64,000 nucleotides of DNA from Paenibacillus alginolyticus DSM 5050 = NBRC 15375 (GTDB lineage Bacteria; Bacillota; Bacilli; Paenibacillales; NBRC-103111), in the NCBI RefSeq assembly GCF_000422905.1, contig NZ_AUGY01000028.1, positions 1 through 64,000 of the forward strand, read 5' to 3'. The position numbers and the translations under genes are program-made. How positions within the stretch are numbered: position 1 is the first letter of the stretch; each line of letters starts with the position of its first letter. Below the pieces are notes generated by a model. That model ran no database searches and was not told the DNA's origin. It saw only the letters and a list, made by a program, of their open reading frames with translations. Below, piece by piece: positions 1-64,000 of this stretch.

Positions 1-174
1 GAACGACGAAGCCTCATCATTACGACCAATCTCGAATTCTCCAAGTGGGGAGGCATCTTCACCGACGACCAGATGGCTGCGGCGATGATTGACCGTCTTG
101 CTCATCACGGACAGCTCATTGTTTTTGAAGGAGAAAGTTACCGCCTTAAGCACGCATTAATGCGTCAAAAGTGA
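1..174 (+). CDS. istB: IS21-family ATPase helper IstB, C-terminal fragment
   Basis: The first 57 codons of the window, open at the left edge, encode the C-terminus of IstB, the AAA+ helper that loads the IstA transposase in IS21-type transposition. The run SLIITTNLEFSKWG, then FTDDQMAAAMIDRL and the ending in ESYRLKHALM, is the characteristic end of the family. It stops at TGA 172-174, directly before the terminal repeat array of the element. The rest of istB and istA must lie outside the window to the left, so whether the IS is intact cannot be judged. Confidence 0.93.
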   Translation, partial: ERRSLIITTNLEFSKWGGIFTDDQMAAAMIDRLAHHGQLIVFEGESYRLKHALMRQK

Positions 175-207
175 CCGATTAACTGGAAATTCCACAGGGA
201 ATTTCAT

Positions 208-312
208 GATAAAACCAGGGAATTTCATGATAAAACCAGGGAATTCCTGATGATAAAACCAGGGAAAAACCGATGATTATACCAGGGAAAAGCTGTTGAT
301 AAAACCAGGGAA
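208..312. repeat. IS21 terminal repeat array
   Basis: Five copies of a GATAAAACCAGGGAA-like unit begin at 208, 229, 252, 275 and 298, spaced 21, 23, 23 and 23 bp. Regular sub-terminal repeats about two helical turns apart are typical transposase binding sites at IS21-family ends. Read on the minus strand they encode a meaningless repetitive tail (IPWFYH-type) on the broken integrase frame. Confidence 0.8.
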
Positions 313-329
313 TTTCACTTGACAAAACA

Positions 330-868
330 CTGTATATGTCTGCGTCATAGTCGATTTCTTTTGGCTTCGGGACCCCCTCCATAGGGTTGTCCTTTATTAT
401 TTTCCATTCCTTTGCCCAGTGAAAAATGCTTTTTAGGACCCGATAGTATTTTACAATGGAATTAGACCCTAAGCCGTCGTTCCCCAGCTTGTCTATAAAA
501 TCCATAACGTGTAAAGACTTTATCTTCTCCATATTCATGCTGCCGAAATGCGGTATAATGCGTTTTTCTACAATGTTGTTGTAGTTCTGCTGAGTCTTTT
601 CCTCCAGCTTCTTTTCTACGAACCGCTTTTGCCACTCACGTACGAAGGATTCGAAATGCATTTTTTCAAGATCAATGTACTGGCCTGTTTGTACTTCCGC
701 TGAAAATTTTTCGAGTTCTTTCTGTAATTCCCGCTTTCCTAAATCCTCTTTACAGAAATCCTTCGCATGTATCATCTTTCTGCGCCGAATTCGTTTTCCA
801 TCTGGGCCGTAGCCTAATTCTACTGTAAGACGGTACGAACCTTTACCGCGGTTTTCAATAGTCGCCAT
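330..868 (-). pseudogene. int: tyrosine site-specific integrase, truncated by IS insertion
   Basis: About 180 codons of a phage or ICE integrase remain. They cover an N-terminal arm-binding domain (about residues 1-55, rich in KGKRIRRRK-type basic runs) and a SAM-like core-binding domain (about 65-165, ending HWAKEWKIIKDNPMEGV). The catalytic domain with its R-H-R-Y residues is missing, because the IS21 right end replaces the sequence after about residue 180. The ATG at 866-868 has a GGAAGG ribosome site lying over the end of the upstream repressor gene, two bases away, so the two form a leftward operon. The product cannot recombine DNA, so the element is probably fixed unless an integrase is supplied in trans. 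Confidence 0.88.
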
Positions 869-870
869 TT

Positions 871-1533
871 TTAACCTTCCCCCTTAAATAACAGCTGGAG
901 CATAGATTCTACACGCTGGCAGTCGTTTTGGCTTAGCTTCTTATTTCCATAACCGATATTTGGAAGTTTAAGCAAATCCTCTAAATTTAACAGAGACGTT
1001 TCACGTTCCCAGTCATATTCCAATCGCCCCAGTTCCAAGTTTAATAACATGCGCCTACGGCTATCAAGGGATAGTACCCCATCAATATAAGTACGGGGTG
1101 TGAAGTTTTCTGTGGTTATGTGCATTCCATAATTTTGGGCGGTTAACCATAAGGGCTGTAAAAAAATTTCCTTGAATTTGTTGCTCTCCATGTCGGCGAA
1201 CTTAGTTATTTCATGTGCAAAATATTTTTCTACTTCCTGGTCGTTCTCATAAAACCGGGTGTCGAGCGCCCCGGCAAGCATAGCGGCGTCTTCAAAGTTG
1301 GAATCTGACTTTTTAATCAACCCGGCTTTCTCAAGCAAGCTATCAGCGGGAACGTCCAGCGCTTTAGCCAGATTCTTCAAGTTTTCAAGTTTCGGTACGC
1401 CCCTAGAACCGTTTTCAATCCTAGAAATCTGCGCATCACTTACCCCCGAAAGTTCGGCCAACTGCTTTAACGTGTAGCCCCTTTTCTTACGCAATGTTTT
1501 CACAAAATCCCCGAAACCTTTTAAGTTCTCCAT
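871..1533 (-). CDS. XRE/CI-type repressor of the mobile element
   Basis: A helix-turn-helix XRE domain occupies about the first 65 residues (RKKRGYTLKQLAELSGVSDAQISRIENGS, split here by the family's recognition helix). It is followed by about 150 residues I do not recognise. No LexA-type Ala-Gly cleavage site with Ser/Lys pair and no HExxH ImmA-like motif is visible, so self-cleavage on DNA damage is unlikely from sequence. The ATG at 1533 is chosen. A TTG at 1548 lies directly against the AAAGGAG ribosome site, with no spacing. The gene is transcribed left with the integrase and diverges from the excisionase-like gene. It is probably the master repressor of the element. Confidence 0.82.
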   Translation of the reverse strand: MENLKGFGDFVKTLRKKRGYTLKQLAELSGVSDAQISRIENGSRGVPKLENLKNLAKALDVPADSLLEKAGLIKKSDSNFEDAAMLAGALDTRFYENDQEVEKYFAHEITKFADMESNKFKEIFLQPLWLTAQNYGMHITTENFTPRTYIDGVLSLDSRRRMLLNLELGRLEYDWERETSLLNLEDLLKLPNIGYGNKKLSQNDCQRVESMLQLLFKGEG

Positions 1534-1577
1534 ACGCGAACTGCTCAACTCCTTTGAAATAGATTTAATTAAAACTT

Positions 1578-1583
1578 ACTATA
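1578..1583 (-). promoter_or_regulatory. candidate -10 box of the repressor promoter
   Basis: On the minus strand TATAGT (plus-strand ACTATA) lies about 45 bases upstream of the repressor start, with a weak TTTACC -35 hexamer 17 bases further up. The repressor operator repeats lie just beyond it, which would allow autoregulation. This is inference from spacing and motif only. Confidence 0.4.
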
Positions 1584-1622
1584 CAGCAATACAACCAAAA
1601 GGTAAATAATTAACTTTAATAT

Positions 1623-1698
1623 ATTACCATTTAGACAATTTTATCATTGCCTAGTTGCATCTACTGTGTTATTGTAAAATTACCAAATGACAATTTTA
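1623..1698 (+). promoter_or_regulatory. direct-repeat operator pair bracketing the excisionase promoter
   Basis: Two near-identical 20-21 bp repeats (ATTACC...GACAATTTTA) lie at 1623-1643 and 1679-1698. Between them is a candidate sigma-A promoter, TTGCCT (1647-1652), a 17-base spacer and TATTGT (1670-1675). The left repeat abuts the -35 hexamer and the right repeat covers the expected start point. That is the layout of a repressor-controlled early promoter, and the neighbouring XRE repressor is the natural candidate to bind it. Confidence 0.55.
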
Positions 1699-1739
1699 GT
1701 TTAAAACTTTACTACCAAAATGAAATGGAGAGGTTGGAA

Positions 1740-1931
1740 ATGGAGAGAATCACATTAACACCCGAAGAAGCTGCTGATTTCCTGGGCTTGAAACGGACGA
1801 AAATCTATGAGTTGGTTCGACAAGGCAAAATCCCGCATATCCGACCAGCTGGCCGTCTCATTTTATTCCGTCGGGATACTTTAACCGACTGGCTTGAGAA
1901 GCAAGAAAAGGCGAGCATTAGCAACTGCTAA
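1740..1931 (+). CDS. excisionase-like helix-turn-helix protein
   Basis: This 63-residue protein is a winged-helix HTH of the excisionase/MerR-like type. It has LTPEEAADFLGLKRTKIYEL followed by VRQGKIPHIRPAGR and LFRRDTLTDWL. Such proteins act as recombination directionality factors or early transcription activators in phages, satellites and ICEs. The ATG at 1740 is preferred over one at 1725 because a GGAGAGG ribosome site sits six bases upstream of it. The gene diverges from the repressor and heads the rightward gene block. Confidence 0.82.
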   Translation: MERITLTPEEAADFLGLKRTKIYELVRQGKIPHIRPAGRLILFRRDTLTDWLEKQEKASISNC

Positions 1932-1953
1932 ACGCATTTATGGAGGGAAGCAT

Positions 1954-2145
1954 ATGGAATACAGCCGCCGCGCTGTATGGCTGGCCGTAGACAGCGAATA
2001 CGGCGACCGTCTAACTGAAATCACGCGGGAGCATGTCGCGCTGGCAAAGGAACTGATTGTAAACCGGGAAGGCAGTACATCATACACCGGGATATATATA
2101 CCACCCGGCCCAGCTGCGCAAGGAACGCGACGCAATTATTTCTAA
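1954..2145 (+). CDS. small protein of unknown function, possible frameshift
   Basis: This 63-residue frame starts at an ATG with a good GGAGGG site. I do not recognise the protein. Its first 40 residues look natural (EYSRRAVWLAVDSEYGDRLT, then ITREHVALAKELIVN), but the end (GIYIPPGPAAQGTRRNYF) does not. The +1 frame from about 2066 reads GYIYHPAQLRKERDAIISKF and runs to a stop at 2183-2185, overlapping the next gene in the usual coupled way. A one-base indel between about 2066 and 2090, natural or from sequencing, could have split one longer gene. Confidence 0.55.
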   Translation: MEYSRRAVWLAVDSEYGDRLTEITREHVALAKELIVNREGSTSYTGIYIPPGPAAQGTRRNYF

Positions 2146-2165
2146 ATTTGAAGGGAGAACTACCA

Positions 2166-2381
2166 ATGAAGCCGTCAACACTTGAACAACAAGCAGAACA
2201 ATTGGTAAAGGTAAAGCAGGAACGGAAGCAAGCGGAACGTGAAAAGCGGGCAGCGGAGGAAGAAATGCAGCGTATTCGGGAGAAAATCCAGGCCCTTGGT
2301 TTTGACCCGAACAACCTGGACGAAGCTGTAAGGAAATTGGAAACAGAAATCGAAGCCGAATTGAACAAATGGGCGGCGTGA
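2166..2381 (+). CDS. small coiled-coil protein of unknown function
   Basis: This 71-residue, highly charged protein has a long heptad-like helix (LVKVKQERKQAEREKRAAEE) and a short C-terminal helix. The ATG at 2166 follows a GGGAG site and is chosen over an upstream in-frame TTG. Its position between an excisionase-like gene and the replication gene suggests an accessory early function. Nothing in the sequence fixes the role. Confidence 0.7.
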   Translation: MKPSTLEQQAEQLVKVKQERKQAEREKRAAEEEMQRIREKIQALGFDPNNLDEAVRKLETEIEAELNKWAA

Positions 2382-2501
2382 ATGAATAGGGAACTGATAC
2401 AGGTCTTCCAGCTTTTTAGCCCCCTAGGAGACTTAATAAAAAGAAAGCCTTACGGTGAGAGGTTAACCGGGAACCTACTGGCGGCGGTGAGCCAGGCATA
2501 A
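2382..2501 (+). CDS. possible 39-residue peptide
   Basis: A short frame begins at the ATG immediately after the TGA of the preceding gene and ends at TAA 2499-2501. It encodes MNRELIQVFQLFSPLGDLI and a basic tail. No strong ribosome site precedes it, so it would depend on translational coupling. The length alone is not convincing and no family is recognised. Confidence 0.4.
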   Translation: MNRELIQVFQLFSPLGDLIKRKPYGERLTGNLLAAVSQA

Positions 2502-2535
2502 GGAGGTAGAACTTAATTTTTAGGGGAGATCAGCT

Positions 2536-5430
2536 ATGAAAGAAAAAGAGAAAGGCCGCCCCGAACAGGGCGACCTAATAACTACGGAACTGGCTACACC
2601 AATTATACCACAAAAACAGCGGACCGTAGCAAGTTTTGATAATATCCCAACAGAATTGAAATCGCTGAAACAGTGGGTTGTATGGGAGTATGAAACGCGC
2701 AACGAGAAAGCAACGAAAGTACCGAAGCAGACCGACGGAAGAAATGCAAGTACGAACCGACCGAATACCTGGACGACGTTTGCCACAGCAGCGGAAGCCT
2801 ACTGCACGGGCAGTTTCGATGGTATAGGCTTCTGTTTCAGTGAAAACGACCCTTTCGTAGGTGTGGACCTGGACAAGATCGACGGCTGGAAAGACAAAGT
2901 CGACGGTATTATCCGTAGTCTGGATAGCTATACGGAAGTAAGCCCGTCGGGTAACGGCTACAGGGTATTCGTGAAAGGTAAGAAGCCGGGAAAAAACGAG
3001 CGAAAGGCCGGGCATAACCTAGAGATTTACGACCATACCAGCACTCGCTTTTTAACACTGACCGGGAACCACGTACCGGGGCTACCTACTGTCATAGAAG
3101 AACGCCAGGAAGCGGTTGAACGGTTGTATTACGATTACCTAGGAGTGAAGGAAGTAAAACCGCCAAAGCCTAATACGCCTCCTGTGAATAAATTGCCCGA
3201 TAGCATCACAGATGAGGAAGTATGGCAGGCTATGTTTGAAAGTGAAGCCGAGGAAAGTATCCACGCCCTGTACGACGGCGATCTATCCGGGTATAACGGG
3301 GACCATTCTGCGGCAGACCTTGCCCTATGCGCATACCTTGCCTGGTTCACCAAAAAGGACGAACAGCGCATTGACCGCATGTTTAGGCAGACGAAGCTGT
3401 ATCGTCCAAAATGGGACGAATACCGAGGCGAACTGAAATACGGGGAAATGACAATACAGAAGGCCGTAACGGGTACGGAATTGCCCGAAGAACGCCTGGC
3501 AGCAGCCCGGCAGACGGTAGCCGACACTATGGGAAAGGTAGCCGCAGGCGATAAGAAGGCGGCCCTGGGCGGTGAAATGATAGGCGCTCTAGCCCTGCTG
3601 CAAGATAAGGCCCCGGCTGATTTCGCTAAGGTGAAGATCGACCTAAAGCAGTACGGGCTTCCGCTGCGTGACATAGAAAAGGCTATAAACCTGGAGATGT
3701 CTCAACTTCGCCTGGTTAAGTCGGGTACAGCTGTTGCCCAGCCGAAGAGGGAAAATACGCTGAGAAGGGACTGGGTAATTGATGCGAACGGTTGCCTGTG
3801 CCGCCGTAAACTTTTGGAAGAAGGCTGGCAGAATATCCTGATAACCCGAACCGCACCAACGATTCAAAAAGTGCTTATTGCGGAACAGTCGGGTCTTGAA
3901 TACTGGGATATTGGGTTTAAGACGGTACGGGGCCGCCAGATATCGGTACACGTATCTAGGGAAGGCATTTCGACCCGGCGGGGCATTATTACAGAACTAG
4001 CCGGGCATGGCTTCGATATAGGCGAAGATAACGCCAGGGACGTTATCAAATATCTACGGGACTACGCGGCTGCCTACGCCCAGGAAACCGAGGAACAGCG
4101 CTTCGTAGAGCATTTCGGTTGGTCCGAAGGTTACAGCAGCTTCGTAATCGGTAATGACGTAATAGGTAGCCAGGACGTTATTTTCAAAGCGCCAGGGACT
4201 GGGGAACAACAACTGGCCGACGGCTTTACGATAAGCGGGACCTTCGAAGGTTGGAAGCAGCTAACACGGCTGATCGGGAATAAGCCCTGGTCCATGTTCA
4301 AATTGTACCAGGCTTTCCTGCCACCACTTCTGCCGATACTGCGAACGAACGGTTATGCGCTGGCAAACTGGGGCGAATCTAGCGAAGGCAAGACGTTAAC
4401 AGACCAAATCGCCGTCAGTGTGTGGGGGAACCCGAATTATAAAGGCGAAGACCCTAGCATATTACAGCAGGGTAGGGGAATGACGAACGATAGGCTGGAA
4501 AAGGGGCTGGCAGTTTCTAGGCATTTGCCGTATTTCCTGCAAGACGCACACGAAGCGCGGGCCGATATTGCAGCTGCCCTGCATAATGTCGAAATGGGGC
4601 AGACCAGTCCGAAGGGCGACATATCGAACGGTTCGCGGAAGGTTAAGCAAATAAGAACGGTATGGTTCATTACCAGCGAAACGTCTATCACAGGGTTAAA
4701 GCCCCAGGGCGGCATTGCGGCCCGCGTAATCGAGAAAAACGGTTCGCCGCTGGCTGAGAAAAACCCGCTGCTGGCGCACCAAATCGAACGCGCCATACTG
4801 GAGCATTACGGACACGCAGGCAGGCGGTTTATCGAATATCTAATTGCTAACCGGGAGCGCTGGGATGAGTGGCGGCGGGACTTCATGGACATGCAGGAAG
4901 AAGCCATACAGCAGACCGCCGACTTGGATAATAAGGTTAGCCGCATGAATAAAGCGTATATCGCTGTTCTAATGGCTGGTGTTCTAGCCGACGAAGCCCT
5001 TGGGCTGGGGCTGGGTCAGGAAAAGATCGAACAGGATATAGGCATCTGCTTAAATGAATCGCGGGAAACGATGGATACCCGGCCCTATTACGATAAGGCG
5101 CTGGACGTACTGCGAGAGTGGATTGTATCGAACCGAAACGAGTTTTACATAGTCGGCAGCAATAGCGACTTCGGCAGGAACGTTCCGGGGGTGTGGAATG
5201 AAAAAGAAAAATTCGTAGCCATGTTCCCGGAACGTGCAAAGGAAATCCTGGAACTTAGGGATTATGATATTCGCCGTTGTTCTACCGAATGGCGGGACAA
5301 GGGTTACATAAACCCGGACCCCAAAGGGAAATCGACTAAAGCTACCTGGTATCCACCAGTGAAAATTACGCAGCGAATGTACCAATTCACTTACGCGGCA
5401 CTTGGATTCGATGATCTTACCCCTACTTAA
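2536..5430 (+). CDS. NrS-1-type primase-polymerase fused to DUF927-like helicase
   Basis: This 964-residue replication protein has two parts. The N-terminal part (about 35-205) is a prim-pol fold of the phage NrS-1 polymerase type: SLKQWVVWEYE, FVGVDLDKIDGW with the metal-binding acidic pair, YTEVSPSGNGYRVFVKG, and EIYDHTSTRFLTLTGNHV. The C-terminal part (about 455-790) resembles DUF927 proteins of mobile elements, with a Walker A-like GESSEGKT at about 613-620 and an acidic FLQDAHEA segment. Together these would prime, copy and unwind element DNA. An iteron-like array follows directly. The start has an AGGGGAG site 8 bases upstream. It is probably the element's own replication initiator. Confidence 0.82.
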   Translation: MKEKEKGRPEQGDLITTELATPIIPQKQRTVASFDNIPTELKSLKQWVVWEYETRNEKATKVPKQTDGRNASTNRPNTWTTFATAAEAYCTGSFDGIGFCFSENDPFVGVDLDKIDGWKDKVDGIIRSLDSYTEVSPSGNGYRVFVKGKKPGKNERKAGHNLEIYDHTSTRFLTLTGNHVPGLPTVIEERQEAVERLYYDYLGVKEVKPPKPNTPPVNKLPDSITDEEVWQAMFESEAEESIHALYDGDLSGYNGDHSAADLALCAYLAWFTKKDEQRIDRMFRQTKLYRPKWDEYRGELKYGEMTIQKAVTGTELPEERLAAARQTVADTMGKVAAGDKKAALGGEMIGALALLQDKAPADFAKVKIDLKQYGLPLRDIEKAINLEMSQLRLVKSGTAVAQPKRENTLRRDWVIDANGCLCRRKLLEEGWQNILITRTAPTIQKVLIAEQSGLEYWDIGFKTVRGRQISVHVSREGISTRRGIITELAGHGFDIGEDNARDVIKYLRDYAAAYAQETEEQRFVEHFGWSEGYSSFVIGNDVIGSQDVIFKAPGTGEQQLADGFTISGTFEGWKQLTRLIGNKPWSMFKLYQAFLPPLLPILRTNGYALANWGESSEGKTLTDQIAVSVWGNPNYKGEDPSILQQGRGMTNDRLEKGLAVSRHLPYFLQDAHEARADIAAALHNVEMGQTSPKGDISNGSRKVKQIRTVWFITSETSITGLKPQGGIAARVIEKNGSPLAEKNPLLAHQIERAILEHYGHAGRRFIEYLIANRERWDEWRRDFMDMQEEAIQQTADLDNKVSRMNKAYIAVLMAGVLADEALGLGLGQEKIEQDIGICLNESRETMDTRPYYDKALDVLREWIVSNRNEFYIVGSNSDFGRNVPGVWNEKEKFVAMFPERAKEILELRDYDIRRCSTEWRDKGYINPDPKGKSTKATWYPPVKITQRMYQFTYAALGFDDLTPT

Positions 5431-5435
5431 ACCAA

Positions 5436-5767
5436 CCTTATACCTAAAACGCAGAAAGGTGTAAGGCTGAAAACCATTGGTATATAAGGCACTATCACAA
5501 TTGTTATATGAACCTTACACCTATTACACCTAAAAATAATATATATGGGTATTTATATAAATCTCATCTGTGATATGAGGGGGGTGTTAGATATGAATTA
5601 ATTTTATTTTTAACTGTAATATACGCATACGCAGAAAAAATGGTGTAAGTGTGTAAGGTTCGTCTGTGAAAGTGCTCTAAACCCTTGATACGACTGGTTT
5701 TTTATCATTACACCGGAAGGCTGAAAAGGCGTAAGGAATGGTATAAGAACTTGTGTAAGGTGTAGGG
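5436..5767. repeat. iteron-like GGTGTAAGG array, candidate replication origin
   Basis: This 400-base gap between genes holds about twelve copies of a 9-bp motif close to GGTGTAAGG in both orientations. They centre near 5440, 5462, 5484, 5517, 5526, 5646, 5654, 5710, 5732, 5744, 5756 and 5763. Several spacings are close to 11, 22 or 33 bp, which puts those sites on one face of the helix. An AT-rich stretch (about 5530-5630) separates two clusters. Initiator sites beside an AT-rich unwinding region and next to the replication gene suggest an origin. A multi-site regulatory region is the alternative. Confidence 0.6.
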
Positions 5768-5833
5768 AAACTCCGCCTTCCGGGCGCCGCAGGCCCACTT
5801 TACGGAACGAACTTAAGAAAGGGGTTTTAAGCA

Positions 5834-6298
5834 ATGACGTTCGACGAAGAAATCCGGTACTTAATGCGGCAAGAATTAGACGATGTTACCACGCTGGTAG
5901 CTAGTTCCGCCGATGCTAAGTTGCAGCTTCATGAGAAGCGTTTAGCAGCTGCGCAGGCCAGGTTGGAGGCATCTGTATTTAATTCAGCATTTCCCCGGTA
6001 TGCCAACCTTCTAACAGGGTCCGCTAGAAAAGAATACTTAGCCAAACTAAGACTTTATGACAAGGCGATCAGCCGTCTTATGTCGGTAGAAAGCGAAAAG
6101 CGCGAAGCCCGGCGTCAGGTAATCGAAGCTTTAACCGATCTACGGACACGCTCTGCCTGGTACTTAGAGCGTAGAATTGAGATTGAGAAAAAGCATTGGG
6201 CCGATATGTTAGAAAACGATCCGGATCTATATCCATACGACCCTGATCACTTTGAACTGCATATGCAGGACATAGAAAACGGCATATTCGATGTATAA
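5834..6298 (+). CDS. helical protein of unknown function
   Basis: This 154-residue protein is predicted mostly alpha-helical, with long charged stretches (LQLHEKRLAAAQARLEASVF and LSAISRL-like segments) and an acidic, aromatic C-terminus (DPDLYPYDPDHFEL). A strong AAAGGGG site precedes its ATG. No family is recognised. It opens the second rightward block of the element after the origin-like array, next to the terminase-like gene, which hints at a packaging or structural accessory role by context only. Confidence 0.75.
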   Translation: MTFDEEIRYLMRQELDDVTTLVASSADAKLQLHEKRLAAAQARLEASVFNSAFPRYANLLTGSARKEYLAKLRLYDKAISRLMSVESEKREARRQVIEALTDLRTRSAWYLERRIEIEKKHWADMLENDPDLYPYDPDHFELHMQDIENGIFDV

Positions 6299-6340
6299 GC
6301 TTCCCAGCTAGATTCATCACTGGGGGGGAGGTGATATGCA

Positions 6341-7201
6341 ATGGTTGATTCAGAGACAGAGGAAAAAGCGAAATTCCATCCTTCGGCTGACGAAAAAAAC
6401 TGGATTATCGAAAGGCAGGGACGCCGAATTCTCGCGTGTGGTGCGCAGCGCAAACGTGTTAAGGCAAGATGTAGAAATCGGGCGGGCATGGGGACAAATC
6501 ACACAGGCTGGGGCAGGTGTAAATTTTGTGCCGGACTAAGTACCGGGCCGAAGACAGAAGAAGGCAAGGCCGCAGCTGCGGCAAATTCCAGGAAGCACGG
6601 ATTCTACAGCAACGTATTAAGTCCAGCGGAACGTATAGCCTACGAGGAACAGCGTGCGGTAAAGTCATTAAGTTTAGAGGATGAGATCTATTTACAGAAA
6701 GCGAAGATAGCCGTTTATTTAGCGGACTGGCGGCGTAAATGGGATTCGTACTATAAGCGCAAGCTGGCCGAAAAGTACGTAAAGTACCGCTGTACAGCGC
6801 CCGACTGTGACGGTTTCCACGTACGGGGCGACCTGGAACAGAAGCCGGGCTATTGTAACCGCTGCGGCGAAAAGCACCTGGAAGAAGTCGAACGCTGGGT
6901 AGCGAATCGCACCCCAGAAGACGCGGAACGGTACGCCGACAGCATGACGAAGGTTTACTATTCCGAAGGCGAAGGGGCGCGCAGCTTCTACCACGCTGGA
7001 AGCCTGGAAGACAGAACGCTAGACCGGGCATTAAATACCCTGAGCCGCATGGTAGAGAAACACGCCAGGCTTAATTCCGATCAAGGAGACGACTTGCTGG
7101 GCGCGATTAACGCAGAGCTTCGCGCAGCTTCAAGGGGCAAGGTAAGTATTTCCTGGGGCGGCCCGGCGCAGAAGCGTTTAACCACGGAAAACGCAAAGTA
7201 A
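6341..7201 (+). CDS. HGG-type zinc protein, possible small terminase subunit
   Basis: This 286-residue protein begins with a C4 cluster (CGAQ...RC...GRCKFCAG) followed by LSTGPKTEEGKAAAAANSRK and HGFYS. That resembles phage proteins with an HGGxSxGPKTxEGK block, often found beside terminase genes. A second zinc ribbon (CTAPDC...CNRCGEKH) lies at about 148-185. In the first cluster the usual CxxHGG histidine position reads Cys (CKFCAG), so the metal ligand appears swapped. The ATG at 6341 has GGAGGTGAT with correct spacing, while the overlapping frame from 6336 does not. A DNA-binding packaging role is inference. Confidence 0.6.
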   Translation: MVDSETEEKAKFHPSADEKNWIIERQGRRILACGAQRKRVKARCRNRAGMGTNHTGWGRCKFCAGLSTGPKTEEGKAAAAANSRKHGFYSNVLSPAERIAYEEQRAVKSLSLEDEIYLQKAKIAVYLADWRRKWDSYYKRKLAEKYVKYRCTAPDCDGFHVRGDLEQKPGYCNRCGEKHLEEVERWVANRTPEDAERYADSMTKVYYSEGEGARSFYHAGSLEDRTLDRALNTLSRMVEKHARLNSDQGDDLLGAINAELRAASRGKVSISWGGPAQKRLTTENAK

Positions 7202-7336
7202 GTAACCGCGTAAAACGGAGAAAACACGAGAAAAACGAAGTTCGTTAGTGTCGGTTTTTGGGCGTTTATTGCATTGTTCCACGGAAGCTAAAACGCCTGC
7301 TACGGTCAAATTTGCCTGAATTTGGGGAAAAGTTTT

Positions 7337-7379
7337 CCAGACATATGTACAAAATCAGATATTTTATACATATGTCTGG
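7337..7379. repeat. 13-bp perfect inverted repeat
   Basis: CCAGACATATGTA (7337-7349) and its exact complement TACATATGTCTGG (7367-7379) flank a 17-base AT-rich loop, in a 187-base gap between two rightward genes. There is no T-run after it, so it is not a normal terminator. It could be an operator, a recombination or replication site, or a hairpin. It ends 27 bases upstream of the next start codon. Confidence 0.7.
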
Positions 7380-7406
7380 GGCAAATCGGTGGAAATGGGG
7401 GCTAGC

Positions 7407-7823
7407 ATGCGGATAGAGGGCTACATTTCGAAGAGGAACATAAAGCGCTGGTTGGAGAATTACGAATCCCTGGCTGCTGGTGACAGGCCTTACGATGCTA
7501 TACCGGGAAGTAGCGGCCCGAAGAACACCGACGGAGTAGTAAGCGGCGGGCGGCTGAATAAAATTATGTTGGACGATGCGCTGGAGCAGCTGCGGAAGGA
7601 AATGTCCTTTTCTTATTATTGCGTTCGGTTTACATATATCAGACCGATCCTACAGAAAGAAGCCCTACGCAAACTTAACGTAAGGCGGCCCGTATTTGTC
7701 CGGGGACTGGAGCAGGGCGAAGAATTCATATACCGGGCAATAAACGGCGGCGCTGCCGAAGAAAAGGAAAGCCTGCAAGCTGCGCCAGGCTACAAACGAC
7801 TTGCGGAATTGATAACTCGTTAA
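7407..7823 (+). CDS. protein of unknown function
   Basis: This 138-residue protein has a basic N-terminus (ISKRNIKRWLENYESLAAGD), a central region LNKIMLDDALEQLRKEMSFS and a C-terminal FVRGLEQGEEFIYRAINGG. The ATG at 7407 is chosen because GGGGG lies six bases upstream, where the in-frame GTG at 7389 has no site. Its size and its place before structural genes resemble small late-gene activators of phages, but I see no diagnostic motif. Confidence 0.7.
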   Translation: MRIEGYISKRNIKRWLENYESLAAGDRPYDAIPGSSGPKNTDGVVSGGRLNKIMLDDALEQLRKEMSFSYYCVRFTYIRPILQKEALRKLNVRRPVFVRGLEQGEEFIYRAINGGAAEEKESLQAAPGYKRLAELITR

Positions 7824-7982
7824 CGTTGTAAAGTTGCCAAGAAATAAAGAAGTCTTTACTTCTGCAAGACCCACGACCATTGGGTTAGGTCGGCGACCTC
7901 TACGGCTGGTGGTTAACAGTCGGCGTAGAGCCTTGACGGTTTATAGGTCAAACCGATTCTAACTTTATGGTGGTGATGGAAA

Positions 7983-10601
7983 ATGTCACGCGAATTTACA
8001 ATGGGTATTCGTCTTAATTATTTTGATAACGACTTTACGCGGGGGATTCGGGAAGCGACACGGAATACAAACAGCTTCCGGGATGGGATGGCGGCAGCGA
8101 CGCGCAGCGCCACAGGCTTAACTTCTGCGGTTGGGGCGGCAGCAGTAGCCCTGGGCGGCATGGTGGCAGCTAAAAAGGGCTTCGACTGGCTTGTAGGCGC
8201 TAACGCCGATATGGAAACCTACCAAAATACGTTAACCGTCGTAATGGGGAGCGCAGAAGAAGCGACGAAGACGCTGGCCTGGGCTAATAAATTTGCTACA
8301 CAGACCCCCTTCGAAATTCCTCAAATTGTCGAAGCGACTACGAAAATGGCTTCGTACGGAATAAGCGCACAGAAGACGCTGGGCGTCGTCGGTGATATGG
8401 CTTCGGTAATGGGTAAAGATTTAATGCAGGCCGTCGAAGCTGTAGCCGATGCACAGACCGGGGAAGTAGAAAGATTAAAAGAATTCGGTATTACAAAAGG
8501 CATGATACAAGAACAGGCGAAGCTGCTGGGAAGTAACCCGATAGATAGTAAGGGCAGCATAACCGATATGCAAGGCTTTAACGCGGCGCTATTCTCGCTT
8601 ATGGAAAAACGATTCCAGGGCGGTATGGCAATGCAGGCTAAAAGTTTTAAGGGAATGCTTTCGAACGCTTCGGACTTTATGGGAAGCCTGGGCCGAAACC
8701 TGGGTAAGCCACTTTTTGACCGAAGTAAAAAGCAGCTGGAAGGATTCTTAAACACTCTTAACCAGCTGCAAAACGACGGTAGCATAGACCACTTTATAGG
8801 CAAAGTACACAAAGTCGGGGCCGTAGTCGGTAATGAAATGGCCTACGCCGGGAAGGTGTTACGCGCAGCTTTCCGGGGGATGTGGGCCATAGCAAGCCCT
8901 ATAATAAATGGGATTAGAAGCAACTGGGCGAAGTGGCAGCCCGTTATCCAGACGCTGGGCTACTCATTAGCTGCGTTTGCCGTCGGTCTAGGCGGCTTAA
9001 AGACGGCGCTTACGACTGCAAGTATAGCTATGAAACTACTGAATGTAACAATGCTGACTAACCCGGTAGGCTGGATTATCTTAGGCGTCGGCCTTCTTAT
9101 CGGGCTTTTTATCAAAATGAACGGCGGTATAGACGGTTCTAAAAAGAAGCTACTGGAAATATGGGATGTAACTAAGCATTTCGGCCAGGCTATTGCTGAC
9201 ATTTTTACGAAATCCGACCCGACCCGCCTTATGGATATGGGATTTAGCCGTAACTTTAACGTAGCCGTATGGAAAGTCGTTACCGCTGCCCGGTTTATGG
9301 CCGATCAGCTGGCGAAAGGCTGGGCATGGATACAGCAGCAAGCGATTAAATACTGGCCGACGATAAAGTCTACTGCGATTACTGTAATCAATTCGCTGGT
9401 AGCTGCCTTCAGCTGGCTTCAATCCCAGGCCATTAAATACTGGCCGATGATAAAGGCAGCTATTGTAACATCCTTCGATTACGTTAAAGCAAACGTACTG
9501 CCTGTACTTACGCAGCTGCTGACTGTAGGTAAAAATACCTTTATGCAGCTATGGGCGGTAATTAAGCCCTTCGGTATGACCCTGTACAATCTTTTCAAGG
9601 CCGTACTTCCTACGGTAATACCTGTAATACTGGGCTTAGTAAAAGGCGCAGCCTGGGCATTCTCTAACATCCTATGGCCCGCTATTCTAATTATCGGTAA
9701 AGCTATAACCAGCATGGTAGGCGCTGTACTGCCCGTCGTAATGAGTGTCGTAACCGGGATTATTAAGGCGTTTACGGCTGTACTAAATTGGGCGGCGGTA
9801 ATATGGCCCGCAGTAGTGAAAGTCGCGGGGGCTGCCTTCGTCTTCTTACAATTCTGGTGGGCGGCTATGGGGCCTTATATTATGGCGGCGCTGCAAGTCA
9901 TTACTTCGATAATCGTAGGGGCCTTTAAGGTAATCATGGCCGTTATAAAATTTATCTGGACGACGATCAGCAGCATTATAAGTACCGCCTGGGCGATTAT
10001 ATCCGGGATTATACAAACGGCTCTAGGGTTGCTTACTGGTGACTGGAAAATGGCCTGGGATGGTATAAAAACCATTTTCGAAGGCATATGGAACGGTATT
10101 ATAGACTTCCTAGGCGGCCTGGGTAGCCTGTTCTATGATTCGGGTAAAGCTATCATTACGACGCTGGTAGACGGTATAAAAAGTATGGCAATGGCCCCGG
10201 TAAATGCGATTAAGGGCGTAATGGAAAAAGTACGCGAATTTCTTCCATTCTCCGACGCGAAGAAGGGGCCGCTTTCGCAGTTAACGTACAGCGGGGGCGC
10301 TATCATGACGACTCTATCGGCTGGCGTCGATATGAAAGCTGGGATGCTACAAGATGCCGTAGGCGGCGCATTCTCTAATGCGGGTACAAACATCACCCCT
10401 AACCAGGTAAACGCCGTGGTAGCCCCGCCAGCGAAGGCAGAAGCATTAGCCCCAGTGTTCAATATCGGGGACATAAACATAAACGCAGCGGAAGGCATGG
10501 ACGGAAAACAATTGTACCAAGAATTTATAAACGAACTTTATAATCAGGCTAAAAATGCAACGGCCCTTTTGAGCAGTAGTAATAAGGCAGCATTAATTTA
10601 A
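7983..10601 (+). CDS. phage tail tape-measure protein
   Basis: This 872-residue protein has the features of a siphophage tape measure. It has an N-terminal Ala/Gly-rich hydrophobic segment (SAVGAAAVALGGMVAAKKG), ETYQNTLTVVMGSAEEATK and FATQTPFEIPQIVEATTKM. Several hydrophobic helices follow (NPVGWIILGVGLLIGLFIKM), with a tandem repeat of WxxxQAIKYWPxIK at about 445-490. The C-terminal block FLPFSDAKKGPLSQL is characteristic of the family. Such proteins set tail length, about 0.15 nm per residue, which here would mean roughly 130 nm. No tail tube, chaperone, capsid or large terminase gene accompanies it, which is unusual. Confidence 0.9.
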   Translation: MSREFTMGIRLNYFDNDFTRGIREATRNTNSFRDGMAAATRSATGLTSAVGAAAVALGGMVAAKKGFDWLVGANADMETYQNTLTVVMGSAEEATKTLAWANKFATQTPFEIPQIVEATTKMASYGISAQKTLGVVGDMASVMGKDLMQAVEAVADAQTGEVERLKEFGITKGMIQEQAKLLGSNPIDSKGSITDMQGFNAALFSLMEKRFQGGMAMQAKSFKGMLSNASDFMGSLGRNLGKPLFDRSKKQLEGFLNTLNQLQNDGSIDHFIGKVHKVGAVVGNEMAYAGKVLRAAFRGMWAIASPIINGIRSNWAKWQPVIQTLGYSLAAFAVGLGGLKTALTTASIAMKLLNVTMLTNPVGWIILGVGLLIGLFIKMNGGIDGSKKKLLEIWDVTKHFGQAIADIFTKSDPTRLMDMGFSRNFNVAVWKVVTAARFMADQLAKGWAWIQQQAIKYWPTIKSTAITVINSLVAAFSWLQSQAIKYWPMIKAAIVTSFDYVKANVLPVLTQLLTVGKNTFMQLWAVIKPFGMTLYNLFKAVLPTVIPVILGLVKGAAWAFSNILWPAILIIGKAITSMVGAVLPVVMSVVTGIIKAFTAVLNWAAVIWPAVVKVAGAAFVFLQFWWAAMGPYIMAALQVITSIIVGAFKVIMAVIKFIWTTISSIISTAWAIISGIIQTALGLLTGDWKMAWDGIKTIFEGIWNGIIDFLGGLGSLFYDSGKAIITTLVDGIKSMAMAPVNAIKGVMEKVREFLPFSDAKKGPLSQLTYSGGAIMTTLSAGVDMKAGMLQDAVGGAFSNAGTNITPNQVNAVVAPPAKAEALAPVFNIGDININAAEGMDGKQLYQEFINELYNQAKNATALLSSSNKAALI

Positions 10602-10627
10602 TCCGAAACACAGGAGGGTATCTGAAA

Positions 10628-10876
10628 ATGAAAGAAAAAAGAATTTTATTAGAAAATGCGGTGCTAAAGCAAGCTGCTACACTTAATCCGATTCACATGA
10701 AGCAAGTTGTACTGGCGCTGGAAGACCGGGAATACGCAGAATTACTGGAGTACATTGACCAGGACGAATTGAATCCGACCAGCGTAAACAGGGCGTTAAA
10801 GCACCTGGCCGCAACTGAACCGAATTTATTCTACTCGCCTGAAAAGGCGAAAGACCTGGACAACGGTAGCAATTAA
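10628..10876 (+). CDS. small protein of unknown function
   Basis: This 82-residue protein is acidic and helical (HMKQVVLALEDREYAELLEY, then LNPTSVNRALKHLAA). It follows the tape-measure gene by 26 bases, with an AGGAGGG site before its ATG. It could be a tail-associated accessory protein by position, but no family is recognised. Confidence 0.7.
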   Translation: MKEKRILLENAVLKQAATLNPIHMKQVVLALEDREYAELLEYIDQDELNPTSVNRALKHLAATEPNLFYSPEKAKDLDNGSN

Positions 10877-10905
10877 AATAAATCCAAAGTAGGGGGAATT
10901 TAACC

Positions 10906-11673
10906 ATGATTAGAGCGTATGAAGAAATGGTAGAGAGTATTAAGGCGTTTGACGCCGCACAGGGGATGGACAACGGACAACTGGCAGCAGCAGCTGCGGA
11001 AGTGGAGCAAGCCCGCCAGCGGTATAATAGCCTGCTGGAAGAAGCCCTGGAGAACCCGGAACTGGCCGCAGATGTAGCCAAGGCTCAGGGAATGGTAACT
11101 ATCATGGAAACGAAACTGCAACGTCTACAGGCAAAGCTGGATGCTGGAAAGAAGCCGTACCCGGACGGCATGGCGGTAGCCTTTATGAACGTCCAGGGGG
11201 AAATTCGCCGCAAAATCGCAGACGGTAGCCTGCTTCGAGAGGAATTCCAGCCCCACCTAAACGACATGGCCCAGCATAGGCAGGCCTACCTGGGAAAATT
11301 AGCTACTGTGCTTGTCAAGATGCACGAAGTAAATAAAACTTTAGAGCATATCCAGCACAGCACAGCAAGCGCCGTACTTCGTTACACTGGCAAAGAAGTA
11401 AGATACGGTCTTTTCGGCTCCGAAGCATTGTCAGAATCGGACTTCAAGGAATGGGCCTGGGTTTATCAGAACGCTTACCACGAAGACCTAGGGAAAATAA
11501 GAAAAGCAGCCCTGGAGGAAGCACACCCCGAAACAAAGCTGCACCCGGTACGCAGTACGCCGAATGTAACGGTTAAAGAAGAAAAGGCCCCAGAAGCAGC
11601 GGTACACATGCAAACGCAACAATTGCAGCAATCGGACAACGGCAGTTATGTTCATCATATGCAAACAACTTAA
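10906..11673 (+). CDS. coiled-coil protein of unknown function
   Basis: This 255-residue protein is mainly helical and coiled-coil in its first 150 residues (AAAAAEVEQARQRYNSLLEE and MVTIMETKLQRLQAKLDAG). Its C-terminus is low-complexity and rich in Gln and His (MQTQQLQQS...HHMQTT). It is the last gene of the rightward block and is closed by a strong terminator. Its place after the tape measure suggests a structural or assembly accessory, which remains inference. Confidence 0.7.
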   Translation: MIRAYEEMVESIKAFDAAQGMDNGQLAAAAAEVEQARQRYNSLLEEALENPELAADVAKAQGMVTIMETKLQRLQAKLDAGKKPYPDGMAVAFMNVQGEIRRKIADGSLLREEFQPHLNDMAQHRQAYLGKLATVLVKMHEVNKTLEHIQHSTASAVLRYTGKEVRYGLFGSEALSESDFKEWAWVYQNAYHEDLGKIRKAALEEAHPETKLHPVRSTPNVTVKEEKAPEAAVHMQTQQLQQSDNGSYVHHMQTT

Positions 11674-11688
11674 CTTACAGGAAAATTC

Positions 11689-11735
11689 AAAGCCGCGTAG
11701 GACGGGATACAGCCCCGCTACGCGGCTTTCGTTTA
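11689..11735. terminator. bidirectional terminator between converging genes
   Basis: AAAGCCGCGTAG and its exact complement CTACGCGGCTTT form a 12-bp stem around a 17-base loop, with T-rich sequence to the right and A-rich sequence to the left. It can end both the rightward block and the leftward three-gene block. Confidence 0.85.
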
Positions 11736-11794
11736 GCCTGGTACGCTAATTAATTTACTGCTTCCGCGTCATGGTTTTCAGCCGCAGCTTGCGA

Positions 11795-11998
11795 TTAATC
11801 ATGACTGTGCTGTTCTATAAGTTTTAAAGTGTTATTCCATAAGTGCCTTATAGGCTTCGTGCGATTTCCCCAGGCTTTTAGAAGTTCTAGTGCCCCGGCT
11901 GGGTTCTTTTCAGCTAGTTCGGCTAACTTAACAGGTAAGTACTCCATTTGGTGAAGTAATTCGACATCAATCGGGAAACCATCATTTACTTTTTGCAT
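11795..11998 (-). CDS. small paralogous protein, copy 3 of 3
   Basis: This 67-residue protein is the distal member of a three-gene minus-strand set that shares one pattern: P-I-(D/E), then YLPVKLAELAEKN, AGALELLKAWG and IRHLWNNTLKLIE. The invariant parts are YLPxKLxEL, a WG pair and an LW near the C-terminus. AAAGGCGGG precedes the ATG. I do not recognise the family. Three diverged copies in tandem suggest repeated duplication under selection. Confidence 0.72.
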   Translation of the reverse strand: MQKVNDGFPIDVELLHQMEYLPVKLAELAEKNPAGALELLKAWGNRTKPIRHLWNNTLKLIEQHSHD

Positions 11999-12064
11999 TG
12001 TGTATCCCGCCTTTCTTATTTGTTGTTCTAAATATTTAATACAATTGCTGAAATTCCTGGTCTA

Positions 12065-12298
12065 TTACGGGGCTTTTGTATACATGGCTAATGCTGCTGT
12101 TACTTCATCCCATAGTTGGGGAACCTCTTTTTTCTTCGCGCCCCAGTCACGTAAATAACCAATGGCGGCTTCCTGGTCGCGGTAGGATAGTTCCGCTAAT
12201 TTAACTGGCAAATAGGCCGTCATATGAACTAGTTCCCAGTCAATCGGCCATGGATAGTTTGAAGGTGGTGTTCTCATTCCTTTAATATTCCGAGACAT
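12065..12298 (-). CDS. small paralogous protein, copy 2 of 3
   Basis: This 77-residue protein shares the YLPVKLAELSYRDQEAAIGY, LRDWG and PQLWDEVTAAL pattern with its two neighbours, and carries an extra 12 residues at the N-terminus. Its start overlaps the end of copy 1 by 17 bases and has a GAGGGG site inside that gene, so the two are translated from one message. Function unknown. Confidence 0.72.
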   Translation of the reverse strand: MSRNIKGMRTPPSNYPWPIDWELVHMTAYLPVKLAELSYRDQEAAIGYLRDWGAKKKEVPQLWDEVTAALAMYTKAP

Positions 12299-12491
12299 TG
12301 GATTTCCCCTCGTCTATGGCTATTAGGGTTTCATTCCAAAGGTGGGTAATGGGCATCCTACCTTCACCCCATGCCCGCAGCAACTGAAATGCGGCTTCTT
12401 CGTTTACATACGAAAGTTCTGTTAGCTTACAAGGTAAGTAGGCCAGTTGCTTTATACGTTCGATAGGTATAGGCAGTTTATTTGTTGGCAT
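12282..12491 (-). CDS. small paralogous protein, copy 1 of 3
   Basis: This 69-residue protein is the first gene of the leftward set, with AAAAGGAG ten bases before its ATG. It shares PIPIERIKQLAYLPCKLTEL, AAFQLLRAWG and ITHLWNETLIAID with copies 2 and 3. All three are short, helical and lack signal or membrane segments, so they are probably cytosolic. An immunity, anti-repressor or phage-interference role would fit the location but is not shown by the sequence. Confidence 0.72.
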   Translation of the reverse strand: MPTNKLPIPIERIKQLAYLPCKLTELSYVNEEAAFQLLRAWGEGRMPITHLWNETLIAIDEGKSNVSEY

Positions 12492-12547
12492 GAATATTCA
12501 ACTCCTTTTTATGCTAGAGTACAGTACGCCAACGCATACCGCTAGAT

Positions 12548-12644
12548 TTATCTCTAGATAACACCATTAACTTTAGATAACAATATGACGGTATAAAAAA
12601 TAGCGTGTATAATAGTAAAGACATCTTTACTACTACTAAGTAGT
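12548..12644. promoter_or_regulatory. divergent back-to-back promoters with three palindromes
   Basis: Rightward: ATGACG (12585-12590), 17 bases, TATAAT (12608-12613). Leftward, on the minus strand: TTGTTA (12578-12583), 17 bases, TATCTA (12555-12560). The two -35 boxes are one base apart. Palindromes lie over key positions: TTATCT-CT-AGATAA (12548-12561) on the leftward -10, GTAAAGA-CA-TCTTTAC (12615-12630) at the rightward start point, and ACTACT-A-AGTAGT (12632-12644). A half-copy TTTAGATAAC recurs at about 12572. This looks like a regulated switch between the paralog genes and the gene to the right. Confidence 0.55.
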
Positions 12645-12723
12645 TATTTTTTAAGTACTAGAATTCACATAACTGGAAGCCTTAAGTTAGCTTTATGAAT
12701 AAAGGGGAAGTAGGTTCTGTAAT

Positions 12724-13002
12724 ATGAGATTCGAAGCGAAGGGTACTATTCAAGGCCACGAAGTTAACGTAGCCTGGAAAGACGGCAGCTTAACCGGGAA
12801 CGGCCAGGCTATATGCATGGTATTAACCGAAGCGGCTAACCTGGAAGGCGAACTGGTAGGCCCAGTAGGGCAGCAGACCGATACGAAACACTTAGACGAC
12901 CCTTTATCTGCAATGATTATTATTGACAGGGTACTAGCCGACGCGGTATTTACCGGGGAAGTACCCAAACCAGGTAGCGCGCCTCCTTGGGCTGTTATCT
13001 AG
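12724..13002 (+). CDS. small protein of unknown function
   Basis: This 92-residue protein has a beta-rich start (MRFEAKGTIQGHEVNVAWKD) and a helical, acidic middle (DDPLSAMIIIDRVLADAVF). It lies downstream of the rightward promoter with TATAAT at 12608 and its start has a GGGGAAG-type site. It is divergent from the three paralogs and shares their control region. No family is recognised. Confidence 0.68.
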   Translation: MRFEAKGTIQGHEVNVAWKDGSLTGNGQAICMVLTEAANLEGELVGPVGQQTDTKHLDDPLSAMIIIDRVLADAVFTGEVPKPGSAPPWAVI

Positions 13003-13387
13003 TTCACATGATGAAATTAAGAAGCTTGGAGCGGAAGAGGCCGTTACGGTGGTAGGCTGAAGACGTCACAGAAGAACAACGTTTATAGTGTCATGAAGAT
13101 TGAGGAATTAACAGGTGCAAGAAAGCCGACACTGACTGGAACTACATACAATGTTGGCTGTCTGAGAAAACTAATCTGTGGTAAATCTAGTATAAATACA
13201 AGGAATTAAGCATTTTCTGTCGAATATGGCTATGATTTAAGTTGTAACGATTGACGAGAGTAGCCTTTCTAAGCTATGTTAAATTAAAAACCGCCCGGAT
13301 AGGTAAATAAAGGGAATTGGCCCAGGTTGTATGATCATATAAATTGTATAATAAATTTAGAACATCTTTTGGAAAGGAGGGGAGTAC
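13003..13387. other. degenerate 385-base gap with short ORF remnants
   Basis: No convincing gene is present. Two short in-frame stretches look like decayed coding sequence: one about 13,010-13,062 reading DEIKKLGAEEAVTVVG, and one with an ATG near 13,093 reading MKIEELTGARKPTLTG and ending near 13,209. Base composition turns AT-rich towards the defence genes. This may mark the scar where the ietAS cargo was inserted. Confidence 0.4.
13347..13352 (+). promoter_or_regulatory. candidate -10 box for ietAS
   Basis: TATAAT stands 35 bases upstream of the ATPase start in an AT-rich stretch. No good -35 hexamer is found at 16-18 bases; the best upstream match, TTGTAT, is only 14 away. The box is therefore tentative. 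Confidence 0.35.
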
Positions 13388-14374
13388 ATGAACGGAACCT
13401 TGCTTAAACGTCTGTTCAAAGCAATTAACATCGGCAGTAACGACGATCTTCAAAAGATAGCTCAAGCAATTATTGATGATGAACTAAAAAAAGGGCATAC
13501 ACAGTTAGCTAAAGAGCTGTCAAACGCAATGTTAGCTAGCGGCCGATTGATAAAGCCAGAAGCAACTTTTGAAATGAATACAAATTCAATGTCAGTATTA
13601 CCAAAGAGTAAGAGATATGAAACGCCCCTTGCAACATATATACCAAGTGATAAGCTACAGCATGACATGATCTTGCCTAATACAGTTGAAGAAAAGTTTA
13701 TTAGAATTGAAAAAGAATACGCGGCCAGAGAACGTTTAGCATTGTATGGATTTACTCCAAGAAAAAAAATATTGCTTTTTGGGCCTCCAGGCTGTGGGAA
13801 GACATTAGGGGCACAAAGATTAGCTTGGAGAACCGGCTTGCCATTGATAAAGGTAAGATTCGATTCTTTAATTTCTTCATATCTCGGTGAAACAGCTTCT
13901 AATCTTCGTTCTATTTTTGATTCAGCTGCCCATTCACCTTGTATTTTGTTTTTTGATGAATTCGATTCAATCGCAAAATCTAGAACAATGGACCAAGATG
14001 TTGGAGAAATTAAGCGTGTAGTAAACAGTTTTTTGCAATTGCTGGATGAGTACGAGTCTCCCGGGCTTTTAGTTGCTGCAACAAACTTGAATGATCAAAT
14101 TGACGCCGCGATATGGAGACGATTTGACGATAGTATCGAAATTCCTAAACCTGGTCCTGAGGAATTGAAACAGATTATTGTTGTAACGCTTTCGGGTATG
14201 AAAACTGAACGCTTTGATTGGAACATTTTATTGAAGGAAGCAGAGGGTTTCTCTGCCGCTCAAATAGTAAGAGCATCTGGTGATGCGGCTAAAAAAGTAA
14301 TACTTGATTCATCTGAATTAGTAACACAAAAAGTGCTACTGTCAGCAATCGCCGAAAATAGAGGAGTTAACTAA
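13388..14374 (+). CDS. ietA: AAA ATPase of an IetAS-type defence system
   Basis: This 328-residue AAA ATPase has Walker A GPPGCGKT at residues 132-139, Walker B CILFFDEFDS, sensor-1 VAATNLND and an arginine-finger region AAIWRRFDDSIEIPKP. The first 90 residues form an N-domain not recognised elsewhere in the window. A gene of this size directly followed by a subtilisin-like protease matches the IetAS pair. That pair is known from Ti-plasmid stability/incompatibility and from screens for anti-phage systems. AAAGGAGGGG precedes the ATG. AT-rich composition compared with the upstream genes suggests separate acquisition as cargo. Confidence 0.85.
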   Translation: MNGTLLKRLFKAINIGSNDDLQKIAQAIIDDELKKGHTQLAKELSNAMLASGRLIKPEATFEMNTNSMSVLPKSKRYETPLATYIPSDKLQHDMILPNTVEEKFIRIEKEYAARERLALYGFTPRKKILLFGPPGCGKTLGAQRLAWRTGLPLIKVRFDSLISSYLGETASNLRSIFDSAAHSPCILFFDEFDSIAKSRTMDQDVGEIKRVVNSFLQLLDEYESPGLLVAATNLNDQIDAAIWRRFDDSIEIPKPGPEELKQIIVVTLSGMKTERFDWNILLKEAEGFSAAQIVRASGDAAKKVILDSSELVTQKVLLSAIAENRGVN

Positions 14375-14380
14375 GAAGAC

Positions 14381-16972
14381 ATGTCAAACCCATTCCAGCA
14401 TATTAAACTATCACTTGTAAAAAATGCACCTCAAAAGAAGCCAAAGCCTAGAGTAATACCAAAAAAGCAGCAAACAGCAGATAATCTTCTAAATAGGAAC
14501 AGTCATTATAAAAACTTAGAGAATTCACGACATCTAATCACTCAGGATTGGTTACACAGCACAGAAAAGAGACAACTAGACAACCTGCCAGAAATGCCTG
14601 GTGCGTTGTCTATTTTTTTGCAATTAGATACAAGAGATTTTTCATTAGAAAAACTCAGGGCCTATGGTATAGAGGTTATTGGTGAATTTGAAGACGGGTT
14701 TATAATTGGTTCCTCTACTGAAATATCCTTAGGGACTCTGGCAGAAAAAATAAAAAAATTTGCTGCGGGAAGTCAACATGATGTTGCAGGACTGTGGAAT
14801 ATAATAAACGGTATTTCTTGGAGGTTCGACAGAATACTATCTGAAGAATTAAGGAAAGAATGGCCGTTTAACCCGAACCATATTTTTGTTGTAGAAGTTG
14901 GCGTTGCATGTATGGGGATGGATGACGTTCCTGAACATCCAAGTAAACGTAAAAAGAGTTATAAAACTGAAGAGGATTATCGTAAGGCTGTAGAAAAGTG
15001 GGAAACAAAGAGGGATGCTATTTATCAAAAATGGGATGACTTAGCAGATACAAGATATTCTCAGTTGATGAAAGTTGTTAATTTCTATGGTGGTGAGGAT
15101 TTATCAGGGTACATGGAAGGGGAACATAATTCTGAGACAAGCTTACCCGATTGTTTTACACTAAAAATACGTATAAACGCTAAAGGCTTGATCGATATAG
15201 TCGAAAATTACCCTTACGTTTTTGATATTTCGGAAGCAGACAGTATAGAGTATGATATTTCGGAAAACTCTCAAGAAGAAGTAGTCTCAGGCAATTTAAC
15301 ATTCAAAGAACCTGCAGAAGATGCACCAGCAGTGTGTGTTATTGATAGTGGTATTCAGGAAAGACATCCTTTTCTTAGATCAGCGTTGGATGATAGTGCG
15401 TCTAGAAGTTGGATTGGTAGTTCTACAGATGTAGCGGATTATGTTCAAAATGGAGGTCATGGTACATCTGTTGCTGGAGCAATTTTATATCCTAGACAAG
15501 TTCCAAAGCAAGGAAATGTTGAATTTCATTGCTGGATACAAAATGCAAGAATCTTGGATGGAAATAATAGTATGCCCGCTAGTTTATTTCCGCCAAAAGT
15601 TGTTAGAGAAATTGTAGATCACTTTTATTATGGGGAGAAAAATACAAGAATTTATAATCATTCGATAAATAGTAACCATCCGTCTAGAATAGTCCATATG
15701 AGTGCTTGGGCAGCACAACTCGATCAATTATCCTGGGAAAAAGATATACTTTTTGTTGTTTCTGCAGGAAATCTACCAAAAAGTTCTCGATACAGATCAT
15801 TAATACGATTAAGTATTAGCGAACATGTTCAGAATGGTCGTTTATACCCTGATTATCTACTTGAATCATCGAGTAGAATAGCAAGCCCGTCTCAGAGTCT
15901 TCAGGCAGTAACAGTTGGATCCATAGGTTTATCTGAATTGGTAGGGTTGTACACCTCTTTTTCAAAAGAAAATGAACCCTCATCGTTTTCTTGTACTGGT
16001 CCGGGAATATGGAATTCAATTAAACCAGAAGTTGTAGAGTTTGGCGGATGTTACGCCTTTGATAATGGAAATCCAAGTAACATTTTACTGCGGGATGATT
16101 TAAGTCCTGAACTTGTTAGTTCGACCTTAAACGGGGGAGCTACCGTGAGAAAGGATAAAGTAGGAACATCGTTTTCTACTCCCAAAGTTTCTAGTATCTT
16201 AGCCCATATTCAACAAGCATTTCCGAATGAATCTACACTACTATACAGAGCATTATTAATACAATCGGCAAGATGGCCTAATTGGGCGAGTAACAGGGGC
16301 GATAAAAATAATGTAATTAGACACATTGGTTATGGTATTCCAGACGTTATCCGTTCAACTGAAAATTCCCCCAATAGGATAACTTTAATAACTACTGGTG
16401 ATGTTCAAATTAAAGGCAAACAAGTGCACATTTATGAAGTTAAGATTCCTGAAGAGTTGAGAAGACCGGGAAATTCATATGATATTCGTATTGATGTTAC
16501 TTTGTCTTACAAGGCACAGCCAAGGCGAACAAGAAGGAATCGTCAAAGGTACCTTTCCACCTGGTTAGAGTGGGAAGTTTCGAAGCTAGATGAATCATCA
16601 ACTTCCTTTGCTTCCAGAATGTTGGAAATAGCTTCAGATGACGTGAGTTCAGATGAAGATGAATTTGAAGAAGGTAGTTCTAAAATTAAATGGTCTATTG
16701 GAAAACAAGGAAATCATGGGATTGTGAAAGGATTTCATCGGAATAGTGGTACGGTCCAAAAGGATTGGGCGATTGTTAAGTCTTATGATCTTGGAGAAAA
16801 ATTCTGTTTAGCGGTAATAGGCCATTTAGGTTGGAATAAGGATATTAATTCAAGTGTGCCATATGCTTTAGCTGTATCATTTGAAGACTTAGATCAAACA
16901 GTTGAAATATATACACAGATGGCTTTAGAAAACCAACTTGAAGTTGAGGAAGAACTGGAAATCCATTTTTAA
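14381..16972 (+). CDS. ietS: subtilisin-like protease of an IetAS-type defence system
   Basis: This 863-residue protein has a long N-terminal region (about 1-310) and a peptidase S8 domain with all catalytic residues: Asp322 in CVIDSGIQ, His360 in GGHGTSVAG, oxyanion Asn464 in VVSAGNLP and Ser597 in GTSFSTPKVSS. A beta-rich C-terminal region follows. There is no signal peptide, so it should act in the cytoplasm, as expected for a toxin-like effector released by the partner ATPase on infection. It starts six bases after ietA with only a weak AAGAAG site, so coupling to ietA is likely. The mechanism is inferred from the family. Confidence 0.86.
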   Translation: MSNPFQHIKLSLVKNAPQKKPKPRVIPKKQQTADNLLNRNSHYKNLENSRHLITQDWLHSTEKRQLDNLPEMPGALSIFLQLDTRDFSLEKLRAYGIEVIGEFEDGFIIGSSTEISLGTLAEKIKKFAAGSQHDVAGLWNIINGISWRFDRILSEELRKEWPFNPNHIFVVEVGVACMGMDDVPEHPSKRKKSYKTEEDYRKAVEKWETKRDAIYQKWDDLADTRYSQLMKVVNFYGGEDLSGYMEGEHNSETSLPDCFTLKIRINAKGLIDIVENYPYVFDISEADSIEYDISENSQEEVVSGNLTFKEPAEDAPAVCVIDSGIQERHPFLRSALDDSASRSWIGSSTDVADYVQNGGHGTSVAGAILYPRQVPKQGNVEFHCWIQNARILDGNNSMPASLFPPKVVREIVDHFYYGEKNTRIYNHSINSNHPSRIVHMSAWAAQLDQLSWEKDILFVVSAGNLPKSSRYRSLIRLSISEHVQNGRLYPDYLLESSSRIASPSQSLQAVTVGSIGLSELVGLYTSFSKENEPSSFSCTGPGIWNSIKPEVVEFGGCYAFDNGNPSNILLRDDLSPELVSSTLNGGATVRKDKVGTSFSTPKVSSILAHIQQAFPNESTLLYRALLIQSARWPNWASNRGDKNNVIRHIGYGIPDVIRSTENSPNRITLITTGDVQIKGKQVHIYEVKIPEELRRPGNSYDIRIDVTLSYKAQPRRTRRNRQRYLSTWLEWEVSKLDESSTSFASRMLEIASDDVSSDEDEFEEGSSKIKWSIGKQGNHGIVKGFHRNSGTVQKDWAIVKSYDLGEKFCLAVIGHLGWNKDINSSVPYALAVSFEDLDQTVEIYTQMALENQLEVEEELEIHF

Positions 16973-16999
16973 TATATTATGGTCTTTAAAAACAAGAAG

Positions 17000-17043
17000 A
17001 AGATCGTTTGGAACCTTTATGGGGGCCAACGATCTTTCAATTT
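17000..17043 (+). terminator. terminator after ietS
   Basis: AAGATCGTT and AACGATCTT form a 9-bp stem, extended by GG/CC pairs with one bulge, followed by a T-rich stretch. It lies 27 bases after the ietS stop. Confidence 0.7.
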
Positions 17044-17049
17044 ATTTTT

Positions 17050-17102
17050 AGATTTTCGGTCCCCAAATGGTCCCCAAATCTGAAAAACACTTCTGTTACA
17101 AT
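17050..17102. other. candidate right attachment site of the element
   Basis: An exact tandem 11-bp repeat GGTCCCCAAAT occupies 17058-17068 and 17069-17079. Read on the minus strand the stretch gives FGDHLGTENLKIN and a stop, which looks like the extreme C-terminus of a phage integrase. This fits an att core lying in the 3' end of int, duplicated at the other element end. The matching left copy lies outside the window, so this is inference. Element genes end at 16972 and host RNA structure begins by 17180, so a boundary must lie between. Confidence 0.45.
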
Positions 17103-17179
17103 TTGATATAAGCAACTGTTGTATATTGAAAACCCTCATATAATAAGGGTTTTAGAAAACTGTACCATAAATTAATAAC

Positions 17180-17290
17180 GACGGCCCTTTTACAGGCCGT
17201 CTCATGGGAGAGGAGAAACCGGACGAAGAGCTTATGGGGAAACGTAAGTCTTCTCCGCGGTTGTCTACGACATTCTCTGATGTCGATAGT
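17180..17290 (+). ncRNA. structured leader upstream of rsmD, ylbH-leader-like
   Basis: This part of the gap before rsmD folds well. GACGGCC/GGCCGTC gives a 7-bp hairpin (17180-17201). A long interrupted helix pairs AACCGGA-GAAGA-CTTA with TAAG-TCTTC-TCCG-CGGTT, and CGACAT/ATGTCG closes a third hairpin (17268-17285). A conserved cis-RNA named the ylbH leader is known upstream of ylbH (rsmD) in Bacillales. The position and folding fit, but I cannot score it against the covariance model. A separate promoter lies downstream of it. Confidence 0.5.
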
Positions 17291-17340
17291 TCAAGGATGA
17301 CCTTTTTACGGAAAATTTATACATCACAGGGATAAAGTTT

Positions 17341-17369
17341 TTGTGTCCGATTAGAGCTTGTGGTACGAT
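17341..17369 (+). promoter_or_regulatory. candidate sigma-A promoter of rsmD-coaD
   Basis: TTGTGT (17341-17346), a 17-base spacer and TACGAT (17364-17369), with the extended -10 TGG just before it. The expected start point is about 30 bases upstream of the rsmD ATG. Confidence 0.55.
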
Positions 17370-17407
17370 AGCAAAAGAATGAGCCAGCTAGAAGGGAAAT
17401 ACGTAAG

Positions 17408-17965
17408 ATGAGAGTGATTTCAGGCACAGCCAAAGGCAGGTCGTTAAAAGCTGTACCCGGTACCAGCACGCGGCCAACAACGGATAAAGTGAAGGAAGCG
17501 ATCTTCAGTATGATCGGTCCTTATTTTGATGGAGGACAAGTACTTGATCTATTCGCAGGTACCGGTGGACTCGGGATTGAAGCACTTAGCCGAGGGATGG
17601 ATAAGGCAGTCTTCATTGATATTGAGAAGAAAAGTATCGACACGATTGGGCACAATTTAGTTATCGCAGGTTTCAAGGACCAAGCTGAGATTTACCGAAC
17701 GGATGCCACGCGGGCGTTGAAAGCGTTAGCGAAGCGGGAGCAGCGATTTGAACTCGTTTTCCTCGATCCTCCGTACAAAATGAAATTTATCGCGGAGCTA
17801 ATAAGCACGATGGAAGAGCAGTCGATCGTTCCAATGAATGCCACGATCGTTGTGGAACACGATGCTAAGGATGTCCTCGAGGATACGATCGGTGGATTTA
17901 AGCAGCAGCGGAGATCCGATTACGGAGATACCGCTGTCACGATTTACAAAGGATCAGCAGAATAA
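17408..17965 (+). CDS. rsmD: 16S rRNA (guanine(966)-N(2))-methyltransferase
   Basis: This 185-residue SAM-dependent enzyme methylates the N2 of G966 (E. coli numbering) in 16S rRNA within the small subunit. It begins MRVISGTAKGRSLKAVPG and has TRPTTDKVKEAIFSMI, both typical of the family. The SAM-binding loop LDLFAGTGGLGIEAL is at about residues 46-60, and the catalytic DPPY at 120-123. Length is normal. coaD follows in the same direction, the usual Bacillales and Paenibacillus pair. It is the first core gene to the right of the mobile element. Confidence 0.96.
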   Translation: MRVISGTAKGRSLKAVPGTSTRPTTDKVKEAIFSMIGPYFDGGQVLDLFAGTGGLGIEALSRGMDKAVFIDIEKKSIDTIGHNLVIAGFKDQAEIYRTDATRALKALAKREQRFELVFLDPPYKMKFIAELISTMEEQSIVPMNATIVVEHDAKDVLEDTIGGFKQQRRSDYGDTAVTIYKGSAE

Positions 17966-17995
17966 ATATGAGCAAGTTTTAAGGAGATGAACAGC

Positions 17996-18499
17996 ATGAT
18001 GAGGCAAGAACATGGTATTACAGTTGCCGTTTATCCAGGCAGTTTTGATCCTGTTACACACGGCCATCTTGACATTATACATAGAGCGGCAAAGGTGTTT
18101 GATAAGTTGATTGTAGCTGTACTGAATAACACGTCCAAGAACCCTCTGTTCACATTGGAAGAACGGATGGAGCTCATTCGGAAGGTAACCAAGGATCTGC
18201 CCAATGTAGAGGTGGACGGCTTTAGGGATTTGATGGTCAATTATATGAAAGCTCGCAATGTGCGTCTAATTGTTCGCGGACTTCGGGCGGTCTCTGACTT
18301 TGAGTATGAATTGCAGATGGCTTCTACGAATCACAAGTTGAATCCAGATGTAGAAACTTTCTTCATGACTTCGAAGCCTCAGTTCTCGTACTTGAGCTCA
18401 AGTATTGTGAAAGAGATTGCTAAATTTCACGGACCGGTGGAAGATCTAGTTCCGGCTGAGGTGGAAGAAGCACTGAAAAAGAAATTCCCTCGAATTTAA
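17996..18499 (+). CDS. coaD: phosphopantetheine adenylyltransferase
   Basis: This 167-residue nucleotidyltransferase transfers AMP from ATP to 4'-phosphopantetheine, the penultimate step of coenzyme A synthesis in the cytoplasm. [16 protein letters not shown] contains the T/HxGH signature (residues 21-24), and [13 protein letters not shown] corresponds to the second nucleotide-binding motif. The ATG at 17996 is nine bases after AAGGAG. The in-frame ATG at 17987 touches that site and is less likely. CoA is the source of the acyl-carrier prosthetic arm used by the fab genes downstream. Confidence 0.95.
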
Positions 18500-18504
18500 T
18501 GGAA

Positions 18505-19803
18505 TTACGAATCAATCGCTTTCTTATTGAAAGTTCTCAGAAACGTTGAAATAATCAGCATCAAAGTGAATAATAGAAGGAACTGCGTCAGCATAGGTCC
18601 CCACAGGCCCCATGCCGATTCGCCGTTCAGTGGAAAGGCAACCGTGGAATATTCGTTTTTGACTTTGTCTAACCAAAGAAAACTAGGCTCAGAATCCAGC
18701 GTAAGCAGCTGCAGCGGCTTCCAAAGCAGAACGGTTAATACCAATGCAATGACTGCATGCAGAGTACGGGACTGGAAGAAGAACAGATAGCGAGCATCTG
18801 TTTTTTGATGAAAGCCAGCTACTTGCGCGTGGGCAGACAAGCCTCCCCAGCCTAGAAAAGCGCTTAGAAGCGCCATTTGCGGGAGTAAGGAGAGGCCCTG
18901 TGCCTGGCTAAAAGCATAGGCGCCCAGATGAATTTCCAAAAACCCCTTGAGCCACAAAGGTGTGATATCGGTGTGGACATTCATAAAGCCAAGTAAATAA
19001 TGTGTGACGGGCCGAAATACATCTGTAAGATGAGTAATGTTCACTACATTAATCAAAACGGAAAAGATCATCATATATCCGCCGATTAGCATTAAAGTTT
19101 GCACGGAAGAGGTTACGGAATCCCCGAGCAGCTTGCCAAAAGGACGTCCATCTTGTAAATAAGCTTGGCGCATCGTGGATAAGGAAAGTTTCCAAACGGA
19201 AGTGGATGAATGATTAGTACGCTTCAAAGCGCCTATTTGAAGTTCATGGGAATTAGTTAAAGGTTGCAGTGCTTTTTTTGGATTTCTCATCAAAAATCCT
19301 GTTATAATAGCCGAGGCATAATGTATTACTGCAAGTATGAAGCCTAGCTTAGCGCTGTGCAGAAAGCCAACACCTACGACCATAATCAGGAATAAGGGGC
19401 TGCACAAATGGGATAGTGCGGTTAATCGTTCTGTTTCTGCTTGGGAGATGAGGTTTTTTTCCCTCAAGCTAGCTGTAATTTTGGCCCCGGTAGGAAATCC
19501 TACTATAAGACCTGATGCGAGCGCCCACCCACTTATACCGGGAAGACGGAAAACAATTCTCATCAGCGGTTCTAACAGGATGCCTAGCCCTTGAAGAACA
19601 CCAAAACCGATCAACAGCTCGGTCATAATGAGAAAAGGCATTAGTGCCGGAAATACAAGCTTCCACCAAATTGTAAGTCCCTCGAGCGAAGACTGAAATG
19701 CTTTGTCCGGGAATAAAATGATAGACACGACTACAAGGGCAGCCAAAGACCCCAGTACAAGCGTTGTTAGTTTGGAGTTGGATCTTACTTTCTTAGGCTG
19801 CAT
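18505..19803 (-). CDS. ylbJ: sporulation integral membrane protein YlbJ
   Basis: This multi-pass membrane protein of about 432 residues has several hydrophobic helices, for example LTTLVLGSLAALVVVSIILF near the N-terminus and GWALASGLIVGFPTGAKITA. It matches YlbJ, a nucleoside-recognition-domain protein under sigma-E control in B. subtilis and needed for spore cortex formation. It is convergent with coaD, as in Bacillus. The ATG at 19803 is chosen because GAGGTGAT precedes it at the right distance, where the GTG at 19812 lies inside that site. It supports an endospore-forming host. Confidence 0.9.
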   Translation of the reverse strand: MQPKKVRSNSKLTTLVLGSLAALVVVSIILFPDKAFQSSLEGLTIWWKLVFPALMPFLIMTELLIGFGVLQGLGILLEPLMRIVFRLPGISGWALASGLIVGFPTGAKITASLREKNLISQAETERLTALSHLCSPLFLIMVVGVGFLHSAKLGFILAVIHYASAIITGFLMRNPKKALQPLTNSHELQIGALKRTNHSSTSVWKLSLSTMRQAYLQDGRPFGKLLGDSVTSSVQTLMLIGGYMMIFSVLINVVNITHLTDVFRPVTHYLLGFMNVHTDITPLWLKGFLEIHLGAYAFSQAQGLSLLPQMALLSAFLGWGGLSAHAQVAGFHQKTDARYLFFFQSRTLHAVIALVLTVLLWKPLQLLTLDSEPSFLWLDKVKNEYSTVAFPLNGESAWGLWGPMLTQFLLLFTLMLIISTFLRTFNKKAIDS

Positions 19804-19930
19804 AATGATCACCTCGTCCTTTAAACATGCTTCAATTGTACGCTGGAGGATGAGGGTTTAGACCAAGCTTTCGCTTGGCAGGTATAGGAAGAGACACCAT
19901 TTGTATAAGGCATCAGGAAGGGGAACCTGT

Positions 19931-21055
19931 ATGGAGAACGAAGAAGAGAGTACGATTCGTCCATGGTCGAATGATTCGTATCGATATCCGAAAAGATCGG
20001 CGACTAGGCGCTATTTAATATCCGCGATTGTTGGAGTTGTCATTGTTTATTTGTTGTTTTTTGTAAGACTTCCATTTTTTATATTCATGCCAGGGACAGC
20101 AGAAGAAATTAAACCAATGGTGACAATCCCCAAAGGCTCAGCTGACGAAAAGGGGACGCTGATGCTAACAACTGTACGAGTTGCTGATGCCAATATGGTC
20201 AATTATTTGATCGGTCTCGTACATCCTTATGAAGAAATTCAGCCCAAAACGAGTGTTTTGCGCAAAGGTGAGTCGGAGCAGGAGTATTCACAGCGCCAAG
20301 AGTACGTGATGTTAACATCACAAGCGAGTGCAATTCAAGCGGCCTATAAGCACGCCAAAATTCCTTTTCATATCAATCATGAAGGAGTTATGGTACTCCA
20401 GACGCTGCCTGGTCTATCAGGAGAAAAGGTACTCAAACCGGGAGATGTGCTTTTAAAAGCTGGAGATAAAGAAGTGAAAGTCGCTCAAGATTTACTGGAC
20501 TCACTTAAAGGTAAAAAAGCAGGGGATACAATTTCTATCACGTATTCGAGGAAAAAAATTGAACAGCAAGCTACGCTGACGCTTGGTGCGCTTCCTAAAC
20601 AGAATGGTGAGCAGGGCGAGCCGCGGGCAGGCATTGGTGTTGTGCCAGCGGATATGCAGGCAGTTAAAGCGGACCAGGAGGATCAACAAGTAACCATTAA
20701 GGCTGGTGAGATTGGCGGTCCTTCGGCAGGATTAATGTTCTCCTTAGAGATTTACAATCAACTCGTGGCTGATGATATTACCAAGGGTTATCGTATTGCA
20801 GGGACGGGAACGATCGAGAGCGACGGCACCGTAGGTCCAATTGGCGGTATTCAGCATAAGATCATTGCCGCGGACAAGGAAAAGGCTGATTATTTCTTTG
20901 CACCCAAAGATATGATTTATAAAGATGGTACCAAAGTCGAGAATTACACAGCAGCTGTTGAGAGAGCCAAACAAATTAAGACCAAAATGAAAATAATTGA
21001 AATTGGCACAATGGATGATGCGCTCAAATTTCTAGCAGCGTTGCCTCCGAAATAA
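19931..21055 (+). CDS. SepM-family PDZ and Lon-like membrane protease
   Basis: This 374-residue protein (YlbL/SepM family) has a cytoplasmic N-terminus, one transmembrane helix (about 28-50), a PDZ domain (about 150-225, LPGLSGEKVLKPGDVLLKAG) and a Lon-type serine protease domain. The catalytic pair is visible as Ser265 in GGPSAGLMF and Lys310 in GGIQHKI, 45 residues apart as in Lon. It would cut proteins at the outer membrane face. The ATG at 19931 follows GGAAGGGG. It diverges from ylbJ as in the usual Bacillales order. Confidence 0.93.
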   Translation: MENEEESTIRPWSNDSYRYPKRSATRRYLISAIVGVVIVYLLFFVRLPFFIFMPGTAEEIKPMVTIPKGSADEKGTLMLTTVRVADANMVNYLIGLVHPYEEIQPKTSVLRKGESEQEYSQRQEYVMLTSQASAIQAAYKHAKIPFHINHEGVMVLQTLPGLSGEKVLKPGDVLLKAGDKEVKVAQDLLDSLKGKKAGDTISITYSRKKIEQQATLTLGALPKQNGEQGEPRAGIGVVPADMQAVKADQEDQQVTIKAGEIGGPSAGLMFSLEIYNQLVADDITKGYRIAGTGTIESDGTVGPIGGIQHKIIAADKEKADYFFAPKDMIYKDGTKVENYTAAVERAKQIKTKMKIIEIGTMDDALKFLAALPPK

Positions 21056-21086
21056 GCTAGATCTAGTAAAAGTAAGATAATTTAAA

Positions 21087-21116
21087 TTGACAAAAGGAAT
21101 GCAAACTGGATATAAT
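21087..21116 (+). promoter_or_regulatory. sigma-A promoter of yceD-rpmF
   Basis: A consensus TTGACA (21087-21092), an 18-base spacer and a consensus TATAAT (21111-21116) lie just before yceD. The TTG of the -35 box is in frame with yceD and could be mistaken for its start codon. Confidence 0.9.
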
Positions 21117-21143
21117 AATCTTTGTTTGTTTGGGGTGAAAAAC

Positions 21144-21650
21144 ATGCAAATTCGTTTTAGAGAGCTATCTCTTAAAGGGAAGGCTCATATGACTGAAGAA
21201 TTGAACTTGACTGATCCTTTTGAAGGACGTCAAGATATCATTGGTCATGGTCCCGTACACGTCGATCTTCAAGCCGTGTATGAAGATGGAGAAGCAAAAG
21301 TTAACGGTACGTTAACGCTAGACTTGGAGTTAATTTGTTCTCGATGCTTATCGCACACTAACCAAACAATCGAACTTCCTTTTGAGGAAGTCTTCATGCA
21401 AAAACCAGAAGAAGAAGATCCAGATCTAGACGAGGATATTCACTTGGTCGTTGGAGATAAAGTCGATTTGGAGCCTTACGTTGTAGAAAATGTAGTGGTC
21501 GGTTTACCGTACATACCACTTTGTGACGAAGCGTGCAAAGGTCTCTGTCCCGTGTGCGGAGAGAATCGCAATCAGCGTGATTGCGGCTGTAAGCAGGAGA
21601 AGATAGATCCTAGGCTTGCAGGTCTCGCGGACTTTTTTAACAAAGAATAA
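21144..21650 (+). CDS. yceD: DUF177 (YceD) 23S rRNA accumulation protein
   Basis: This 168-residue protein of the YceD/DUF177 family is linked to 23S rRNA accumulation and is nearly always encoded next to rpmF. A beta-rich first half is followed by a Cys pair in CSRCLS, an acidic EEEDPDLDEDIHLVVGDKVD stretch and a cysteine-rich end (CDEACKGLCPVCGEN...CGC) that probably binds zinc. The ATG at 21144 has GGGGTGAAA upstream and lies downstream of a perfect promoter, so the earlier in-frame TTG is not used. Confidence 0.92.
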   Translation: MQIRFRELSLKGKAHMTEELNLTDPFEGRQDIIGHGPVHVDLQAVYEDGEAKVNGTLTLDLELICSRCLSHTNQTIELPFEEVFMQKPEEEDPDLDEDIHLVVGDKVDLEPYVVENVVVGLPYIPLCDEACKGLCPVCGENRNQRDCGCKQEKIDPRLAGLADFFNKE

Positions 21651-21688
21651 GGCATTGCCCGAAATTCGTATAAGGAGGTGTTTTGAAT

Positions 21689-21862
21689 ATGGCAGTACCT
21701 CAAAGAAGAACGTCCAAAACTCGTCGCGACAAGCGCCGTACTCACTTTAAATTGGAAGTTCCAGGCATGGTGAAATGTGAACAATGTGGAGAACTGAAGC
21801 TAGCACACCGTGTGTGCAAGTCTTGCGGAACTTACAAAGGTAGAGAGATCGTAAAAGCATAA
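21689..21862 (+). CDS. rpmF: 50S ribosomal protein L32
   Basis: This 57-residue protein starts [20 protein letters not shown], the standard L32 N-terminus. It keeps a complete CxxC...CxxC zinc site ([18 protein letters not shown]), so it is the zinc-binding form. TAAGGAGGTG precedes the ATG. It is co-transcribed with yceD and ended by a terminator. Confidence 0.97.
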
Positions 21863-21870
21863 GATTCGAC

Positions 21871-21907
21871 ATAGTACTTCATCCTAGTGTGAGGTGCTAT
21901 TTTTTTT
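21871..21907 (+). terminator. terminator after rpmF
   Basis: ATAGTACTTCA pairs with TGAGGTGCTAT over 11 bp with two G-U pairs around an 8-base loop, followed by eight T. Confidence 0.85.
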
Positions 21908-21932
21908 GCTTTCTTTTTGGCTATAAATTTAA

Positions 21933-21960
21933 TATACTACAGTTTAGTATCTGGTAATAA
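21933..21960 (+). promoter_or_regulatory. fapR promoter -10 and FapR operator
   Basis: TATACT (21933-21938) is a likely -10 box. TTAGTATCTGGTAATAA (21944-21960) matches the FapR palindrome (consensus TTAGTACCTGGTACTAA) with few changes and covers the expected start point. This fits autoregulation of fapR and control of the lipid cluster by malonyl-CoA, as known in Bacillus. Confidence 0.8.
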
Positions 21961-21981
21961 GATGAGATCTCACGAGATAAG

Positions 21982-22596
21982 GTGGTGCTCGCCATCGAAC
22001 GCCTTCCTAAACGACAAAGGCAGCAGCAATTGCTTCAAGCCATTGAAGCTAATCCTTTTATGACAGACGAGGAACTGATGCGAACGTTTCAGGTCAGTAT
22101 CCAAACCGTCCGCTTGGATCGGTTGGAACTCGGCATTCCTGAGCTGCGGGAACGAATGAAGCATATGGCCGTCAAAACGTATGATCATGTACGCTCACTG
22201 CCAATTGATGAAATTATTGGTGAAGTGATTGATTTACAGCTGGATCAAAGCGGTATCTCGATTTTTGAAATTAAAGAAGAACATGTTTTCTCAAGAACCA
22301 AAATTGCAAGAGGACATCATATTTTCTCGCAAGCGAACTCCCTGGCGGTTGCCGTCATCGACGATCCCATAGCTTTAACAGCTTCTGCAGATATCCGTTT
22401 TATTCGCTCTGTAAAGCTTGGAGAGAAATGTATCGCCAAAGCCTATGTGCGTTCCGTTTCCAAAGGGAAAGCAAGAGTCGAGGTGTTTTCATATGTTGGC
22501 GATGAAACGGTTTTTCGAGGCAACTTTGTGATCTTTCATTCGAAGAAAGAGCAACATCTAGATAGGGAGGACAAGCTGCATGCGAATCGCGATTGA
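21982..22596 (+). CDS. fapR: FapR, malonyl-CoA-responsive lipid synthesis repressor
   Basis: This protein of about 200 residues has an N-terminal DeoR-like HTH ([20 protein letters not shown]) and a hot-dog effector domain that binds malonyl-CoA (for example [15 protein letters not shown]). It represses fatty-acid and phospholipid genes until malonyl-CoA rises. The start is uncertain: tandem GTG codons at 21982 and 21985 overlap the ribosome site GGTGG, and no ATG is near. plsX overlaps its end by 17 bases, so the two are coupled. Confidence 0.95.
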
Positions 22597-23584
22597 TGCA
22601 ATGGGTGGCGACAATGCCCCTAAAATCGTAGTGGAAGGTGCACTCGCAGCGGCCAGAGAATGGAAAGATGTACATATCATTCTGGTCGGCAATAGCGCCG
22701 CGATTGAAGCGCACCTCACAGAAAGACCAGCAAACTTAACGATCCGTCACACGGAAGAAGTCATTGAAGCAGAGGATGAGCCTGTTAAGGCCGTTCGCCG
22801 CAAAAAAGACGCTTCTATGGTGGTAGCAGGTAGGTTGGTACGTGAGAAGGAAGCAGAAGCCATGATTTCCGCAGGAAATACAGGTGCTTTGATGACGACT
22901 GGACTGCTAGTCGTAGGAAGAATTCCAGGGATTGAACGTCCTGCACTGGCGCCTATGATTCCAACTATGGATGGAAATGGTGTTCTTGCGCTCGATCTGG
23001 GAGCTAATATGGATGCAACAGCCGAACAGCTGATTCAATACGCCATTATGGGCAGTATTTACCGCTCCAAAGTACATGGTCTTGCCAAGCCTCGAGTAGG
23101 CCTGCTGAATGTGGGTACAGAAGCGACCAAAGGGAATGAATTAACGAAAGCGGCATATCCTTTAATGGAACAAGCTCCTATTCATTTTGTTGGGAATGTC
23201 GAATCCTCACAAGTGCTTCGTGCCAAATGCGATGTCATCGTATGCGATGGATTCGCAGGAAATATCATGCTGAAATCATTGGAAGGCGCTGCGTCTACCA
23301 TTTTTTCAGCACTGAAACAAGAGTTCACCAAAACCATTTTTACTAAACTTGCAGCGGCAGTCTTGAAACCAGGACTTACACAATTCCGCAAAAAGTTGGA
23401 TTATAACGAACATGGGGCGGCTCCTTTTTTGGGTATTGATGGATTAGTCCTGAAAAGCCATGGCTCCTCCGATGCGAATGCCATTAAGAACGCAGTTCGT
23501 CAAGCGAGAATTGCCTTACAAAATGATTTGGTTGGCACGATATCTGCCGAAATTAGCCACGGGAAGAGAGATATAACAACATGA
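22580..23584 (+). CDS. plsX: phosphate acyltransferase PlsX
   Basis: This 334-residue enzyme makes acyl-phosphate from acyl-ACP, the first step of phosphatidic acid synthesis in the PlsX/PlsY route. [20 protein letters not shown] is the family N-terminus, and [16 protein letters not shown] and [15 protein letters not shown] are further conserved blocks. AGGGAGG precedes the ATG inside fapR. The ATGA at the end overlaps the fabH start. Confidence 0.97.
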
Positions 23585-24567
23585 ATTTAATACCGGTTGG
23601 GGTACTCGGAACGGGTAAATATGTACCAGAACGAATTTTAACAAATCAAGAATTGGAAACCATGGTAGAAACGAATGATGAGTGGATCGTGACCAGAACG
23701 GGTATACGTGAGAGACGGATAGCCGCAGAAGGACAAGCCACGTCTGATCTTTGTTATGAAGCCGCACTGATTGCTCTGAATAATGCAGGGATTACGGCAG
23801 ATCAACTTGATTTAATTATAGTAGCGACAATTACACCTGATATGGCATTCCCTTCCACGGCATGTATTCTCCAGGAGAAGCTGGGAGCCAAAAAAGCAGC
23901 AGCTTTTGACTTGTCTGCAGCTTGTTCGGGTTTTGTATATGGACTAGCTAATGCTTCAAATTTCATTGCCACTGGTACATATAAACATGCACTTATCATT
24001 GGCGCGGATTGTTTATCCAAAATTACTGACTATACAGACCGTAACACATGCATTCTTTTTGGCGATGGTGCTGGAGCCGTTGTTATTGGAGAAGTGCCTG
24101 AACATAGAGGTTTTAAATCTTTTGAGTTAGGCGCTGACGGTACTGGAGGTCCCCTCCTAAAAATTGAAGGTGGCGGGTCACGCAATCCTTCCTCCCAAGC
24201 TTCTATTGACCAACGTTTGCACTACATCTACATGGCCGGAGCCGAAGTCTTCAAGTTTGCCGTCCGGATCATGGGCAATGCCGCTGATGAAGCGCTTCGC
24301 AAAGCAGGCTGGGAAAAAACAGACATCGATCTGCTCGTACCGCACCAAGCAAACATGAGAATCATTCAAGCTTCTCTAAATCGTCTAGAACTGACTGACG
24401 AGAAATGCATGATCAACCTAGACAAATACGGCAACATGTCCGCGGCCTCTATCCCTGTAGCTCTCGCAGAAGCGGTTGAGCAGGGAAGATTGAACGAAGG
24501 CGACCGCCTCGTGCTAGTTGGCTTTGGCGGCGGCTTAACTTGGGGCGCATCTGCTTTGGTTTGGTAG
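23581..24567 (+). CDS. fabH: beta-ketoacyl-ACP synthase III
   Basis: This 328-residue initiating condensing enzyme joins a short acyl-CoA to malonyl-ACP. The catalytic triad is complete: Cys115 in AACSGF, His255 in VPHQANMR and Asn285 in GNMSAAS. In Paenibacillaceae, Ile- or Val-derived primers would give branched fatty acids. Translation is coupled to plsX by an ATGA overlap. A long repeat-filled gap follows before fabD. Confidence 0.97.
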   Translation: MNLIPVGVLGTGKYVPERILTNQELETMVETNDEWIVTRTGIRERRIAAEGQATSDLCYEAALIALNNAGITADQLDLIIVATITPDMAFPSTACILQEKLGAKKAAAFDLSAACSGFVYGLANASNFIATGTYKHALIIGADCLSKITDYTDRNTCILFGDGAGAVVIGEVPEHRGFKSFELGADGTGGPLLKIEGGGSRNPSSQASIDQRLHYIYMAGAEVFKFAVRIMGNAADEALRKAGWEKTDIDLLVPHQANMRIIQASLNRLELTDEKCMINLDKYGNMSAASIPVALAEAVEQGRLNEGDRLVLVGFGGGLTWGASALVW

Positions 24568-24586
24568 GAGTTAGTTTTACTATCTT

Positions 24587-24999
24587 CACTATCCCTAAGG
24601 CTCAGGTGCTTAGAAAAAGCCAATTCTTTTCATCAATTTGGCTGAACCAGAGGGTTGTGTTGGATAAATGCACGATTGATTGACAAATCTTGCAGCTGAT
24701 AAAAGTTTTTCGGGTGATGCTTTTGGCACTATCCCTAAGACTCAGGTGTTTAGAAATAGGCCATTTTTATTCTATTTACTGAACCCGAGGGTTACGCGGG
24801 ATGAATGCACAATTGATTGAAAAATGTTTCAGCTGATAAAATGTTTTCAGGGTGAGCTAGCGGCACTATCCCCGAGACTCAGAAGACAAATTAAGTAGGC
24901 GCAGAAGAACACAAGAATTGAAAAACTGAAGAACTGAAGAACTGAAGAACTTAAGAACTTAAGAACTGAAGAACTAAGGAATGAGCCAAGGGGATAGTG
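24587..24999. repeat. tandem 140-bp repeat bounded by CACTATCCC motifs
   Basis: Two diverged units of about 140 and 137 bp start at 24587 and 24727 with CACTATCCCTAAG. A third partial copy starts at 24864 (CACTATCCCCGAG), and an inverted copy GGGGATAGTG stands at 24990-24999. Units share CTCAGGTG.TTAGAAA, a GAGGGTT block, TGAATGCAC or its variant, and CAGCTGATAAAA. No ORF is supported. The array fills most of the 538-base gap between fabH and fabD and may be a genome-specific interspersed repeat. Confidence 0.75.
24915..24978. repeat. 9-bp minisatellite AACTGAAGA
   Basis: About seven head-to-tail copies of AACTGAAGA, with A/T substitutions in some, form a simple tract inside the fabH-fabD gap. 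Such tracts change copy number by slippage. Confidence 0.85.
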
Positions 25000-25105
25000 T
25001 CAATAAGGGTTATAGAAAAATAATGACTCGTGAAAAAAATGGAATTTTAAGCAAAAAATATAATTAATTACTGAAAATTATCGCGGAAGGGGATCCTTTT
25101 CTCGT

Positions 25106-26056
25106 ATGGGTAAAATAGCATTTGTATTTCCTGGTCAAGGCTCGCAATCCGTGGGTATGGGGCATGATTTATACACGAATCATCCTGCTGCTAAAGCATA
25201 TTTTGAGCGTGCTAACGAAGCGCTAGGCTTTTCGTTATCTGATCTGATCTTCCAAGGTCCAGAGGACCAATTGAAGATCACGTATCACACGCAGCCTGCG
25301 CTGCTGACAACAAGCATCGCTTGTCTGGAAGCGTTCAAGGCTGCTGGCATTATGCCTGACTATGTCGCCGGACATAGTCTCGGTGAATACAGCGCGCTGG
25401 TTGCAGCGGGCGTGCTTGCGTTCGAAGACGCGGTACGCACCGTGCGGGCCCGCGGCGAGTTCATGGAACAGGCCGTCCCTGGCGGCCTGGGGGCAATGGC
25501 AGCTGTGCTGGGAGCCGAGCGCGAAGCGCTTGCGGAGCTGTGCGCAGCTATCACAAGCGGCGGCTCCGTCGTGGAGCTCGCCAATGTGAACTGCCCGGGA
25601 CAGATCGTCGTCTCGGGCAGTAAAGAGGGCGTTGCAGCGGTTGTTGAACGCTGCAAAGAAGCTGGAGCGAAGCGTGCCATACCGCTCGAGGTGAGCGGGC
25701 CTTTTCACTCTTCACTCATGAAGCCAGCCTCGCAGCGCCTCGCAGAGGTGCTTGCGTCGATCGAGATGAGTGATGCAGCCGTGCCCGTTGTGGCCAACGT
25801 AACGGCTCGTCCTGTCACGCAGCCCAGCGATATTCGCGGGCTGCTCGTAGAGCAAGTGTACTCTCCTGTTCTGTGGGAGGACACCATTGTTTATCTGATC
25901 GGCCAAGGCGTTGATACGTTCATTGAGCTTGGCTCGGGAACCGTTCTCGCCGGTCTGATTAAAAAGGTAGACAAAACGGTGAAAACCGTGTCGATTGGTA
26001 GCCTGGAAGCTTTGGATAAGTATATGCAGGAGGTACACAATCATGTTAACGGGTAA
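25106..26056 (+). CDS. fabD: malonyl-CoA:ACP transacylase
   Basis: This 316-residue enzyme moves malonyl from CoA to acyl carrier protein. It has [14 protein letters not shown] at the N-terminus, the nucleophile Ser91 in GHSLGEYSA, and His201 in GPFHSSLM. The middle third (about 25,360-25,860) is clearly richer in G+C than the gene ends and the neighbours, with Ala/Gly/Arg-rich coding. An AT-rich 100 bases before it holds a TATAAT (25059-25064), so it may have its own promoter. fabG overlaps by 14 bases. Confidence 0.97.
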
Positions 26057-26783
26057 GGTTGCACTGGTAACAGGGGCATCACGAGGTATTGGCCGAGCGA
26101 TTGCTTTGCATTTGGCTGAACATGGGGCCGATGTTGTTGTGAACTATGCAGGAAGTGAAGCTGCTGCTGGAGAAGTTGTAGCGCAGATTGAAGCGATGGG
26201 ACGTAAAGCTATTAAGCTGCGTGCCGACGTAAGCAGTTTTCAAGAAGCTGATGATTTAGTGAAGCAAACGCTAGAAAGTTTTGGTAAAATTGATATTCTT
26301 GTGAATAATGCTGGCATAACAAGAGACAATTTAATCATGCGGATGAAGGAAGAAGAGTTCGATCAAGTCATCGCTACGAATCTCAAGGGTGTGTTCAACT
26401 GTGTAAAAGCCGTTACTCGCCCGATGATGAAACAGCGTTTCGGTCGAATTATTAATATATCTTCTGTAGTAGGCGTGCTCGGTAACCCGGGTCAGGCCAA
26501 CTATGTAGCAGCAAAAGCAGGCGTTATTGGCTTAACTAAAGCGACTGCAAGAGAACTATCTTCTCGAGGCATTACGGTGAATGCTGTAGCGCCAGGTTTC
26601 ATTGAAACCGATATGACGGACAAGTTGTCATCCGAGATGCGAGAGCAAATGTTGAAGCAAATTCCGCTGGAGCGACTTGGTCAACCAGAGGAAATTGCCA
26701 AGGTTGTTCGCTTCCTAGCATCGGACGATGCGTCCTACATGACAGGCCAAACACTCCATGTGGATGGCGGCATGTACATGTAA
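26043..26783 (+). CDS. fabG: 3-oxoacyl-ACP reductase
   Basis: This 246-residue short-chain dehydrogenase uses NADPH to reduce 3-ketoacyl-ACP. It has the dinucleotide loop [12 protein letters not shown], the NNAG motif, and the catalytic Ser141, Tyr154 and Lys158 ([13 protein letters not shown]). The ATG at 26043 follows GGAGGT and overlaps fabD. The upstream in-frame start inside fabD lacks a ribosome site. Confidence 0.97.
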
Positions 26784-26796
26784 GTTTTACCAGAAA

Positions 26797-26846
26797 GAGA
26801 ATCTCAAAATTGACTACTGGCAATCTGTCAGAGATTCTCGTATAAT
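26797..26846 (+). promoter_or_regulatory. inverted repeat and -10 box before acpP
   Basis: AGAGAATCTC (26798-26807) and GAGATTCTCG (26831-26840) are complementary at nine of ten positions, and TATAAT (26841-26846) follows at once. This could be an internal acpP promoter with an operator, or a processing hairpin. A TTGACT at 26810 is 25 bases from the -10 box and too far to serve with it. Confidence 0.45.
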
Positions 26847-26867
26847 ACCAAAGAGGAGGTGAACCGG

Positions 26868-27101
26868 ATGTCCGACGTATTGGATCGTGTTAAACGAATT
26901 GTTGTCGATCGTCTAGGGGTTGATGAAGCTGAAGTCACCCTCGAAGCATCTTTCAAAGAAGATCTTGGTGCTGATTCTCTCGATGTAGTTGAATTAGTAA
27001 TGGAATTAGAAGATGAGTTCGATTTAGAAATTTCAGATGAAGATGCTGAGAAGATTACGACTGTAGGAGAAGTTACGAATTACATAAAATCTCATACGTA
27101 A
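26868..27101 (+). CDS. acpP: acyl carrier protein
   Basis: This 77-residue, very acidic protein carries acyl chains during fatty-acid synthesis. The phosphopantetheine attachment is Ser37 in [15 protein letters not shown]. The ATG at 26868 follows AGGAGGTG and is chosen over an in-frame upstream start. A terminator follows it, so fabF is probably expressed separately. Confidence 0.98.
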
Positions 27102-27111
27102 TAGTCTACCG

Positions 27112-27143
27112 AGTCCCGTTTCTAATCAAGACGGGACTTTCTC
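27112..27143 (+). terminator. terminator after acpP
   Basis: AGTCCCGT (27112-27119) pairs with ACGGGACT (27131-27138) around an 11-base loop and is followed by TTTCTCT. Confidence 0.75.
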
Positions 27144-27207
27144 TCCATTTTCAAACAATGAGAAACCTCACTCGAGGCCATTCAAGGATGAGCAACCGCG
27201 TTTAGCG

Positions 27208-27339
27208 AGGAGAGAATTTGGTCTAGACCAAAGATCCCTATAAGCGGAGAGACTTTGGTCTACGACCAAAGATCCCTATATTAAGTTTTAAGCCAATAAG
27301 AAAGCTGTTTTCGGGAACCGAAAACTTGTACTTTCTTAT
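27208..27339. repeat. tandem palindromes and long hairpin before fabF
   Basis: Two copies of a unit of about 38 bp carry TTTGGTCTAGACCAAA (27217-27232, a perfect palindrome) and TTTGGTCTACGACCAAA (27254-27270), each followed by GATCCCTATA. Then ATAAGAAAG (27296-27304) pairs with CTTTCTTAT (27331-27339), enclosing TTTTCGG/CCGAAAA (27308-27324). The T-run needed for termination is absent. Operators for an unknown regulator or mobile repeat copies are both possible. Confidence 0.65.
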
Positions 27340-27380
27340 GTGGAAAAAAATGATGCTTTACTACATAGAAGGTGGTACAA

Positions 27381-28616
27381 ATGAACAGAGTTGTAATTAC
27401 AGGTATGGGCGTAGTTACTGCCCTTGGTCAAGATTTAGAAACGTTTTGGGGCAATCTGACTTCCGGTAAATCCGGGGTTAGTTTGATTGAGAATTTTGAT
27501 GTCAGCGAGTATCCGACTCGTATTGCAGCTGAGGTTAAAGATTTTAATATTGAAGATTATGTGGATCGTAAGGATGCACGTCGGATGGATCGTTTCGTTC
27601 AATTCGCTGTTGCTGGTGCGGTTAACGCGCTAAAAGACGCGAACTTGAATGTAAAGGAAGATACGGATCCTGAACGTGTGGGCGTATCGGTTGGATCAGG
27701 AATTGGTGGATTGAATACATGGGAAGAACAGCATAGAATTCTTTTGGAAAAGGGCCCGAAACGCGTATCTCCCTTCTTTATTCCGATGATGATTGCGAAT
27801 ATGGCATCTGGTCAAGTTTCAATGATTACTGGGGCAAAAGGGCCGAACTCCACGGCAGTTACTGCGTGTGCGACAGGTACACACTCCATCGGTGATTCCT
27901 TCAAAATGATTCAACGCGGCGATGCTGACGTGATGATCTGCGGTGGAGCTGAAGCAACGATTACACCGATTGGTGTGGCTGGCTTCTGTGCTTTGCGCGC
28001 GATGTCAACTCGCAATGAAGAGCCGCATTTGGCTAGCCGCCCGTTTGATACAGACCGCGATGGTTTTGTCATGGGCGAGGGAGCAGGCGTGATGATTTTG
28101 GAATCACTCGAACATGCGCAGAAGCGTGGGGCACGCATCTATGCGGAAGTGATCGGTTATGGGATGAGCGGTGATGCTTATCACATGACAGATCCAGATC
28201 CGGATGGGGCAGCACGTTGTATGGTCAAAGCGATTAAAGACGCGGGCATTAGCCCAGAGTCGATTTCTTACATCAATGCTCATGGAACGTCTACGCCAGT
28301 GGGAGATAGATCGGAGACAACGGCGATTAAGAAAGCATTAGGCGAACATGCCTACAATGTAGCTGTTAGCTCTACAAAATCAATGACTGGCCATTTACTT
28401 GGCGCTGCCGGCGGTGTAGAGGCTGTTATCTGTGGTTTAACCATTTCTAAGAGCTTGATTGCACCGACCATCAATTTGGTCAACCAAGACTCAGAGTGTG
28501 ATTTGGATTATGTGCCAAACACAGCCCGCGCGGCGAAGGTTGACATTGCGATGTCGAACTCATTTGGCTTTGGTGGACATAATGCAACGATTATCTTGAA
28601 AAGGTTTGAAGCATAA
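27381..28616 (+). CDS. fabF: beta-ketoacyl-ACP synthase II
   Basis: This 411-residue elongating condensing enzyme has the nucleophile Cys163 in [11 protein letters not shown], His in [11 protein letters not shown] and His in [14 protein letters not shown]. The ATG at 27381 follows AAGGTGG. It completes the set fabH-fabD-fabG-acpP-fabF in one cluster, which in B. subtilis is split between loci. Confidence 0.97.
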
Positions 28617-28677
28617 TTTGCCTTCCTACGAAGAAAGATAACGGAATATCATTCTCTCTGGGTGGTGAATTAAGGCA

Positions 28678-29379
28678 ATGAATCGTGATATTAAAGAGCT
28701 GCAGCAGCGGATTGGGATTACATTTCGGAAAAAAGAGCTGCTTCAGCAAGCTTTTACCCATTCTTCATATGTCAATGAACACCGTATTGCTGGGCATAAA
28801 GATAACGAGCGTCTGGAGTTTCTAGGGGATGCTGTCCTTGAACTAACGGTTTCGGAATTTTTATATGATACTTATCCAGGGCGTTCAGAAGGTGAATTGA
28901 CGAAGCTCAGGGCGTCTATCGTTTGTGAGCCGTCACTCGTTACTTTCGCTGAAGATTTGGATTTCGGTGCTTTTGTATTACTCGGTAAAGGGGAAGAGCT
29001 TACTGGAGGGCGGTCACGCCCGGCGCTTCTCGCCGACGTTTTCGAGTCCTTTGTTGGAGCTTTATATCTTGATCAAGGCTTGGATATCGTAAAAGGTTTT
29101 CTCAAAAAGCACATATTCGCCAAAATCTCCAGCGAAGGTAAACTGCTAATTATTGATTACAAGACTCTATTGCAGGAGCATACCCAACATCACAACATGG
29201 GTTCGTTGGAATACCGCATTGTGAATGAACGAGGGCCCGCTCATGAACGTGAGTTTGTCGCTGAAGTGCATATGGATGCCGACCTTCTGGGAACCGGAGC
29301 AGGACGTTCCAAGAAAGAAGCTGAGCAGCAGGCTGCTGCTGGGGCTTTGTCGAAATTAAATGTGACTGTTCAGCGGTAA
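28678..29379 (+). CDS. rnc: ribonuclease III
   Basis: This 233-residue double-strand RNA nuclease processes rRNA precursors. The nuclease signature [19 protein letters not shown] holds the metal-binding Glu and Asp, and [16 protein letters not shown] is the second metal-binding block. A dsRNA-binding domain (about 160-230) ends with [19 protein letters not shown]. It is followed by a terminator before smc. Confidence 0.97.
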
Positions 29380-29396
29380 TGCATATGGCTTTAAGG

Positions 29397-29420
29397 GGCG
29401 GCTGAGGCCGCCTTTTTTGT
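29397..29420 (+). terminator. terminator after rnc
   Basis: GGCGGC and GCCGCC close a four-base loop TGAG, followed by T-runs. Confidence 0.85.
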
Positions 29421-29448
29421 TTTTTTCTCTTATTTTTTAAAGGGATAT

Positions 29449-29456
29449 GTTACAAT
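29449..29456 (+). promoter_or_regulatory. extended -10 promoter of smc
   Basis: TGTTACAAT, an extended -10 (TACAAT at 29451-29456), lies 18 bases before the smc ATG at 29475. No strong -35 box is seen. It stands just after the rnc terminator. Confidence 0.45.
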
Positions 29457-29474
29457 AATTTCTGAGGTGAGACC

Positions 29475-32400
29475 ATGTTTTTGAGACGGATTGAATTATC
29501 CGGGTTTAAGTCTTTCGCAGACCGTACGGAATTGGAATTTGTACGCGGTATTACCGCGGTTGTAGGTCCTAACGGCAGTGGAAAAAGCAATATTTCGGAC
29601 GGAATCCGCTGGGTGTTAGGTGAGCAAAGTGCGAAGTCCTTACGTGGCGGTAAAATGGAAGATGTTATTTTTGCGGGCAGTGATGCGCGCCGAGCTGTCA
29701 ATTATGGGGAAGTCTCGCTGACGCTTGATAATACGTCACAATCGCTTCCACTTGACTTCAATGAAGTGACAGTTACTCGCAGAGTGCATCGCAATGGGGA
29801 TAGTGAGTATTTAATCAATAAGCAGCCCTGCCGTCTGAAAGATATAACGGAATTGTTCATGGACACGGGGATAGGGAAAGAAGCTTATTCTATTATTGGA
29901 CAAGGTCGGATCGAAGAAATTTTAAGTACCAAATCCGAAGATCGTCGAGGAATCTTTGAAGAGGCTTCGGGGATTGTTAAATATAAATCGCGTAAACGTG
30001 AAGCGGAGAAGAAATTAAGTGACACTGAGCAAAATTTGCTGCGGATTCACGATCTTGTTTCTGAGCTTGAGGATCAAATCGAACCGCTTCGCGAGCAGTC
30101 TGAGAAGGCGATTCGTTATAAAGAGCTTCGGGAGACGCTCAAAAGCAGTGAGATTGCTATGTATGTACATCAAATTGATCAAATTTACATTTCATGGAAT
30201 GATTCGAAACAGCTGCTAGAGAAGCTAGTGAAGGAACAAACGGAGCTTTCAACGATTGTGAATCAACATGATGCGCACTTGGAGAAGCATCGATGGGAAA
30301 CTCGCAGGTTAGAGGAGGAGCTGGAAAAGCTTCAAGAGAGTTTATTGCAGCTGAGCGAAGATTTCGAGAAGTGCGAAGGGCATGGTGAAGTGCTTAAAGA
30401 ACGTAAAAAGAATTATGTGGCTAATCACCAGCAGCTTAGCACTACAATCGCTATGCAAGAGCAGCGCAAAATAGATAAAGAAGATGAGCTAAGTCAACAG
30501 CGGGAGAAAATCATCCAAATTGGCGCCCAGCTCTTTGAGTTTCAAGCGAAGCTGACCGCGGAAGAACAACGGTTGCTTGGGGTTAATGGCGGTATCAGTT
30601 CCTCACCTGAAGATCAGTTGAAGGGCGAATTGTTGGAAACGCTAAACCGAATGGCTCAAGCGAGGAACGAGATTCGTTATGCTGAGCAGCAAACGGAAAG
30701 CATTGTTCGTAGATTGGAAAGGCTCGATGAAGAACGTCAGAAATGGGCAGAGCAGCGCGAGAAGATTTCGATCCGTAAGCAAGAGTTGACGGCTAAATTG
30801 GAACTAACGGTTAGTGAAATTGAGAATGAACGACAAAGGTATGTGCAGCTAACCCAAAGCTTGAAAAGCAAGCAAGGACTGCTTGATGAAGCACAAGGCA
30901 TGGTCCGCAAATGGGAGCAGAAGCTCGATGCACTGACATCACGCCGCGACACGATGAAAGAGATGGCCAACGATTACGATGGCTTCATGCAGGGTGTTAA
31001 AGAAGTACTTAAGGCGAAGAGTCGTAAGGATTTGCGCGGTATTCGCGGAGCCATAGCCGAGCTTGTAAAGGTGCCGGCAGACGTTGAGATTGCCATTGAG
31101 ACGGCGCTCGGCGGTGCCTTGCAAAATATCGTAGTTGAGACCGAAGCGGATGGCCGTGAAGCTATTGCCTTCTTGAAGCGCCGTCAAATGGGACGAGCTA
31201 CGTTCCTGCCTATGAATGTTATTCGCGGACGCTCGATTTCCGACAATGAGCTTACTTCTTTGAAATCTTCCAAAGGTTTTGTCGGCCTTGCAGTTGACCT
31301 CGTTTCATTTGACTCTACCTACCAGAACATCTTCTCAAGCTTGCTTGGGAATGTTGTTGTGGCGCAGAGCTTAGAAGATGCGAATCATATTGCTGCTAAA
31401 GCACAGTATCGCTATCGGGTTGTGACGCTGGAAGGTGACGTCGTGAACCCAGGCGGTTCGATGACAGGCGGAAGCTTGCAGAAGAAATCAACGAATCTGC
31501 TTGGGCGTCAACGTCAAATTGAGGAGCTGGATCAGGAGATAAAGACTTCTGAGCAGCAGCTCAGCGGCTTGCGCAGCCAATCCAGCGTGATGAAGCGCGA
31601 GATTACAGAAGATATGATGACGATCGAACAGCTGCGTCAACAGGGTGAGCAAAAACGAATCACTGAGCAGCAAATTCGGGCAGAATTGAATCCGCTTGAG
31701 TCAGAAAGCCGCACGGTTGAGGAGCAGCTAACGCTGGATAGTCAAGATCGAGGCTCGCTGCTTGAAGAGCAGGCAGATCTTGGACGGAAAAAAGTGGAGT
31801 CCGAAGCAGCGCTAGCTGAGCTGCAGCAAGAAGAAGCTTCTTTGCAGCAAGCGATTCGGGATGCCGAGCACTCCCGCAAAGCAAGTGAGTCGGAAAAGGA
31901 AGAGCTGCAAAGCCAGTTGACGGATTTGAAGGTCAAGGTAGCTTCAATTTCGCAAGAGAAACAGTCACTCCAAGATCAGCAGCGTCGATTGCAGCAGGAT
32001 CTTGGTGAAGCTGACCGTGAGAAGGAAATGAACCGCGGACTGCTCCAGCAGCTGGATCAAGATATGGCAGCACTTGAGCAGGAGACTGTGCTACAAGTTG
32101 AATTACTTAACGATCTCAAGCTCAAGAAGCAGCAATGCTCAGAAAACATTGATTTTAAGCGTGCTGAGCGAACGGATTGGTTACATAAGCTCGAGCAAGA
32201 AGAGAATGAAACCCGGACGCAACGTACTCAGCTGAAGCAGGTTGAAGAGAATTTGCATCAAACTGAAGTGCGCGTTACTCGATTGGATGTTGAGCTAGAA
32301 AACTTGCTGAAGAAGCTGGCGGAAGAATATGAGCTTAGTTATGAGTTAGCCAAAGAGCGCTATCCAGTTCCTGATGATATCCAAGGTACCCAGAGCAGAG

Positions 32401-33050
32401 TGCGTGAACTTAAACGCGAGATTGCTTCGCTTGGTGATGTGAACCTCGGTGCTATCGAAGAATATGCGAGGGTTTATGAGCGCTATGAATTCCTGGATTC
32501 TCAGAAAAACGATTTGATCGAAGCCAAAACGACGCTTTATCAGGTCATCCGAGAAATGGATCAAGAAATGTCCAAACGCTTTAAGACCACCTTTGATGCG
32601 ATTCGCTCGCATTTTGGCGTCGTATTTGCTAAATTGTTCGGTGGTGGCCGTGCGGATTTGATTCTATCGGAGCCGGAGAATATGCTGGATACAGGTATTG
32701 AGATCGTTGCACAACCGCCTGGCAAAAAGCTGCAAAATCTTCAACTTCTTTCTGGTGGAGAACGCGCTCTCACAGCGATTGCGCTGTTATTCTCGATTAT
32801 CCGTGTAAAGCCCGTTCCATTCTGCGTACTAGATGAGGTAGAGGCTGCTTTGGATGAAGCGAACGTATCTCGTTTTGCCGAATACTTGCGTGAGTTCTCT
32901 GAAATGACGCAATTTATCGTGGTTACGCACCGTAAGGGAACGATGGAAGAAGCGGATGTTCTGTATGGGGTAACGATGCAAGAGGGCGGTGTTTCCAAGC
33001 TCGTTTCCGTTCGTTTGGAGGATGAAGAAGCCGCGATGTCCGCATCATAA
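29475..33050 (+). CDS. smc: chromosome partition protein SMC
   Basis: This 1191-residue SMC ATPase condenses and segregates the nucleoid with ScpA and ScpB. It has Walker A GPNGSGKSN at about 32-40, a long coiled coil (about 165-500), the hinge (about 515-670, with DGREAIAFLKRRQMGRATFL-type sequence), a second coiled coil (about 680-1030), the signature LLSGGERALTAIALLFSI and Walker B FCVLDEVEAALDEANV. Length is standard. ftsY follows after 32 bases. Confidence 0.98.
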   Translation: MFLRRIELSGFKSFADRTELEFVRGITAVVGPNGSGKSNISDGIRWVLGEQSAKSLRGGKMEDVIFAGSDARRAVNYGEVSLTLDNTSQSLPLDFNEVTVTRRVHRNGDSEYLINKQPCRLKDITELFMDTGIGKEAYSIIGQGRIEEILSTKSEDRRGIFEEASGIVKYKSRKREAEKKLSDTEQNLLRIHDLVSELEDQIEPLREQSEKAIRYKELRETLKSSEIAMYVHQIDQIYISWNDSKQLLEKLVKEQTELSTIVNQHDAHLEKHRWETRRLEEELEKLQESLLQLSEDFEKCEGHGEVLKERKKNYVANHQQLSTTIAMQEQRKIDKEDELSQQREKIIQIGAQLFEFQAKLTAEEQRLLGVNGGISSSPEDQLKGELLETLNRMAQARNEIRYAEQQTESIVRRLERLDEERQKWAEQREKISIRKQELTAKLELTVSEIENERQRYVQLTQSLKSKQGLLDEAQGMVRKWEQKLDALTSRRDTMKEMANDYDGFMQGVKEVLKAKSRKDLRGIRGAIAELVKVPADVEIAIETALGGALQNIVVETEADGREAIAFLKRRQMGRATFLPMNVIRGRSISDNELTSLKSSKGFVGLAVDLVSFDSTYQNIFSSLLGNVVVAQSLEDANHIAAKAQYRYRVVTLEGDVVNPGGSMTGGSLQKKSTNLLGRQRQIEELDQEIKTSEQQLSGLRSQSSVMKREITEDMMTIEQLRQQGEQKRITEQQIRAELNPLESESRTVEEQLTLDSQDRGSLLEEQADLGRKKVESEAALAELQQEEASLQQAIRDAEHSRKASESEKEELQSQLTDLKVKVASISQEKQSLQDQQRRLQQDLGEADREKEMNRGLLQQLDQDMAALEQETVLQVELLNDLKLKKQQCSENIDFKRAERTDWLHKLEQEENETRTQRTQLKQVEENLHQTEVRVTRLDVELENLLKKLAEEYELSYELAKERYPVPDDIQGTQSRVRELKREIASLGDVNLGAIEEYARVYERYEFLDSQKNDLIEAKTTLYQVIREMDQEMSKRFKTTFDAIRSHFGVVFAKLFGGGRADLILSEPENMLDTGIEIVAQPPGKKLQNLQLLSGGERALTAIALLFSIIRVKPVPFCVLDEVEAALDEANVSRFAEYLREFSEMTQFIVVTHRKGTMEEADVLYGVTMQEGGVSKLVSVRLEDEEAAMSAS

Positions 33051-33082
33051 TTAGGTTGAATGTTATTTTATTAGGAGGAACC

Positions 33083-34075
33083 ATGAGCTTTTTTAAACGA
33101 TTGAAGGAAAGTATTTCCAATAAGGCCGAAGCGGTCACGAATAAGTTCAAAGAAGGACTAACGAAAACAAGAGACGCCTTCGTCGATCGTGTGGATGATT
33201 TATTTAGCCGCCGCAAGAAGATTGATGAAGACTTTTATGAGGAACTTGAAGAAATTCTCATTGGCGCTGATGTAGGTGTGAATACAGTGCTTAAGCTAAT
33301 CGATCAGCTTCGCGCCGAGGTGAAGAAACGCAAAATTGAAGATCCCGCGGAGCTGCAGCCGATCCTTTCCGAAAAGTTGATCGAGCTGTTAAAGGGTGAC
33401 GCTGACGCAGGACTGAAGTTAAATCCAAATGGACTGTCTGTCATTTTGTTTGTTGGTGTGAATGGTGTTGGGAAAACAACGACAATCGGTAAAATGGCAC
33501 ACATGTTTAAATCTCAAGGGAAAAAAGTTTTAATGGCCGCTGGCGATACATTTCGTGCCGGTGCAATTGAGCAGTTGGAAACTTGGGGCCAGCGTGTTGG
33601 CGTGGATGTAATTAAACAGCACTCAGGCTCTGATCCTGCCGCTGTCATGTTTGATGCCGTGCAGGCGGCGAAAACGCGTGGCGTAGATATTTTGTTATGC
33701 GATACGGCGGGCCGTTTGCAAAACAAAGTGAATTTGATGGAGGAACTGAATAAGATCTATCGCGTTATCCAGCGTGAGGTTCCAGATGCTCCCCATGAGG
33801 TAATTCTCGTGTTAGATGCTACGACAGGACAAAATGCACTTAGCCAAGCCAAGCTTTTCGGTGACAAAACTGGTCTGACGGGATTGGTACTGTCCAAGCT
33901 CGATGGAACGGCTAAAGGCGGTATCGTTGTTGCGATCCGGCAGGAATTGTCACTTCCTGTGAAATTCGTTGGACTCGGGGAGAAAATGGATGATCTTCAA
34001 CCTTTTGATTCCGAGCAATTCGTTCACGCTCTCTTTGGGAAATGGATCGGTGAGCATAAAGAAGAGAATGCTTAA
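33083..34075 (+). CDS. ftsY: signal recognition particle receptor FtsY
   Basis: This 330-residue SRP receptor GTPase docks ribosome-nascent chain complexes at the membrane. A short basic N-terminal helix (MSFFKRLKESISNKAEAV) is followed by the NG domain with GVNGVGKTTTIGK, DTAGRLQNK and LSKLDGTAKGG. The ATG at 33083 follows TTAGGAGGAA and is preferred over an in-frame start 27 bases earlier. It lies in the same locus as its partner gene ffh. Confidence 0.97.
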   Translation: MSFFKRLKESISNKAEAVTNKFKEGLTKTRDAFVDRVDDLFSRRKKIDEDFYEELEEILIGADVGVNTVLKLIDQLRAEVKKRKIEDPAELQPILSEKLIELLKGDADAGLKLNPNGLSVILFVGVNGVGKTTTIGKMAHMFKSQGKKVLMAAGDTFRAGAIEQLETWGQRVGVDVIKQHSGSDPAAVMFDAVQAAKTRGVDILLCDTAGRLQNKVNLMEELNKIYRVIQREVPDAPHEVILVLDATTGQNALSQAKLFGDKTGLTGLVLSKLDGTAKGGIVVAIRQELSLPVKFVGLGEKMDDLQPFDSEQFVHALFGKWIGEHKEENA

Positions 34076-34100
34076 TCTTATTTTTCTCTGATACGTGAAA

Positions 34101-34142
34101 AATTCTCCTCAGCCGTTTGTTGGTTAGAGGGGAATTTTTTTG
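34101..34142 (+). terminator. terminator after ftsY
   Basis: AATTCTCCTC pairs with GAGGGGAATT (one T-G pair) and is followed by a run of T. Confidence 0.8.
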
Positions 34143-34166
34143 TTCATTACTGACAAGGTCAAATGC

Positions 34167-34195
34167 TTGACATTAATCTTGGAATTCAGTATGAT
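34167..34195 (+). promoter_or_regulatory. sigma-A promoter of ylxM-ffh
   Basis: Consensus TTGACA (34167-34172), a 17-base spacer and TATGAT (34190-34195) lie about 50 bases before ylxM and after the ftsY terminator. Confidence 0.85.
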
Positions 34196-34244
34196 AGGTT
34201 CTGTTGTGCTGCTGTCAAGCGTGCAACCTTTACGGAGGTGGAAC

Positions 34245-34595
34245 ATGTCTATCGATCAAATGCTTGAGAAAACGAATCGCGTTAACTTGCTATTTGATTT
34301 CTATGGACCGCTGTTGACCGATAAACAAAGAACGTTCCTCCAATTGTATTTTCATGATGATTACTCACTAGGAGAAATCGCTGAGAATTTTGAAATTAGC
34401 CGCCAAGCGGTTTATGAACATATTAAACGAGCAGAGTCAACTCTTCAGGATTATGAGAGTAAATTGCATCTGGTACATAAGCACGAACAACGCATGAAGC
34501 TGCGTGCGGAACTGGTTCAAGTGCTTGAAGCTTGCGAACCGGAGCTAAAGAGGAAAACGACGGAGCTTTTTGATACAATAGTAGGGATCGATTAA
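34245..34595 (+). CDS. ylxM: YlxM/p13-like DNA-binding protein
   Basis: This 116-residue protein has a sigma-70 region-4-like HTH ([20 protein letters not shown]) and belongs to the YlxM/p13 family encoded next to ffh. In streptococci it affects SRP GTPase activity. [20 protein letters not shown] is the family N-terminus. The ATG at 34245 follows CGGAGGTGG, and the longer upstream frame would begin before the promoter. Confidence 0.93.
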
Positions 34596-34629
34596 AATAT
34601 AGAAAGTCCAGAAGCAGGAGGTGAAGCGC

Positions 34630-35994
34630 ATGGCATTCGAAGGATTGGCAAGCCGGTTGCAGAACGTTTTCGGTAAGCTGAGAAGCAAAGGTAAGCTGAC
34701 GGAAGAAGATGTAGGCGAAGCGCTTCGCGAAGTACGATTGGCGCTGCTTGAAGCGGACGTTAACTTTAAAGTAGTCAAAGACTTTATTGCTAAGGTGAAG
34801 GAACAGTCCATCGGACAAGAAGTATTGAAATCCTTCACACCAGGCATGGTCGTTATCGATATCGTTAACAAAGAGCTAACCGCACTTATGGGCGGTACAC
34901 AAAGTAAGTTAGCTCGATCGAATCGACCGCCAACTGTCATCATGATGGCAGGTTTGCAAGGGGCAGGTAAGACAACAACCTCTGGTAAGTTAGCGAAGAT
35001 GCTCCTAAAACAAAACCATAGGCCGCTACTTGTAGCCTGTGACATTTATCGTCCGGCTGCCATCAAACAACTGCAGGTTCTTGGAGAACAGCTCAGTGTT
35101 CCGGTTTTTTTCCTTGGGGATCAAGTAAATCCTGTCGATATTGCTAAAGCAGGACTTCAACATGCCAAAGATAACGGTAATGATTATGTCATTATCGATA
35201 CCGCAGGTCGTTTGCACATTGATGAAAATCTGATGGACGAGCTGAAGAATGTTCGAACGGCTGTAGAACCGGATGAAATCTTGCTCGTTGTCGATGCGAT
35301 GACTGGGCAGGACGCAGTCAATGTTGCAGAAAGCTTTCATCAGCAGCTTGAGCTTACGGGTGTTGTACTGACTAAGCTGGATGGCGATACTCGCGGTGGC
35401 GCGGCGTTATCAGTTAAAGCTGTTACAGGATGCCCAATTAAGTTCGTGGCTAGCGGTGAGAAAATGGATGCTCTAGAACCATTCTTCCCTGATCGTATGG
35501 CTTCAAGAATTCTTGGTATGGGCGATATGCTTACCTTGATTGAGAAGGCGCAAGCTGGTATCGACATGGACAAGGCGAAAGAGATGGAGCGCAAAATGCG
35601 CAACGCCGAATTCACCTTCGAGGATTTCCTTGATCAAATGGAACAAGTGAAGAAGATGGGACCTCTGGATCAAATTCTTGAAATGCTGCCAGGAGCTAAT
35701 AAGATCAAGGGCATGAAAGATATGAAGGTTGACGACAAACAAATGGCACGTGTTGAAGCTATTGTGAAGTCGATGACAACTGAAGAGAAGCGCAAGCCTG
35801 AACTTCTTAATGCGAATCGCCGCAAACGGATTGCTTTAGGCAGCGGCAACTCGGTGCAAGAGGTTAACCGTTTCATCAAGCAGTTTGACGATATGCGCAA
35901 AATGATGAAGCAGTTCTCCGGCATGATGGGGCCTAAAGGTGCCAAAGGAATGAAGAAGCTAGGCAAGGGCAAGGGATTTAAATTCCCCTTTTAA
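34630..35994 (+). CDS. ffh: signal recognition particle protein Ffh
   Basis: This 454-residue SRP54 GTPase binds signal peptides on ribosomes. The NG domain has GLQGAGKTTTSGKLAK, DTAGRLHIDENLMDEL and TKLDGDTRGGAAL. The Met-rich M domain (about 300-454, MRNAEFTFEDFLDQMEQVKK, then MRKMMKQFSGMM) binds 4.5S RNA. AGGAGGTG precedes the ATG at 34630. The 4.5S RNA gene itself is not in the window. Confidence 0.98.
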   Translation: MAFEGLASRLQNVFGKLRSKGKLTEEDVGEALREVRLALLEADVNFKVVKDFIAKVKEQSIGQEVLKSFTPGMVVIDIVNKELTALMGGTQSKLARSNRPPTVIMMAGLQGAGKTTTSGKLAKMLLKQNHRPLLVACDIYRPAAIKQLQVLGEQLSVPVFFLGDQVNPVDIAKAGLQHAKDNGNDYVIIDTAGRLHIDENLMDELKNVRTAVEPDEILLVVDAMTGQDAVNVAESFHQQLELTGVVLTKLDGDTRGGAALSVKAVTGCPIKFVASGEKMDALEPFFPDRMASRILGMGDMLTLIEKAQAGIDMDKAKEMERKMRNAEFTFEDFLDQMEQVKKMGPLDQILEMLPGANKIKGMKDMKVDDKQMARVEAIVKSMTTEEKRKPELLNANRRKRIALGSGNSVQEVNRFIKQFDDMRKMMKQFSGMMGPKGAKGMKKLGKGKGFKFPF

Positions 35995-36028
35995 ATAAGT
36001 GTTTTATTCTAAGTAGGAGGTGATTTTC

Positions 36029-36301
36029 ATGGCAGTACGTATTCGTCTTAAACGTGTAGGCGCTCATAAAGCTCCTTTTTACCGTGTGGTGGTTTCGGAT
36101 TCCCGTTCCCCGCGTGATGGTCGTTTTATCGAAGAAATCGGTACTTATAACCCAATTGCTGAACCAGCAGCTGTAACTCTTGATGAGGAAAAAGCGCTGA
36201 AATGGCTTCAAACTGGCGCTCAACCGTCCGATACAGTTCGCAGCCTGTTCTCAAAAGCAGGTCTGATGACTAAGTTTCACGAGCTGAAATTACAGAAGTA
36301 A
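36029..36301 (+). CDS. rpsP: 30S ribosomal protein S16
   Basis: This 90-residue protein has the standard S16 start [20 protein letters not shown] and [20 protein letters not shown]. The ATG at 36029 follows TAGGAGGTGAT. It heads the conserved rpsP-khpA-rimM-trmD-rplS row. Confidence 0.98.
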
Positions 36302-36327
36302 TCTGTTATCTTTCGGAGGGCGGGTTC

Positions 36328-36558
36328 ATGAAGGATCTTATCACCGTTATTGCTAAGGCTCTTGTCGATCATCCGGAAGAAGTGCGTGTCACTGTGGTGG
36401 AGAAAGAAGACAAGATCGAGTACAGGCTTTCTGTCCACCCCGACGATGTCGGGAAAGTGATTGGCAAGCAAGGCAAGATTGCGAAGTCGCTCCGCACAGT
36501 TGTCACGTCGGCAGCAGTGAAAGAGACGAAACGGGTAGCCGTTGAAATCGTTTCATAA
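36328..36558 (+). CDS. khpA: KH-domain RNA-binding protein KhpA
   Basis: This 76-residue single KH domain has the HPDDVGKVIGKQGKIAKSL motif containing the GxxG loop. KhpA pairs with KhpB in RNA binding and cell-size control in Gram-positives. It follows rpsP by 26 bases with GGAGGG. In B. subtilis ylqD lies between it and rimM, but here it is absent. Confidence 0.95.
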   Translation: MKDLITVIAKALVDHPEEVRVTVVEKEDKIEYRLSVHPDDVGKVIGKQGKIAKSLRTVVTSAAVKETKRVAVEIVS

Positions 36559-36565
36559 GAAACTA

Positions 36566-36592
36566 GGTTAGGATTTAGTTCCTAGCCTTTTT
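36566..36592 (+). terminator. terminator or attenuator between khpA and rimM
   Basis: GGTTAGGA and TTCCTAGCC pair over eight bases around a short loop, followed by five T. It may reduce expression of the distal genes relative to rpsP. Confidence 0.65.
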
Positions 36593-36640
36593 CTTGTATG
36601 GTTTTGAAGGTAAATTAATGTGGAGGTTGGGCAAGCGTAT

Positions 36641-37156
36641 ATGAGCGAAAAACTAGTGACAGTTGGTCGAATTGTGAATAGCCATGGTATTCGTGGAGAA
36701 CTAAAAGTGGTTCCGGAAACTGATTTTCCTGAGCGATTTGATAAAGGAAATGCATTAATTATTGTAGATTCTCAAAATAAGCAAACGCCGGTGACGGTGA
36801 AAACCTCCCGCTTACATAAAAATATGTTTATCTTGCAGCTTGAAGAGTTCTCTAACATTAATGAGGTTGAGAAATTCAAAGGCTCACTTCTTAAAATTGA
36901 AGCTAAGGATCAACAGCCTCTTGAAGAGGGAGAATACTATTATCACGAGATCATTGGTTGTAAGGTCGTTACGGAAGAAGGCCAGGAGTTAGGACTTGTT
37001 TCTGAGGTTTTGACACCAGGGGCAAATGATGTATGGGTCGTTGCTTTGCCGAAAGGCAAACAGTTGCTGCTTCCAGTTATTGATGATGTGATACTCGAAG
37101 TAGACATTGCCAACAAAACGATTCGTATTCATCTGATGGAAGGATTAATGGAATGA
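36641..37156 (+). CDS. rimM: ribosome maturation factor RimM
   Basis: This 171-residue 16S processing factor binds S19 and helps 30S head assembly. [20 protein letters not shown] is the family N-terminus, and a PRC-barrel domain covers about 95-170 ([20 protein letters not shown]). The ATG at 36641 is used. The in-frame GTG at 36620 lies in the ribosome site, though the GGAGG-to-ATG distance of 14 is long. It overlaps trmD by ATGA. Confidence 0.95.
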
Positions 37157-37911
37157 GAATCGATGTATTGACCCTATTTCCGGAAATGTTCGAGGGCGTG
37201 TTTTCGTCCAGCATTTTAGGGAAAGCGCGTGATAAAGGGATTGTTGCTCTTAACACGGTTAATTTTCGAGATTATTCCAATAATAAGCATAATACAGTAG
37301 ATGATTATCCTTATGGCGGCGGTGGAGGGATGGTTTTAAAGCCAGAGCCGATCTTTGCTGCTGTTGAGAGTTTGCCCTTACATCAAGAAGAAGGACAAGA
37401 TCCTGTTAAACCACGAGTCATTCTTATGTGCCCGCAAGGGGAGACGTTCACACAGAAGAAAGCGGAGGAGCTGTCTAACGAGCAGCATCTCGTGTTTATT
37501 TGTGGCCATTATGAAGGATATGATGAGCGCATTCGGCAGTATTTAGTGACGGATGAGCTGTCTATCGGTGATTACGTGTTAACAGGCGGTGAGCTACCCG
37601 CTATGGTCGTTATTGACAGCGTAGTAAGGCTGCTTCCTGGTGTGCTCGGCAATGAGATGTCAGCCGTGACAGATTCGTTCTCAACAGGCTTGCTGGAGTA
37701 TCCCCACTATACAAGGCCTGCTAAGTTTAGGGATTGGGAAGTACCTGAGATGTTGTTATCAGGGCATCATGAGAATGTGAAACGTTGGCGCCGCAAGGAG
37801 TCTCTGTTCCGAACGTTAGAGCGCCGTCCTGATTTGCTTGAAGGAAGAGAACTATCCAAAGAAGAAAAAGCTTGGGTTGTTGAATGGAAAGGGCGGAAGC
37901 AAGAGGAGTAA
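37153..37911 (+). CDS. trmD: tRNA (guanine(37)-N(1))-methyltransferase
   Basis: This 252-residue SPOUT methyltransferase protects reading frame by making m1G37. [37 protein letters not shown] and the trefoil-knot block [20 protein letters not shown] are diagnostic. Translation is coupled to rimM. Confidence 0.98.
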
Positions 37912-37931
37912 GCCCCCCAAAAACTTCTCTA

Positions 37932-37960
37932 TTGAATTTCTTTCCTGTCTATGATATTAT
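37932..37960 (+). promoter_or_regulatory. sigma-A promoter of rplS
   Basis: TTGAAT (37932-37937), a 17-base spacer and TATTAT (37955-37960) give a start point near 37967 and a leader of about 110 bases before rplS. Confidence 0.75.
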
Positions 37961-37966
37961 ATATTC

Positions 37967-38060
37967 TGTTGTGAATTTTTCAACAGTTCGAGTCTGGTGG
38001 TCCTCTACGCATAACAACTAAGAACGACTATGCCAATAAGCGGAATGAACACCTGTGTGG
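37967..38060 (+). ncRNA. L19 leader, ribosomal protein autoregulatory RNA
   Basis: Leaders of this size before rplS in Firmicutes carry the L19 leader RNA, through which L19 is thought to control its own synthesis. The region includes the GTCCTCTACGCATAA and AAGCGGAATGAACA elements and ends just before the ribosome site GGAAGGAGGG. The exact fold cannot be scored here. Confidence 0.6.
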
Positions 38061-38076
38061 AAGGAGGGAGTCAACT

Positions 38077-38418
38077 ATGAATCTTATTCAAGAGATTACG
38101 AAAGAGCAACTCCGTACGGATATTCCTAATTTCCGTCCAGGAGACACACTTAAAGTACACGTAAAAGTTATCGAGGGTACACGTGAGCGTATTCAGCTGT
38201 TCGAAGGTGTTGTTATTAAACGCCACGGCGGTGGAATCAGCGAAACGTTTACAGTTCGTAAAATTTCTTACGGTGTGGGTGTGGAAAGAACTTTCCCATT
38301 CCATTCTCCGAAGATTGACAAGATTGAAGTGGCTCGCCGTGGTAAAGTTCGTCGTGCGAAACTTTATTATCTGCGTGGTCTTCGTGGTAAAGCAGCAAGA
38401 ATTAAAGAAATTCGATAA
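38077..38418 (+). CDS. rplS: 50S ribosomal protein L19
   Basis: This 113-residue protein sits at the 30S-50S interface. It has [34 protein letters not shown] and the [20 protein letters not shown] block. GGAGGGAG precedes the ATG. It has its own promoter and leader. Confidence 0.98.
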
Positions 38419-38425
38419 GAAAACG

Positions 38426-38455
38426 GGGGGCTTGTTCAGGCAAGTCTCCTTTTCA
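38426..38455 (+). terminator. terminator after rplS
   Basis: GGGGGCTTG and CAAGTCTCC pair over nine bases with two G-U pairs, followed by TTTTCATTTT. Confidence 0.7.
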
Positions 38456-38508
38456 TTTTCATGGTACATAATAGAGATAAACCAAAACTGGAAAAGAGGC
38501 AATCAGTG

Positions 38509-39120
38509 ATGGAACACAATAATCAAGAACAGCCTTACATAGAGCCGGATAAGACAACAGAAACGACTCCCGTTAAAACAACGAAAAGCGAAACATGGGA
38601 ATGGATCAAAGCATTAGTGATCGCGGGAGTGCTCGTGATTATCATTCGTTGGTTCTTGTTCTCTCCTTTTATTGTTGATGGAGACTCCATGCGTCCGAAT
38701 TTTTTCACAGGTGAGCGACTCATCGTTAATAAAATTGTGTATGATATTCGCGCACCAAAACGTGGAGAAGTTATTGTTTTTCATGCACCGGAAGGTAAGG
38801 ATTACATTAAACGCGTAATTGCTCTCCCAGGTGAGACTGTAAAGGTTACTGGTGACAAGGTGTTCATTAATGGTCAAGAGATTGATCAGCCTTACATCAA
38901 GGATGCGATTGAGCAGGCGAAAAAAGAAGGACATGCCTATAATACGTTATCCGATTTTCAAGAGAAAAAAGTGCCTGATGGTGAAATATTCGCAATGGGA
39001 GATAACCGTGGTAACTCCAAAGACAGCCGAGCGATCGGCTTCATACCTTACAACAAAATTGTAGGCCGTGCGGAAGTCATTTTTTGGCCAGTGAGCAAAA
39101 TCAGTTTCATACATTTTTGA
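38509..39120 (+). CDS. lepB: type I signal peptidase
   Basis: This 203-residue membrane protease removes signal peptides outside the membrane. One transmembrane helix (about 34-52, ALVIAGVLVIIIRWFLF) is followed by nucleophile Ser60 in GDSMRPNF, Lys101 in DYIKRVIALPGE, and MGDNRGNSKDSRAIG. The ATG at 38509 lies nine bases after AAGAGG. An upstream in-frame start would overlap the rplS terminator region. Confidence 0.95.
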   Translation: MEHNNQEQPYIEPDKTTETTPVKTTKSETWEWIKALVIAGVLVIIIRWFLFSPFIVDGDSMRPNFFTGERLIVNKIVYDIRAPKRGEVIVFHAPEGKDYIKRVIALPGETVKVTGDKVFINGQEIDQPYIKDAIEQAKKEGHAYNTLSDFQEKKVPDGEIFAMGDNRGNSKDSRAIGFIPYNKIVGRAEVIFWPVSKISFIHF

Positions 39121-39131
39121 GGTGAAGAAGA

Positions 39132-40004
39132 ATGACCATTCAATGGTTTCCCGGTCACATGACCAAGGCTCGAAGACAAATTGAAGAAAAGCTTAAGCTG
39201 ATTGATGTTGTGATCGAGCTCTTGGATGCCCGCATACCTCTCTCCAGTCGGAACCCGATGGTTGATGAGATTTTGAAAGATAAACCGAGATTGGTACTGC
39301 TTAATAAGAATGATTTGGCAGACCCGCAAGTGACGGCAGACTGGATTAAGTATTTCGCTGATCAAGGTCTCCCCGCATTGCCGATCGATGCAGCAACCGG
39401 AACGCATGTCAAAGAAATTTTGCCGCGTGTTAAGCATCTTTGGGCCCATAAAATTGAACGGCAGCTAAGTAAAGGGATTAATCCTCGTGCTGTAAGGGCG
39501 CTCATTGTAGGTATCCCGAACGTTGGGAAATCGACGCTGATTAATCAACTGGCAGGTAAGAAGATTGCGGCTACTGGAGATAAGCCAGGTGTTACGAAGG
39601 GGCAGCAATGGATTAAAGTTGGAACCGAAATGGACTTGCTTGATACGCCAGGTATTTTGTGGCCAAAATTCGAAGACCAAATGGTTGGAATGAGATTGGC
39701 AGCAACAGGTGCGATTAAAGAAGAACTGCTTCATTTAGACGAGATAGCACTCTTTATCGTTAAATACATGGTTCAGAATTATGGGGCCGGTATTCAAGAG
39801 CGGTTTGGGGTTCAAGACCTCCCTGAGGATTTGGACGATATACAGGAAATGGTCAAAGTCATGGAAGCTATCGGTCGTAAGCGTGGAGCGATTGTGAGCG
39901 GGGGCAAAGTGGATTTGGACAAAGCCTCTTTAATCATTATTCGTGAGCTTAGGGCTGGCAAGATGGGGCGTATTTCTTTGGAGAAGCCTTCAGATAAAAG
40001 ATAA
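39132..40004 (+). CDS. rbgA: ribosome biogenesis GTPase RbgA (YlqF)
   Basis: This 290-residue circularly permuted GTPase is needed for late 50S assembly in Bacillus. The motifs appear in permuted order: G4 LNKNDLADP, then G1 [16 protein letters not shown], then G3 [31 protein letters not shown] is the family N-terminus. It follows lepB by 11 bases. Confidence 0.97.
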
Positions 40005-40155
40005 GTGGAGATAAAGGAACGGTCACTTTTGGGCTCAACTGATCAGGCGGGTCCGGGGTGGCTTTTCTTTTTATACAGAGAATGTGAAAAAAATGGGTGT
40101 GGCTTGACTAAGCGCCAATCCTTTATAATGAGGAGATGGAAAGGGGCGAAAGCCA

Positions 40156-40803
40156 TTGCTAGAGCATGAAAAACAACTGTGGGAGCAAGGTTTTACTCTT
40201 ATAGCGGGTATCGATGAGGTAGGAAGAGGTTGTTTATTTGGAGATGTGGTCGCAGCTGCGGTTATACTTCCGATGGGATATGTGCTGGAAGGTGTAGACG
40301 ATTCCAAAAAGCTTTCTGAAAAGAAGCGAGATGTCTTCTATGATCAGATCATGAATGAGGCTTTAGCTGTGGGCGTAGGCATTGTAGACGTGGACAAGAT
40401 TGATTCGATTAATATAAAACAAGCAGCCAGACTTGCTATGAAACAGGCTGTGCAGCAGTTAACTATAGTACCTGATTTTCTCCTCGTTGATGCGGAAAAC
40501 GTCGAGCTGGACATCGAACAATCCGCGGTCATTCATGGAGATGCACTTAGTCAATCTATTGCAGCTGCATCGATCATTGCAAAGGTTACCAGAGATCGCA
40601 TGTGTGTGGAATGGGATGCAAAGTATCCCGAGTACGGACTTGCTATACATAAAGGATATGCAACAAAGCACCATAGAGAGATGCTTTTGCGTTATGGACC
40701 TACACCGCTGCATCGAAAATTATTTATACGTAATGTGATGGCGCAATTAGAAGAGAAAGAGAATGTTCTAGAGTCTGAACAGCTGGAATTGGATCTCATA
40801 TAA
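40156..40803 (+). CDS. rnhB: ribonuclease HII
   Basis: This 215-residue enzyme cuts RNA in RNA-DNA hybrids. The acidic residues lie in IAGIDEVGRGCLFGDVV, DFLLVDAENVELD and the ASIIAKVTRDRMCVE region, and YGFAIHKGY-like YGLAIHKGYATKHH is typical. Translation appears to start at TTG 40156, with AAAGGGG upstream. A short ATG nearby is out of frame. Confidence 0.96.
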   Translation: MLEHEKQLWEQGFTLIAGIDEVGRGCLFGDVVAAAVILPMGYVLEGVDDSKKLSEKKRDVFYDQIMNEALAVGVGIVDVDKIDSINIKQAARLAMKQAVQQLTIVPDFLLVDAENVELDIEQSAVIHGDALSQSIAAASIIAKVTRDRMCVEWDAKYPEYGLAIHKGYATKHHREMLLRYGPTPLHRKLFIRNVMAQLEEKENVLESEQLELDLI

Positions 40804-40868
40804 CTTATTTTTGTAACGAAAAGGCAATCAGCCGCCGATAATATACATAAGTGTTAGGAAGATTTGAG

Positions 40869-42728
40869 GTGAGCACCCTGAATATTAGTGGTTTAATTCG
40901 CAGTTTAGTCGGTGATTTAACAGCATCTGAAAGTAAGGTGCTTGAATTAAAAGTAGGACAAATTGTTAAAGGTGTTGTGCTTCAGTTGCTGAGCGACCAG
41001 GAGGCGTTGATTAATATTGGCGGTGTGCAGGTTCGGGCCAAGTTGGAAACACCCCTTAAGCAGGGGGATGTCACGATGCTGCAAGTACAGCCGGAATCTA
41101 ACGGGGGTCAAGTCCTGCTCAAGCCGCTAACGGCGTCAGATGTTCAAATAGCGGATGATTCGCTTAGCGAGCTGTTAAAGGCATTCACGATGAAAGATAC
41201 GGCTGGGAATCGTCAAATGGTGCAGCAGATGCAGCAGGAAGGCGTTCCGGTATCGAAGGAGAATGTGAAGGCTTTTGAGGCAGTAATGCGCAGCGTGCCT
41301 GAGGGTGTCAATAAGGAAGAATGGGCACAGGCAGCTGTACTTGCCTATAAAAAGGGTTTGCCGCTCACAGAGGCGACTGTGGGGGCTTTGAGGCAGGTTA
41401 CCACGGGGCCGCCTGTCGGAAAGGTGCTGGAGCAGCTAGAGCAGCAGGTCGCAGCCCTGCTTGAGCAAGATTCGGCACATCCGGCGGCTGATACTGCGAA
41501 GCAGGTGGTATCGCTGCTCAAGGAGCTGCGGGCTTCCGCCGCAGCTGCATGGCCTTCTGCGCGACCGCCGGAGGCGCCGGCCGCGGCGGTTGTTGTTGCG
41601 CCAGCTGCTCCGCAGGCTGGCGGTAGTGGTAAGGCGGCTCCCGCAGGGTCGCCGCCTGCTGTTGTGCCCGGCAGCGCGCCTGCGCCTGCTGCCGTTACGG
41701 CTCCGCCCGCTGCAGCAGCCGCTGCGGGCGCGGAGCTTCCCGCGGCGGCTGCGCCACGCGCGGAGAGCCCTCCCGCCGCCTCGGCGCAGCCGGCGGCGGG
41801 GCTTCAGGCCGCCGGCGCAGCGGAGGCGGCCACGACTGAGGCTCAGGCGCGCAGCGCTGAGCCTCTAGAAGGCGAACCGCCCGCGGCGGGTTCGCAGATA
41901 CATGAGCCGCCTGCGAAGCAGATGGCGGCTCCAACAGAGGCGCAGCAGCGCAGCGCTGCGCCAAGCGTGCCTGCGGCTGATCCAGAGCCAAACTGGATCA
42001 GTCGCATGCTCAAAGCCGTAGGCGTTGAGCACGAGTCTCATCTAGCGGTAAAGCTAGATGAGCGCGCAGACGCTATGCTACGGGGGCGCAACAACACAGA
42101 CGATCAGCTGCCTAATCTGATCGCCACAGCAACTCAGCAGGACGACTCCGTCAAGCCTGCTGCTGATACACTGAAGAGTCTGCTGCTGCAGCTTGCAGCC
42201 TCTGATGACACGCCAGCGCCGCTCAAAGAGGCGGCGCAGCAAGCTATTGGGCAAATTACAGGACAACAGCTCATGTTGACAGGTGACAAGAGCTCTATGT
42301 TTGCACATATGACACTGTTTGTCCCCTTCATGGATGGCACTGGCCAGCAATCTGCCGCCATTCACATCCAATCCCGCAAAGGAAAGCGCGGGGAAGTAGA
42401 CGCGAGTAATTGTCGTTTGCTGTTCGACCTGCAAATGAAAGTAATGGGCAATACGTTGCTCGATGTACATGTCGTTAACAAAATCGTATCCTTGAATATC
42501 CACAATGATCATCCTGCGTTAGCTCCCTTAATGGAGGAGTCCAAAGAAGAAATAACAGCAGCCATGAATAAAGCGGGTTACCAATTTATCTCATTGAAAT
42601 GTTCGCCATATCCACAGCCACCTGTTGTGGAGAATGAAGCTTCCAAGCAAGGGGCATCGGACGGTAGAGTAGATCTTCGAGCGCTCTATCAGCCAAAAGC
42701 CTATAAAGGGGTGGATTTCCGAGCATGA
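40869..42728 (+). CDS. YlqG-like protein with FliK-like C-terminus
   Basis: This protein of about 619 residues occupies the ylqG position between rnhB and the FlhB-like gene. The N-terminal part (about 1-230) starts LNISGLIRSLVGDLT and has a beta-barrel-like stretch. A low-complexity Ala/Pro/Glu linker (about 230-380) follows, with very high G+C. The C-terminal 110 residues resemble the FliK hook-length control domain (MTLFVPFMDGTGQQSAAIHI, then LLFDLQMKVMGNTLLDVHV). Start is uncertain: GTG 40869 after AGGAAG is used here, and a CTG at 40878 stands six bases after GAGGTGAG. Confidence 0.75.
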   Translation: MSTLNISGLIRSLVGDLTASESKVLELKVGQIVKGVVLQLLSDQEALINIGGVQVRAKLETPLKQGDVTMLQVQPESNGGQVLLKPLTASDVQIADDSLSELLKAFTMKDTAGNRQMVQQMQQEGVPVSKENVKAFEAVMRSVPEGVNKEEWAQAAVLAYKKGLPLTEATVGALRQVTTGPPVGKVLEQLEQQVAALLEQDSAHPAADTAKQVVSLLKELRASAAAAWPSARPPEAPAAAVVVAPAAPQAGGSGKAAPAGSPPAVVPGSAPAPAAVTAPPAAAAAAGAELPAAAAPRAESPPAASAQPAAGLQAAGAAEAATTEAQARSAEPLEGEPPAAGSQIHEPPAKQMAAPTEAQQRSAAPSVPAADPEPNWISRMLKAVGVEHESHLAVKLDERADAMLRGRNNTDDQLPNLIATATQQDDSVKPAADTLKSLLLQLAASDDTPAPLKEAAQQAIGQITGQQLMLTGDKSSMFAHMTLFVPFMDGTGQQSAAIHIQSRKGKRGEVDASNCRLLFDLQMKVMGNTLLDVHVVNKIVSLNIHNDHPALAPLMEESKEEITAAMNKAGYQFISLKCSPYPQPPVVENEASKQGASDGRVDLRALYQPKAYKGVDFRA

Positions 42729-43042
42729 CCACGCAAAGGAATGCATCTGGGGAGTCGCAGCCGACTCCTCTTAAGAAGGCTGTAGCGCTTCGCTACTCAC
42801 CTGAAGCGCAAAAAGCCCCAACCCTCATTGCAAAAGGGAAAGGGTACATGGCAGAAGCCATTCTGCAGAAAGCCAAGGAGAATGGGGTCCCCATTCAGGA
42901 GGATTCCTCTTTGGTTGAAGTGTTGTCTAAGTTGGATTTGGATCAAGAAATTCCCCCAGAACTGTATCAATTGGTCGCAGAGGTATTAAGTTTTATTTAT
43001 CGTTCAGATAACCGAATGAGATCGTCGAGGAATGAAAGATGA
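42725..43042 (+). CDS. FlhB-like cytoplasmic protein (YlqH)
   Basis: This 105-residue soluble protein is related to the C-terminal domain of the flagellar export component FlhB. It has AVALRYSPEAQKAPTLIAKG, LQKAKENGVPIQED and YQLVAEVLSFIYR, without the NPTH autocleavage site or membrane helices. It is coupled to the preceding gene by ATGA and to yraN in the same way. A role in hook-length switching beside the FliK-like neighbour is inference. Confidence 0.9.
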   Translation: MTTQRNASGESQPTPLKKAVALRYSPEAQKAPTLIAKGKGYMAEAILQKAKENGVPIQEDSSLVEVLSKLDLDQEIPPELYQLVAEVLSFIYRSDNRMRSSRNER

Positions 43043-43416
43043 CAGAACTTCGTAAAGATGATCGGAAGCAGTTGGGGAAGCTTGGCGAAGAGTTGGCTGA
43101 AGCATATCTTAGTGAGCAGGATTACCGAATTGTGGAACGGAATTGGCGCTGCCGTTCTGGCGAGCTTGATATTATTGCAGAGAAAGCCAATAAGTTAATT
43201 TTTGTTGAGGTCAGAACAAGGCGTCCTTCAGGTCGATTTGGCTCAGCCAAAGAATCCGTCGACTATCGCAAGCAATTGAAAGTCAAAGAAACGGCACAAT
43301 TTTATTTACATCGTTTTCAAAAATACGAGCAGTCCATTCAATTCGATGTGATCACTGTAGAAGTATCCGTGGATGGAAACGCACCTCATATAGAACACAT
43401 ACAAGGAGCCTTTTGA
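43039..43416 (+). CDS. yraN: YraN (UPF0102) nuclease-fold protein
   Basis: This 125-residue protein belongs to the UPF0102 family with a restriction-endonuclease-like fold. LGKLGEELAEAYLSEQDYRI, the CRSGELDIIAE acidic site and FVEVRTRRPSGRFGSA match. Its function is poorly known. It overlaps the FlhB-like gene by four bases. Confidence 0.95.
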   Translation: MTELRKDDRKQLGKLGEELAEAYLSEQDYRIVERNWRCRSGELDIIAEKANKLIFVEVRTRRPSGRFGSAKESVDYRKQLKVKETAQFYLHRFQKYEQSIQFDVITVEVSVDGNAPHIEHIQGAF

Positions 43417-43460
43417 GAACCGTCTGTCGATAAGACAACGCGTCAAATGGCTCTTTTTTT
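43406..43460. terminator. terminator between converging yraN and comM
   Basis: GAGCCTTTTGA and TCAAATGGCTC pair with one mismatch and are followed by eight T on the plus strand. The stem starts inside the end of yraN. Confidence 0.7.
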
Positions 43461-43477
43461 ATTGGGGTGTGATAGTT

Positions 43478-45049
43478 TCAGATTTCAATCTCCTCAATTC
43501 GCTGCTTCTTATCCAAATTACGATATTGAATCGCCTCTGCCAAATGCTGTGGCTGGATACTGTCACTTTCCTCAAGATCAGCTATGGTTTGAGCTAGCCG
43601 CAGGATGCGATCATGGGCTCTAGCACTAAGTCCCAAAGCTTCGAAAGAGGCACTAAGGAGTTGATCACCTTCTGGAGTTAGATGGCAAACTTGTCTCATT
43701 AGCTTGCCGCTCAATTCATTATTATACTGAATGCCTGTTCCGACATAGCGTTGTTGTTGTCTTTCATGTGCGCGCATAACTTGCAATAACATTTCTTTGG
43801 AAGAAAAGTGATCGGTTCGTTCCTTTAGTTGTGTGTAACTCGGTTTAGGTACTTCAACATGAAGATCGATACGATCAAGCAGGGGACCAGATATCTTAGA
43901 ACGATAATGAACAATTTTAGCTGGACTGCAGATGCAAGCATTTGCTTCTGTTTGGGCTCCATAAAACCCGCAAGGACATGGATTCATGGCTGCAGCCAAT
44001 ATAAAGTGGGAGGGGAATTTGTAAACCGCTCTTGCTCTTGCAATTGTAACATGACGATCCTCAAGCGGTTGTCTAAGTACTTCGAGAGCCATTCTCGTGA
44101 ATTCCGGCAGTTCATCTAGAAAAAGTATGCCGCGATGAGATAAGCTAACTTCCCCAGGTTTGGGTATTGTTCCTCCCCCGACAAGTCCGGCTGGCGATAT
44201 GGTATGGTGAGGAGCTCTAAAAGATCTTGTTCGCATGAGAGAGGAGCGATCAATAAGCTTTCCTGAGGCACTGTATATCTTCGTGACTTCTAAGGCTTCT
44301 TTATCTGTCATAGGAGGCAAAATCGAGGGCATGCGCTTTACAAGCATCGTTTTCCCTGTTCCAGGGGGACCGATTAAAAGAATATTATGCATCCCGGCTG
44401 CTGCGATCATCATGGCGCGCTTCACTTGATGCTGACCGTTGACATCGGCATAATCTTCGACAAAATTATGTTCTTCGGCAGAAAATGTCGAAAGTTCACC
44501 ACCTTTATAATTAATGTCATTAAATATAAAAGCGTGATGGGATTCCTTGTTCCATGATTTAAAGTCAGATAGGTTAGATATCGCGCACACCTCAATACCT
44601 TCTATTAAAGCGGCTTCAGGAGCATTCGCGAAGGGAAGGCATACACGTTTAATCCCTAACTTTTTAGCGGCATGCGCCATAGAAAGAATGCCCGGTATGG
44701 GACGAAGTGAGCCATCCAATGCTAATTCACCTAGAAACAAAGTGTTTTGCAAGCTGTCCATTGGCACCTGAGCAGTTGTAATCAGAATGCCTACCGCAAT
44801 GGCTAAATCAAAAGATGAGCCTTCTTTGCGTAAATCTGCTGGCGCAAGATTGACTGTAATCCGATCCATGGGGAATGTATACCCACAATTTTTGATGGAG
44901 GAACGCACTCTTTCAACAGATTCCCGAATGGCTGAGTCGGGGAGACCGACCAAGTTTATTTGGGGTAAGCCGCTTGAGATGTCGACCTCTACTTCGATCG
45001 TTTGACCCTCTATACCCTGCAAGCAAGCGCTCATGACTTTGCCATACAT
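43478..45049 (-). CDS. comM: ComM/YifB-family Mg-chelatase-like AAA ATPase
   Basis: This 523-residue protein has an N-terminal Lon-like domain (SGLPQINLVGLPDSAIRESV), an AAA domain with GPPGTGKTML and LFLDELPEF, a Cys cluster (CPCGFYG...CICSP) and a C-terminal helical domain. In other bacteria ComM is a hexameric helicase that promotes branch migration during natural transformation. Here it lies near dprA, another transformation gene. AAGGTG precedes the ATG. Confidence 0.93.
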   Translation of the reverse strand: MYGKVMSACLQGIEGQTIEVEVDISSGLPQINLVGLPDSAIRESVERVRSSIKNCGYTFPMDRITVNLAPADLRKEGSSFDLAIAVGILITTAQVPMDSLQNTLFLGELALDGSLRPIPGILSMAHAAKKLGIKRVCLPFANAPEAALIEGIEVCAISNLSDFKSWNKESHHAFIFNDINYKGGELSTFSAEEHNFVEDYADVNGQHQVKRAMMIAAAGMHNILLIGPPGTGKTMLVKRMPSILPPMTDKEALEVTKIYSASGKLIDRSSLMRTRSFRAPHHTISPAGLVGGGTIPKPGEVSLSHRGILFLDELPEFTRMALEVLRQPLEDRHVTIARARAVYKFPSHFILAAAMNPCPCGFYGAQTEANACICSPAKIVHYRSKISGPLLDRIDLHVEVPKPSYTQLKERTDHFSSKEMLLQVMRAHERQQQRYVGTGIQYNNELSGKLMRQVCHLTPEGDQLLSASFEALGLSARAHDRILRLAQTIADLEESDSIQPQHLAEAIQYRNLDKKQRIEEIEI

Positions 45050-45249
45050 AAAAAAACACCTTCCTCTCCATAGTTACGCAACTGATTCGAGCTTTCATAA
45101 AGTGGGATAAAAGGTGCTTCCTTATTGATCCGTTTTATACTTTGACCTAATTGTATACGAAAATGGTAAAATTACGCAATCTGCAAAATGAGCATCGCGA
45201 ACGTTTTAAAAATGCACAGCTTGCACATACTGGAACTAGAGGTGATGAT

Positions 45250-45507
45250 ATGCAGGAGAAACCGTATTTTTGTCCCAATTGTCGTTCTAATCGTATCAAG
45301 TTCAGTGTAATCACTAGCTACTCTCAGTCGTTTTTGAAGGACGCTCTATCCGGAAATATTACAGAATTTAAGGATCCTGACGCGATAGCAGAGCCGGAAC
45401 CAACGATTCAATGCTTGGTGTGCAGTTTCACGGGTAATGAGCTTCGCTTCATTAAACAAGCGGAGCGTGAACCGCGGATGAATTCATCAACAACGCCGCA
45501 CTATTAA
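45250..45507 (+). CDS. small zinc-ribbon protein of unknown function
   Basis: This 85-residue protein has two Cys pairs (CPNCRSN, CLVCSFTG) separated by about 45 residues, which form a likely zinc ribbon. GAGGTGAT precedes the ATG at 45250. The longer upstream frame lacks a ribosome site. It diverges from comM and is closed by a terminator. I recognise no functional family. Confidence 0.82.
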   Translation: MQEKPYFCPNCRSNRIKFSVITSYSQSFLKDALSGNITEFKDPDAIAEPEPTIQCLVCSFTGNELRFIKQAEREPRMNSSTTPHY

Positions 45508-45520
45508 AAAAGTCGAAGCT

Positions 45521-45558
45521 AGACGTATTTTTCAGATATTGAAAATACGTCTTTTTTT
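45521..45558 (+). terminator. terminator before sucC
   Basis: AGACGTATTTT and AAAATACGTCT form an 11-bp perfect stem with a 10-base loop and seven T. Confidence 0.92.
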
Positions 45559-45646
45559 ATGTGGAAAGTGATAGCTAAAGTTTTTCAGCGTGAAAGGAAA
45601 ATTCGAACGCATTAACGAAAAAAATAAGGAAACTGTCGAAAATTAG

Positions 45647-45655
45647 TGATACAAT
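45647..45655 (+). promoter_or_regulatory. extended -10 promoter of sucCD
   Basis: GTGATACAAT, an extended -10 with TACAAT at 45650-45655, lies about 135 bases before sucC. No clear -35 box is visible. The long leader up to 45790 shows no recognised riboswitch. Confidence 0.4.
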
Positions 45656-45790
45656 GGTTAGGGCTTGTGAAGAAGTGTGATACTAATTCCGGCAGCAAGA
45701 TTTATTTCGTGCACTACACAAATAGGAAATTACACTTTTTCCCTGTATAGCACGTTTAGAAAGTCCATACTGATAGGAGGATTTTAGGAA

Positions 45791-46951
45791 ATGAATATCC
45801 ATGAGTATCAAGGCAAAGAAGTCCTGAGACAGTACGGAGTCAACGTTCCTAACGGAAAAGTTGCTTTTACCGTTGACGAAGCTGTTGAAGCAGCAAAAGA
45901 ACTCGGAACATCCGTCGTTGTTGTAAAGGCGCAAATTCATGCCGGAGGTCGCGGGAAAGCAGGCGGCGTTAAGGTAGCCAAAAGCCTCGATGAAGTTCGT
46001 ACATATGCTAGCGAAATTCTGGGTAAAGTTCTTGTCACTCACCAAACAGGTCCTGAAGGCAAAGAAGTTAAACGCCTGTTGATTGAAGAAGGCTGTGACA
46101 TTAAGAAAGAATATTATGTTGGTGTTGTTGTTGACCGTGCGACAGGCAGCGTCGTTTTGATGGCATCTGAAGAGGGCGGTACGGAGATTGAAGAGGTTGC
46201 TGAGCATTCTCCTGAGAAAATCTTCAAAGAAGTTGTGGATCCAGCTATCGGTCTTCAAGCTTTCCAAGCACGCAGACTTGCTTACTCCATCAACATTCCT
46301 AACGAGCTAGTTAACAAAGCGGTTAAATTCATGCTTGCTCTTTATAAAGCATTCGTAGAGAAAGACGCGTCCATTGCCGAAATCAACCCTTTGGTTGTTA
46401 CTGGTTCTGGCGACGTTATGGCTCTTGATGCCAAATTGAACTTCGATTCCAACGCTCTTTTCCGTCACAAAGATATCGTTGAACTTCGTGACCTTGAAGA
46501 AGAAGATGCGAAAGAAATTCAAGCTTCTAAATTCGACCTTAGCTACATCGCTCTTGATGGAAACATCGGTTGTATGGTTAACGGCGCAGGACTTGCTATG
46601 GCCACTATGGACATTATCAAGCACTACGGCGGAGACCCGGCTAACTTCCTAGACGTAGGGGGCGGTGCTACGAAAGAGAAAGTTACTGAAGCTTTCAAAA
46701 TCATCTTGTCCGATGAGCAAGTTAAAGGGATCTTCGTTAACATTTTCGGCGGTATCATGCGTTGTGACGTTATTGCTGATGGTGTTGTAGCTGCTGCTAG
46801 AGAGCTTGGACTTTCCCGTCCGCTTGTTGTTCGTCTTGAAGGAACAAACGTTGAACTTGGTAAAAAGATTCTTAACGAATCCGGTTTGAACATTGTTGCT
46901 GCTGACTCCATGGCAGACGGCGCACAAAAAATCGTTGCTTTAGTTAAATAA
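45791..46951 (+). CDS. sucC: succinyl-CoA synthetase, beta subunit
   Basis: This 386-residue ATP-grasp subunit of the TCA-cycle enzyme interconverts succinyl-CoA and succinate with ADP or GDP phosphorylation. [20 protein letters not shown] is the family start. [16 protein letters not shown] forms the grasp loop and [17 protein letters not shown] the dimer contact. GGAGG precedes the ATG. sucD follows 48 bases later. Confidence 0.98.
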
Positions 46952-46999
46952 TTAAACCCGAGCGGTTTCAAATAATATAGGGGATGTGAACAAAAGATC

Positions 47000-47932
47000 A
47001 TGAGTATTTTGGTTAATAAACATACAAAAGTCATTACTCAAGGGATTACCGGCGCTACGGGTTTGTTTCATACCAAAGGCGGTCTGGAATACGGCACACA
47101 AATGGTTGGTGGCGTAACCCCAGGTAAAGGCGGAACAAAAGTAGATATCACATTGGAAAACGGTGAGCTAGTTCAACTTCCAGTTTTCAACACAGTTATC
47201 GAAGCTAAAAATGCAACTGGTGCTACGGCATCTGTTATCTATGTACCACCGGCTTTTGCTGCAGAGTCGATCATTGAAGCTATTGAAGCTGAGCTTGATC
47301 TGGTTATCTGTATTACTGAAGGTATTCCTGTTCTTGATATGGTAAACGTAAAACGTTACCTGGAAGGCAAGAAAACCGTTCTAATCGGACCTAACTGTCC
47401 GGGCGTTATTACACCAGGCGAGTGCAAAATCGGTATTATGCCGGGTTACATTCATACGCCAGGTCACGTAGGTGTAGTTTCCCGTTCCGGAACACTAACT
47501 TACGAAGCAGTTCACCAATTGACAACTCGCGGTATTGGACAATCCTCTGCTGTAGGTATCGGTGGAGACCCTGTTAAAGGCTCCGAGTTTATCGATATCC
47601 TTAAACGCTTTAACGATGATCCAGATACGTATGCTGTCATCATGATTGGTGAAATCGGCGGTACGGCAGAAGAAGAAGCAGCTGAGTGGGTTGCTGCCAA
47701 CATGACGAAGCCAGTTGTAGGCTTTATCGGCGGTAAAACAGCTCCTCCAGGAAAACGTATGGGCCATGCTGGCGCCATTATTTCCGGTGGTAAAGGAACA
47801 GCAGCTGAGAAAGTTGCAACGATGGAAAGATGCGGTATCCGCGTAGCGGCTACACCATCCGAGATGGGCTCTACACTTGTTAGCGTGCTTGAAGAAAAAG
47901 GCATGCTGGATAAAGTCATCACAAAAAAATAG
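47000..47932 (+). CDS. sucD: succinyl-CoA synthetase, alpha subunit
   Basis: This 310-residue subunit binds CoA and carries the phosphohistidine. [20 protein letters not shown] is the Rossmann CoA-binding start, and the catalytic His256 lies in [17 protein letters not shown]. It forms the heterotetramer with SucC. Confidence 0.98.
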
Positions 47933-47954
47933 TTTTCTTCTAACGAAGGTAAGC

Positions 47955-47996
47955 AACCTTCCATCTCCCTGAATCAGGGATTTGGGAGGTTTTTTG
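47955..47996 (+). terminator. terminator after sucD
   Basis: AACCTTCC/GGGAGGTT enclose CCCTG-AAT-CAGGG, followed by six T. Confidence 0.85.
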
Positions 47997-48045
47997 TTTT
48001 TCTTGGCTTTGCAACCATTTGTTTTTCTTGGCTTTGCAACCATTT
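47996..48045 (+). repeat. exact 25-bp tandem duplication
   Basis: A 25-base unit beginning GTTTTTCTTGGCTTTGCAAC is present twice head to tail (47996-48020 and 48021-48045), between the sucD terminator and dprA. It does not encode a gene. Confidence 0.9.
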
Positions 48046-48073
48046 GTTATTCAAGAAGGGAGTGTATATACTT

Positions 48074-49165
48074 ATGGATAATCGTTTTATTTTGTTTGGG
48101 CTCCACGAGCTCGAGGGCGTTGGTTGGAAAACGATTCTTCAGCTCCTGAGCCGCTTTCCTGATCCTCACGTGCTGTTTGAGCTTTCAGCTGCAGCAATTG
48201 CCTCCAAAGGTATCCGAACTTCCATTGCTGAACAAATAGCTGCGCGGTTTACACCGACTTTTATTGAGCAAAAGCTTGAGTTATATAAGAAGCAAGCCAT
48301 TCAAATTCTAACGCTTTTGGATGAGGACTACCCTTCGATCCTTAAGGAAATTGCGCAGCCCCCTTGGGTGTTATATGTGAAAGGGAACGTATCATTATTA
48401 AATGGGCGTCTCCTTGGCATGGTTGGAACACGTACCCCTACGCTTTATGGAAAGAAAATTGCTGAGGAGTGGGCAGCAGCCCTTTCTAGAGCGGGATTCG
48501 GAATCGTAAGTGGACTGGCAAGGGGGATTGACAGCAAGGCCCATATTGGTGCATTGCAAGGTAAATCCAAAACAGTTGCTGTTCTTGGATGTGCGATTAA
48601 TCAAATTTATCCGCGTGAGAATGCCTTATTATATCGAAATATAGAACAAGAGGGTGTCATTATTTCTGAATATCCCATAGGCACGGGCATGAGGCCTGGT
48701 ATGTTCCCACAGAGAAATCGAATCATAGCAGGATTGTCATTAGGAGTTACGGTTGTGGAAGCAGCAGAAGATAGCGGCTCTCTGATTACAGTTGAATTTG
48801 CCGTGGATGAATCAAGAGATGTATTCGCCGTTCCAGGTCCAATTGACTCTAACCAAAGTAGTGGTGTCCACAAGCTTCTAAAGGATGGCGCAAAGCTGGT
48901 TACCCGTGTAGACGAGATTGTAGAAGATTATAAACATATGTTAAGCGCGGAAGAAAAGGGTGCCATGAAGAAGCCTGTGCCGACATTTTCTCTTACGGAT
49001 GAGGAAGGCGAAATCGTTCGAAAGTTGTCGAATGAGCCTGTCTCGATTGATGCTCTATTAGAGGACAGTCAATTTACGTTTGGACATTTGCATGCAGTTC
49101 TGTTATCTTTGGTAATGAAAAAGGCGATTAAACAGCTTCCGGGTTCTACTTACATACTAGCATAG
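48074..49165 (+). CDS. dprA: DNA-processing protein DprA
   Basis: This 363-residue protein loads RecA on incoming single-stranded DNA in natural transformation. It has a SAM-like N-terminus (LFGLHELEGVGWKTILQLL), a Rossmann domain with GMVGTRTPTLYGKK, GIVSGLARGIDSKAH, VLGCAINQIYPRENALLY and FPQRNRIIAGLS, and a C-terminal winged helix (about 300-363). The ATG at 48074 is chosen after GGGAGTG. topA follows. Confidence 0.95.
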   Translation: MDNRFILFGLHELEGVGWKTILQLLSRFPDPHVLFELSAAAIASKGIRTSIAEQIAARFTPTFIEQKLELYKKQAIQILTLLDEDYPSILKEIAQPPWVLYVKGNVSLLNGRLLGMVGTRTPTLYGKKIAEEWAAALSRAGFGIVSGLARGIDSKAHIGALQGKSKTVAVLGCAINQIYPRENALLYRNIEQEGVIISEYPIGTGMRPGMFPQRNRIIAGLSLGVTVVEAAEDSGSLITVEFAVDESRDVFAVPGPIDSNQSSGVHKLLKDGAKLVTRVDEIVEDYKHMLSAEEKGAMKKPVPTFSLTDEEGEIVRKLSNEPVSIDALLEDSQFTFGHLHAVLLSLVMKKAIKQLPGSTYILA

Positions 49166-49234
49166 GCTAATACGAAGCTTTTCTTCTCGCCAATAGACTT
49201 TACCTTGAAACCAAGAGGGGAGGAAGGACGATCC

Positions 49235-51337
49235 ATGGCGGATTCTTTAGTCATAGTTGAGTCACCAGCAAAAGCCAAAACCATTGGCAAATATTTGGGA
49301 AGTAAATTTATTGTAAAAGCCTCAATGGGTCATATTCGCGACCTTCCGAAAAGCCAAATTGGCGTAGAAGTGGATCGTAACTTTGAGCCTAAATACATAA
49401 CAATCCGTGGTAAAGGTTCTATACTTAAGGAATTAAAAGATGCGAGTAAAAAAGTAAAAAAAATATATCTAGCGGCGGATCCGGATCGTGAAGGTGAAGC
49501 CATTGCCTGGCACTTAGCACATTATTTGGATGTAGGATCCGAAGAACTCTGCCGTGTTGTATTTAATGAGATAACGAAGGATGCGGTAAAGGATGCCTTC
49601 AAAACGCCGCGCCGAATTAATCAAGATCTCGTTAACGCACAGCAAGCTCGACGTATACTGGACCGACTCGTTGGTTATAAAATAAGTCCTTTACTTTGGA
49701 AAAAAGTAAAAAAAGGCTTGTCTGCAGGCCGTGTACAGTCGGTTGCGGTTAAATTGATACAAGACAGAGAGAATGAGATCAAGGCCTTCGAACCTGAAGA
49801 ATATTGGTCAATTACCGTTGTTTTGGATGCTGGTAAAACCGTGTTCGAAGCGAAGTATCACAGCATTAACGGTGAGAAAAAGGAACTGCATTCGCAAGAG
49901 GATGTTGATCTGATTTTAGCTGCGATGGGCAGTGATGCATTTACAGTAAAAGAAGTGAAAGAGAAAGAGCGCCAGCGTAATCCTTCTCCTCCTTTCATTA
50001 CAAGCTCTATGCAGCAGGAAGCAGCGAGGAAACTTAATTTCCGTGCGTCGAAGACCATGTCTGTGGCACAGCAGTTATATGAAGGAATAGACTTAGGAAA
50101 AGAAGGTACGGTTGGTTTGATTACCTACATGCGTACCGATTCCACCCGCATTTCTCCGGTTGCCCAAGAAGAAGCCAAAGATTTTATCTTGAGCAAATAT
50201 GGCCCTGCCTTCTATCCAGAGACTCCTCGCCAGTACACGAAGAAAAATGCTAATGCGCAAGACGCGCATGAAGGTATTCGACCTACATCTGTACTTCGAG
50301 AACCCGATCAAATGAAGGCATTTCTAAGTAAAGATCAGTATCGTCTGTACAAGCTGGTTTGGGATCGCTTCGTTGCAAGTCAAATGGCTTCAGCCGTCTT
50401 AGATACGATGACCATTGATTTAACAGCTGGTGATACCGTATTTAGAGCGAATGGATCCAAGATGAAGTTTGCTGGATTTATGAAAGTTTATGTCGAGAGC
50501 AATGACGATGGTACGACAGAAGAGGACAAATTGCTGCCGCCTCTGACTAAGGGAGATTCTTTGCAGAAGCAAAGCGTGGATCCGAAGCAGCACTTTACTC
50601 AACCGCCTCCAAGGTATACAGAAGCGCGTTTAGTTAGGGCGTTAGAGGAAATGGGCATTGGGCGTCCAAGTACGTATGCACCGACATTGGAGACGATTCA
50701 GAAGCGTGGGTATGTTGCCATCGAAGAGAAGAAATTCGTGCCTACGGAGCTTGGTGAGTTAGTTATTCAATTGATGCAGGAGTTTTTCCCTGAAATTCTT
50801 GATATCGAGTTCACGGCTCATATGGAAGAAGAGCTTGACTTCGTTGAAGAAGGAAAAGAAGACTGGGTTCGAGTTCTGGATACGTTCTACACGTCCTTTG
50901 AGAAGCGGCTTATATTCGCTGAAGAGGAAATGAAGGAAATCGAAATTCAGGACGAAATCTCAGATGAGATTTGCGAGAAATGCGGTAAACATCTTGTTTA
51001 TAAAATGGGGCGTTTCGGTAAGTTTCTAGCATGCTCTGGATTTCCAGACTGCCGCAATACGAAACCGATCATTAAAGATATTGGGGTTACATGTCCAACT
51101 TGTCATACAGGGAAAATTGTCGAACGCAGAAGCAAGAAGGGGCGAGTTTTCTACGGTTGCGATCAATATCCAACCTGTGACTTTGTCTCATGGGATAAAC
51201 CGATCAATAAGCCATGTCCTGTATGCAGCTCGATGATGATCGAGAAAAGAAGCAAGAACGGCGTGAGCATTCAGTGTACGCAATGTGATCATAAAGAAGA
51301 AGTTAGTGACGATAATTCAGATGATATGAAAGATTAG
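49235..51337 (+). CDS. topA: DNA topoisomerase I
   Basis: This 700-residue type IA topoisomerase relaxes negative supercoils. The Toprim domain has [19 protein letters not shown] and [16 protein letters not shown]. The catalytic Tyr298 lies in [11 protein letters not shown]. Three C-terminal Cys4 zinc fingers begin [27 protein letters not shown] and [12 protein letters not shown]. The ATG at 49235 follows GGGGAGGAAGG. Confidence 0.97.
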
Positions 51338-51349
51338 AGGTGTCCGATT

Positions 51350-52666
51350 TTGCCAGAATATCAAAGAGTAACAGTCATCGGTGCAGGATTGGCTGGAAGT
51401 GAAGCCGCCTGGCAAATTGCCCGTCAGGGTGTGCCTGTTACTTTATACGAAATGCGTAATGTCCGTAAAACCCCAGCACATATAACTGATCAGTTTGCTG
51501 AGCTGGTCTGTAGTAACTCACTACGTTCGAATGGTCTTACCAACGCTGTAGGAGTACTCAAGGAAGAAATGAGACGTATGGACTCGCTCATTCTATCTTG
51601 TGCTGATGAGCATGCTGTACCGGCAGGAGGCGCGCTAGCTGTTGACCGTGACGGTTTCTCTCAAGCAGTTACATCGACGCTACGCAACCATCCGCTCATA
51701 GAAGTTCGCAATGAGGAAGTTCAAACTTTACCTGAAGGTATTACGGTAGTTGCCTCAGGTCCATTGACATCACCAGCACTTTCAGCTGGCCTTAAAGAGC
51801 TTATGGGTGAGGAGTACTTGTACTTCTATGATGCAGCAGCTCCGATCGTGGAGAAGGACTCCATTGATATGAATAAGGTGTATCTGGCTTCCCGTTATGA
51901 CAAGGGAGAGGCCGCGTACCTTAATTGTCCTATGACAGAAGAAGAATTCAACGTTTTTTATGAAGCTTTAATAACGGCTGAGGTTGCTGAGCTGAAGGAA
52001 TTCGAGAAAGAAATTTATTTCGAAGGCTGCATGCCCTTAGAAGTCATGGCGAAGCGCGGTAGACAAACGGTTCTGTTCGGGCCGATGAAACCAGTCGGTT
52101 TAATAAATCCACATACAGGCAAGATGCCGCATGCTGTCGTTCAACTTCGTCAAGATAATGCAGCTGGAACTTTGTATAACTTAGTCGGTTTCCAAACCCA
52201 TTTGAAGTGGGGAGAGCAGAAACGGGTATTGTCTTTGATTCCAGGGTTAGAGCAAGCAGAGTTCGTACGCTATGGTGTTATGCATCGCAATACGTTTATA
52301 AACTCTCCAAAGCTTCTTGAGCCTACGTATCAATTTAAACGTCGTGAAAATTTGTTTTTTGCGGGTCAAATGACGGGTGTAGAAGGATATGTTGAATCGG
52401 CAGCTTCTGGTCTTATTGCAGGTATGAATGCGGGGCGTTTAGCTAAAGGTCAGTCTTGTTTGATTGTACCGGAGGAAACGACTTTAGGCAGTATGGCACA
52501 TTACATTACGACAGCTGATTTTAAACATTTTCAGCCGATGAATGCTAATTTTGGTTTGCTTCCTCAATTACCCGAACGAATTCGCAATAAAAAAGAAAAA
52601 TACGAGAAGCTGGCTAACCGTGCCTTGGAAAGTATTCAGAATTTTAAGAAAACATATGCAGAGTAG
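51350..52666 (+). CDS. trmFO: methylenetetrahydrofolate-tRNA-(uracil(54)-C(5))-methyltransferase
   Basis: This 438-residue FAD enzyme uses methylene-THF to make ribothymidine 54 in t[23 protein letters not shown] is the FAD loop and [20 protein letters not shown] a family block. It starts at TTG 51350, nine bases after GAGGTG. In B. subtilis codV (xerC-like) follows it, but here the next 195 bases hold no gene. Confidence 0.96.
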
Positions 52667-52861
52667 GTTGTAATTGGACTCTTTGCTATGTTACTATAAT
52701 TATGTTTTGAAGCATTTTTCATTCGTTTCCTCATACATTTACCTCTAGATGCGGTCATTTCTCGATTTGACCTCGCTAGAGGTTTATCTCATTTATGAGA
52801 CCGAAACCAACGTAAAAAGTGACTTTCATGGTGTATGATTCCATTTGAGAGGTGAGAAGAG

Positions 52862-53416
52862 ATGGATCCTAATCAAGCTACGTTTCATGCGACAACAATC
52901 TTTGCCATTCGTCATCAAGGCAAGGGAGCTATTGCGGGAGATGGGCAAGTGACATTTGGCAACAGCATGATTATGAAAAGCACGGCCAAAAAGGTTCGGC
53001 GTTTACATAGAGGAAAGGTTATCGCTGGCTTTGCTGGTTCTGTTGCCGATGCGATTACACTTTTTGAGAAATTCGAAGGCAAGCTGGAGGAACACCACGG
53101 TAATTTGCAGCGTGCTGCCGTAGAGCTTACGAAGGATTGGCGTCAAGATCGCGTTCTCCGGAGGCTTGAAGCCATGATGATCGTTATGGATTCAACCGGT
53201 TTACTGCTGCTCTCAGGAAATGGTGAAGTTATTGAACCGGATGACGGTATTTTGGCTATTGGGTCTGGTGGCAGCTTTGCATTAGCTGCTGGAAGAGCAT
53301 TGCATCGCCATGCGCCGTCGTTAAGTGCTAAGGAAATAGCCCACGCAGCCTTAACAACTGCAGCCGAAATATGCGTGTTTACGAATCATAATATTATTGT
53401 GGAAGAGATTGAATAG
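52862..53416 (+). CDS. hslV: ATP-dependent protease proteolytic subunit HslV
   Basis: This 184-residue N-terminal-nucleophile peptidase is the protease of the ClpYQ/HslUV complex (CodWX in B. subtilis). [20 protein letters not shown] and [19 protein letters not shown] are typical. Here the start [14 protein letters not shown] puts 10 residues before the conserved TT, so the Thr nucleophile would need processing, whereas E. coli HslV starts at that Thr. GAGGTGAGAAG precedes the ATG. Confidence 0.95.
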
Positions 53417-53433
53417 TTAACGATTGAAAAGTT

Positions 53434-53507
53434 AATGCTTACGATGTTAGTTTTGCTAAAGCAAAACTTAGCCAATGCTTACGATGCAAGTTTTCCTACG
53501 GAAAACT
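53434..53507. repeat. two 40-bp repeats with hairpins between hslV and hslU
   Basis: AATGCTTACGATG occurs at 53434-53446 and 53474-53486. Each copy is followed by a hairpin, AGTTTTGC-TAAA-GCAAAACT (53449-53468) and AGTTTTCC-TAC-GGAAAACT (53489-53507). The stems differ but stay paired, which indicates compensating change. They may be interspersed palindromic repeats of this genome. Confidence 0.75.
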
Positions 53508-53523
53508 CTTAGGAGGGTACAAA

Positions 53524-54921
53524 ATGGCAAACAGCTCCCTTACACCTAAACAAATTGTCCAAGAATTGGATCGATACATAGTAGGTCAGAAAAAAGCGAA
53601 GAAATCGGTTGCTATTGCTCTGCGAAACCGTTATCGGAGAAACCTTGTGGATGAGGCTATGCGGGATGAAATTGTTCCGAAGAATATTCTCATGATCGGG
53701 CCAACTGGCGTTGGAAAGACTGAAATTGCGCGCAGACTAGCTAAATTGGTAGGCGCACCATTTATTAAGATAGAAGCCACCAAATTCACAGAAGTTGGTT
53801 ATGTTGGACGCGATGTGGAGTCCATGGTTCGAGATCTGATTGAAACTTCCGTACGCATGGTTAAGGCTGAGCGGATGGAAAAGGTGAAAGACCGTGCTGA
53901 GAAGCTCGCTAACGAGCGTCTTGTTAACTTGCTGGCGCCAAGTCCAACGCGTTCCAAAACACAGCGTAACCCTCTTGAAATGCTGTTTGGAGGGCAAAAC
54001 CAACCCGATCAAGAAGAAAGTGCGCCAGATCCCTCACTTGCCGCTAAAAGGGCTCAAATCGCGGAGCAATTGACTAATGGTAAATTAGAGAATGAAGTTG
54101 TAGAAATCGAGGTAGAAGATTCTTCTCCTTCGATGATGGATATGTTGGCTGGTCAAGGCAATGAACAAGCTGGAATGAATATGCAAGAGATGTTTGGCAA
54201 TCTTCTTCCGAAGAAAATGAAGAAGCGTAAGCTGCTTGTAAAAGAAGCTAGGAAAGTGTTAACTCAGGAAGAAGCGCAAAGATTGATTGACATGGACGAA
54301 GTGATTCAGGAGTCTGTTAATCGCGCTGAACAATCCGGTATTATTTTTATTGATGAGATCGATAAGATCGCAAGTAATAGCCGCGGCGGCAGCGGACCCG
54401 ACATCTCTCGCGAAGGTGTTCAGCGTGACATCTTGCCAATTGTAGAGGGATCGACAGTTGTGACCAAATATGGACCCGTGAAGACGGACTATGTTTTATT
54501 TATTGGCGCAGGCGCTTTCCATATTGCTAAGCCTTCTGATTTAATTCCTGAGCTTCAGGGAAGGTTCCCGATTCGAGTTGAGTTAAGTAACTTAACCTTA
54601 GAAGACTTTGTTTCTATTTTAAAAGAACCCAAAAATGCATTAACAAAACAATATACAGCCTTGTTGCAAACGGAAGGTATAACGGTTGAGTTTGCGGACG
54701 AAGCTATTTATGAAATTGCTCGTATCGCTGTTGAAGTTAATCAGAATACAGAGAATATTGGTGCTCGGCGATTACACACTATTTTAGAAAAATTGCTGGA
54801 GGATTTATCCTTTGAGGCGCCTGAGATTACATTGGAATCCATTGTCATTAACCCGGAATATGTTCGCGAGAAGCTAAGTGATATTGTTCAAAACCGAGAT
54901 TTGAGTCAATATATTTTATAA
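53524..54921 (+). CDS. hslU: ATP-dependent protease ATPase subunit HslU
   Basis: This 465-residue AAA+ unfoldase feeds substrates to Hsl[21 protein letters not shown] is the family N-terminus. Walker [14 protein letters not shown], an I-domain (about 110-240), Walker [13 protein letters not shown] and the C-terminal [10 protein letters not shown] to DLSQYIL tail that enters HslV are present. AGGAGGG precedes the ATG. Confidence 0.97.
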
Positions 54922-54962
54922 TTAAGAACTATCGCAAGGTTAAGTAAGTAGGAGGCAGTTAC

Positions 54963-55748
54963 ATGAGTTTATTAAATAAAACAAGAAGGCTAAATCGCTT
55001 GCTGCAAAAAGAAGCTGGCAATGCAGTTAGCTTTATGGATATGGCCGAAGTGCTGCGTGATATTGTTATTGCGAATATCTACGTCGTTAGCCGCAAAGGC
55101 AAAATTTTAGGATATGCGGTAACGAATGATCCTGTTTCCCCTGAAATGAATCAGACGATATTAATCGAACGCAGATTTCCGATGGAGTCGAACAATTTGC
55201 TCTTGAAGATTGAGGAAACATCATCAACTGCTGAACCGGATAGTCCATATTTCTATTACACGGAACAAATGAAAGATATGTTTCCATACACGCATACGAC
55301 TTTAGTACCAATTATTGGTGGTGGCTCTCGTTTGGGAACACTCATTTTAAGTCGTAGCGAAGGAACTTTCATTGATGATGACTTAGTTCTGGCTGAATAT
55401 GGATCTACAGTTATAGCGATGGAAATATTAAGAGAACGTGCCGAAGAAATAGAGGAAGAAGCTAGAAGCAAAGCGGTCGTTCAAGTTGCGATCGGTTCCT
55501 TATCTTTCAGTGAAATGGAAGCGGTGGAACACATTTTTGAAGAATTGGACGGTAAGGAAGGTCTTTTGGTAGCGAGTAAAATTGCCGATCGGGTAGGTAT
55601 TACTCGTTCTGTTATTGTTAATGCACTTCGCAAACTGGAAAGTGCCGGAGTTATTGAAACTCGCTCGCTTGGTATGAAGGGTACTTATATCCGTATTTTA
55701 AATGAGCAATTAATACAAAGTATTGAGCAATTAAAAACAAAATTGTAG
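54963..55748 (+). CDS. codY: GTP-sensing pleiotropic repressor CodY
   Basis: This 261-residue regulator senses branched-chain amino acids (N-terminal GAF domain, about 1-155) and GTP. It binds DNA through a C-terminal winged helix ([20 protein letters not shown]). In Bacillus it represses the fla/che operon that lies directly downstream here. GTAGGAGGCAG precedes the ATG. Confidence 0.97.
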
Positions 55749-55760
55749 ATAAACACATAG

Positions 55761-55795
55761 AAAAGCCCTGTCTTGTAAAAGATAGGGCTTTTTTC
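55761..55795 (+). terminator. terminator after codY
   Basis: AAAGCCCTGTCT pairs with AGATAGGGCTTT around TGTAAA, with a run of six T. Confidence 0.88.
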
Positions 55796-55880
55796 TTATT
55801 GTAAGTTATCGTAATATCTTAGATGATAAGAAAGGTTAGCGAATGTTTTACATATTTCTACAATAAGGACCATTTCAAAT

Positions 55881-55895
55881 TATTTTATGAAAATA
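55881..55895. promoter_or_regulatory. CodY-like box upstream of flgB
   Basis: TATTTTATGAAAATA matches the CodY motif AATTTTCWGAAAATT at 12 of 15 positions and lies in a longer perfect palindrome ATTATTTT-ATG-AAAATAAT (55879-55897). It stands 75 bases upstream of flgB, in the control region of the flagellar operon. Confidence 0.55.
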
Positions 55896-55970
55896 ATGTC
55901 GAAATAAGAAGGAATCGATAAATACAATGTTGAAGTATAAGTCAAATATTCTATAGACGGGGGTATCATA

Positions 55971-56378
55971 ATGTCTTTGTTAGACAAACCAAGTTGGAAC
56001 TTGATGGAGCGATCGCTTGATGCATCGACTCTAAGACAAAAGGTTGTAGCAAACAACGTAGCCAATGCGGATACACCCTTCTTCAAGCGTTCGGATGTCG
56101 TGTTCGAAGAACTTTTACAAGGTCAGATGAATTCATCAACACCCTCTATAGAAGGTTATCGGACAGACCCTAGGCATTTCTTAATAGGGAAATCCACAAA
56201 TCTGCCGAATTCAGAAATAAAAACGGATGAATCGACAGCGATTAACAACAATATGAACAATGTCGATATGGACTATGAAATGTCGTTAATGGCCAAAAAC
56301 CAACTTAAATACAATGCAATGATTCAGCAAATGAACAGTGAGTTCAAAAAAATGCGCACAGTATTAGGAGGGAAGTAA
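55971..56378 (+). CDS. flgB: flagellar proximal rod protein FlgB
   Basis: This 135-residue rod protein begins the fla/che operon. VVANNVANADTPFFKRSDVV is the family N-terminal motif, and MSLMAKNQLKYNAMIQQMNS the C-terminal helix. It follows a 222-base control region after codY. Confidence 0.96.
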   Translation: MSLLDKPSWNLMERSLDASTLRQKVVANNVANADTPFFKRSDVVFEELLQGQMNSSTPSIEGYRTDPRHFLIGKSTNLPNSEIKTDESTAINNNMNNVDMDYEMSLMAKNQLKYNAMIQQMNSEFKKMRTVLGGK

Positions 56379-56384
56379 TTTCCA

Positions 56385-56834
56385 ATGAGGTTAACGAATG
56401 GATTTGACATCAGTTCATCGGCACTTACTGCTCAGCGATTAAGAATGGATGTTGTCTCTTCTAATATAGCGAATGCGGATACAACACGCGCAAAATTTGT
56501 AGATGGGAAATGGGTTCCCTATACAAGAAAGTTAGTTGCTTTTGAAACGAAGTCACAGCCCAGCTTTGCGCAGTCGCTTAAATCAGCAATGGCTGATGGT
56601 ACTGGTGAAGGTGTAAGGGTAAATAAAATTTTTGAAGATAAGTCACCATTGAAGCAAGTATATAATCCAACTCATCCAGATGCGGATGCGAATGGATTTG
56701 TTTATATGCCCAATGTCGATGTGCTTAAAGAAATGGTCGATATGATCTCTGCTACTAGATCTTATGAAGCGAACGTAACTGCTCTTAATGCTAGTAAATC
56801 AATGATAACCAAAGCTTTGGAGATTGGTAGATAA
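56385..56834 (+). CDS. flgC: flagellar proximal rod protein FlgC
   Basis: This 149-residue rod protein has GFDISSSALTAQRLRMDVVS, SNIANADTTRAKF and the C-terminal DVLKEMVDMISATRSYEANV block. It starts six bases after flgB. Confidence 0.96.
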   Translation: MRLTNGFDISSSALTAQRLRMDVVSSNIANADTTRAKFVDGKWVPYTRKLVAFETKSQPSFAQSLKSAMADGTGEGVRVNKIFEDKSPLKQVYNPTHPDADANGFVYMPNVDVLKEMVDMISATRSYEANVTALNASKSMITKALEIGR

Positions 56835-56854
56835 CCACTACAGGAGGTTGCATC

Positions 56855-57163
56855 ATGATTGACAAAATAAGTTACAGTCCACTAAACATCATGAGTTCCA
56901 TTCAACCAAAGGATAACTCTGGTGAAGGGGCTGCTGACCTTGGCAAAAGATTCGGTTCGTTCCTGAATGACGCCATCACAAACTTAAACACGCAACAACA
57001 GCAAGTGGACAATTTGAATCAGAGTTTCATCAAAGGTGAGCTTTCCGATGTTCATCAACTGACAATAGCCTCTGAGAAAGCATCGCTAGGGCTTGAGTTG
57101 ACTGTTCAAGTCAGAAACAAAGTCCTTGAAGCATACCAAGAAATGATGAGAATGCAGCTGTGA
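56855..57163 (+). CDS. fliE: flagellar hook-basal body protein FliE
   Basis: This 102-residue MS-ring to rod adaptor has FLNDAITNLNTQQQQVDNLN and TVQVRNKVLEAYQEMMRMQL at the C-terminus. CAGGAGG precedes the ATG. Confidence 0.96.
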   Translation: MIDKISYSPLNIMSSIQPKDNSGEGAADLGKRFGSFLNDAITNLNTQQQQVDNLNQSFIKGELSDVHQLTIASEKASLGLELTVQVRNKVLEAYQEMMRMQL

Positions 57164-57206
57164 TTGACTTAGAAGCTGCTAAATTTTGGTTCGATGAGGT
57201 GACAGA

Positions 57207-58793
57207 GTGAACGAGAACCTGCTCCAGTACTGGGAAAAGGTGAAGCAATATTGGAATCGTTATAGTAGAACTACGAAAATCACTTTTATAGCGACAGTTA
57301 TCCTACTGATTCTTACTGCGGCAATAATAAGTATTAATTTATCGAAAACGGAGTATTCACTCGCATTTACGGAATTGCAGCCAAGTGATGCTTCAGCCAT
57401 CAAGTCATATTTGGATACCGCAAAGATTCCATATCATCTTAGCGCTGATGGTAAAAGTATCGAAGTACCAACTAGCGAAGTAGCAAATGTAAAGCTTGGT
57501 GTTGAGTCCCAAGGTTTAAATAAGAATGGCTCTCTAGGCTTTGGTGCATTTAGCAATAGCAGTTCATTTGGCATTACAGACAACGAATTCAAAGTGAAAT
57601 ACTTGAACGCGATACAAGGCGAGCTTCAACAGTTGATTAACTCTAATCAAGCAATCGCCAGTTCGAAAGTTCTCATTTCACTTCCAGAAGAAGGACCTTT
57701 CTTACAGCAACAGCAAGAGAAAGCAACGGCATCGGTTGTCGTGCAAACGAAACAGGGTTATACATTAGATCAAGCAAAAGTTGATACGATTTATAATTTA
57801 GTATCGCATAGTGTTAAGAATCTCCCTCTAGAGAATATTACGATCTCCGACCAGTATGGACAGAGTCTTATGTCTTCGAAGGTCGGCGGGACTTCATCCA
57901 CGAGTCTGGTCTCTAGTCAAGCGGATATTAATAACCAGTTCCGAAATGATTTGCAGAAGAATATCAATTCGATGCTGGGTACGATGTTTGGCCGAGACAA
58001 AGTGAATGTAAGTGTATTCTCAACAATGAATTTCGATCAAAAGAAAAGCAAAGAACAGCTTGTCAGCGCCCCGAATCAAGTCGATCAAAAAGGGTTAGAG
58101 ATTTCCTTGCAGGAAGCAAGCGAGTCTTATCAGAACAATGGTGCTGATACAGGTGGAGTACCAGGTACAGGAACTACAGATGTTCCAGGCTATCCAGGGG
58201 CGGCCAGCTCAGGCAAGTCAAACTCAGAGAAACATAATAAGACTGTCAATTATGAAGTTAATCGAATTACGAACGATATTATCTCTACGCCTTACGTTGT
58301 GAAAGACTTAAGTATTAATGTAGGGATTGAGCCTCCGGTTAAAGATGATCCCAACTCATTGACACCAGAGACCAAGGCTGCGGTGCAAAGTGCGCTGGTA
58401 AACATCGTAAGAACTGCTTTAGCGGATAATAAAGTTACATATACTGATGCAGACTTACAGAAAAAAGTTACAGTATTCGCACATTCTTTTGCAAGACCAA
58501 CGGATACACTCGCTTCGAAAACAACAACTTACTTGACCTATGCAGGTTTAGCTTTAGCGGCGCTTGCAATAGGATTAATTGCTGGGTTCGCAATTAGAAA
58601 ACGAAGAAAAGCTGCTGCGCAGCAACAGTTGGATCAAGAAATGAATATGGCAGCAGGTAAAGCTGAGCTTCCAACGATTGATATCGAAAATGTTACGAAT
58701 GAAAATCAAATACGCAAGCAGCTAGAGACTCTTGCCAAGAAGCGACCAGAAGACTTTGTCAATTTGCTTCGTACATGGTTAGTAGACGAATAG
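57207..58793 (+). CDS. fliF: flagellar MS-ring protein FliF
   Basis: This 528-residue membrane ring protein has an N-terminal transmembrane helix (about 24-45), ring-building domains (SLAFTELQPSDASAIKSYLD), a low-complexity Gly/Thr insert (about 310-335), a second helix (about 445-467, YAGLALAALAIGLIAGFAI) and the C-terminal FliG-binding tail. It starts at a GTG with GAGGTGACA upstream. Confidence 0.97.
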   Translation: MNENLLQYWEKVKQYWNRYSRTTKITFIATVILLILTAAIISINLSKTEYSLAFTELQPSDASAIKSYLDTAKIPYHLSADGKSIEVPTSEVANVKLGVESQGLNKNGSLGFGAFSNSSSFGITDNEFKVKYLNAIQGELQQLINSNQAIASSKVLISLPEEGPFLQQQQEKATASVVVQTKQGYTLDQAKVDTIYNLVSHSVKNLPLENITISDQYGQSLMSSKVGGTSSTSLVSSQADINNQFRNDLQKNINSMLGTMFGRDKVNVSVFSTMNFDQKKSKEQLVSAPNQVDQKGLEISLQEASESYQNNGADTGGVPGTGTTDVPGYPGAASSGKSNSEKHNKTVNYEVNRITNDIISTPYVVKDLSINVGIEPPVKDDPNSLTPETKAAVQSALVNIVRTALADNKVTYTDADLQKKVTVFAHSFARPTDTLASKTTTYLTYAGLALAALAIGLIAGFAIRKRRKAAAQQQLDQEMNMAAGKAELPTIDIENVTNENQIRKQLETLAKKRPEDFVNLLRTWLVDE

Positions 58794-58805
58794 GGGGGCA
58801 CTTGT

Positions 58806-59822
58806 ATGGCCAAAGCTGCTCTGCAAGGGTTAACAGGACGACAAAAGGCAGCCATTCTTTTGATCAGTTTAGGCCCTGAGGTGTCTGCACAAATATTTAA
58901 ACACTTGCGGGAAGAAGAGATTGAGCAATTAACGCTAGAAATTGCGAATGTTAGAAAAGTAGATTCTTACGAAAAAGAAGCTATTTTATCTGAATTTCAT
59001 CAGATATGCTTAGCCCAAGAGTTTATTTCTCAAGGTGGTATTTCTTACGCCAAGGATATTTTGGAAAAGGCGTTGGGATCTCAAAAAGCGCTTGATATCA
59101 TCAATCGTTTAACAGCAACGCTGCAAGTGAGACCTTTCGATTTTGCAAGAAAAGCAGATCCTGCACAAATTCTAAATTTCATTCAAAATGAAAATTCACA
59201 GACAATCGCTTTAGTTTTATCTTATTTGCAGGCAGATCAAGCTTCGATCATCTTGTCTTCATTACCACAGGAAAAGCAAGCTGATGTTGCTAAACGTATT
59301 GCACTCATGGATAGCACCTCTCCTGAAGTCATTAGTCAGGTAGAACGCGTCCTTGAACAAAAGCTATCTTCAACAGTAACTCAGGATTACACAAATGCTG
59401 GTGGTATTGCTTCGATCGTTCAAATTCTGAATGGTGTCGATCGGGGTACAGAGCGTACCATTCTCGATTCCCTTGAAATTCAGGATCCGGAACTTGCGGA
59501 AGAAATTAAGAAGCGGATGTTTGTCTTCGAAGATATTGTCAATATCGACAATCGATCAATTCAGCGAATTATTCGCGACATTGAGAATGCGGATTTACAA
59601 CTTGCCCTTAAAGTTGCAAGCGAAGAAGTTCGCGATGCCTTGTTCAAGAATATGTCCAAACGTATGGCGGATACCTTTAAAGAAGATATGGAATTTATGG
59701 GACCTGTGCGTTTACGTGATGTTGAAGAAGCTCAGACCCGCATTGTTGCAACGATTCGCCGCTTAGAAGAATCTGGTGAAATCATCATCGCACGTGGTGG
59801 AGGAGATGATATTATTGTCTAA
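58806..59822 (+). CDS. fliG: flagellar motor switch protein FliG
   Basis: This 338-residue rotor protein couples torque from stators. GLTGRQKAAILLISLGPEVS begins it, and the middle domain has the EHPQ-like LNFIQNENSQTIALVLSYLQ. The charged torque helix of the C-terminal domain is seen in IQRIIRDIENADLQLALKV. fliH begins inside its last codons. Confidence 0.97.
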   Translation: MAKAALQGLTGRQKAAILLISLGPEVSAQIFKHLREEEIEQLTLEIANVRKVDSYEKEAILSEFHQICLAQEFISQGGISYAKDILEKALGSQKALDIINRLTATLQVRPFDFARKADPAQILNFIQNENSQTIALVLSYLQADQASIILSSLPQEKQADVAKRIALMDSTSPEVISQVERVLEQKLSSTVTQDYTNAGGIASIVQILNGVDRGTERTILDSLEIQDPELAEEIKKRMFVFEDIVNIDNRSIQRIIRDIENADLQLALKVASEEVRDALFKNMSKRMADTFKEDMEFMGPVRLRDVEEAQTRIVATIRRLEESGEIIIARGGGDDIIV

Positions 59823-60648
59823 TGTCATTAAATCATTTGCTTATTTTCCGTTAGATGATAAAAAAATAGTAGAAACGATTTCTCCGCTTGAATTATTACG
59901 TGCCGGTATGTTAACGGATGAAGCAAATCAATTGACTCTTGAACAGCAGCAGGAACTGACAGAAGCTACAAGTATGAAGGAACAGATCCTTCAAGACGCT
60001 GAAGCTTTTGCCCACGAACAAATCGATCAGGCGATGCGGGAGTGTGCTGCGCTTCGAGAACAAACGCATGCAGAAATCACGAGTTGGTGGGAGAGCCGCC
60101 GTGCTGAAGATGAAGAGCACATCGCGCTATCTAGACAATCGGGATTTGAAGAAGGCTACGAACAAGGGATTGTTCAAACTGAAGATAATCTCAGACAAGA
60201 ATACGGTGAGATGTTATCAGAGGCTCGAGCCATTTTGGAGCAAGCCTACAAGCTTAAGCAGCAAATCATTCAAGAATCAGAACCTTTCTTAATTGAACTT
60301 AGCACTTCCATCGCTGAGAAAGTGATTGGACGTCAGTTAACTTTAAATCCAGAATGGGTCATTGATCTAATTCAGATGGTGCTTTCACGTAGACGAGAAA
60401 AAGGAATTATCGCGCTTTGTGTAGCACCTTCACAGTTTGCGTATATCCAAGATGCGCGCGAAGAGTTACTAACTTCCATTGATTCACAAGCGGAGTTGCA
60501 AATTATCCCTGACTCTACGGTACAAGACCGTGGCTGTGTGATACGTTCCTCATTTGGAAGTATTGATGCCAGGATTGATACTCAGTTAAAAGAGATAAAG
60601 TCGGCGCTAAGACAATTGGCAACTCAAAGTGAGGTATCCGAGTTATGA
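59815..60648 (+). CDS. fliH: flagellar export regulator FliH
   Basis: This protein of about 277 residues controls the FliI ATPase. SNVIKSFAYFPLDDKKIVE is typical of FliH starts in this group, which favours TTG 59815 with GGAGGAG upstream over earlier in-frame codons. A Glu/Gln-rich coiled coil (about 30-130) and the C-terminal domain SIAEKVIGRQLTLNPEWVID follow. It overlaps fliG by 8 bases and fliI by 4. Confidence 0.93.
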   Translation: MSNVIKSFAYFPLDDKKIVETISPLELLRAGMLTDEANQLTLEQQQELTEATSMKEQILQDAEAFAHEQIDQAMRECAALREQTHAEITSWWESRRAEDEEHIALSRQSGFEEGYEQGIVQTEDNLRQEYGEMLSEARAILEQAYKLKQQIIQESEPFLIELSTSIAEKVIGRQLTLNPEWVIDLIQMVLSRRREKGIIALCVAPSQFAYIQDAREELLTSIDSQAELQIIPDSTVQDRGCVIRSSFGSIDARIDTQLKEIKSALRQLATQSEVSEL

Positions 60649-61970
60649 GAAGCAAGCTGCCAAATGCTGATAAATACAAGGAGCATCTGCATACGATTGA
60701 TCCGATTCGAGTGAACGGTAAAGTGACGCAAGTCATTGGGCTGACAGTTGAGTCAGAAGGTCCTGATGTGAGCATTGGCGATCTTTGCTATATATATCCG
60801 CACAAGTCGAACAAGCCGCTAAAGGCTGAGGTGGTTGGATTTCGCAGCAATAAAGTGGTTCTGATGCCACTAGGTGATTTGGATGCAATAGGTCCTGGAT
60901 GCGATGTCGTAGGTACTGGAAAGCCGCTTACTGTCCAAGTTGGCCATGAACTGCTTGGTAAGGTATTAGATGGTTTGGGGCAACCCTTAGATGGTTCATT
61001 CCTACCCTCTAGAATGGCACAATATTCAACGAATAATGTTCCCGGAAACCCGCTAACACGTCCACGTGTTCTGAATCCAATTTCGGTTGGTGTTCGCTGT
61101 ATTGATGGCCTATTAACAATTGGTAAGGGTCAGCGTGTTGGTATTTTTGCAGGCTCCGGTGTAGGTAAAAGTACACTTATGGGTATGATTGCTCGTAATA
61201 CATCCGCTGATGTCAACGTAATTGCTCTTATTGGTGAGCGTGGTAGAGAAGTTCTGGACTTTATCGAAAGAGATTTAGGTCCTGAAGGACTTGCTAGATC
61301 CGTTGTGATTGTTGCAACGTCGGATCAACCAGCTTTGATCCGAATCAAAGGTGCTATGATTGCAACTAGTATTGCTGAGTATTTTCGAGATCGCGGCTTA
61401 AATGTCATGATGATGATGGATTCAGTCACTCGGTTTGCAATGGCGCAGCGTGAAGTCGGACTTGCTGTTGGAGAACCTCCAGCCACACGTGGTTATACGC
61501 CTTCGGTTTTTGCCATGCTTCCTAGGCTTCTAGAGCGTTCAGGTACGGGTCCAAAGGGTTCTATCACCGCTTTTTATACCGTGCTTGTTGATGGGGATGA
61601 TATGAATGAGCCTATCGCTGATGCTGTGCGAGGTATTTTGGATGGACATATTGTCCTTAATCGCAGCATTGCTAATAAAGGTCATTACCCAGCCATCGAT
61701 GTTTTATCCAGCGTAAGCCGAGTCATGAAAGAAATTGTTCCTACTGAACACATGGAAGCAGCTGATCAATTGAAGCGACTTCTTTCTATATATAAAGATT
61801 CGGAAGATCTTATCAATATAGGGGCATACCAAAAAGGTTCTAACCCAAATATTGATATCGCTATGGATAATATCGAGGCAATATGGGATTTCACGAAGCA
61901 AAAAACCTCTGAGAAGTTGACGTTTGAAGAAGCTCAAGAACGTTTGATTCATGAATTTTATAAGGGATGA
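60645..61970 (+). CDS. fliI: flagellum-specific ATPase FliI
   Basis: This 441-residue ATPase energises type III export. It has Walker A GIFAGSGVGKSTLMGMI, the VIALIGERGREV block and Walker B NVMMMMDSVTRFAMAQREVG. It is coupled to fliH. Confidence 0.98.
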   Translation: MRSKLPNADKYKEHLHTIDPIRVNGKVTQVIGLTVESEGPDVSIGDLCYIYPHKSNKPLKAEVVGFRSNKVVLMPLGDLDAIGPGCDVVGTGKPLTVQVGHELLGKVLDGLGQPLDGSFLPSRMAQYSTNNVPGNPLTRPRVLNPISVGVRCIDGLLTIGKGQRVGIFAGSGVGKSTLMGMIARNTSADVNVIALIGERGREVLDFIERDLGPEGLARSVVIVATSDQPALIRIKGAMIATSIAEYFRDRGLNVMMMMDSVTRFAMAQREVGLAVGEPPATRGYTPSVFAMLPRLLERSGTGPKGSITAFYTVLVDGDDMNEPIADAVRGILDGHIVLNRSIANKGHYPAIDVLSSVSRVMKEIVPTEHMEAADQLKRLLSIYKDSEDLINIGAYQKGSNPNIDIAMDNIEAIWDFTKQKTSEKLTFEEAQERLIHEFYKG

Positions 61971-61979
61971 GGTTCCTGA

Positions 61980-62423
61980 ATGAATTTTCGTTATTCTTTC
62001 CAGCAAATTGTTGATTTGAAAAACAATGAACGAACACAGGCAGAGTGGATACTGTCTGAGGCAATGGGGCAACTAAGGAACGAAGAAACGAGCTTGCATG
62101 GATTGTTTGAGCAAAAAGATAGCCTTCATAACGAAATGACCCATGTATCTAGCGGTTCGGTATCCATTTCCAAGATGCTGTTAATGCAAAACTACATGAA
62201 TCATGTTGATCAACAGATCGCACGTAAGCATTTGGATGTGCAGCAAGCACAGCATGTCGTGCTCAAAAAGCAGGAGCATCTTTCGGAAAGAATGATGGAT
62301 GAGAAAGTATGGTCGAAAGCAAGAGAGAAGGCATACAACCAATTTCAGTCTTTTGTCGCCAAAAAAGAGCAAGAAGCTTTAGATGAGATGGCTACCAACC
62401 GTTTCAGACGACTAACGTATTGA
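61980..62423 (+). CDS. fliJ: flagellar export chaperone FliJ
   Basis: This 147-residue coiled-coil protein works with FliI. MNFRYSFQQIVDLKNNERTQ and the C-terminal helical hairpin (ARKHLDVQQAQHVVLKKQEH) fit the family. It follows fliI by nine bases. Confidence 0.93.
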   Translation: MNFRYSFQQIVDLKNNERTQAEWILSEAMGQLRNEETSLHGLFEQKDSLHNEMTHVSSGSVSISKMLLMQNYMNHVDQQIARKHLDVQQAQHVVLKKQEHLSERMMDEKVWSKAREKAYNQFQSFVAKKEQEALDEMATNRFRRLTY

Positions 62424-62447
62424 GGAAGGCAAAGGAGGGAAGAGGAG

Positions 62448-63356
62448 ATGGCCGATACAAGCATAGAGGGTGCATCTTATAGTGCACTGGAACGATTTCT
62501 GATATGGTTTGTCATCCCCTTTGTGTTTACGGCAGTTTTGCTCTTCGTGCTGTTGTCAATTTTTGATTATGATATCAAGAGCAGTATTCAGAAGGCGCTG
62601 CACAATACACCAGTCATTGGGACAATCGTCCCTGCTCCAAAAGAAAAAGCAGTAGTTACGAGTGATGGTAAAGCACCGACTTCTGAGCAAAGCATCAAGG
62701 TTAAAGATGAAGAGATTACGAAACTAAACGCAAGAATTGCTGAACTTCAAACGGCATTGCAGAAAGCAGATTCGACTACCGAGCAGAAGGATGCTTCACT
62801 GAAGGATGCCCAGACGAAGTTAACCGACTTGGAAGAGAAGCTGAAGAATAAAACACAAACCGAAGAAGAATACAACAATCAAATTACTCAACTTGCGAAT
62901 ATGTATGCAAAAATGAATCCAAGTAAAGCAGCCCCAATCATTGAAGCATTGACTCCTAAAGAGATGGTTCTAGTGTTTTCAATGATGAAAGCAGATAGTC
63001 GTGGAGCTATTCTTGAGAAAATGACCCCTGCTAAAGCGGCTGAGGCTTCCATTGGGGTTAAGGATGTTGTTCCTGTTCGTGATAAACAAATTGCTGCCTT
63101 GCAAGAGAGATTGGCAACGAATGGAGCGGCGAAAACCGTAACATCTGTGAGTAAAACAGATTTAGGGCAAACTTTTGCCAACATGACGCCAAAAAGTGCT
63201 TCCAATGTTCTTCTGGAAATGAACAAGTCTAACCCTGATAAAGTATTAGCTATTCTCAGTGGGATGGATAACGCTTCTCGTTCTAAAGTTATGACTTCAT
63301 TGTCAGACGCAAATAAAGAAATTGCAGCATCAATTTCAGCAAAACTTGTTCAGTAA
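62448..63356 (+). CDS. MotE-like chaperone of the flagellar operon (YlxF)
   Basis: This 302-residue protein has one N-terminal transmembrane helix (about 17-40), a coiled coil (about 85-145) and two copies of a MotE/MgtE-N-like helical domain (MYAKMNPSKAAPIIEALTPK, about 150-200, and FANMTPKSASNVLLEMNKSN, about 240-295). It lies in the ylxF position between fliJ and fliK. A role in assembling motor or export proteins at the membrane is inferred. Confidence 0.88.
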   Translation: MADTSIEGASYSALERFLIWFVIPFVFTAVLLFVLLSIFDYDIKSSIQKALHNTPVIGTIVPAPKEKAVVTSDGKAPTSEQSIKVKDEEITKLNARIAELQTALQKADSTTEQKDASLKDAQTKLTDLEEKLKNKTQTEEEYNNQITQLANMYAKMNPSKAAPIIEALTPKEMVLVFSMMKADSRGAILEKMTPAKAAEASIGVKDVVPVRDKQIAALQERLATNGAAKTVTSVSKTDLGQTFANMTPKSASNVLLEMNKSNPDKVLAILSGMDNASRSKVMTSLSDANKEIAASISAKLVQ

Positions 63357-63388
63357 TGTCATTGATTTCACGAAGGGAGGTGAAAAAA

Positions 63389-64000
63389 ATGGACGTACAA
63401 ATGCCAACAGTACCTACTGTAAACAACGCAGTTTCAACAGCGACTGGTAAAGCGAGTACGACTGAAACGGCAACCAAAGATACTTCTTTTAATCAAGTAT
63501 TAGATGGTCAAATTGTACAAGAGAATGCTTCTGGTGATGCCAATGCTTCCGATCCAGCTCTTTCTCTGAACATGCTGCTTCAAATGCTTCAAAGCTTGGT
63601 AATGCCCCTTCAAGGCGCCGCTGTACAGCAGGTTGAACAAGGAAAGGGAGATCAACCTCTACCAGAAATGCTTTTGGAAGCAATGAACAGTAATCCTAAG
63701 TTAGCTGAACAATTATTACAAGATCAGAACGTGAAGAAGTGGTTCGAAGATGCTCAGCAGTTGTTAAGCACACTTGGTGATGCACAATCTAACGCAGCTT
63801 TTACACTTCCCAATGGTTTGAATCTTCAGCCAGCAGATACATTTAATTTACAGGCCCAGAATACTTTGCTTACTCTGACAACTTTGACTAAACAGCTGCC
63901 TGACAACCCTATTTTGAAGTTTTTGAACCAGGACTTGCTTAGTACAATTGAGCCTTTGCTTCCAGAGTTAATGGCGACATTGAAGGGACCAACATCTGAA
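63389..64000 (+). CDS. fliK: flagellar hook-length control protein FliK, N-terminal part
   Basis: An open frame of 204 codons runs from ATG 63389 (with GGGAGGTGA upstream) to the window edge. It encodes a Gln/Leu/Thr-rich, low-complexity protein (MDVQMPTVPTVNNAVSTA, LSLNMLLQMLQSLVMPLQ), as expected for the N-terminus of FliK. The conserved C-terminal domain lies outside the window, so the call relies on gene order. Confidence 0.85.
   Translation, partial: MDVQMPTVPTVNNAVSTATGKASTTETATKDTSFNQVLDGQIVQENASGDANASDPALSLNMLLQMLQSLVMPLQGAAVQQVEQGKGDQPLPEMLLEAMNSNPKLAEQLLQDQNVKKWFEDAQQLLSTLGDAQSNAAFTLPNGLNLQPADTFNLQAQNTLLTLTTLTKQLPDNPILKFLNQDLLSTIEPLLPELMATLKGPTSE

Follow-up and report, generated by a model that had tools for sequence, protein, structure and literature searches.

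The left part of the window (the whole 64,000-nucleotide stretch analysed, bases 1-64000 of contig C25 in genome G000, an 8.3-Mb assembly with 6.19% estimated contamination) probably holds a PICI-like satellite, most likely a parasite of contractile Paenibacillus phages resembling the P. sinopodophylli prophage. We use the term PICI-like only, because the account of Gram-positive PICIs in the excerpted text of PMC6092414 includes the absence of phage structural genes among its criteria, whereas this element carries a tape measure gene, a piece of a scaffold gene and a gene for a 92-aa head-module protein. More tentatively, with chances that we place a little short of even, a compact operon of the tape measure, the scaffold fragment and an element-specific protein (o10906) would allow a Gram-positive satellite to modify the tail as well as the head of a contractile helper, the phage-derived parts would have been acquired or swapped on at least two occasions, and the element would replace the first hairpin of a regulatory leader RNA at its integration site with a pairing version of its own.

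The features of the element are collected in Table 1. The integrase and XRE repressor genes read leftward, the excisionase-like gene, primase-helicase, iteron origin and TerS rightward, and the IetAS genes stand at the 3' end. Gram-positive PICIs and SaPIs show the same divergent layout, in which the integrase gene has the direction of the repressor gene and accessory genes close the 3' side (PMC6092414 and PMC12409344, as excerpted). The candidate origin also follows their pattern, in that it comes directly after the replication gene and has an AT-rich core between two groups of iterons (PMC6092414, same excerpt). Nine sites like GTGTAAGG (at most one mismatch, both strands) occur in the 404 bp just 3' of the primase-helicase gene; 500 shuffles gave a mean of 0.25 and a maximum of 3. 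A related element in genome G010 has a different iteron word in the same origin layout. The element measures about 17.7 kb without the insertion sequence, and its sister in Paenibacillus sp. Root444D2, which occupies the same site, spans 11.45 kb between its att cores, in line with the size of around 15 kb given for Gram-positive PICIs. The PICI-type plan (int-rep-xis-pri-ori-TerS) proposed in the preliminary description of this DNA agrees with this gene order and origin layout, and the parts that it had named were recovered by profile or domain matches (HTH_3 for the repressor, HTH_17 for the excisionase-like protein, three domains in the primase-helicase, phrog_58 at E 1.9e-43 for the tape measure) or, for TerS, by identity to phage proteins. 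Its IetAS defence cargo, a system defined by adjacent genes for an IetA ATPase and an IetS subtilase, was likewise found with PADLOC models (E 3.6e-83 and 4.2e-59); the scores of both proteins lie under the NCBIfam cut-offs.

Table 1. Features of the element and its right-hand integration site, in window coordinates.
Feature	Position	Strand	Evidence or remark
IS21-family insertion, 3' end (istB end and terminal repeats)	1..330	+	IstB_IS21; splits integrase at contig end
Integrase, N-terminal part	179..868	-	Phage_int_SAM_3; true integrase sequence to about base 330; catalytic half on G000:C82
XRE-type repressor (rep/Stl position)	871..1548	-	HTH_3
HTH_17 protein, excisionase-like (xis position)	1647..1931	+	profile match
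Two small ORFs, no assigned function	1894-2145, 2148-2381	+	first has a relative in G010
Primase-helicase, 964 aa	2536..5430	+	NrS-1 HBD, DUF927 and Cch HTH domains
Candidate origin	5427..5770	+	GTGTAAGG iterons, two groups flanking AT-rich core (5522-5642, 74% AT)
ORF, no assigned function	5834..6298	+	relative in G010 element
TerS homologue	6341..7201	+	62-65% identical to TerS of phages
phrog_23784 protein	7389..7823	+	in phages, gene just upstream of terS
Tape measure protein, 872 aa	7983..10601	+	phrog_58, E 1.9e-43
Scaffold piece, 82 aa	10628..10876	+	matches middle of phage scaffold
o10906, 255 aa, element-specific protein	10906..11673	+	predicted helical, low confidence
Three tandem paralogous small ORFs	11795-11998, 12065-12298, 12282-12491	-	ORF list and comparison
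92-aa protein	12724..13002	+	in phages, between MuF and scaffold genes
IetA (AAA ATPase)	13388..14374	+	PADLOC model
IetS (subtilase)	14381..16972	+	PADLOC model
Paired GGTCCCC sites, 11 bp apart	17058..17079	+	read as integrase arm sites
ylbH leader RNA, first hairpin apparently element-supplied	17171..17260	+	RF00516, 66.6 bits; overlaps attR
attR core	17201..17214	+	14 bp common to attL on G000:C82

At the contig end the integrase is interrupted by the IS21 copy, and the first 330 bases or so of the window recur on further contigs of the same genome. Against the integrase of the sister, the pieces on C25 and on contig C82 cover residues 11-190 and 181-394, and the end of C82 can be aligned to the sister element's left end; from these matches, C82 would be the other side of the element, with the missing integrase half and attL. 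Because the two pieces are complementary, the integrase remnant of the preliminary description, which is indeed truncated here, comes down to an insertion plus a contig break. The left end that it reported missing is absent from the window's contig and probably lies on C82, and the right end that it had placed at 17080 moves to the att core. Pairs of GGTCCCC spaced 11 bp apart occur just within both ends of the window element and of the sister, and we read them as putative arm-type sites of the integrase.

The integration site lies upstream of rsmD, a flank present in all 30 of the genus genomes, two of which carry the tape measure; across the family, tape measure matches were found in 5 of 104 genomes examined. 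Five of the remaining 28 genus flanks were compared with the element ends, and one of these, from G039, has about 100 bp of extra similarity to the right end. The left neighbour gene, for an FtsH-like M41 peptidase, is also present in the fetched flank of G053, so that the site is empty there, and the alignment indicates that the site in G032 is probably empty too. Similarity to the empty sites starts at about 17130. The att core sits within the ylbH leader RNA, which was recognised at attR of both the window element and the sister and at both empty sites, and which was not recognised at attL of either element. At both attR copies the first hairpin of the leader differs from the host's yet still pairs, and the element thus seems to bring its own version of the leader's 5' portion. 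In this it would resemble elements integrated in tRNA genes, which restore the tRNA. That a structured leader RNA serves as the integration site adds to the interest of the element. The arm-type sites, the att site within the ylbH leader and the genes at 7389-7823, 10628-10876 and 12724-13002 go beyond the preliminary description.

The search for relatives of the tape measure led to the P. sinopodophylli prophage, which has sheath, tube and baseplate J genes, and to IMG/VR records. One of these records, L031, is the same prophage (100% identity), so the four phage records represent three phages. Five of 56 ORFs of this contractile prophage (from two adjoining stretches, in a mechanical ORF list that includes spurious frames) have relatives in the window element. 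Identity to the prophage is 72% for the terS neighbour, 64% for TerS, 74% for the 92-aa protein and 61% for the tape measure; the scaffold piece has 39% identity over 78 of the 260 scaffold residues. No relative of TerL, portal, MuF, MCP, sheath, tube or baseplate genes was found in the element by comparison with the 56 ORFs, in agreement with the lack of capsid, portal, large terminase, tube and baseplate genes noted before. Phages of the L025/L033 and Bacillus phage vB_BboS-125 type are the source of TerS, its neighbour, the tape measure, the scaffold piece and the 92-aa protein and, unlike the element, have complete head and tail modules.

The alignment of the satellite tape measure with the phage protein spans their whole length, and the conserved sequences at the two ends are retained; in Pfam, TMP_3 appears only below its cut-off. 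Tape measure lengths are 872 (window), about 927 (sister, with one in-frame TGA) and 706 aa (G010, whose alignment began at an inner start, 701 aa) in the satellites, and 951, 951 and about 827 aa in the related phages. The window protein is 79 aa shorter than the 951-aa phage protein, mostly through two central blocks and one block near the C-terminus. Once its insert is left out, the tape measure of the third phage (L032) comes to about 827 aa, fewer than the window's 872; the insert had no Rfam match. We therefore rejected a rule that satellite tape measures are shorter, since the window's is shorter than those of two related phages and longer than that of a third; it may be either shorter or longer than that of the true helper. 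Tape measure relatives also occur in G318, G065 and G083; the ORFs of G318 suggest a Mu-like prophage.

Downstream of the tape measure gene, the scaffold piece and o10906 follow with gaps of 26 and 29 nt. Twelve of the viral loci examined have a scaffold gene, and the 82-aa piece matches it in 11 of them. G010 has at the same position, flanked by the tape measure and o10906 genes, a 58-aa ORF with two copies of the C-terminal tail of the scaffold; in comparisons with the tails of three phages, a score as high as the observed one came up in 3, 0 and 14 of 20,000 shuffles. Scaffold C-terminal tails bind capsid protein. The presence of two unlike scaffold pieces at one position suggests that they interfere with the scaffold of the helper, like CpmB and Rcm, the scaffold mimics of SaPIs (PMC12409344, as excerpted), and the window's small mimic resembles CpmB. 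The o10906 protein occurs in 5 of 392 genomes of the order, all in one family of this small sample, and the window copy shares 67-76% identity with those of three other elements (G070 is among the aligned rows). It had no match in phages, plasmids or IMG/VR and no PDB relative by sequence, and its predicted fold was set aside (mean pLDDT 50.6, pTM 0.27).

Taken as a satellite, the element would be released from repression upon infection by a helper phage, excise and replicate. Its TerS would direct packaging by the TerL of the helper toward the satellite's DNA, competition of the scaffold-derived protein with the helper scaffold would alter head size, and o10906 may contribute to the altered heads. 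The satellite tape measure would take the place of the helper's, and we infer chimeric, possibly re-sized tails by analogy with the satellite PLE11, the direct precedent for this chain, which covers the tail step only. IetAS would serve as defence cargo against other phages. It is also conceivable, though we judge it unlikely, that the element is a satellite or defence island whose tape measure and scaffold piece poison helper assembly instead of being built into satellite particles. Pieces of a scaffold that lack the rest of the protein could obstruct the assembly of heads, and IetAS lies within the same element; against this, the tape measure aligns along its whole length with its conserved ends kept, as in a working ruler, and the tape measures of PLEs occur in particles, and their loss cuts transduction by 96-99.9% (PMC12987554, as excerpted).

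Related elements suggest that selection has kept the phage gene set and that it is not left over from a dead virus. The sister has the same five phage-type genes and no more from that phage; the G010 element, with another integrase at another site, has TerS, the tape measure and the 92-aa protein. Relatives of the 56 prophage ORFs number five in the sister, three in G010, one in G070 and none in G056. In the last two, o10906 occurs whole or as a fragment and a tape measure is absent; both are left out of the count of three elements, two of which are related by descent at one site. The right end of the G010 element was searched for and not found. Between related elements, dN/dS is low in both backbone and phage-type genes, at 0.11-0.41 in 16 of 17 comparisons over nine genes (Nei-Gojobori; one TerS comparison was saturated), although dS exceeds 1.5 in 7 of the 16, which makes those ratios rough. 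The preliminary description had named a complete morphogenesis module in homologous elements, or dN/dS near 1 in tape measure and primase, as outcomes that would refute a satellite. We found 0.15-0.26 for the tape measure and 0.41 for the primase, and the sister and G010 have full-length integrase frames with the catalytic domain and no additional relatives of the prophage's structural genes.

In trees of few rows, with one long branch and one rough row, the TerS of the window clusters with that of L087-type phages and separately from its G010 counterpart; for the tape measure, window and sister form a group (99/98) to which the G010 protein does not belong. From these placements, the phage parts were captured or exchanged more than once. 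The gene order also differs from that of phages: TerS precedes the phrog_23784 gene and the tape measure precedes the scaffold piece. Among 27 viral loci examined, 13 have a long TerS match (several are near-duplicates or phages already named), and in all 13 the phrog_23784 gene precedes terS and terL follows it; the other 14 have short TerS motif matches without a terL relative. Five genes with clear phage relatives, a split integrase in the window, and a sister with no primase relative found and a TGA in its tape measure would fit a prophage in decay in which a few genes survived by chance. We regard this as improbable and rejected it as the main reading on dN/dS, gene order that is not colinear with phages, the trees, the presence of most of the same set in the G010 element with its different integrase and site, and a backbone (integrase, repressor, excisionase-like protein, primase and o10906) with no relative in the phage stretches fetched, which cover the prophage in part. 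The G010 copy shows none of the damage listed for the window and sister in the genes compared. As the preliminary description had argued, the evidence favours a satellite.

No phage of the contractile helper type was found in the carrier genomes with TerL and sheath queries. The TerL query, named from the annotation of Bacillus phage vB_BboS-125 (the phage TerL has no Pfam or PHROGs match), gave none in 104 family genomes at E 1e-60, in a set without a positive control. The sheath query, for which both phage controls were positive, gave none in G000, G046, G056 and G070 and in G010 only a match at 27-29% identity. Weak TerS matches occur in G004, G178, G332 and G391.

Tape measures of satellites are already in print for the PLEs of V. 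cholerae, and putative ones for other Vibrio satellites and some cf-PICIs (PMC12987554, Nature 2026, cited here as excerpted). PLE11 particles contain the PLE tape measure without that of ICP1, and their tails are about 10 nm shorter for a difference of 95 aa. Like the PLEs, the present element would pair a satellite-encoded tape measure, unlike its phage counterparts in length, with a contractile-tailed helper. Unlike PLE11, whose tape measure is 20% identical to that of ICP1, its tape measure is 61% identical to a phage one; the element also differs in its host phylum, in the scaffold piece that adjoins its tape measure and in having no relative of the phage baseplate genes. PLEs are recognised by a tape measure together with a tail assembly chaperone; we found no relative of the phage XkdN-like protein in the element, a comparison that an unrelated chaperone would escape. 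The cf-PICIs, to which the element is akin in its PICI-like plan, encode their own capsid and packaging proteins (PMC12409344, as excerpted), a set with no counterpart among the relatives of the 56 ORFs.

Our search of titles and abstract openings of open-licence papers returned no Paenibacillus satellite of this kind and no Gram-positive case without capsid genes, though such reports may exist. The authors of PMC12987554 suggest, in the excerpted text, that tail manipulation by satellites is broader. If our reading is correct, the element would represent a separate Firmicutes lineage, without capsid genes and with tape measure and scaffold piece as neighbours, and its proteins are close enough to those of phages for residue-level tests of head and tail takeover.

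The attachment site of the element is located in the ylbH leader RNA (RF00516), which lies upstream of rsmD and was annotated in the window and in three other fetched stretches, as listed below. The first hairpin of this leader seems to come from the element itself, in a version that still pairs.

Positions of the ylbH leader RNA
Feature	Stretch	Positions
ylbH leader RNA	window	17171-17260
ylbH leader RNA	L024	15641-15731
ylbH leader RNA	L058	2206-2296
ylbH leader RNA	L063	1441-1531

A fragment of o10906, the element-specific 255-aa protein, was found in genome G056 (L038 4474-7165). This fragment and the third element, that of G010 (compared at L018 10538-11865), both follow what appears to be the same rRNA methyltransferase-like gene (labeled by eye) and have left-end sequence in common, so the site of the G010 element may be occupied in G056 by a decayed copy. 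Downstream of the G010 element genes (L018 and L019, 22442-30395), resolvase-like, DNA methyltransferase-like, and AAA/DUF262-like ORFs, also labeled by eye, are perhaps additional cargo.

Three small, uncharacterized ORFs in tandem, mutually paralogous, occupy window 11795-12491; G010 has one or two relatives, G070 one, and G056 one, which is fused. The G070 relative shares its locus (L036 and L037, 14778-24481) with o10906 and the 92-aa gene related to phage head modules. These genes are adjoined by two serine-recombinase-like ORFs and a distant IetA relative (37%), and the locus lacks a tape measure gene.

In the IMG/VR phage L032, the tape measure gene is broken by an insert of ~1.15 kb (10448-11595) that carries an HNH-like ORF (labeled by eye), had no match in Rfam, and is perhaps an intron. 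The tape measure of ICP1, the phage helper of the V. cholerae PLE satellites, is likewise described as spliced in a published report (PMC12987554).
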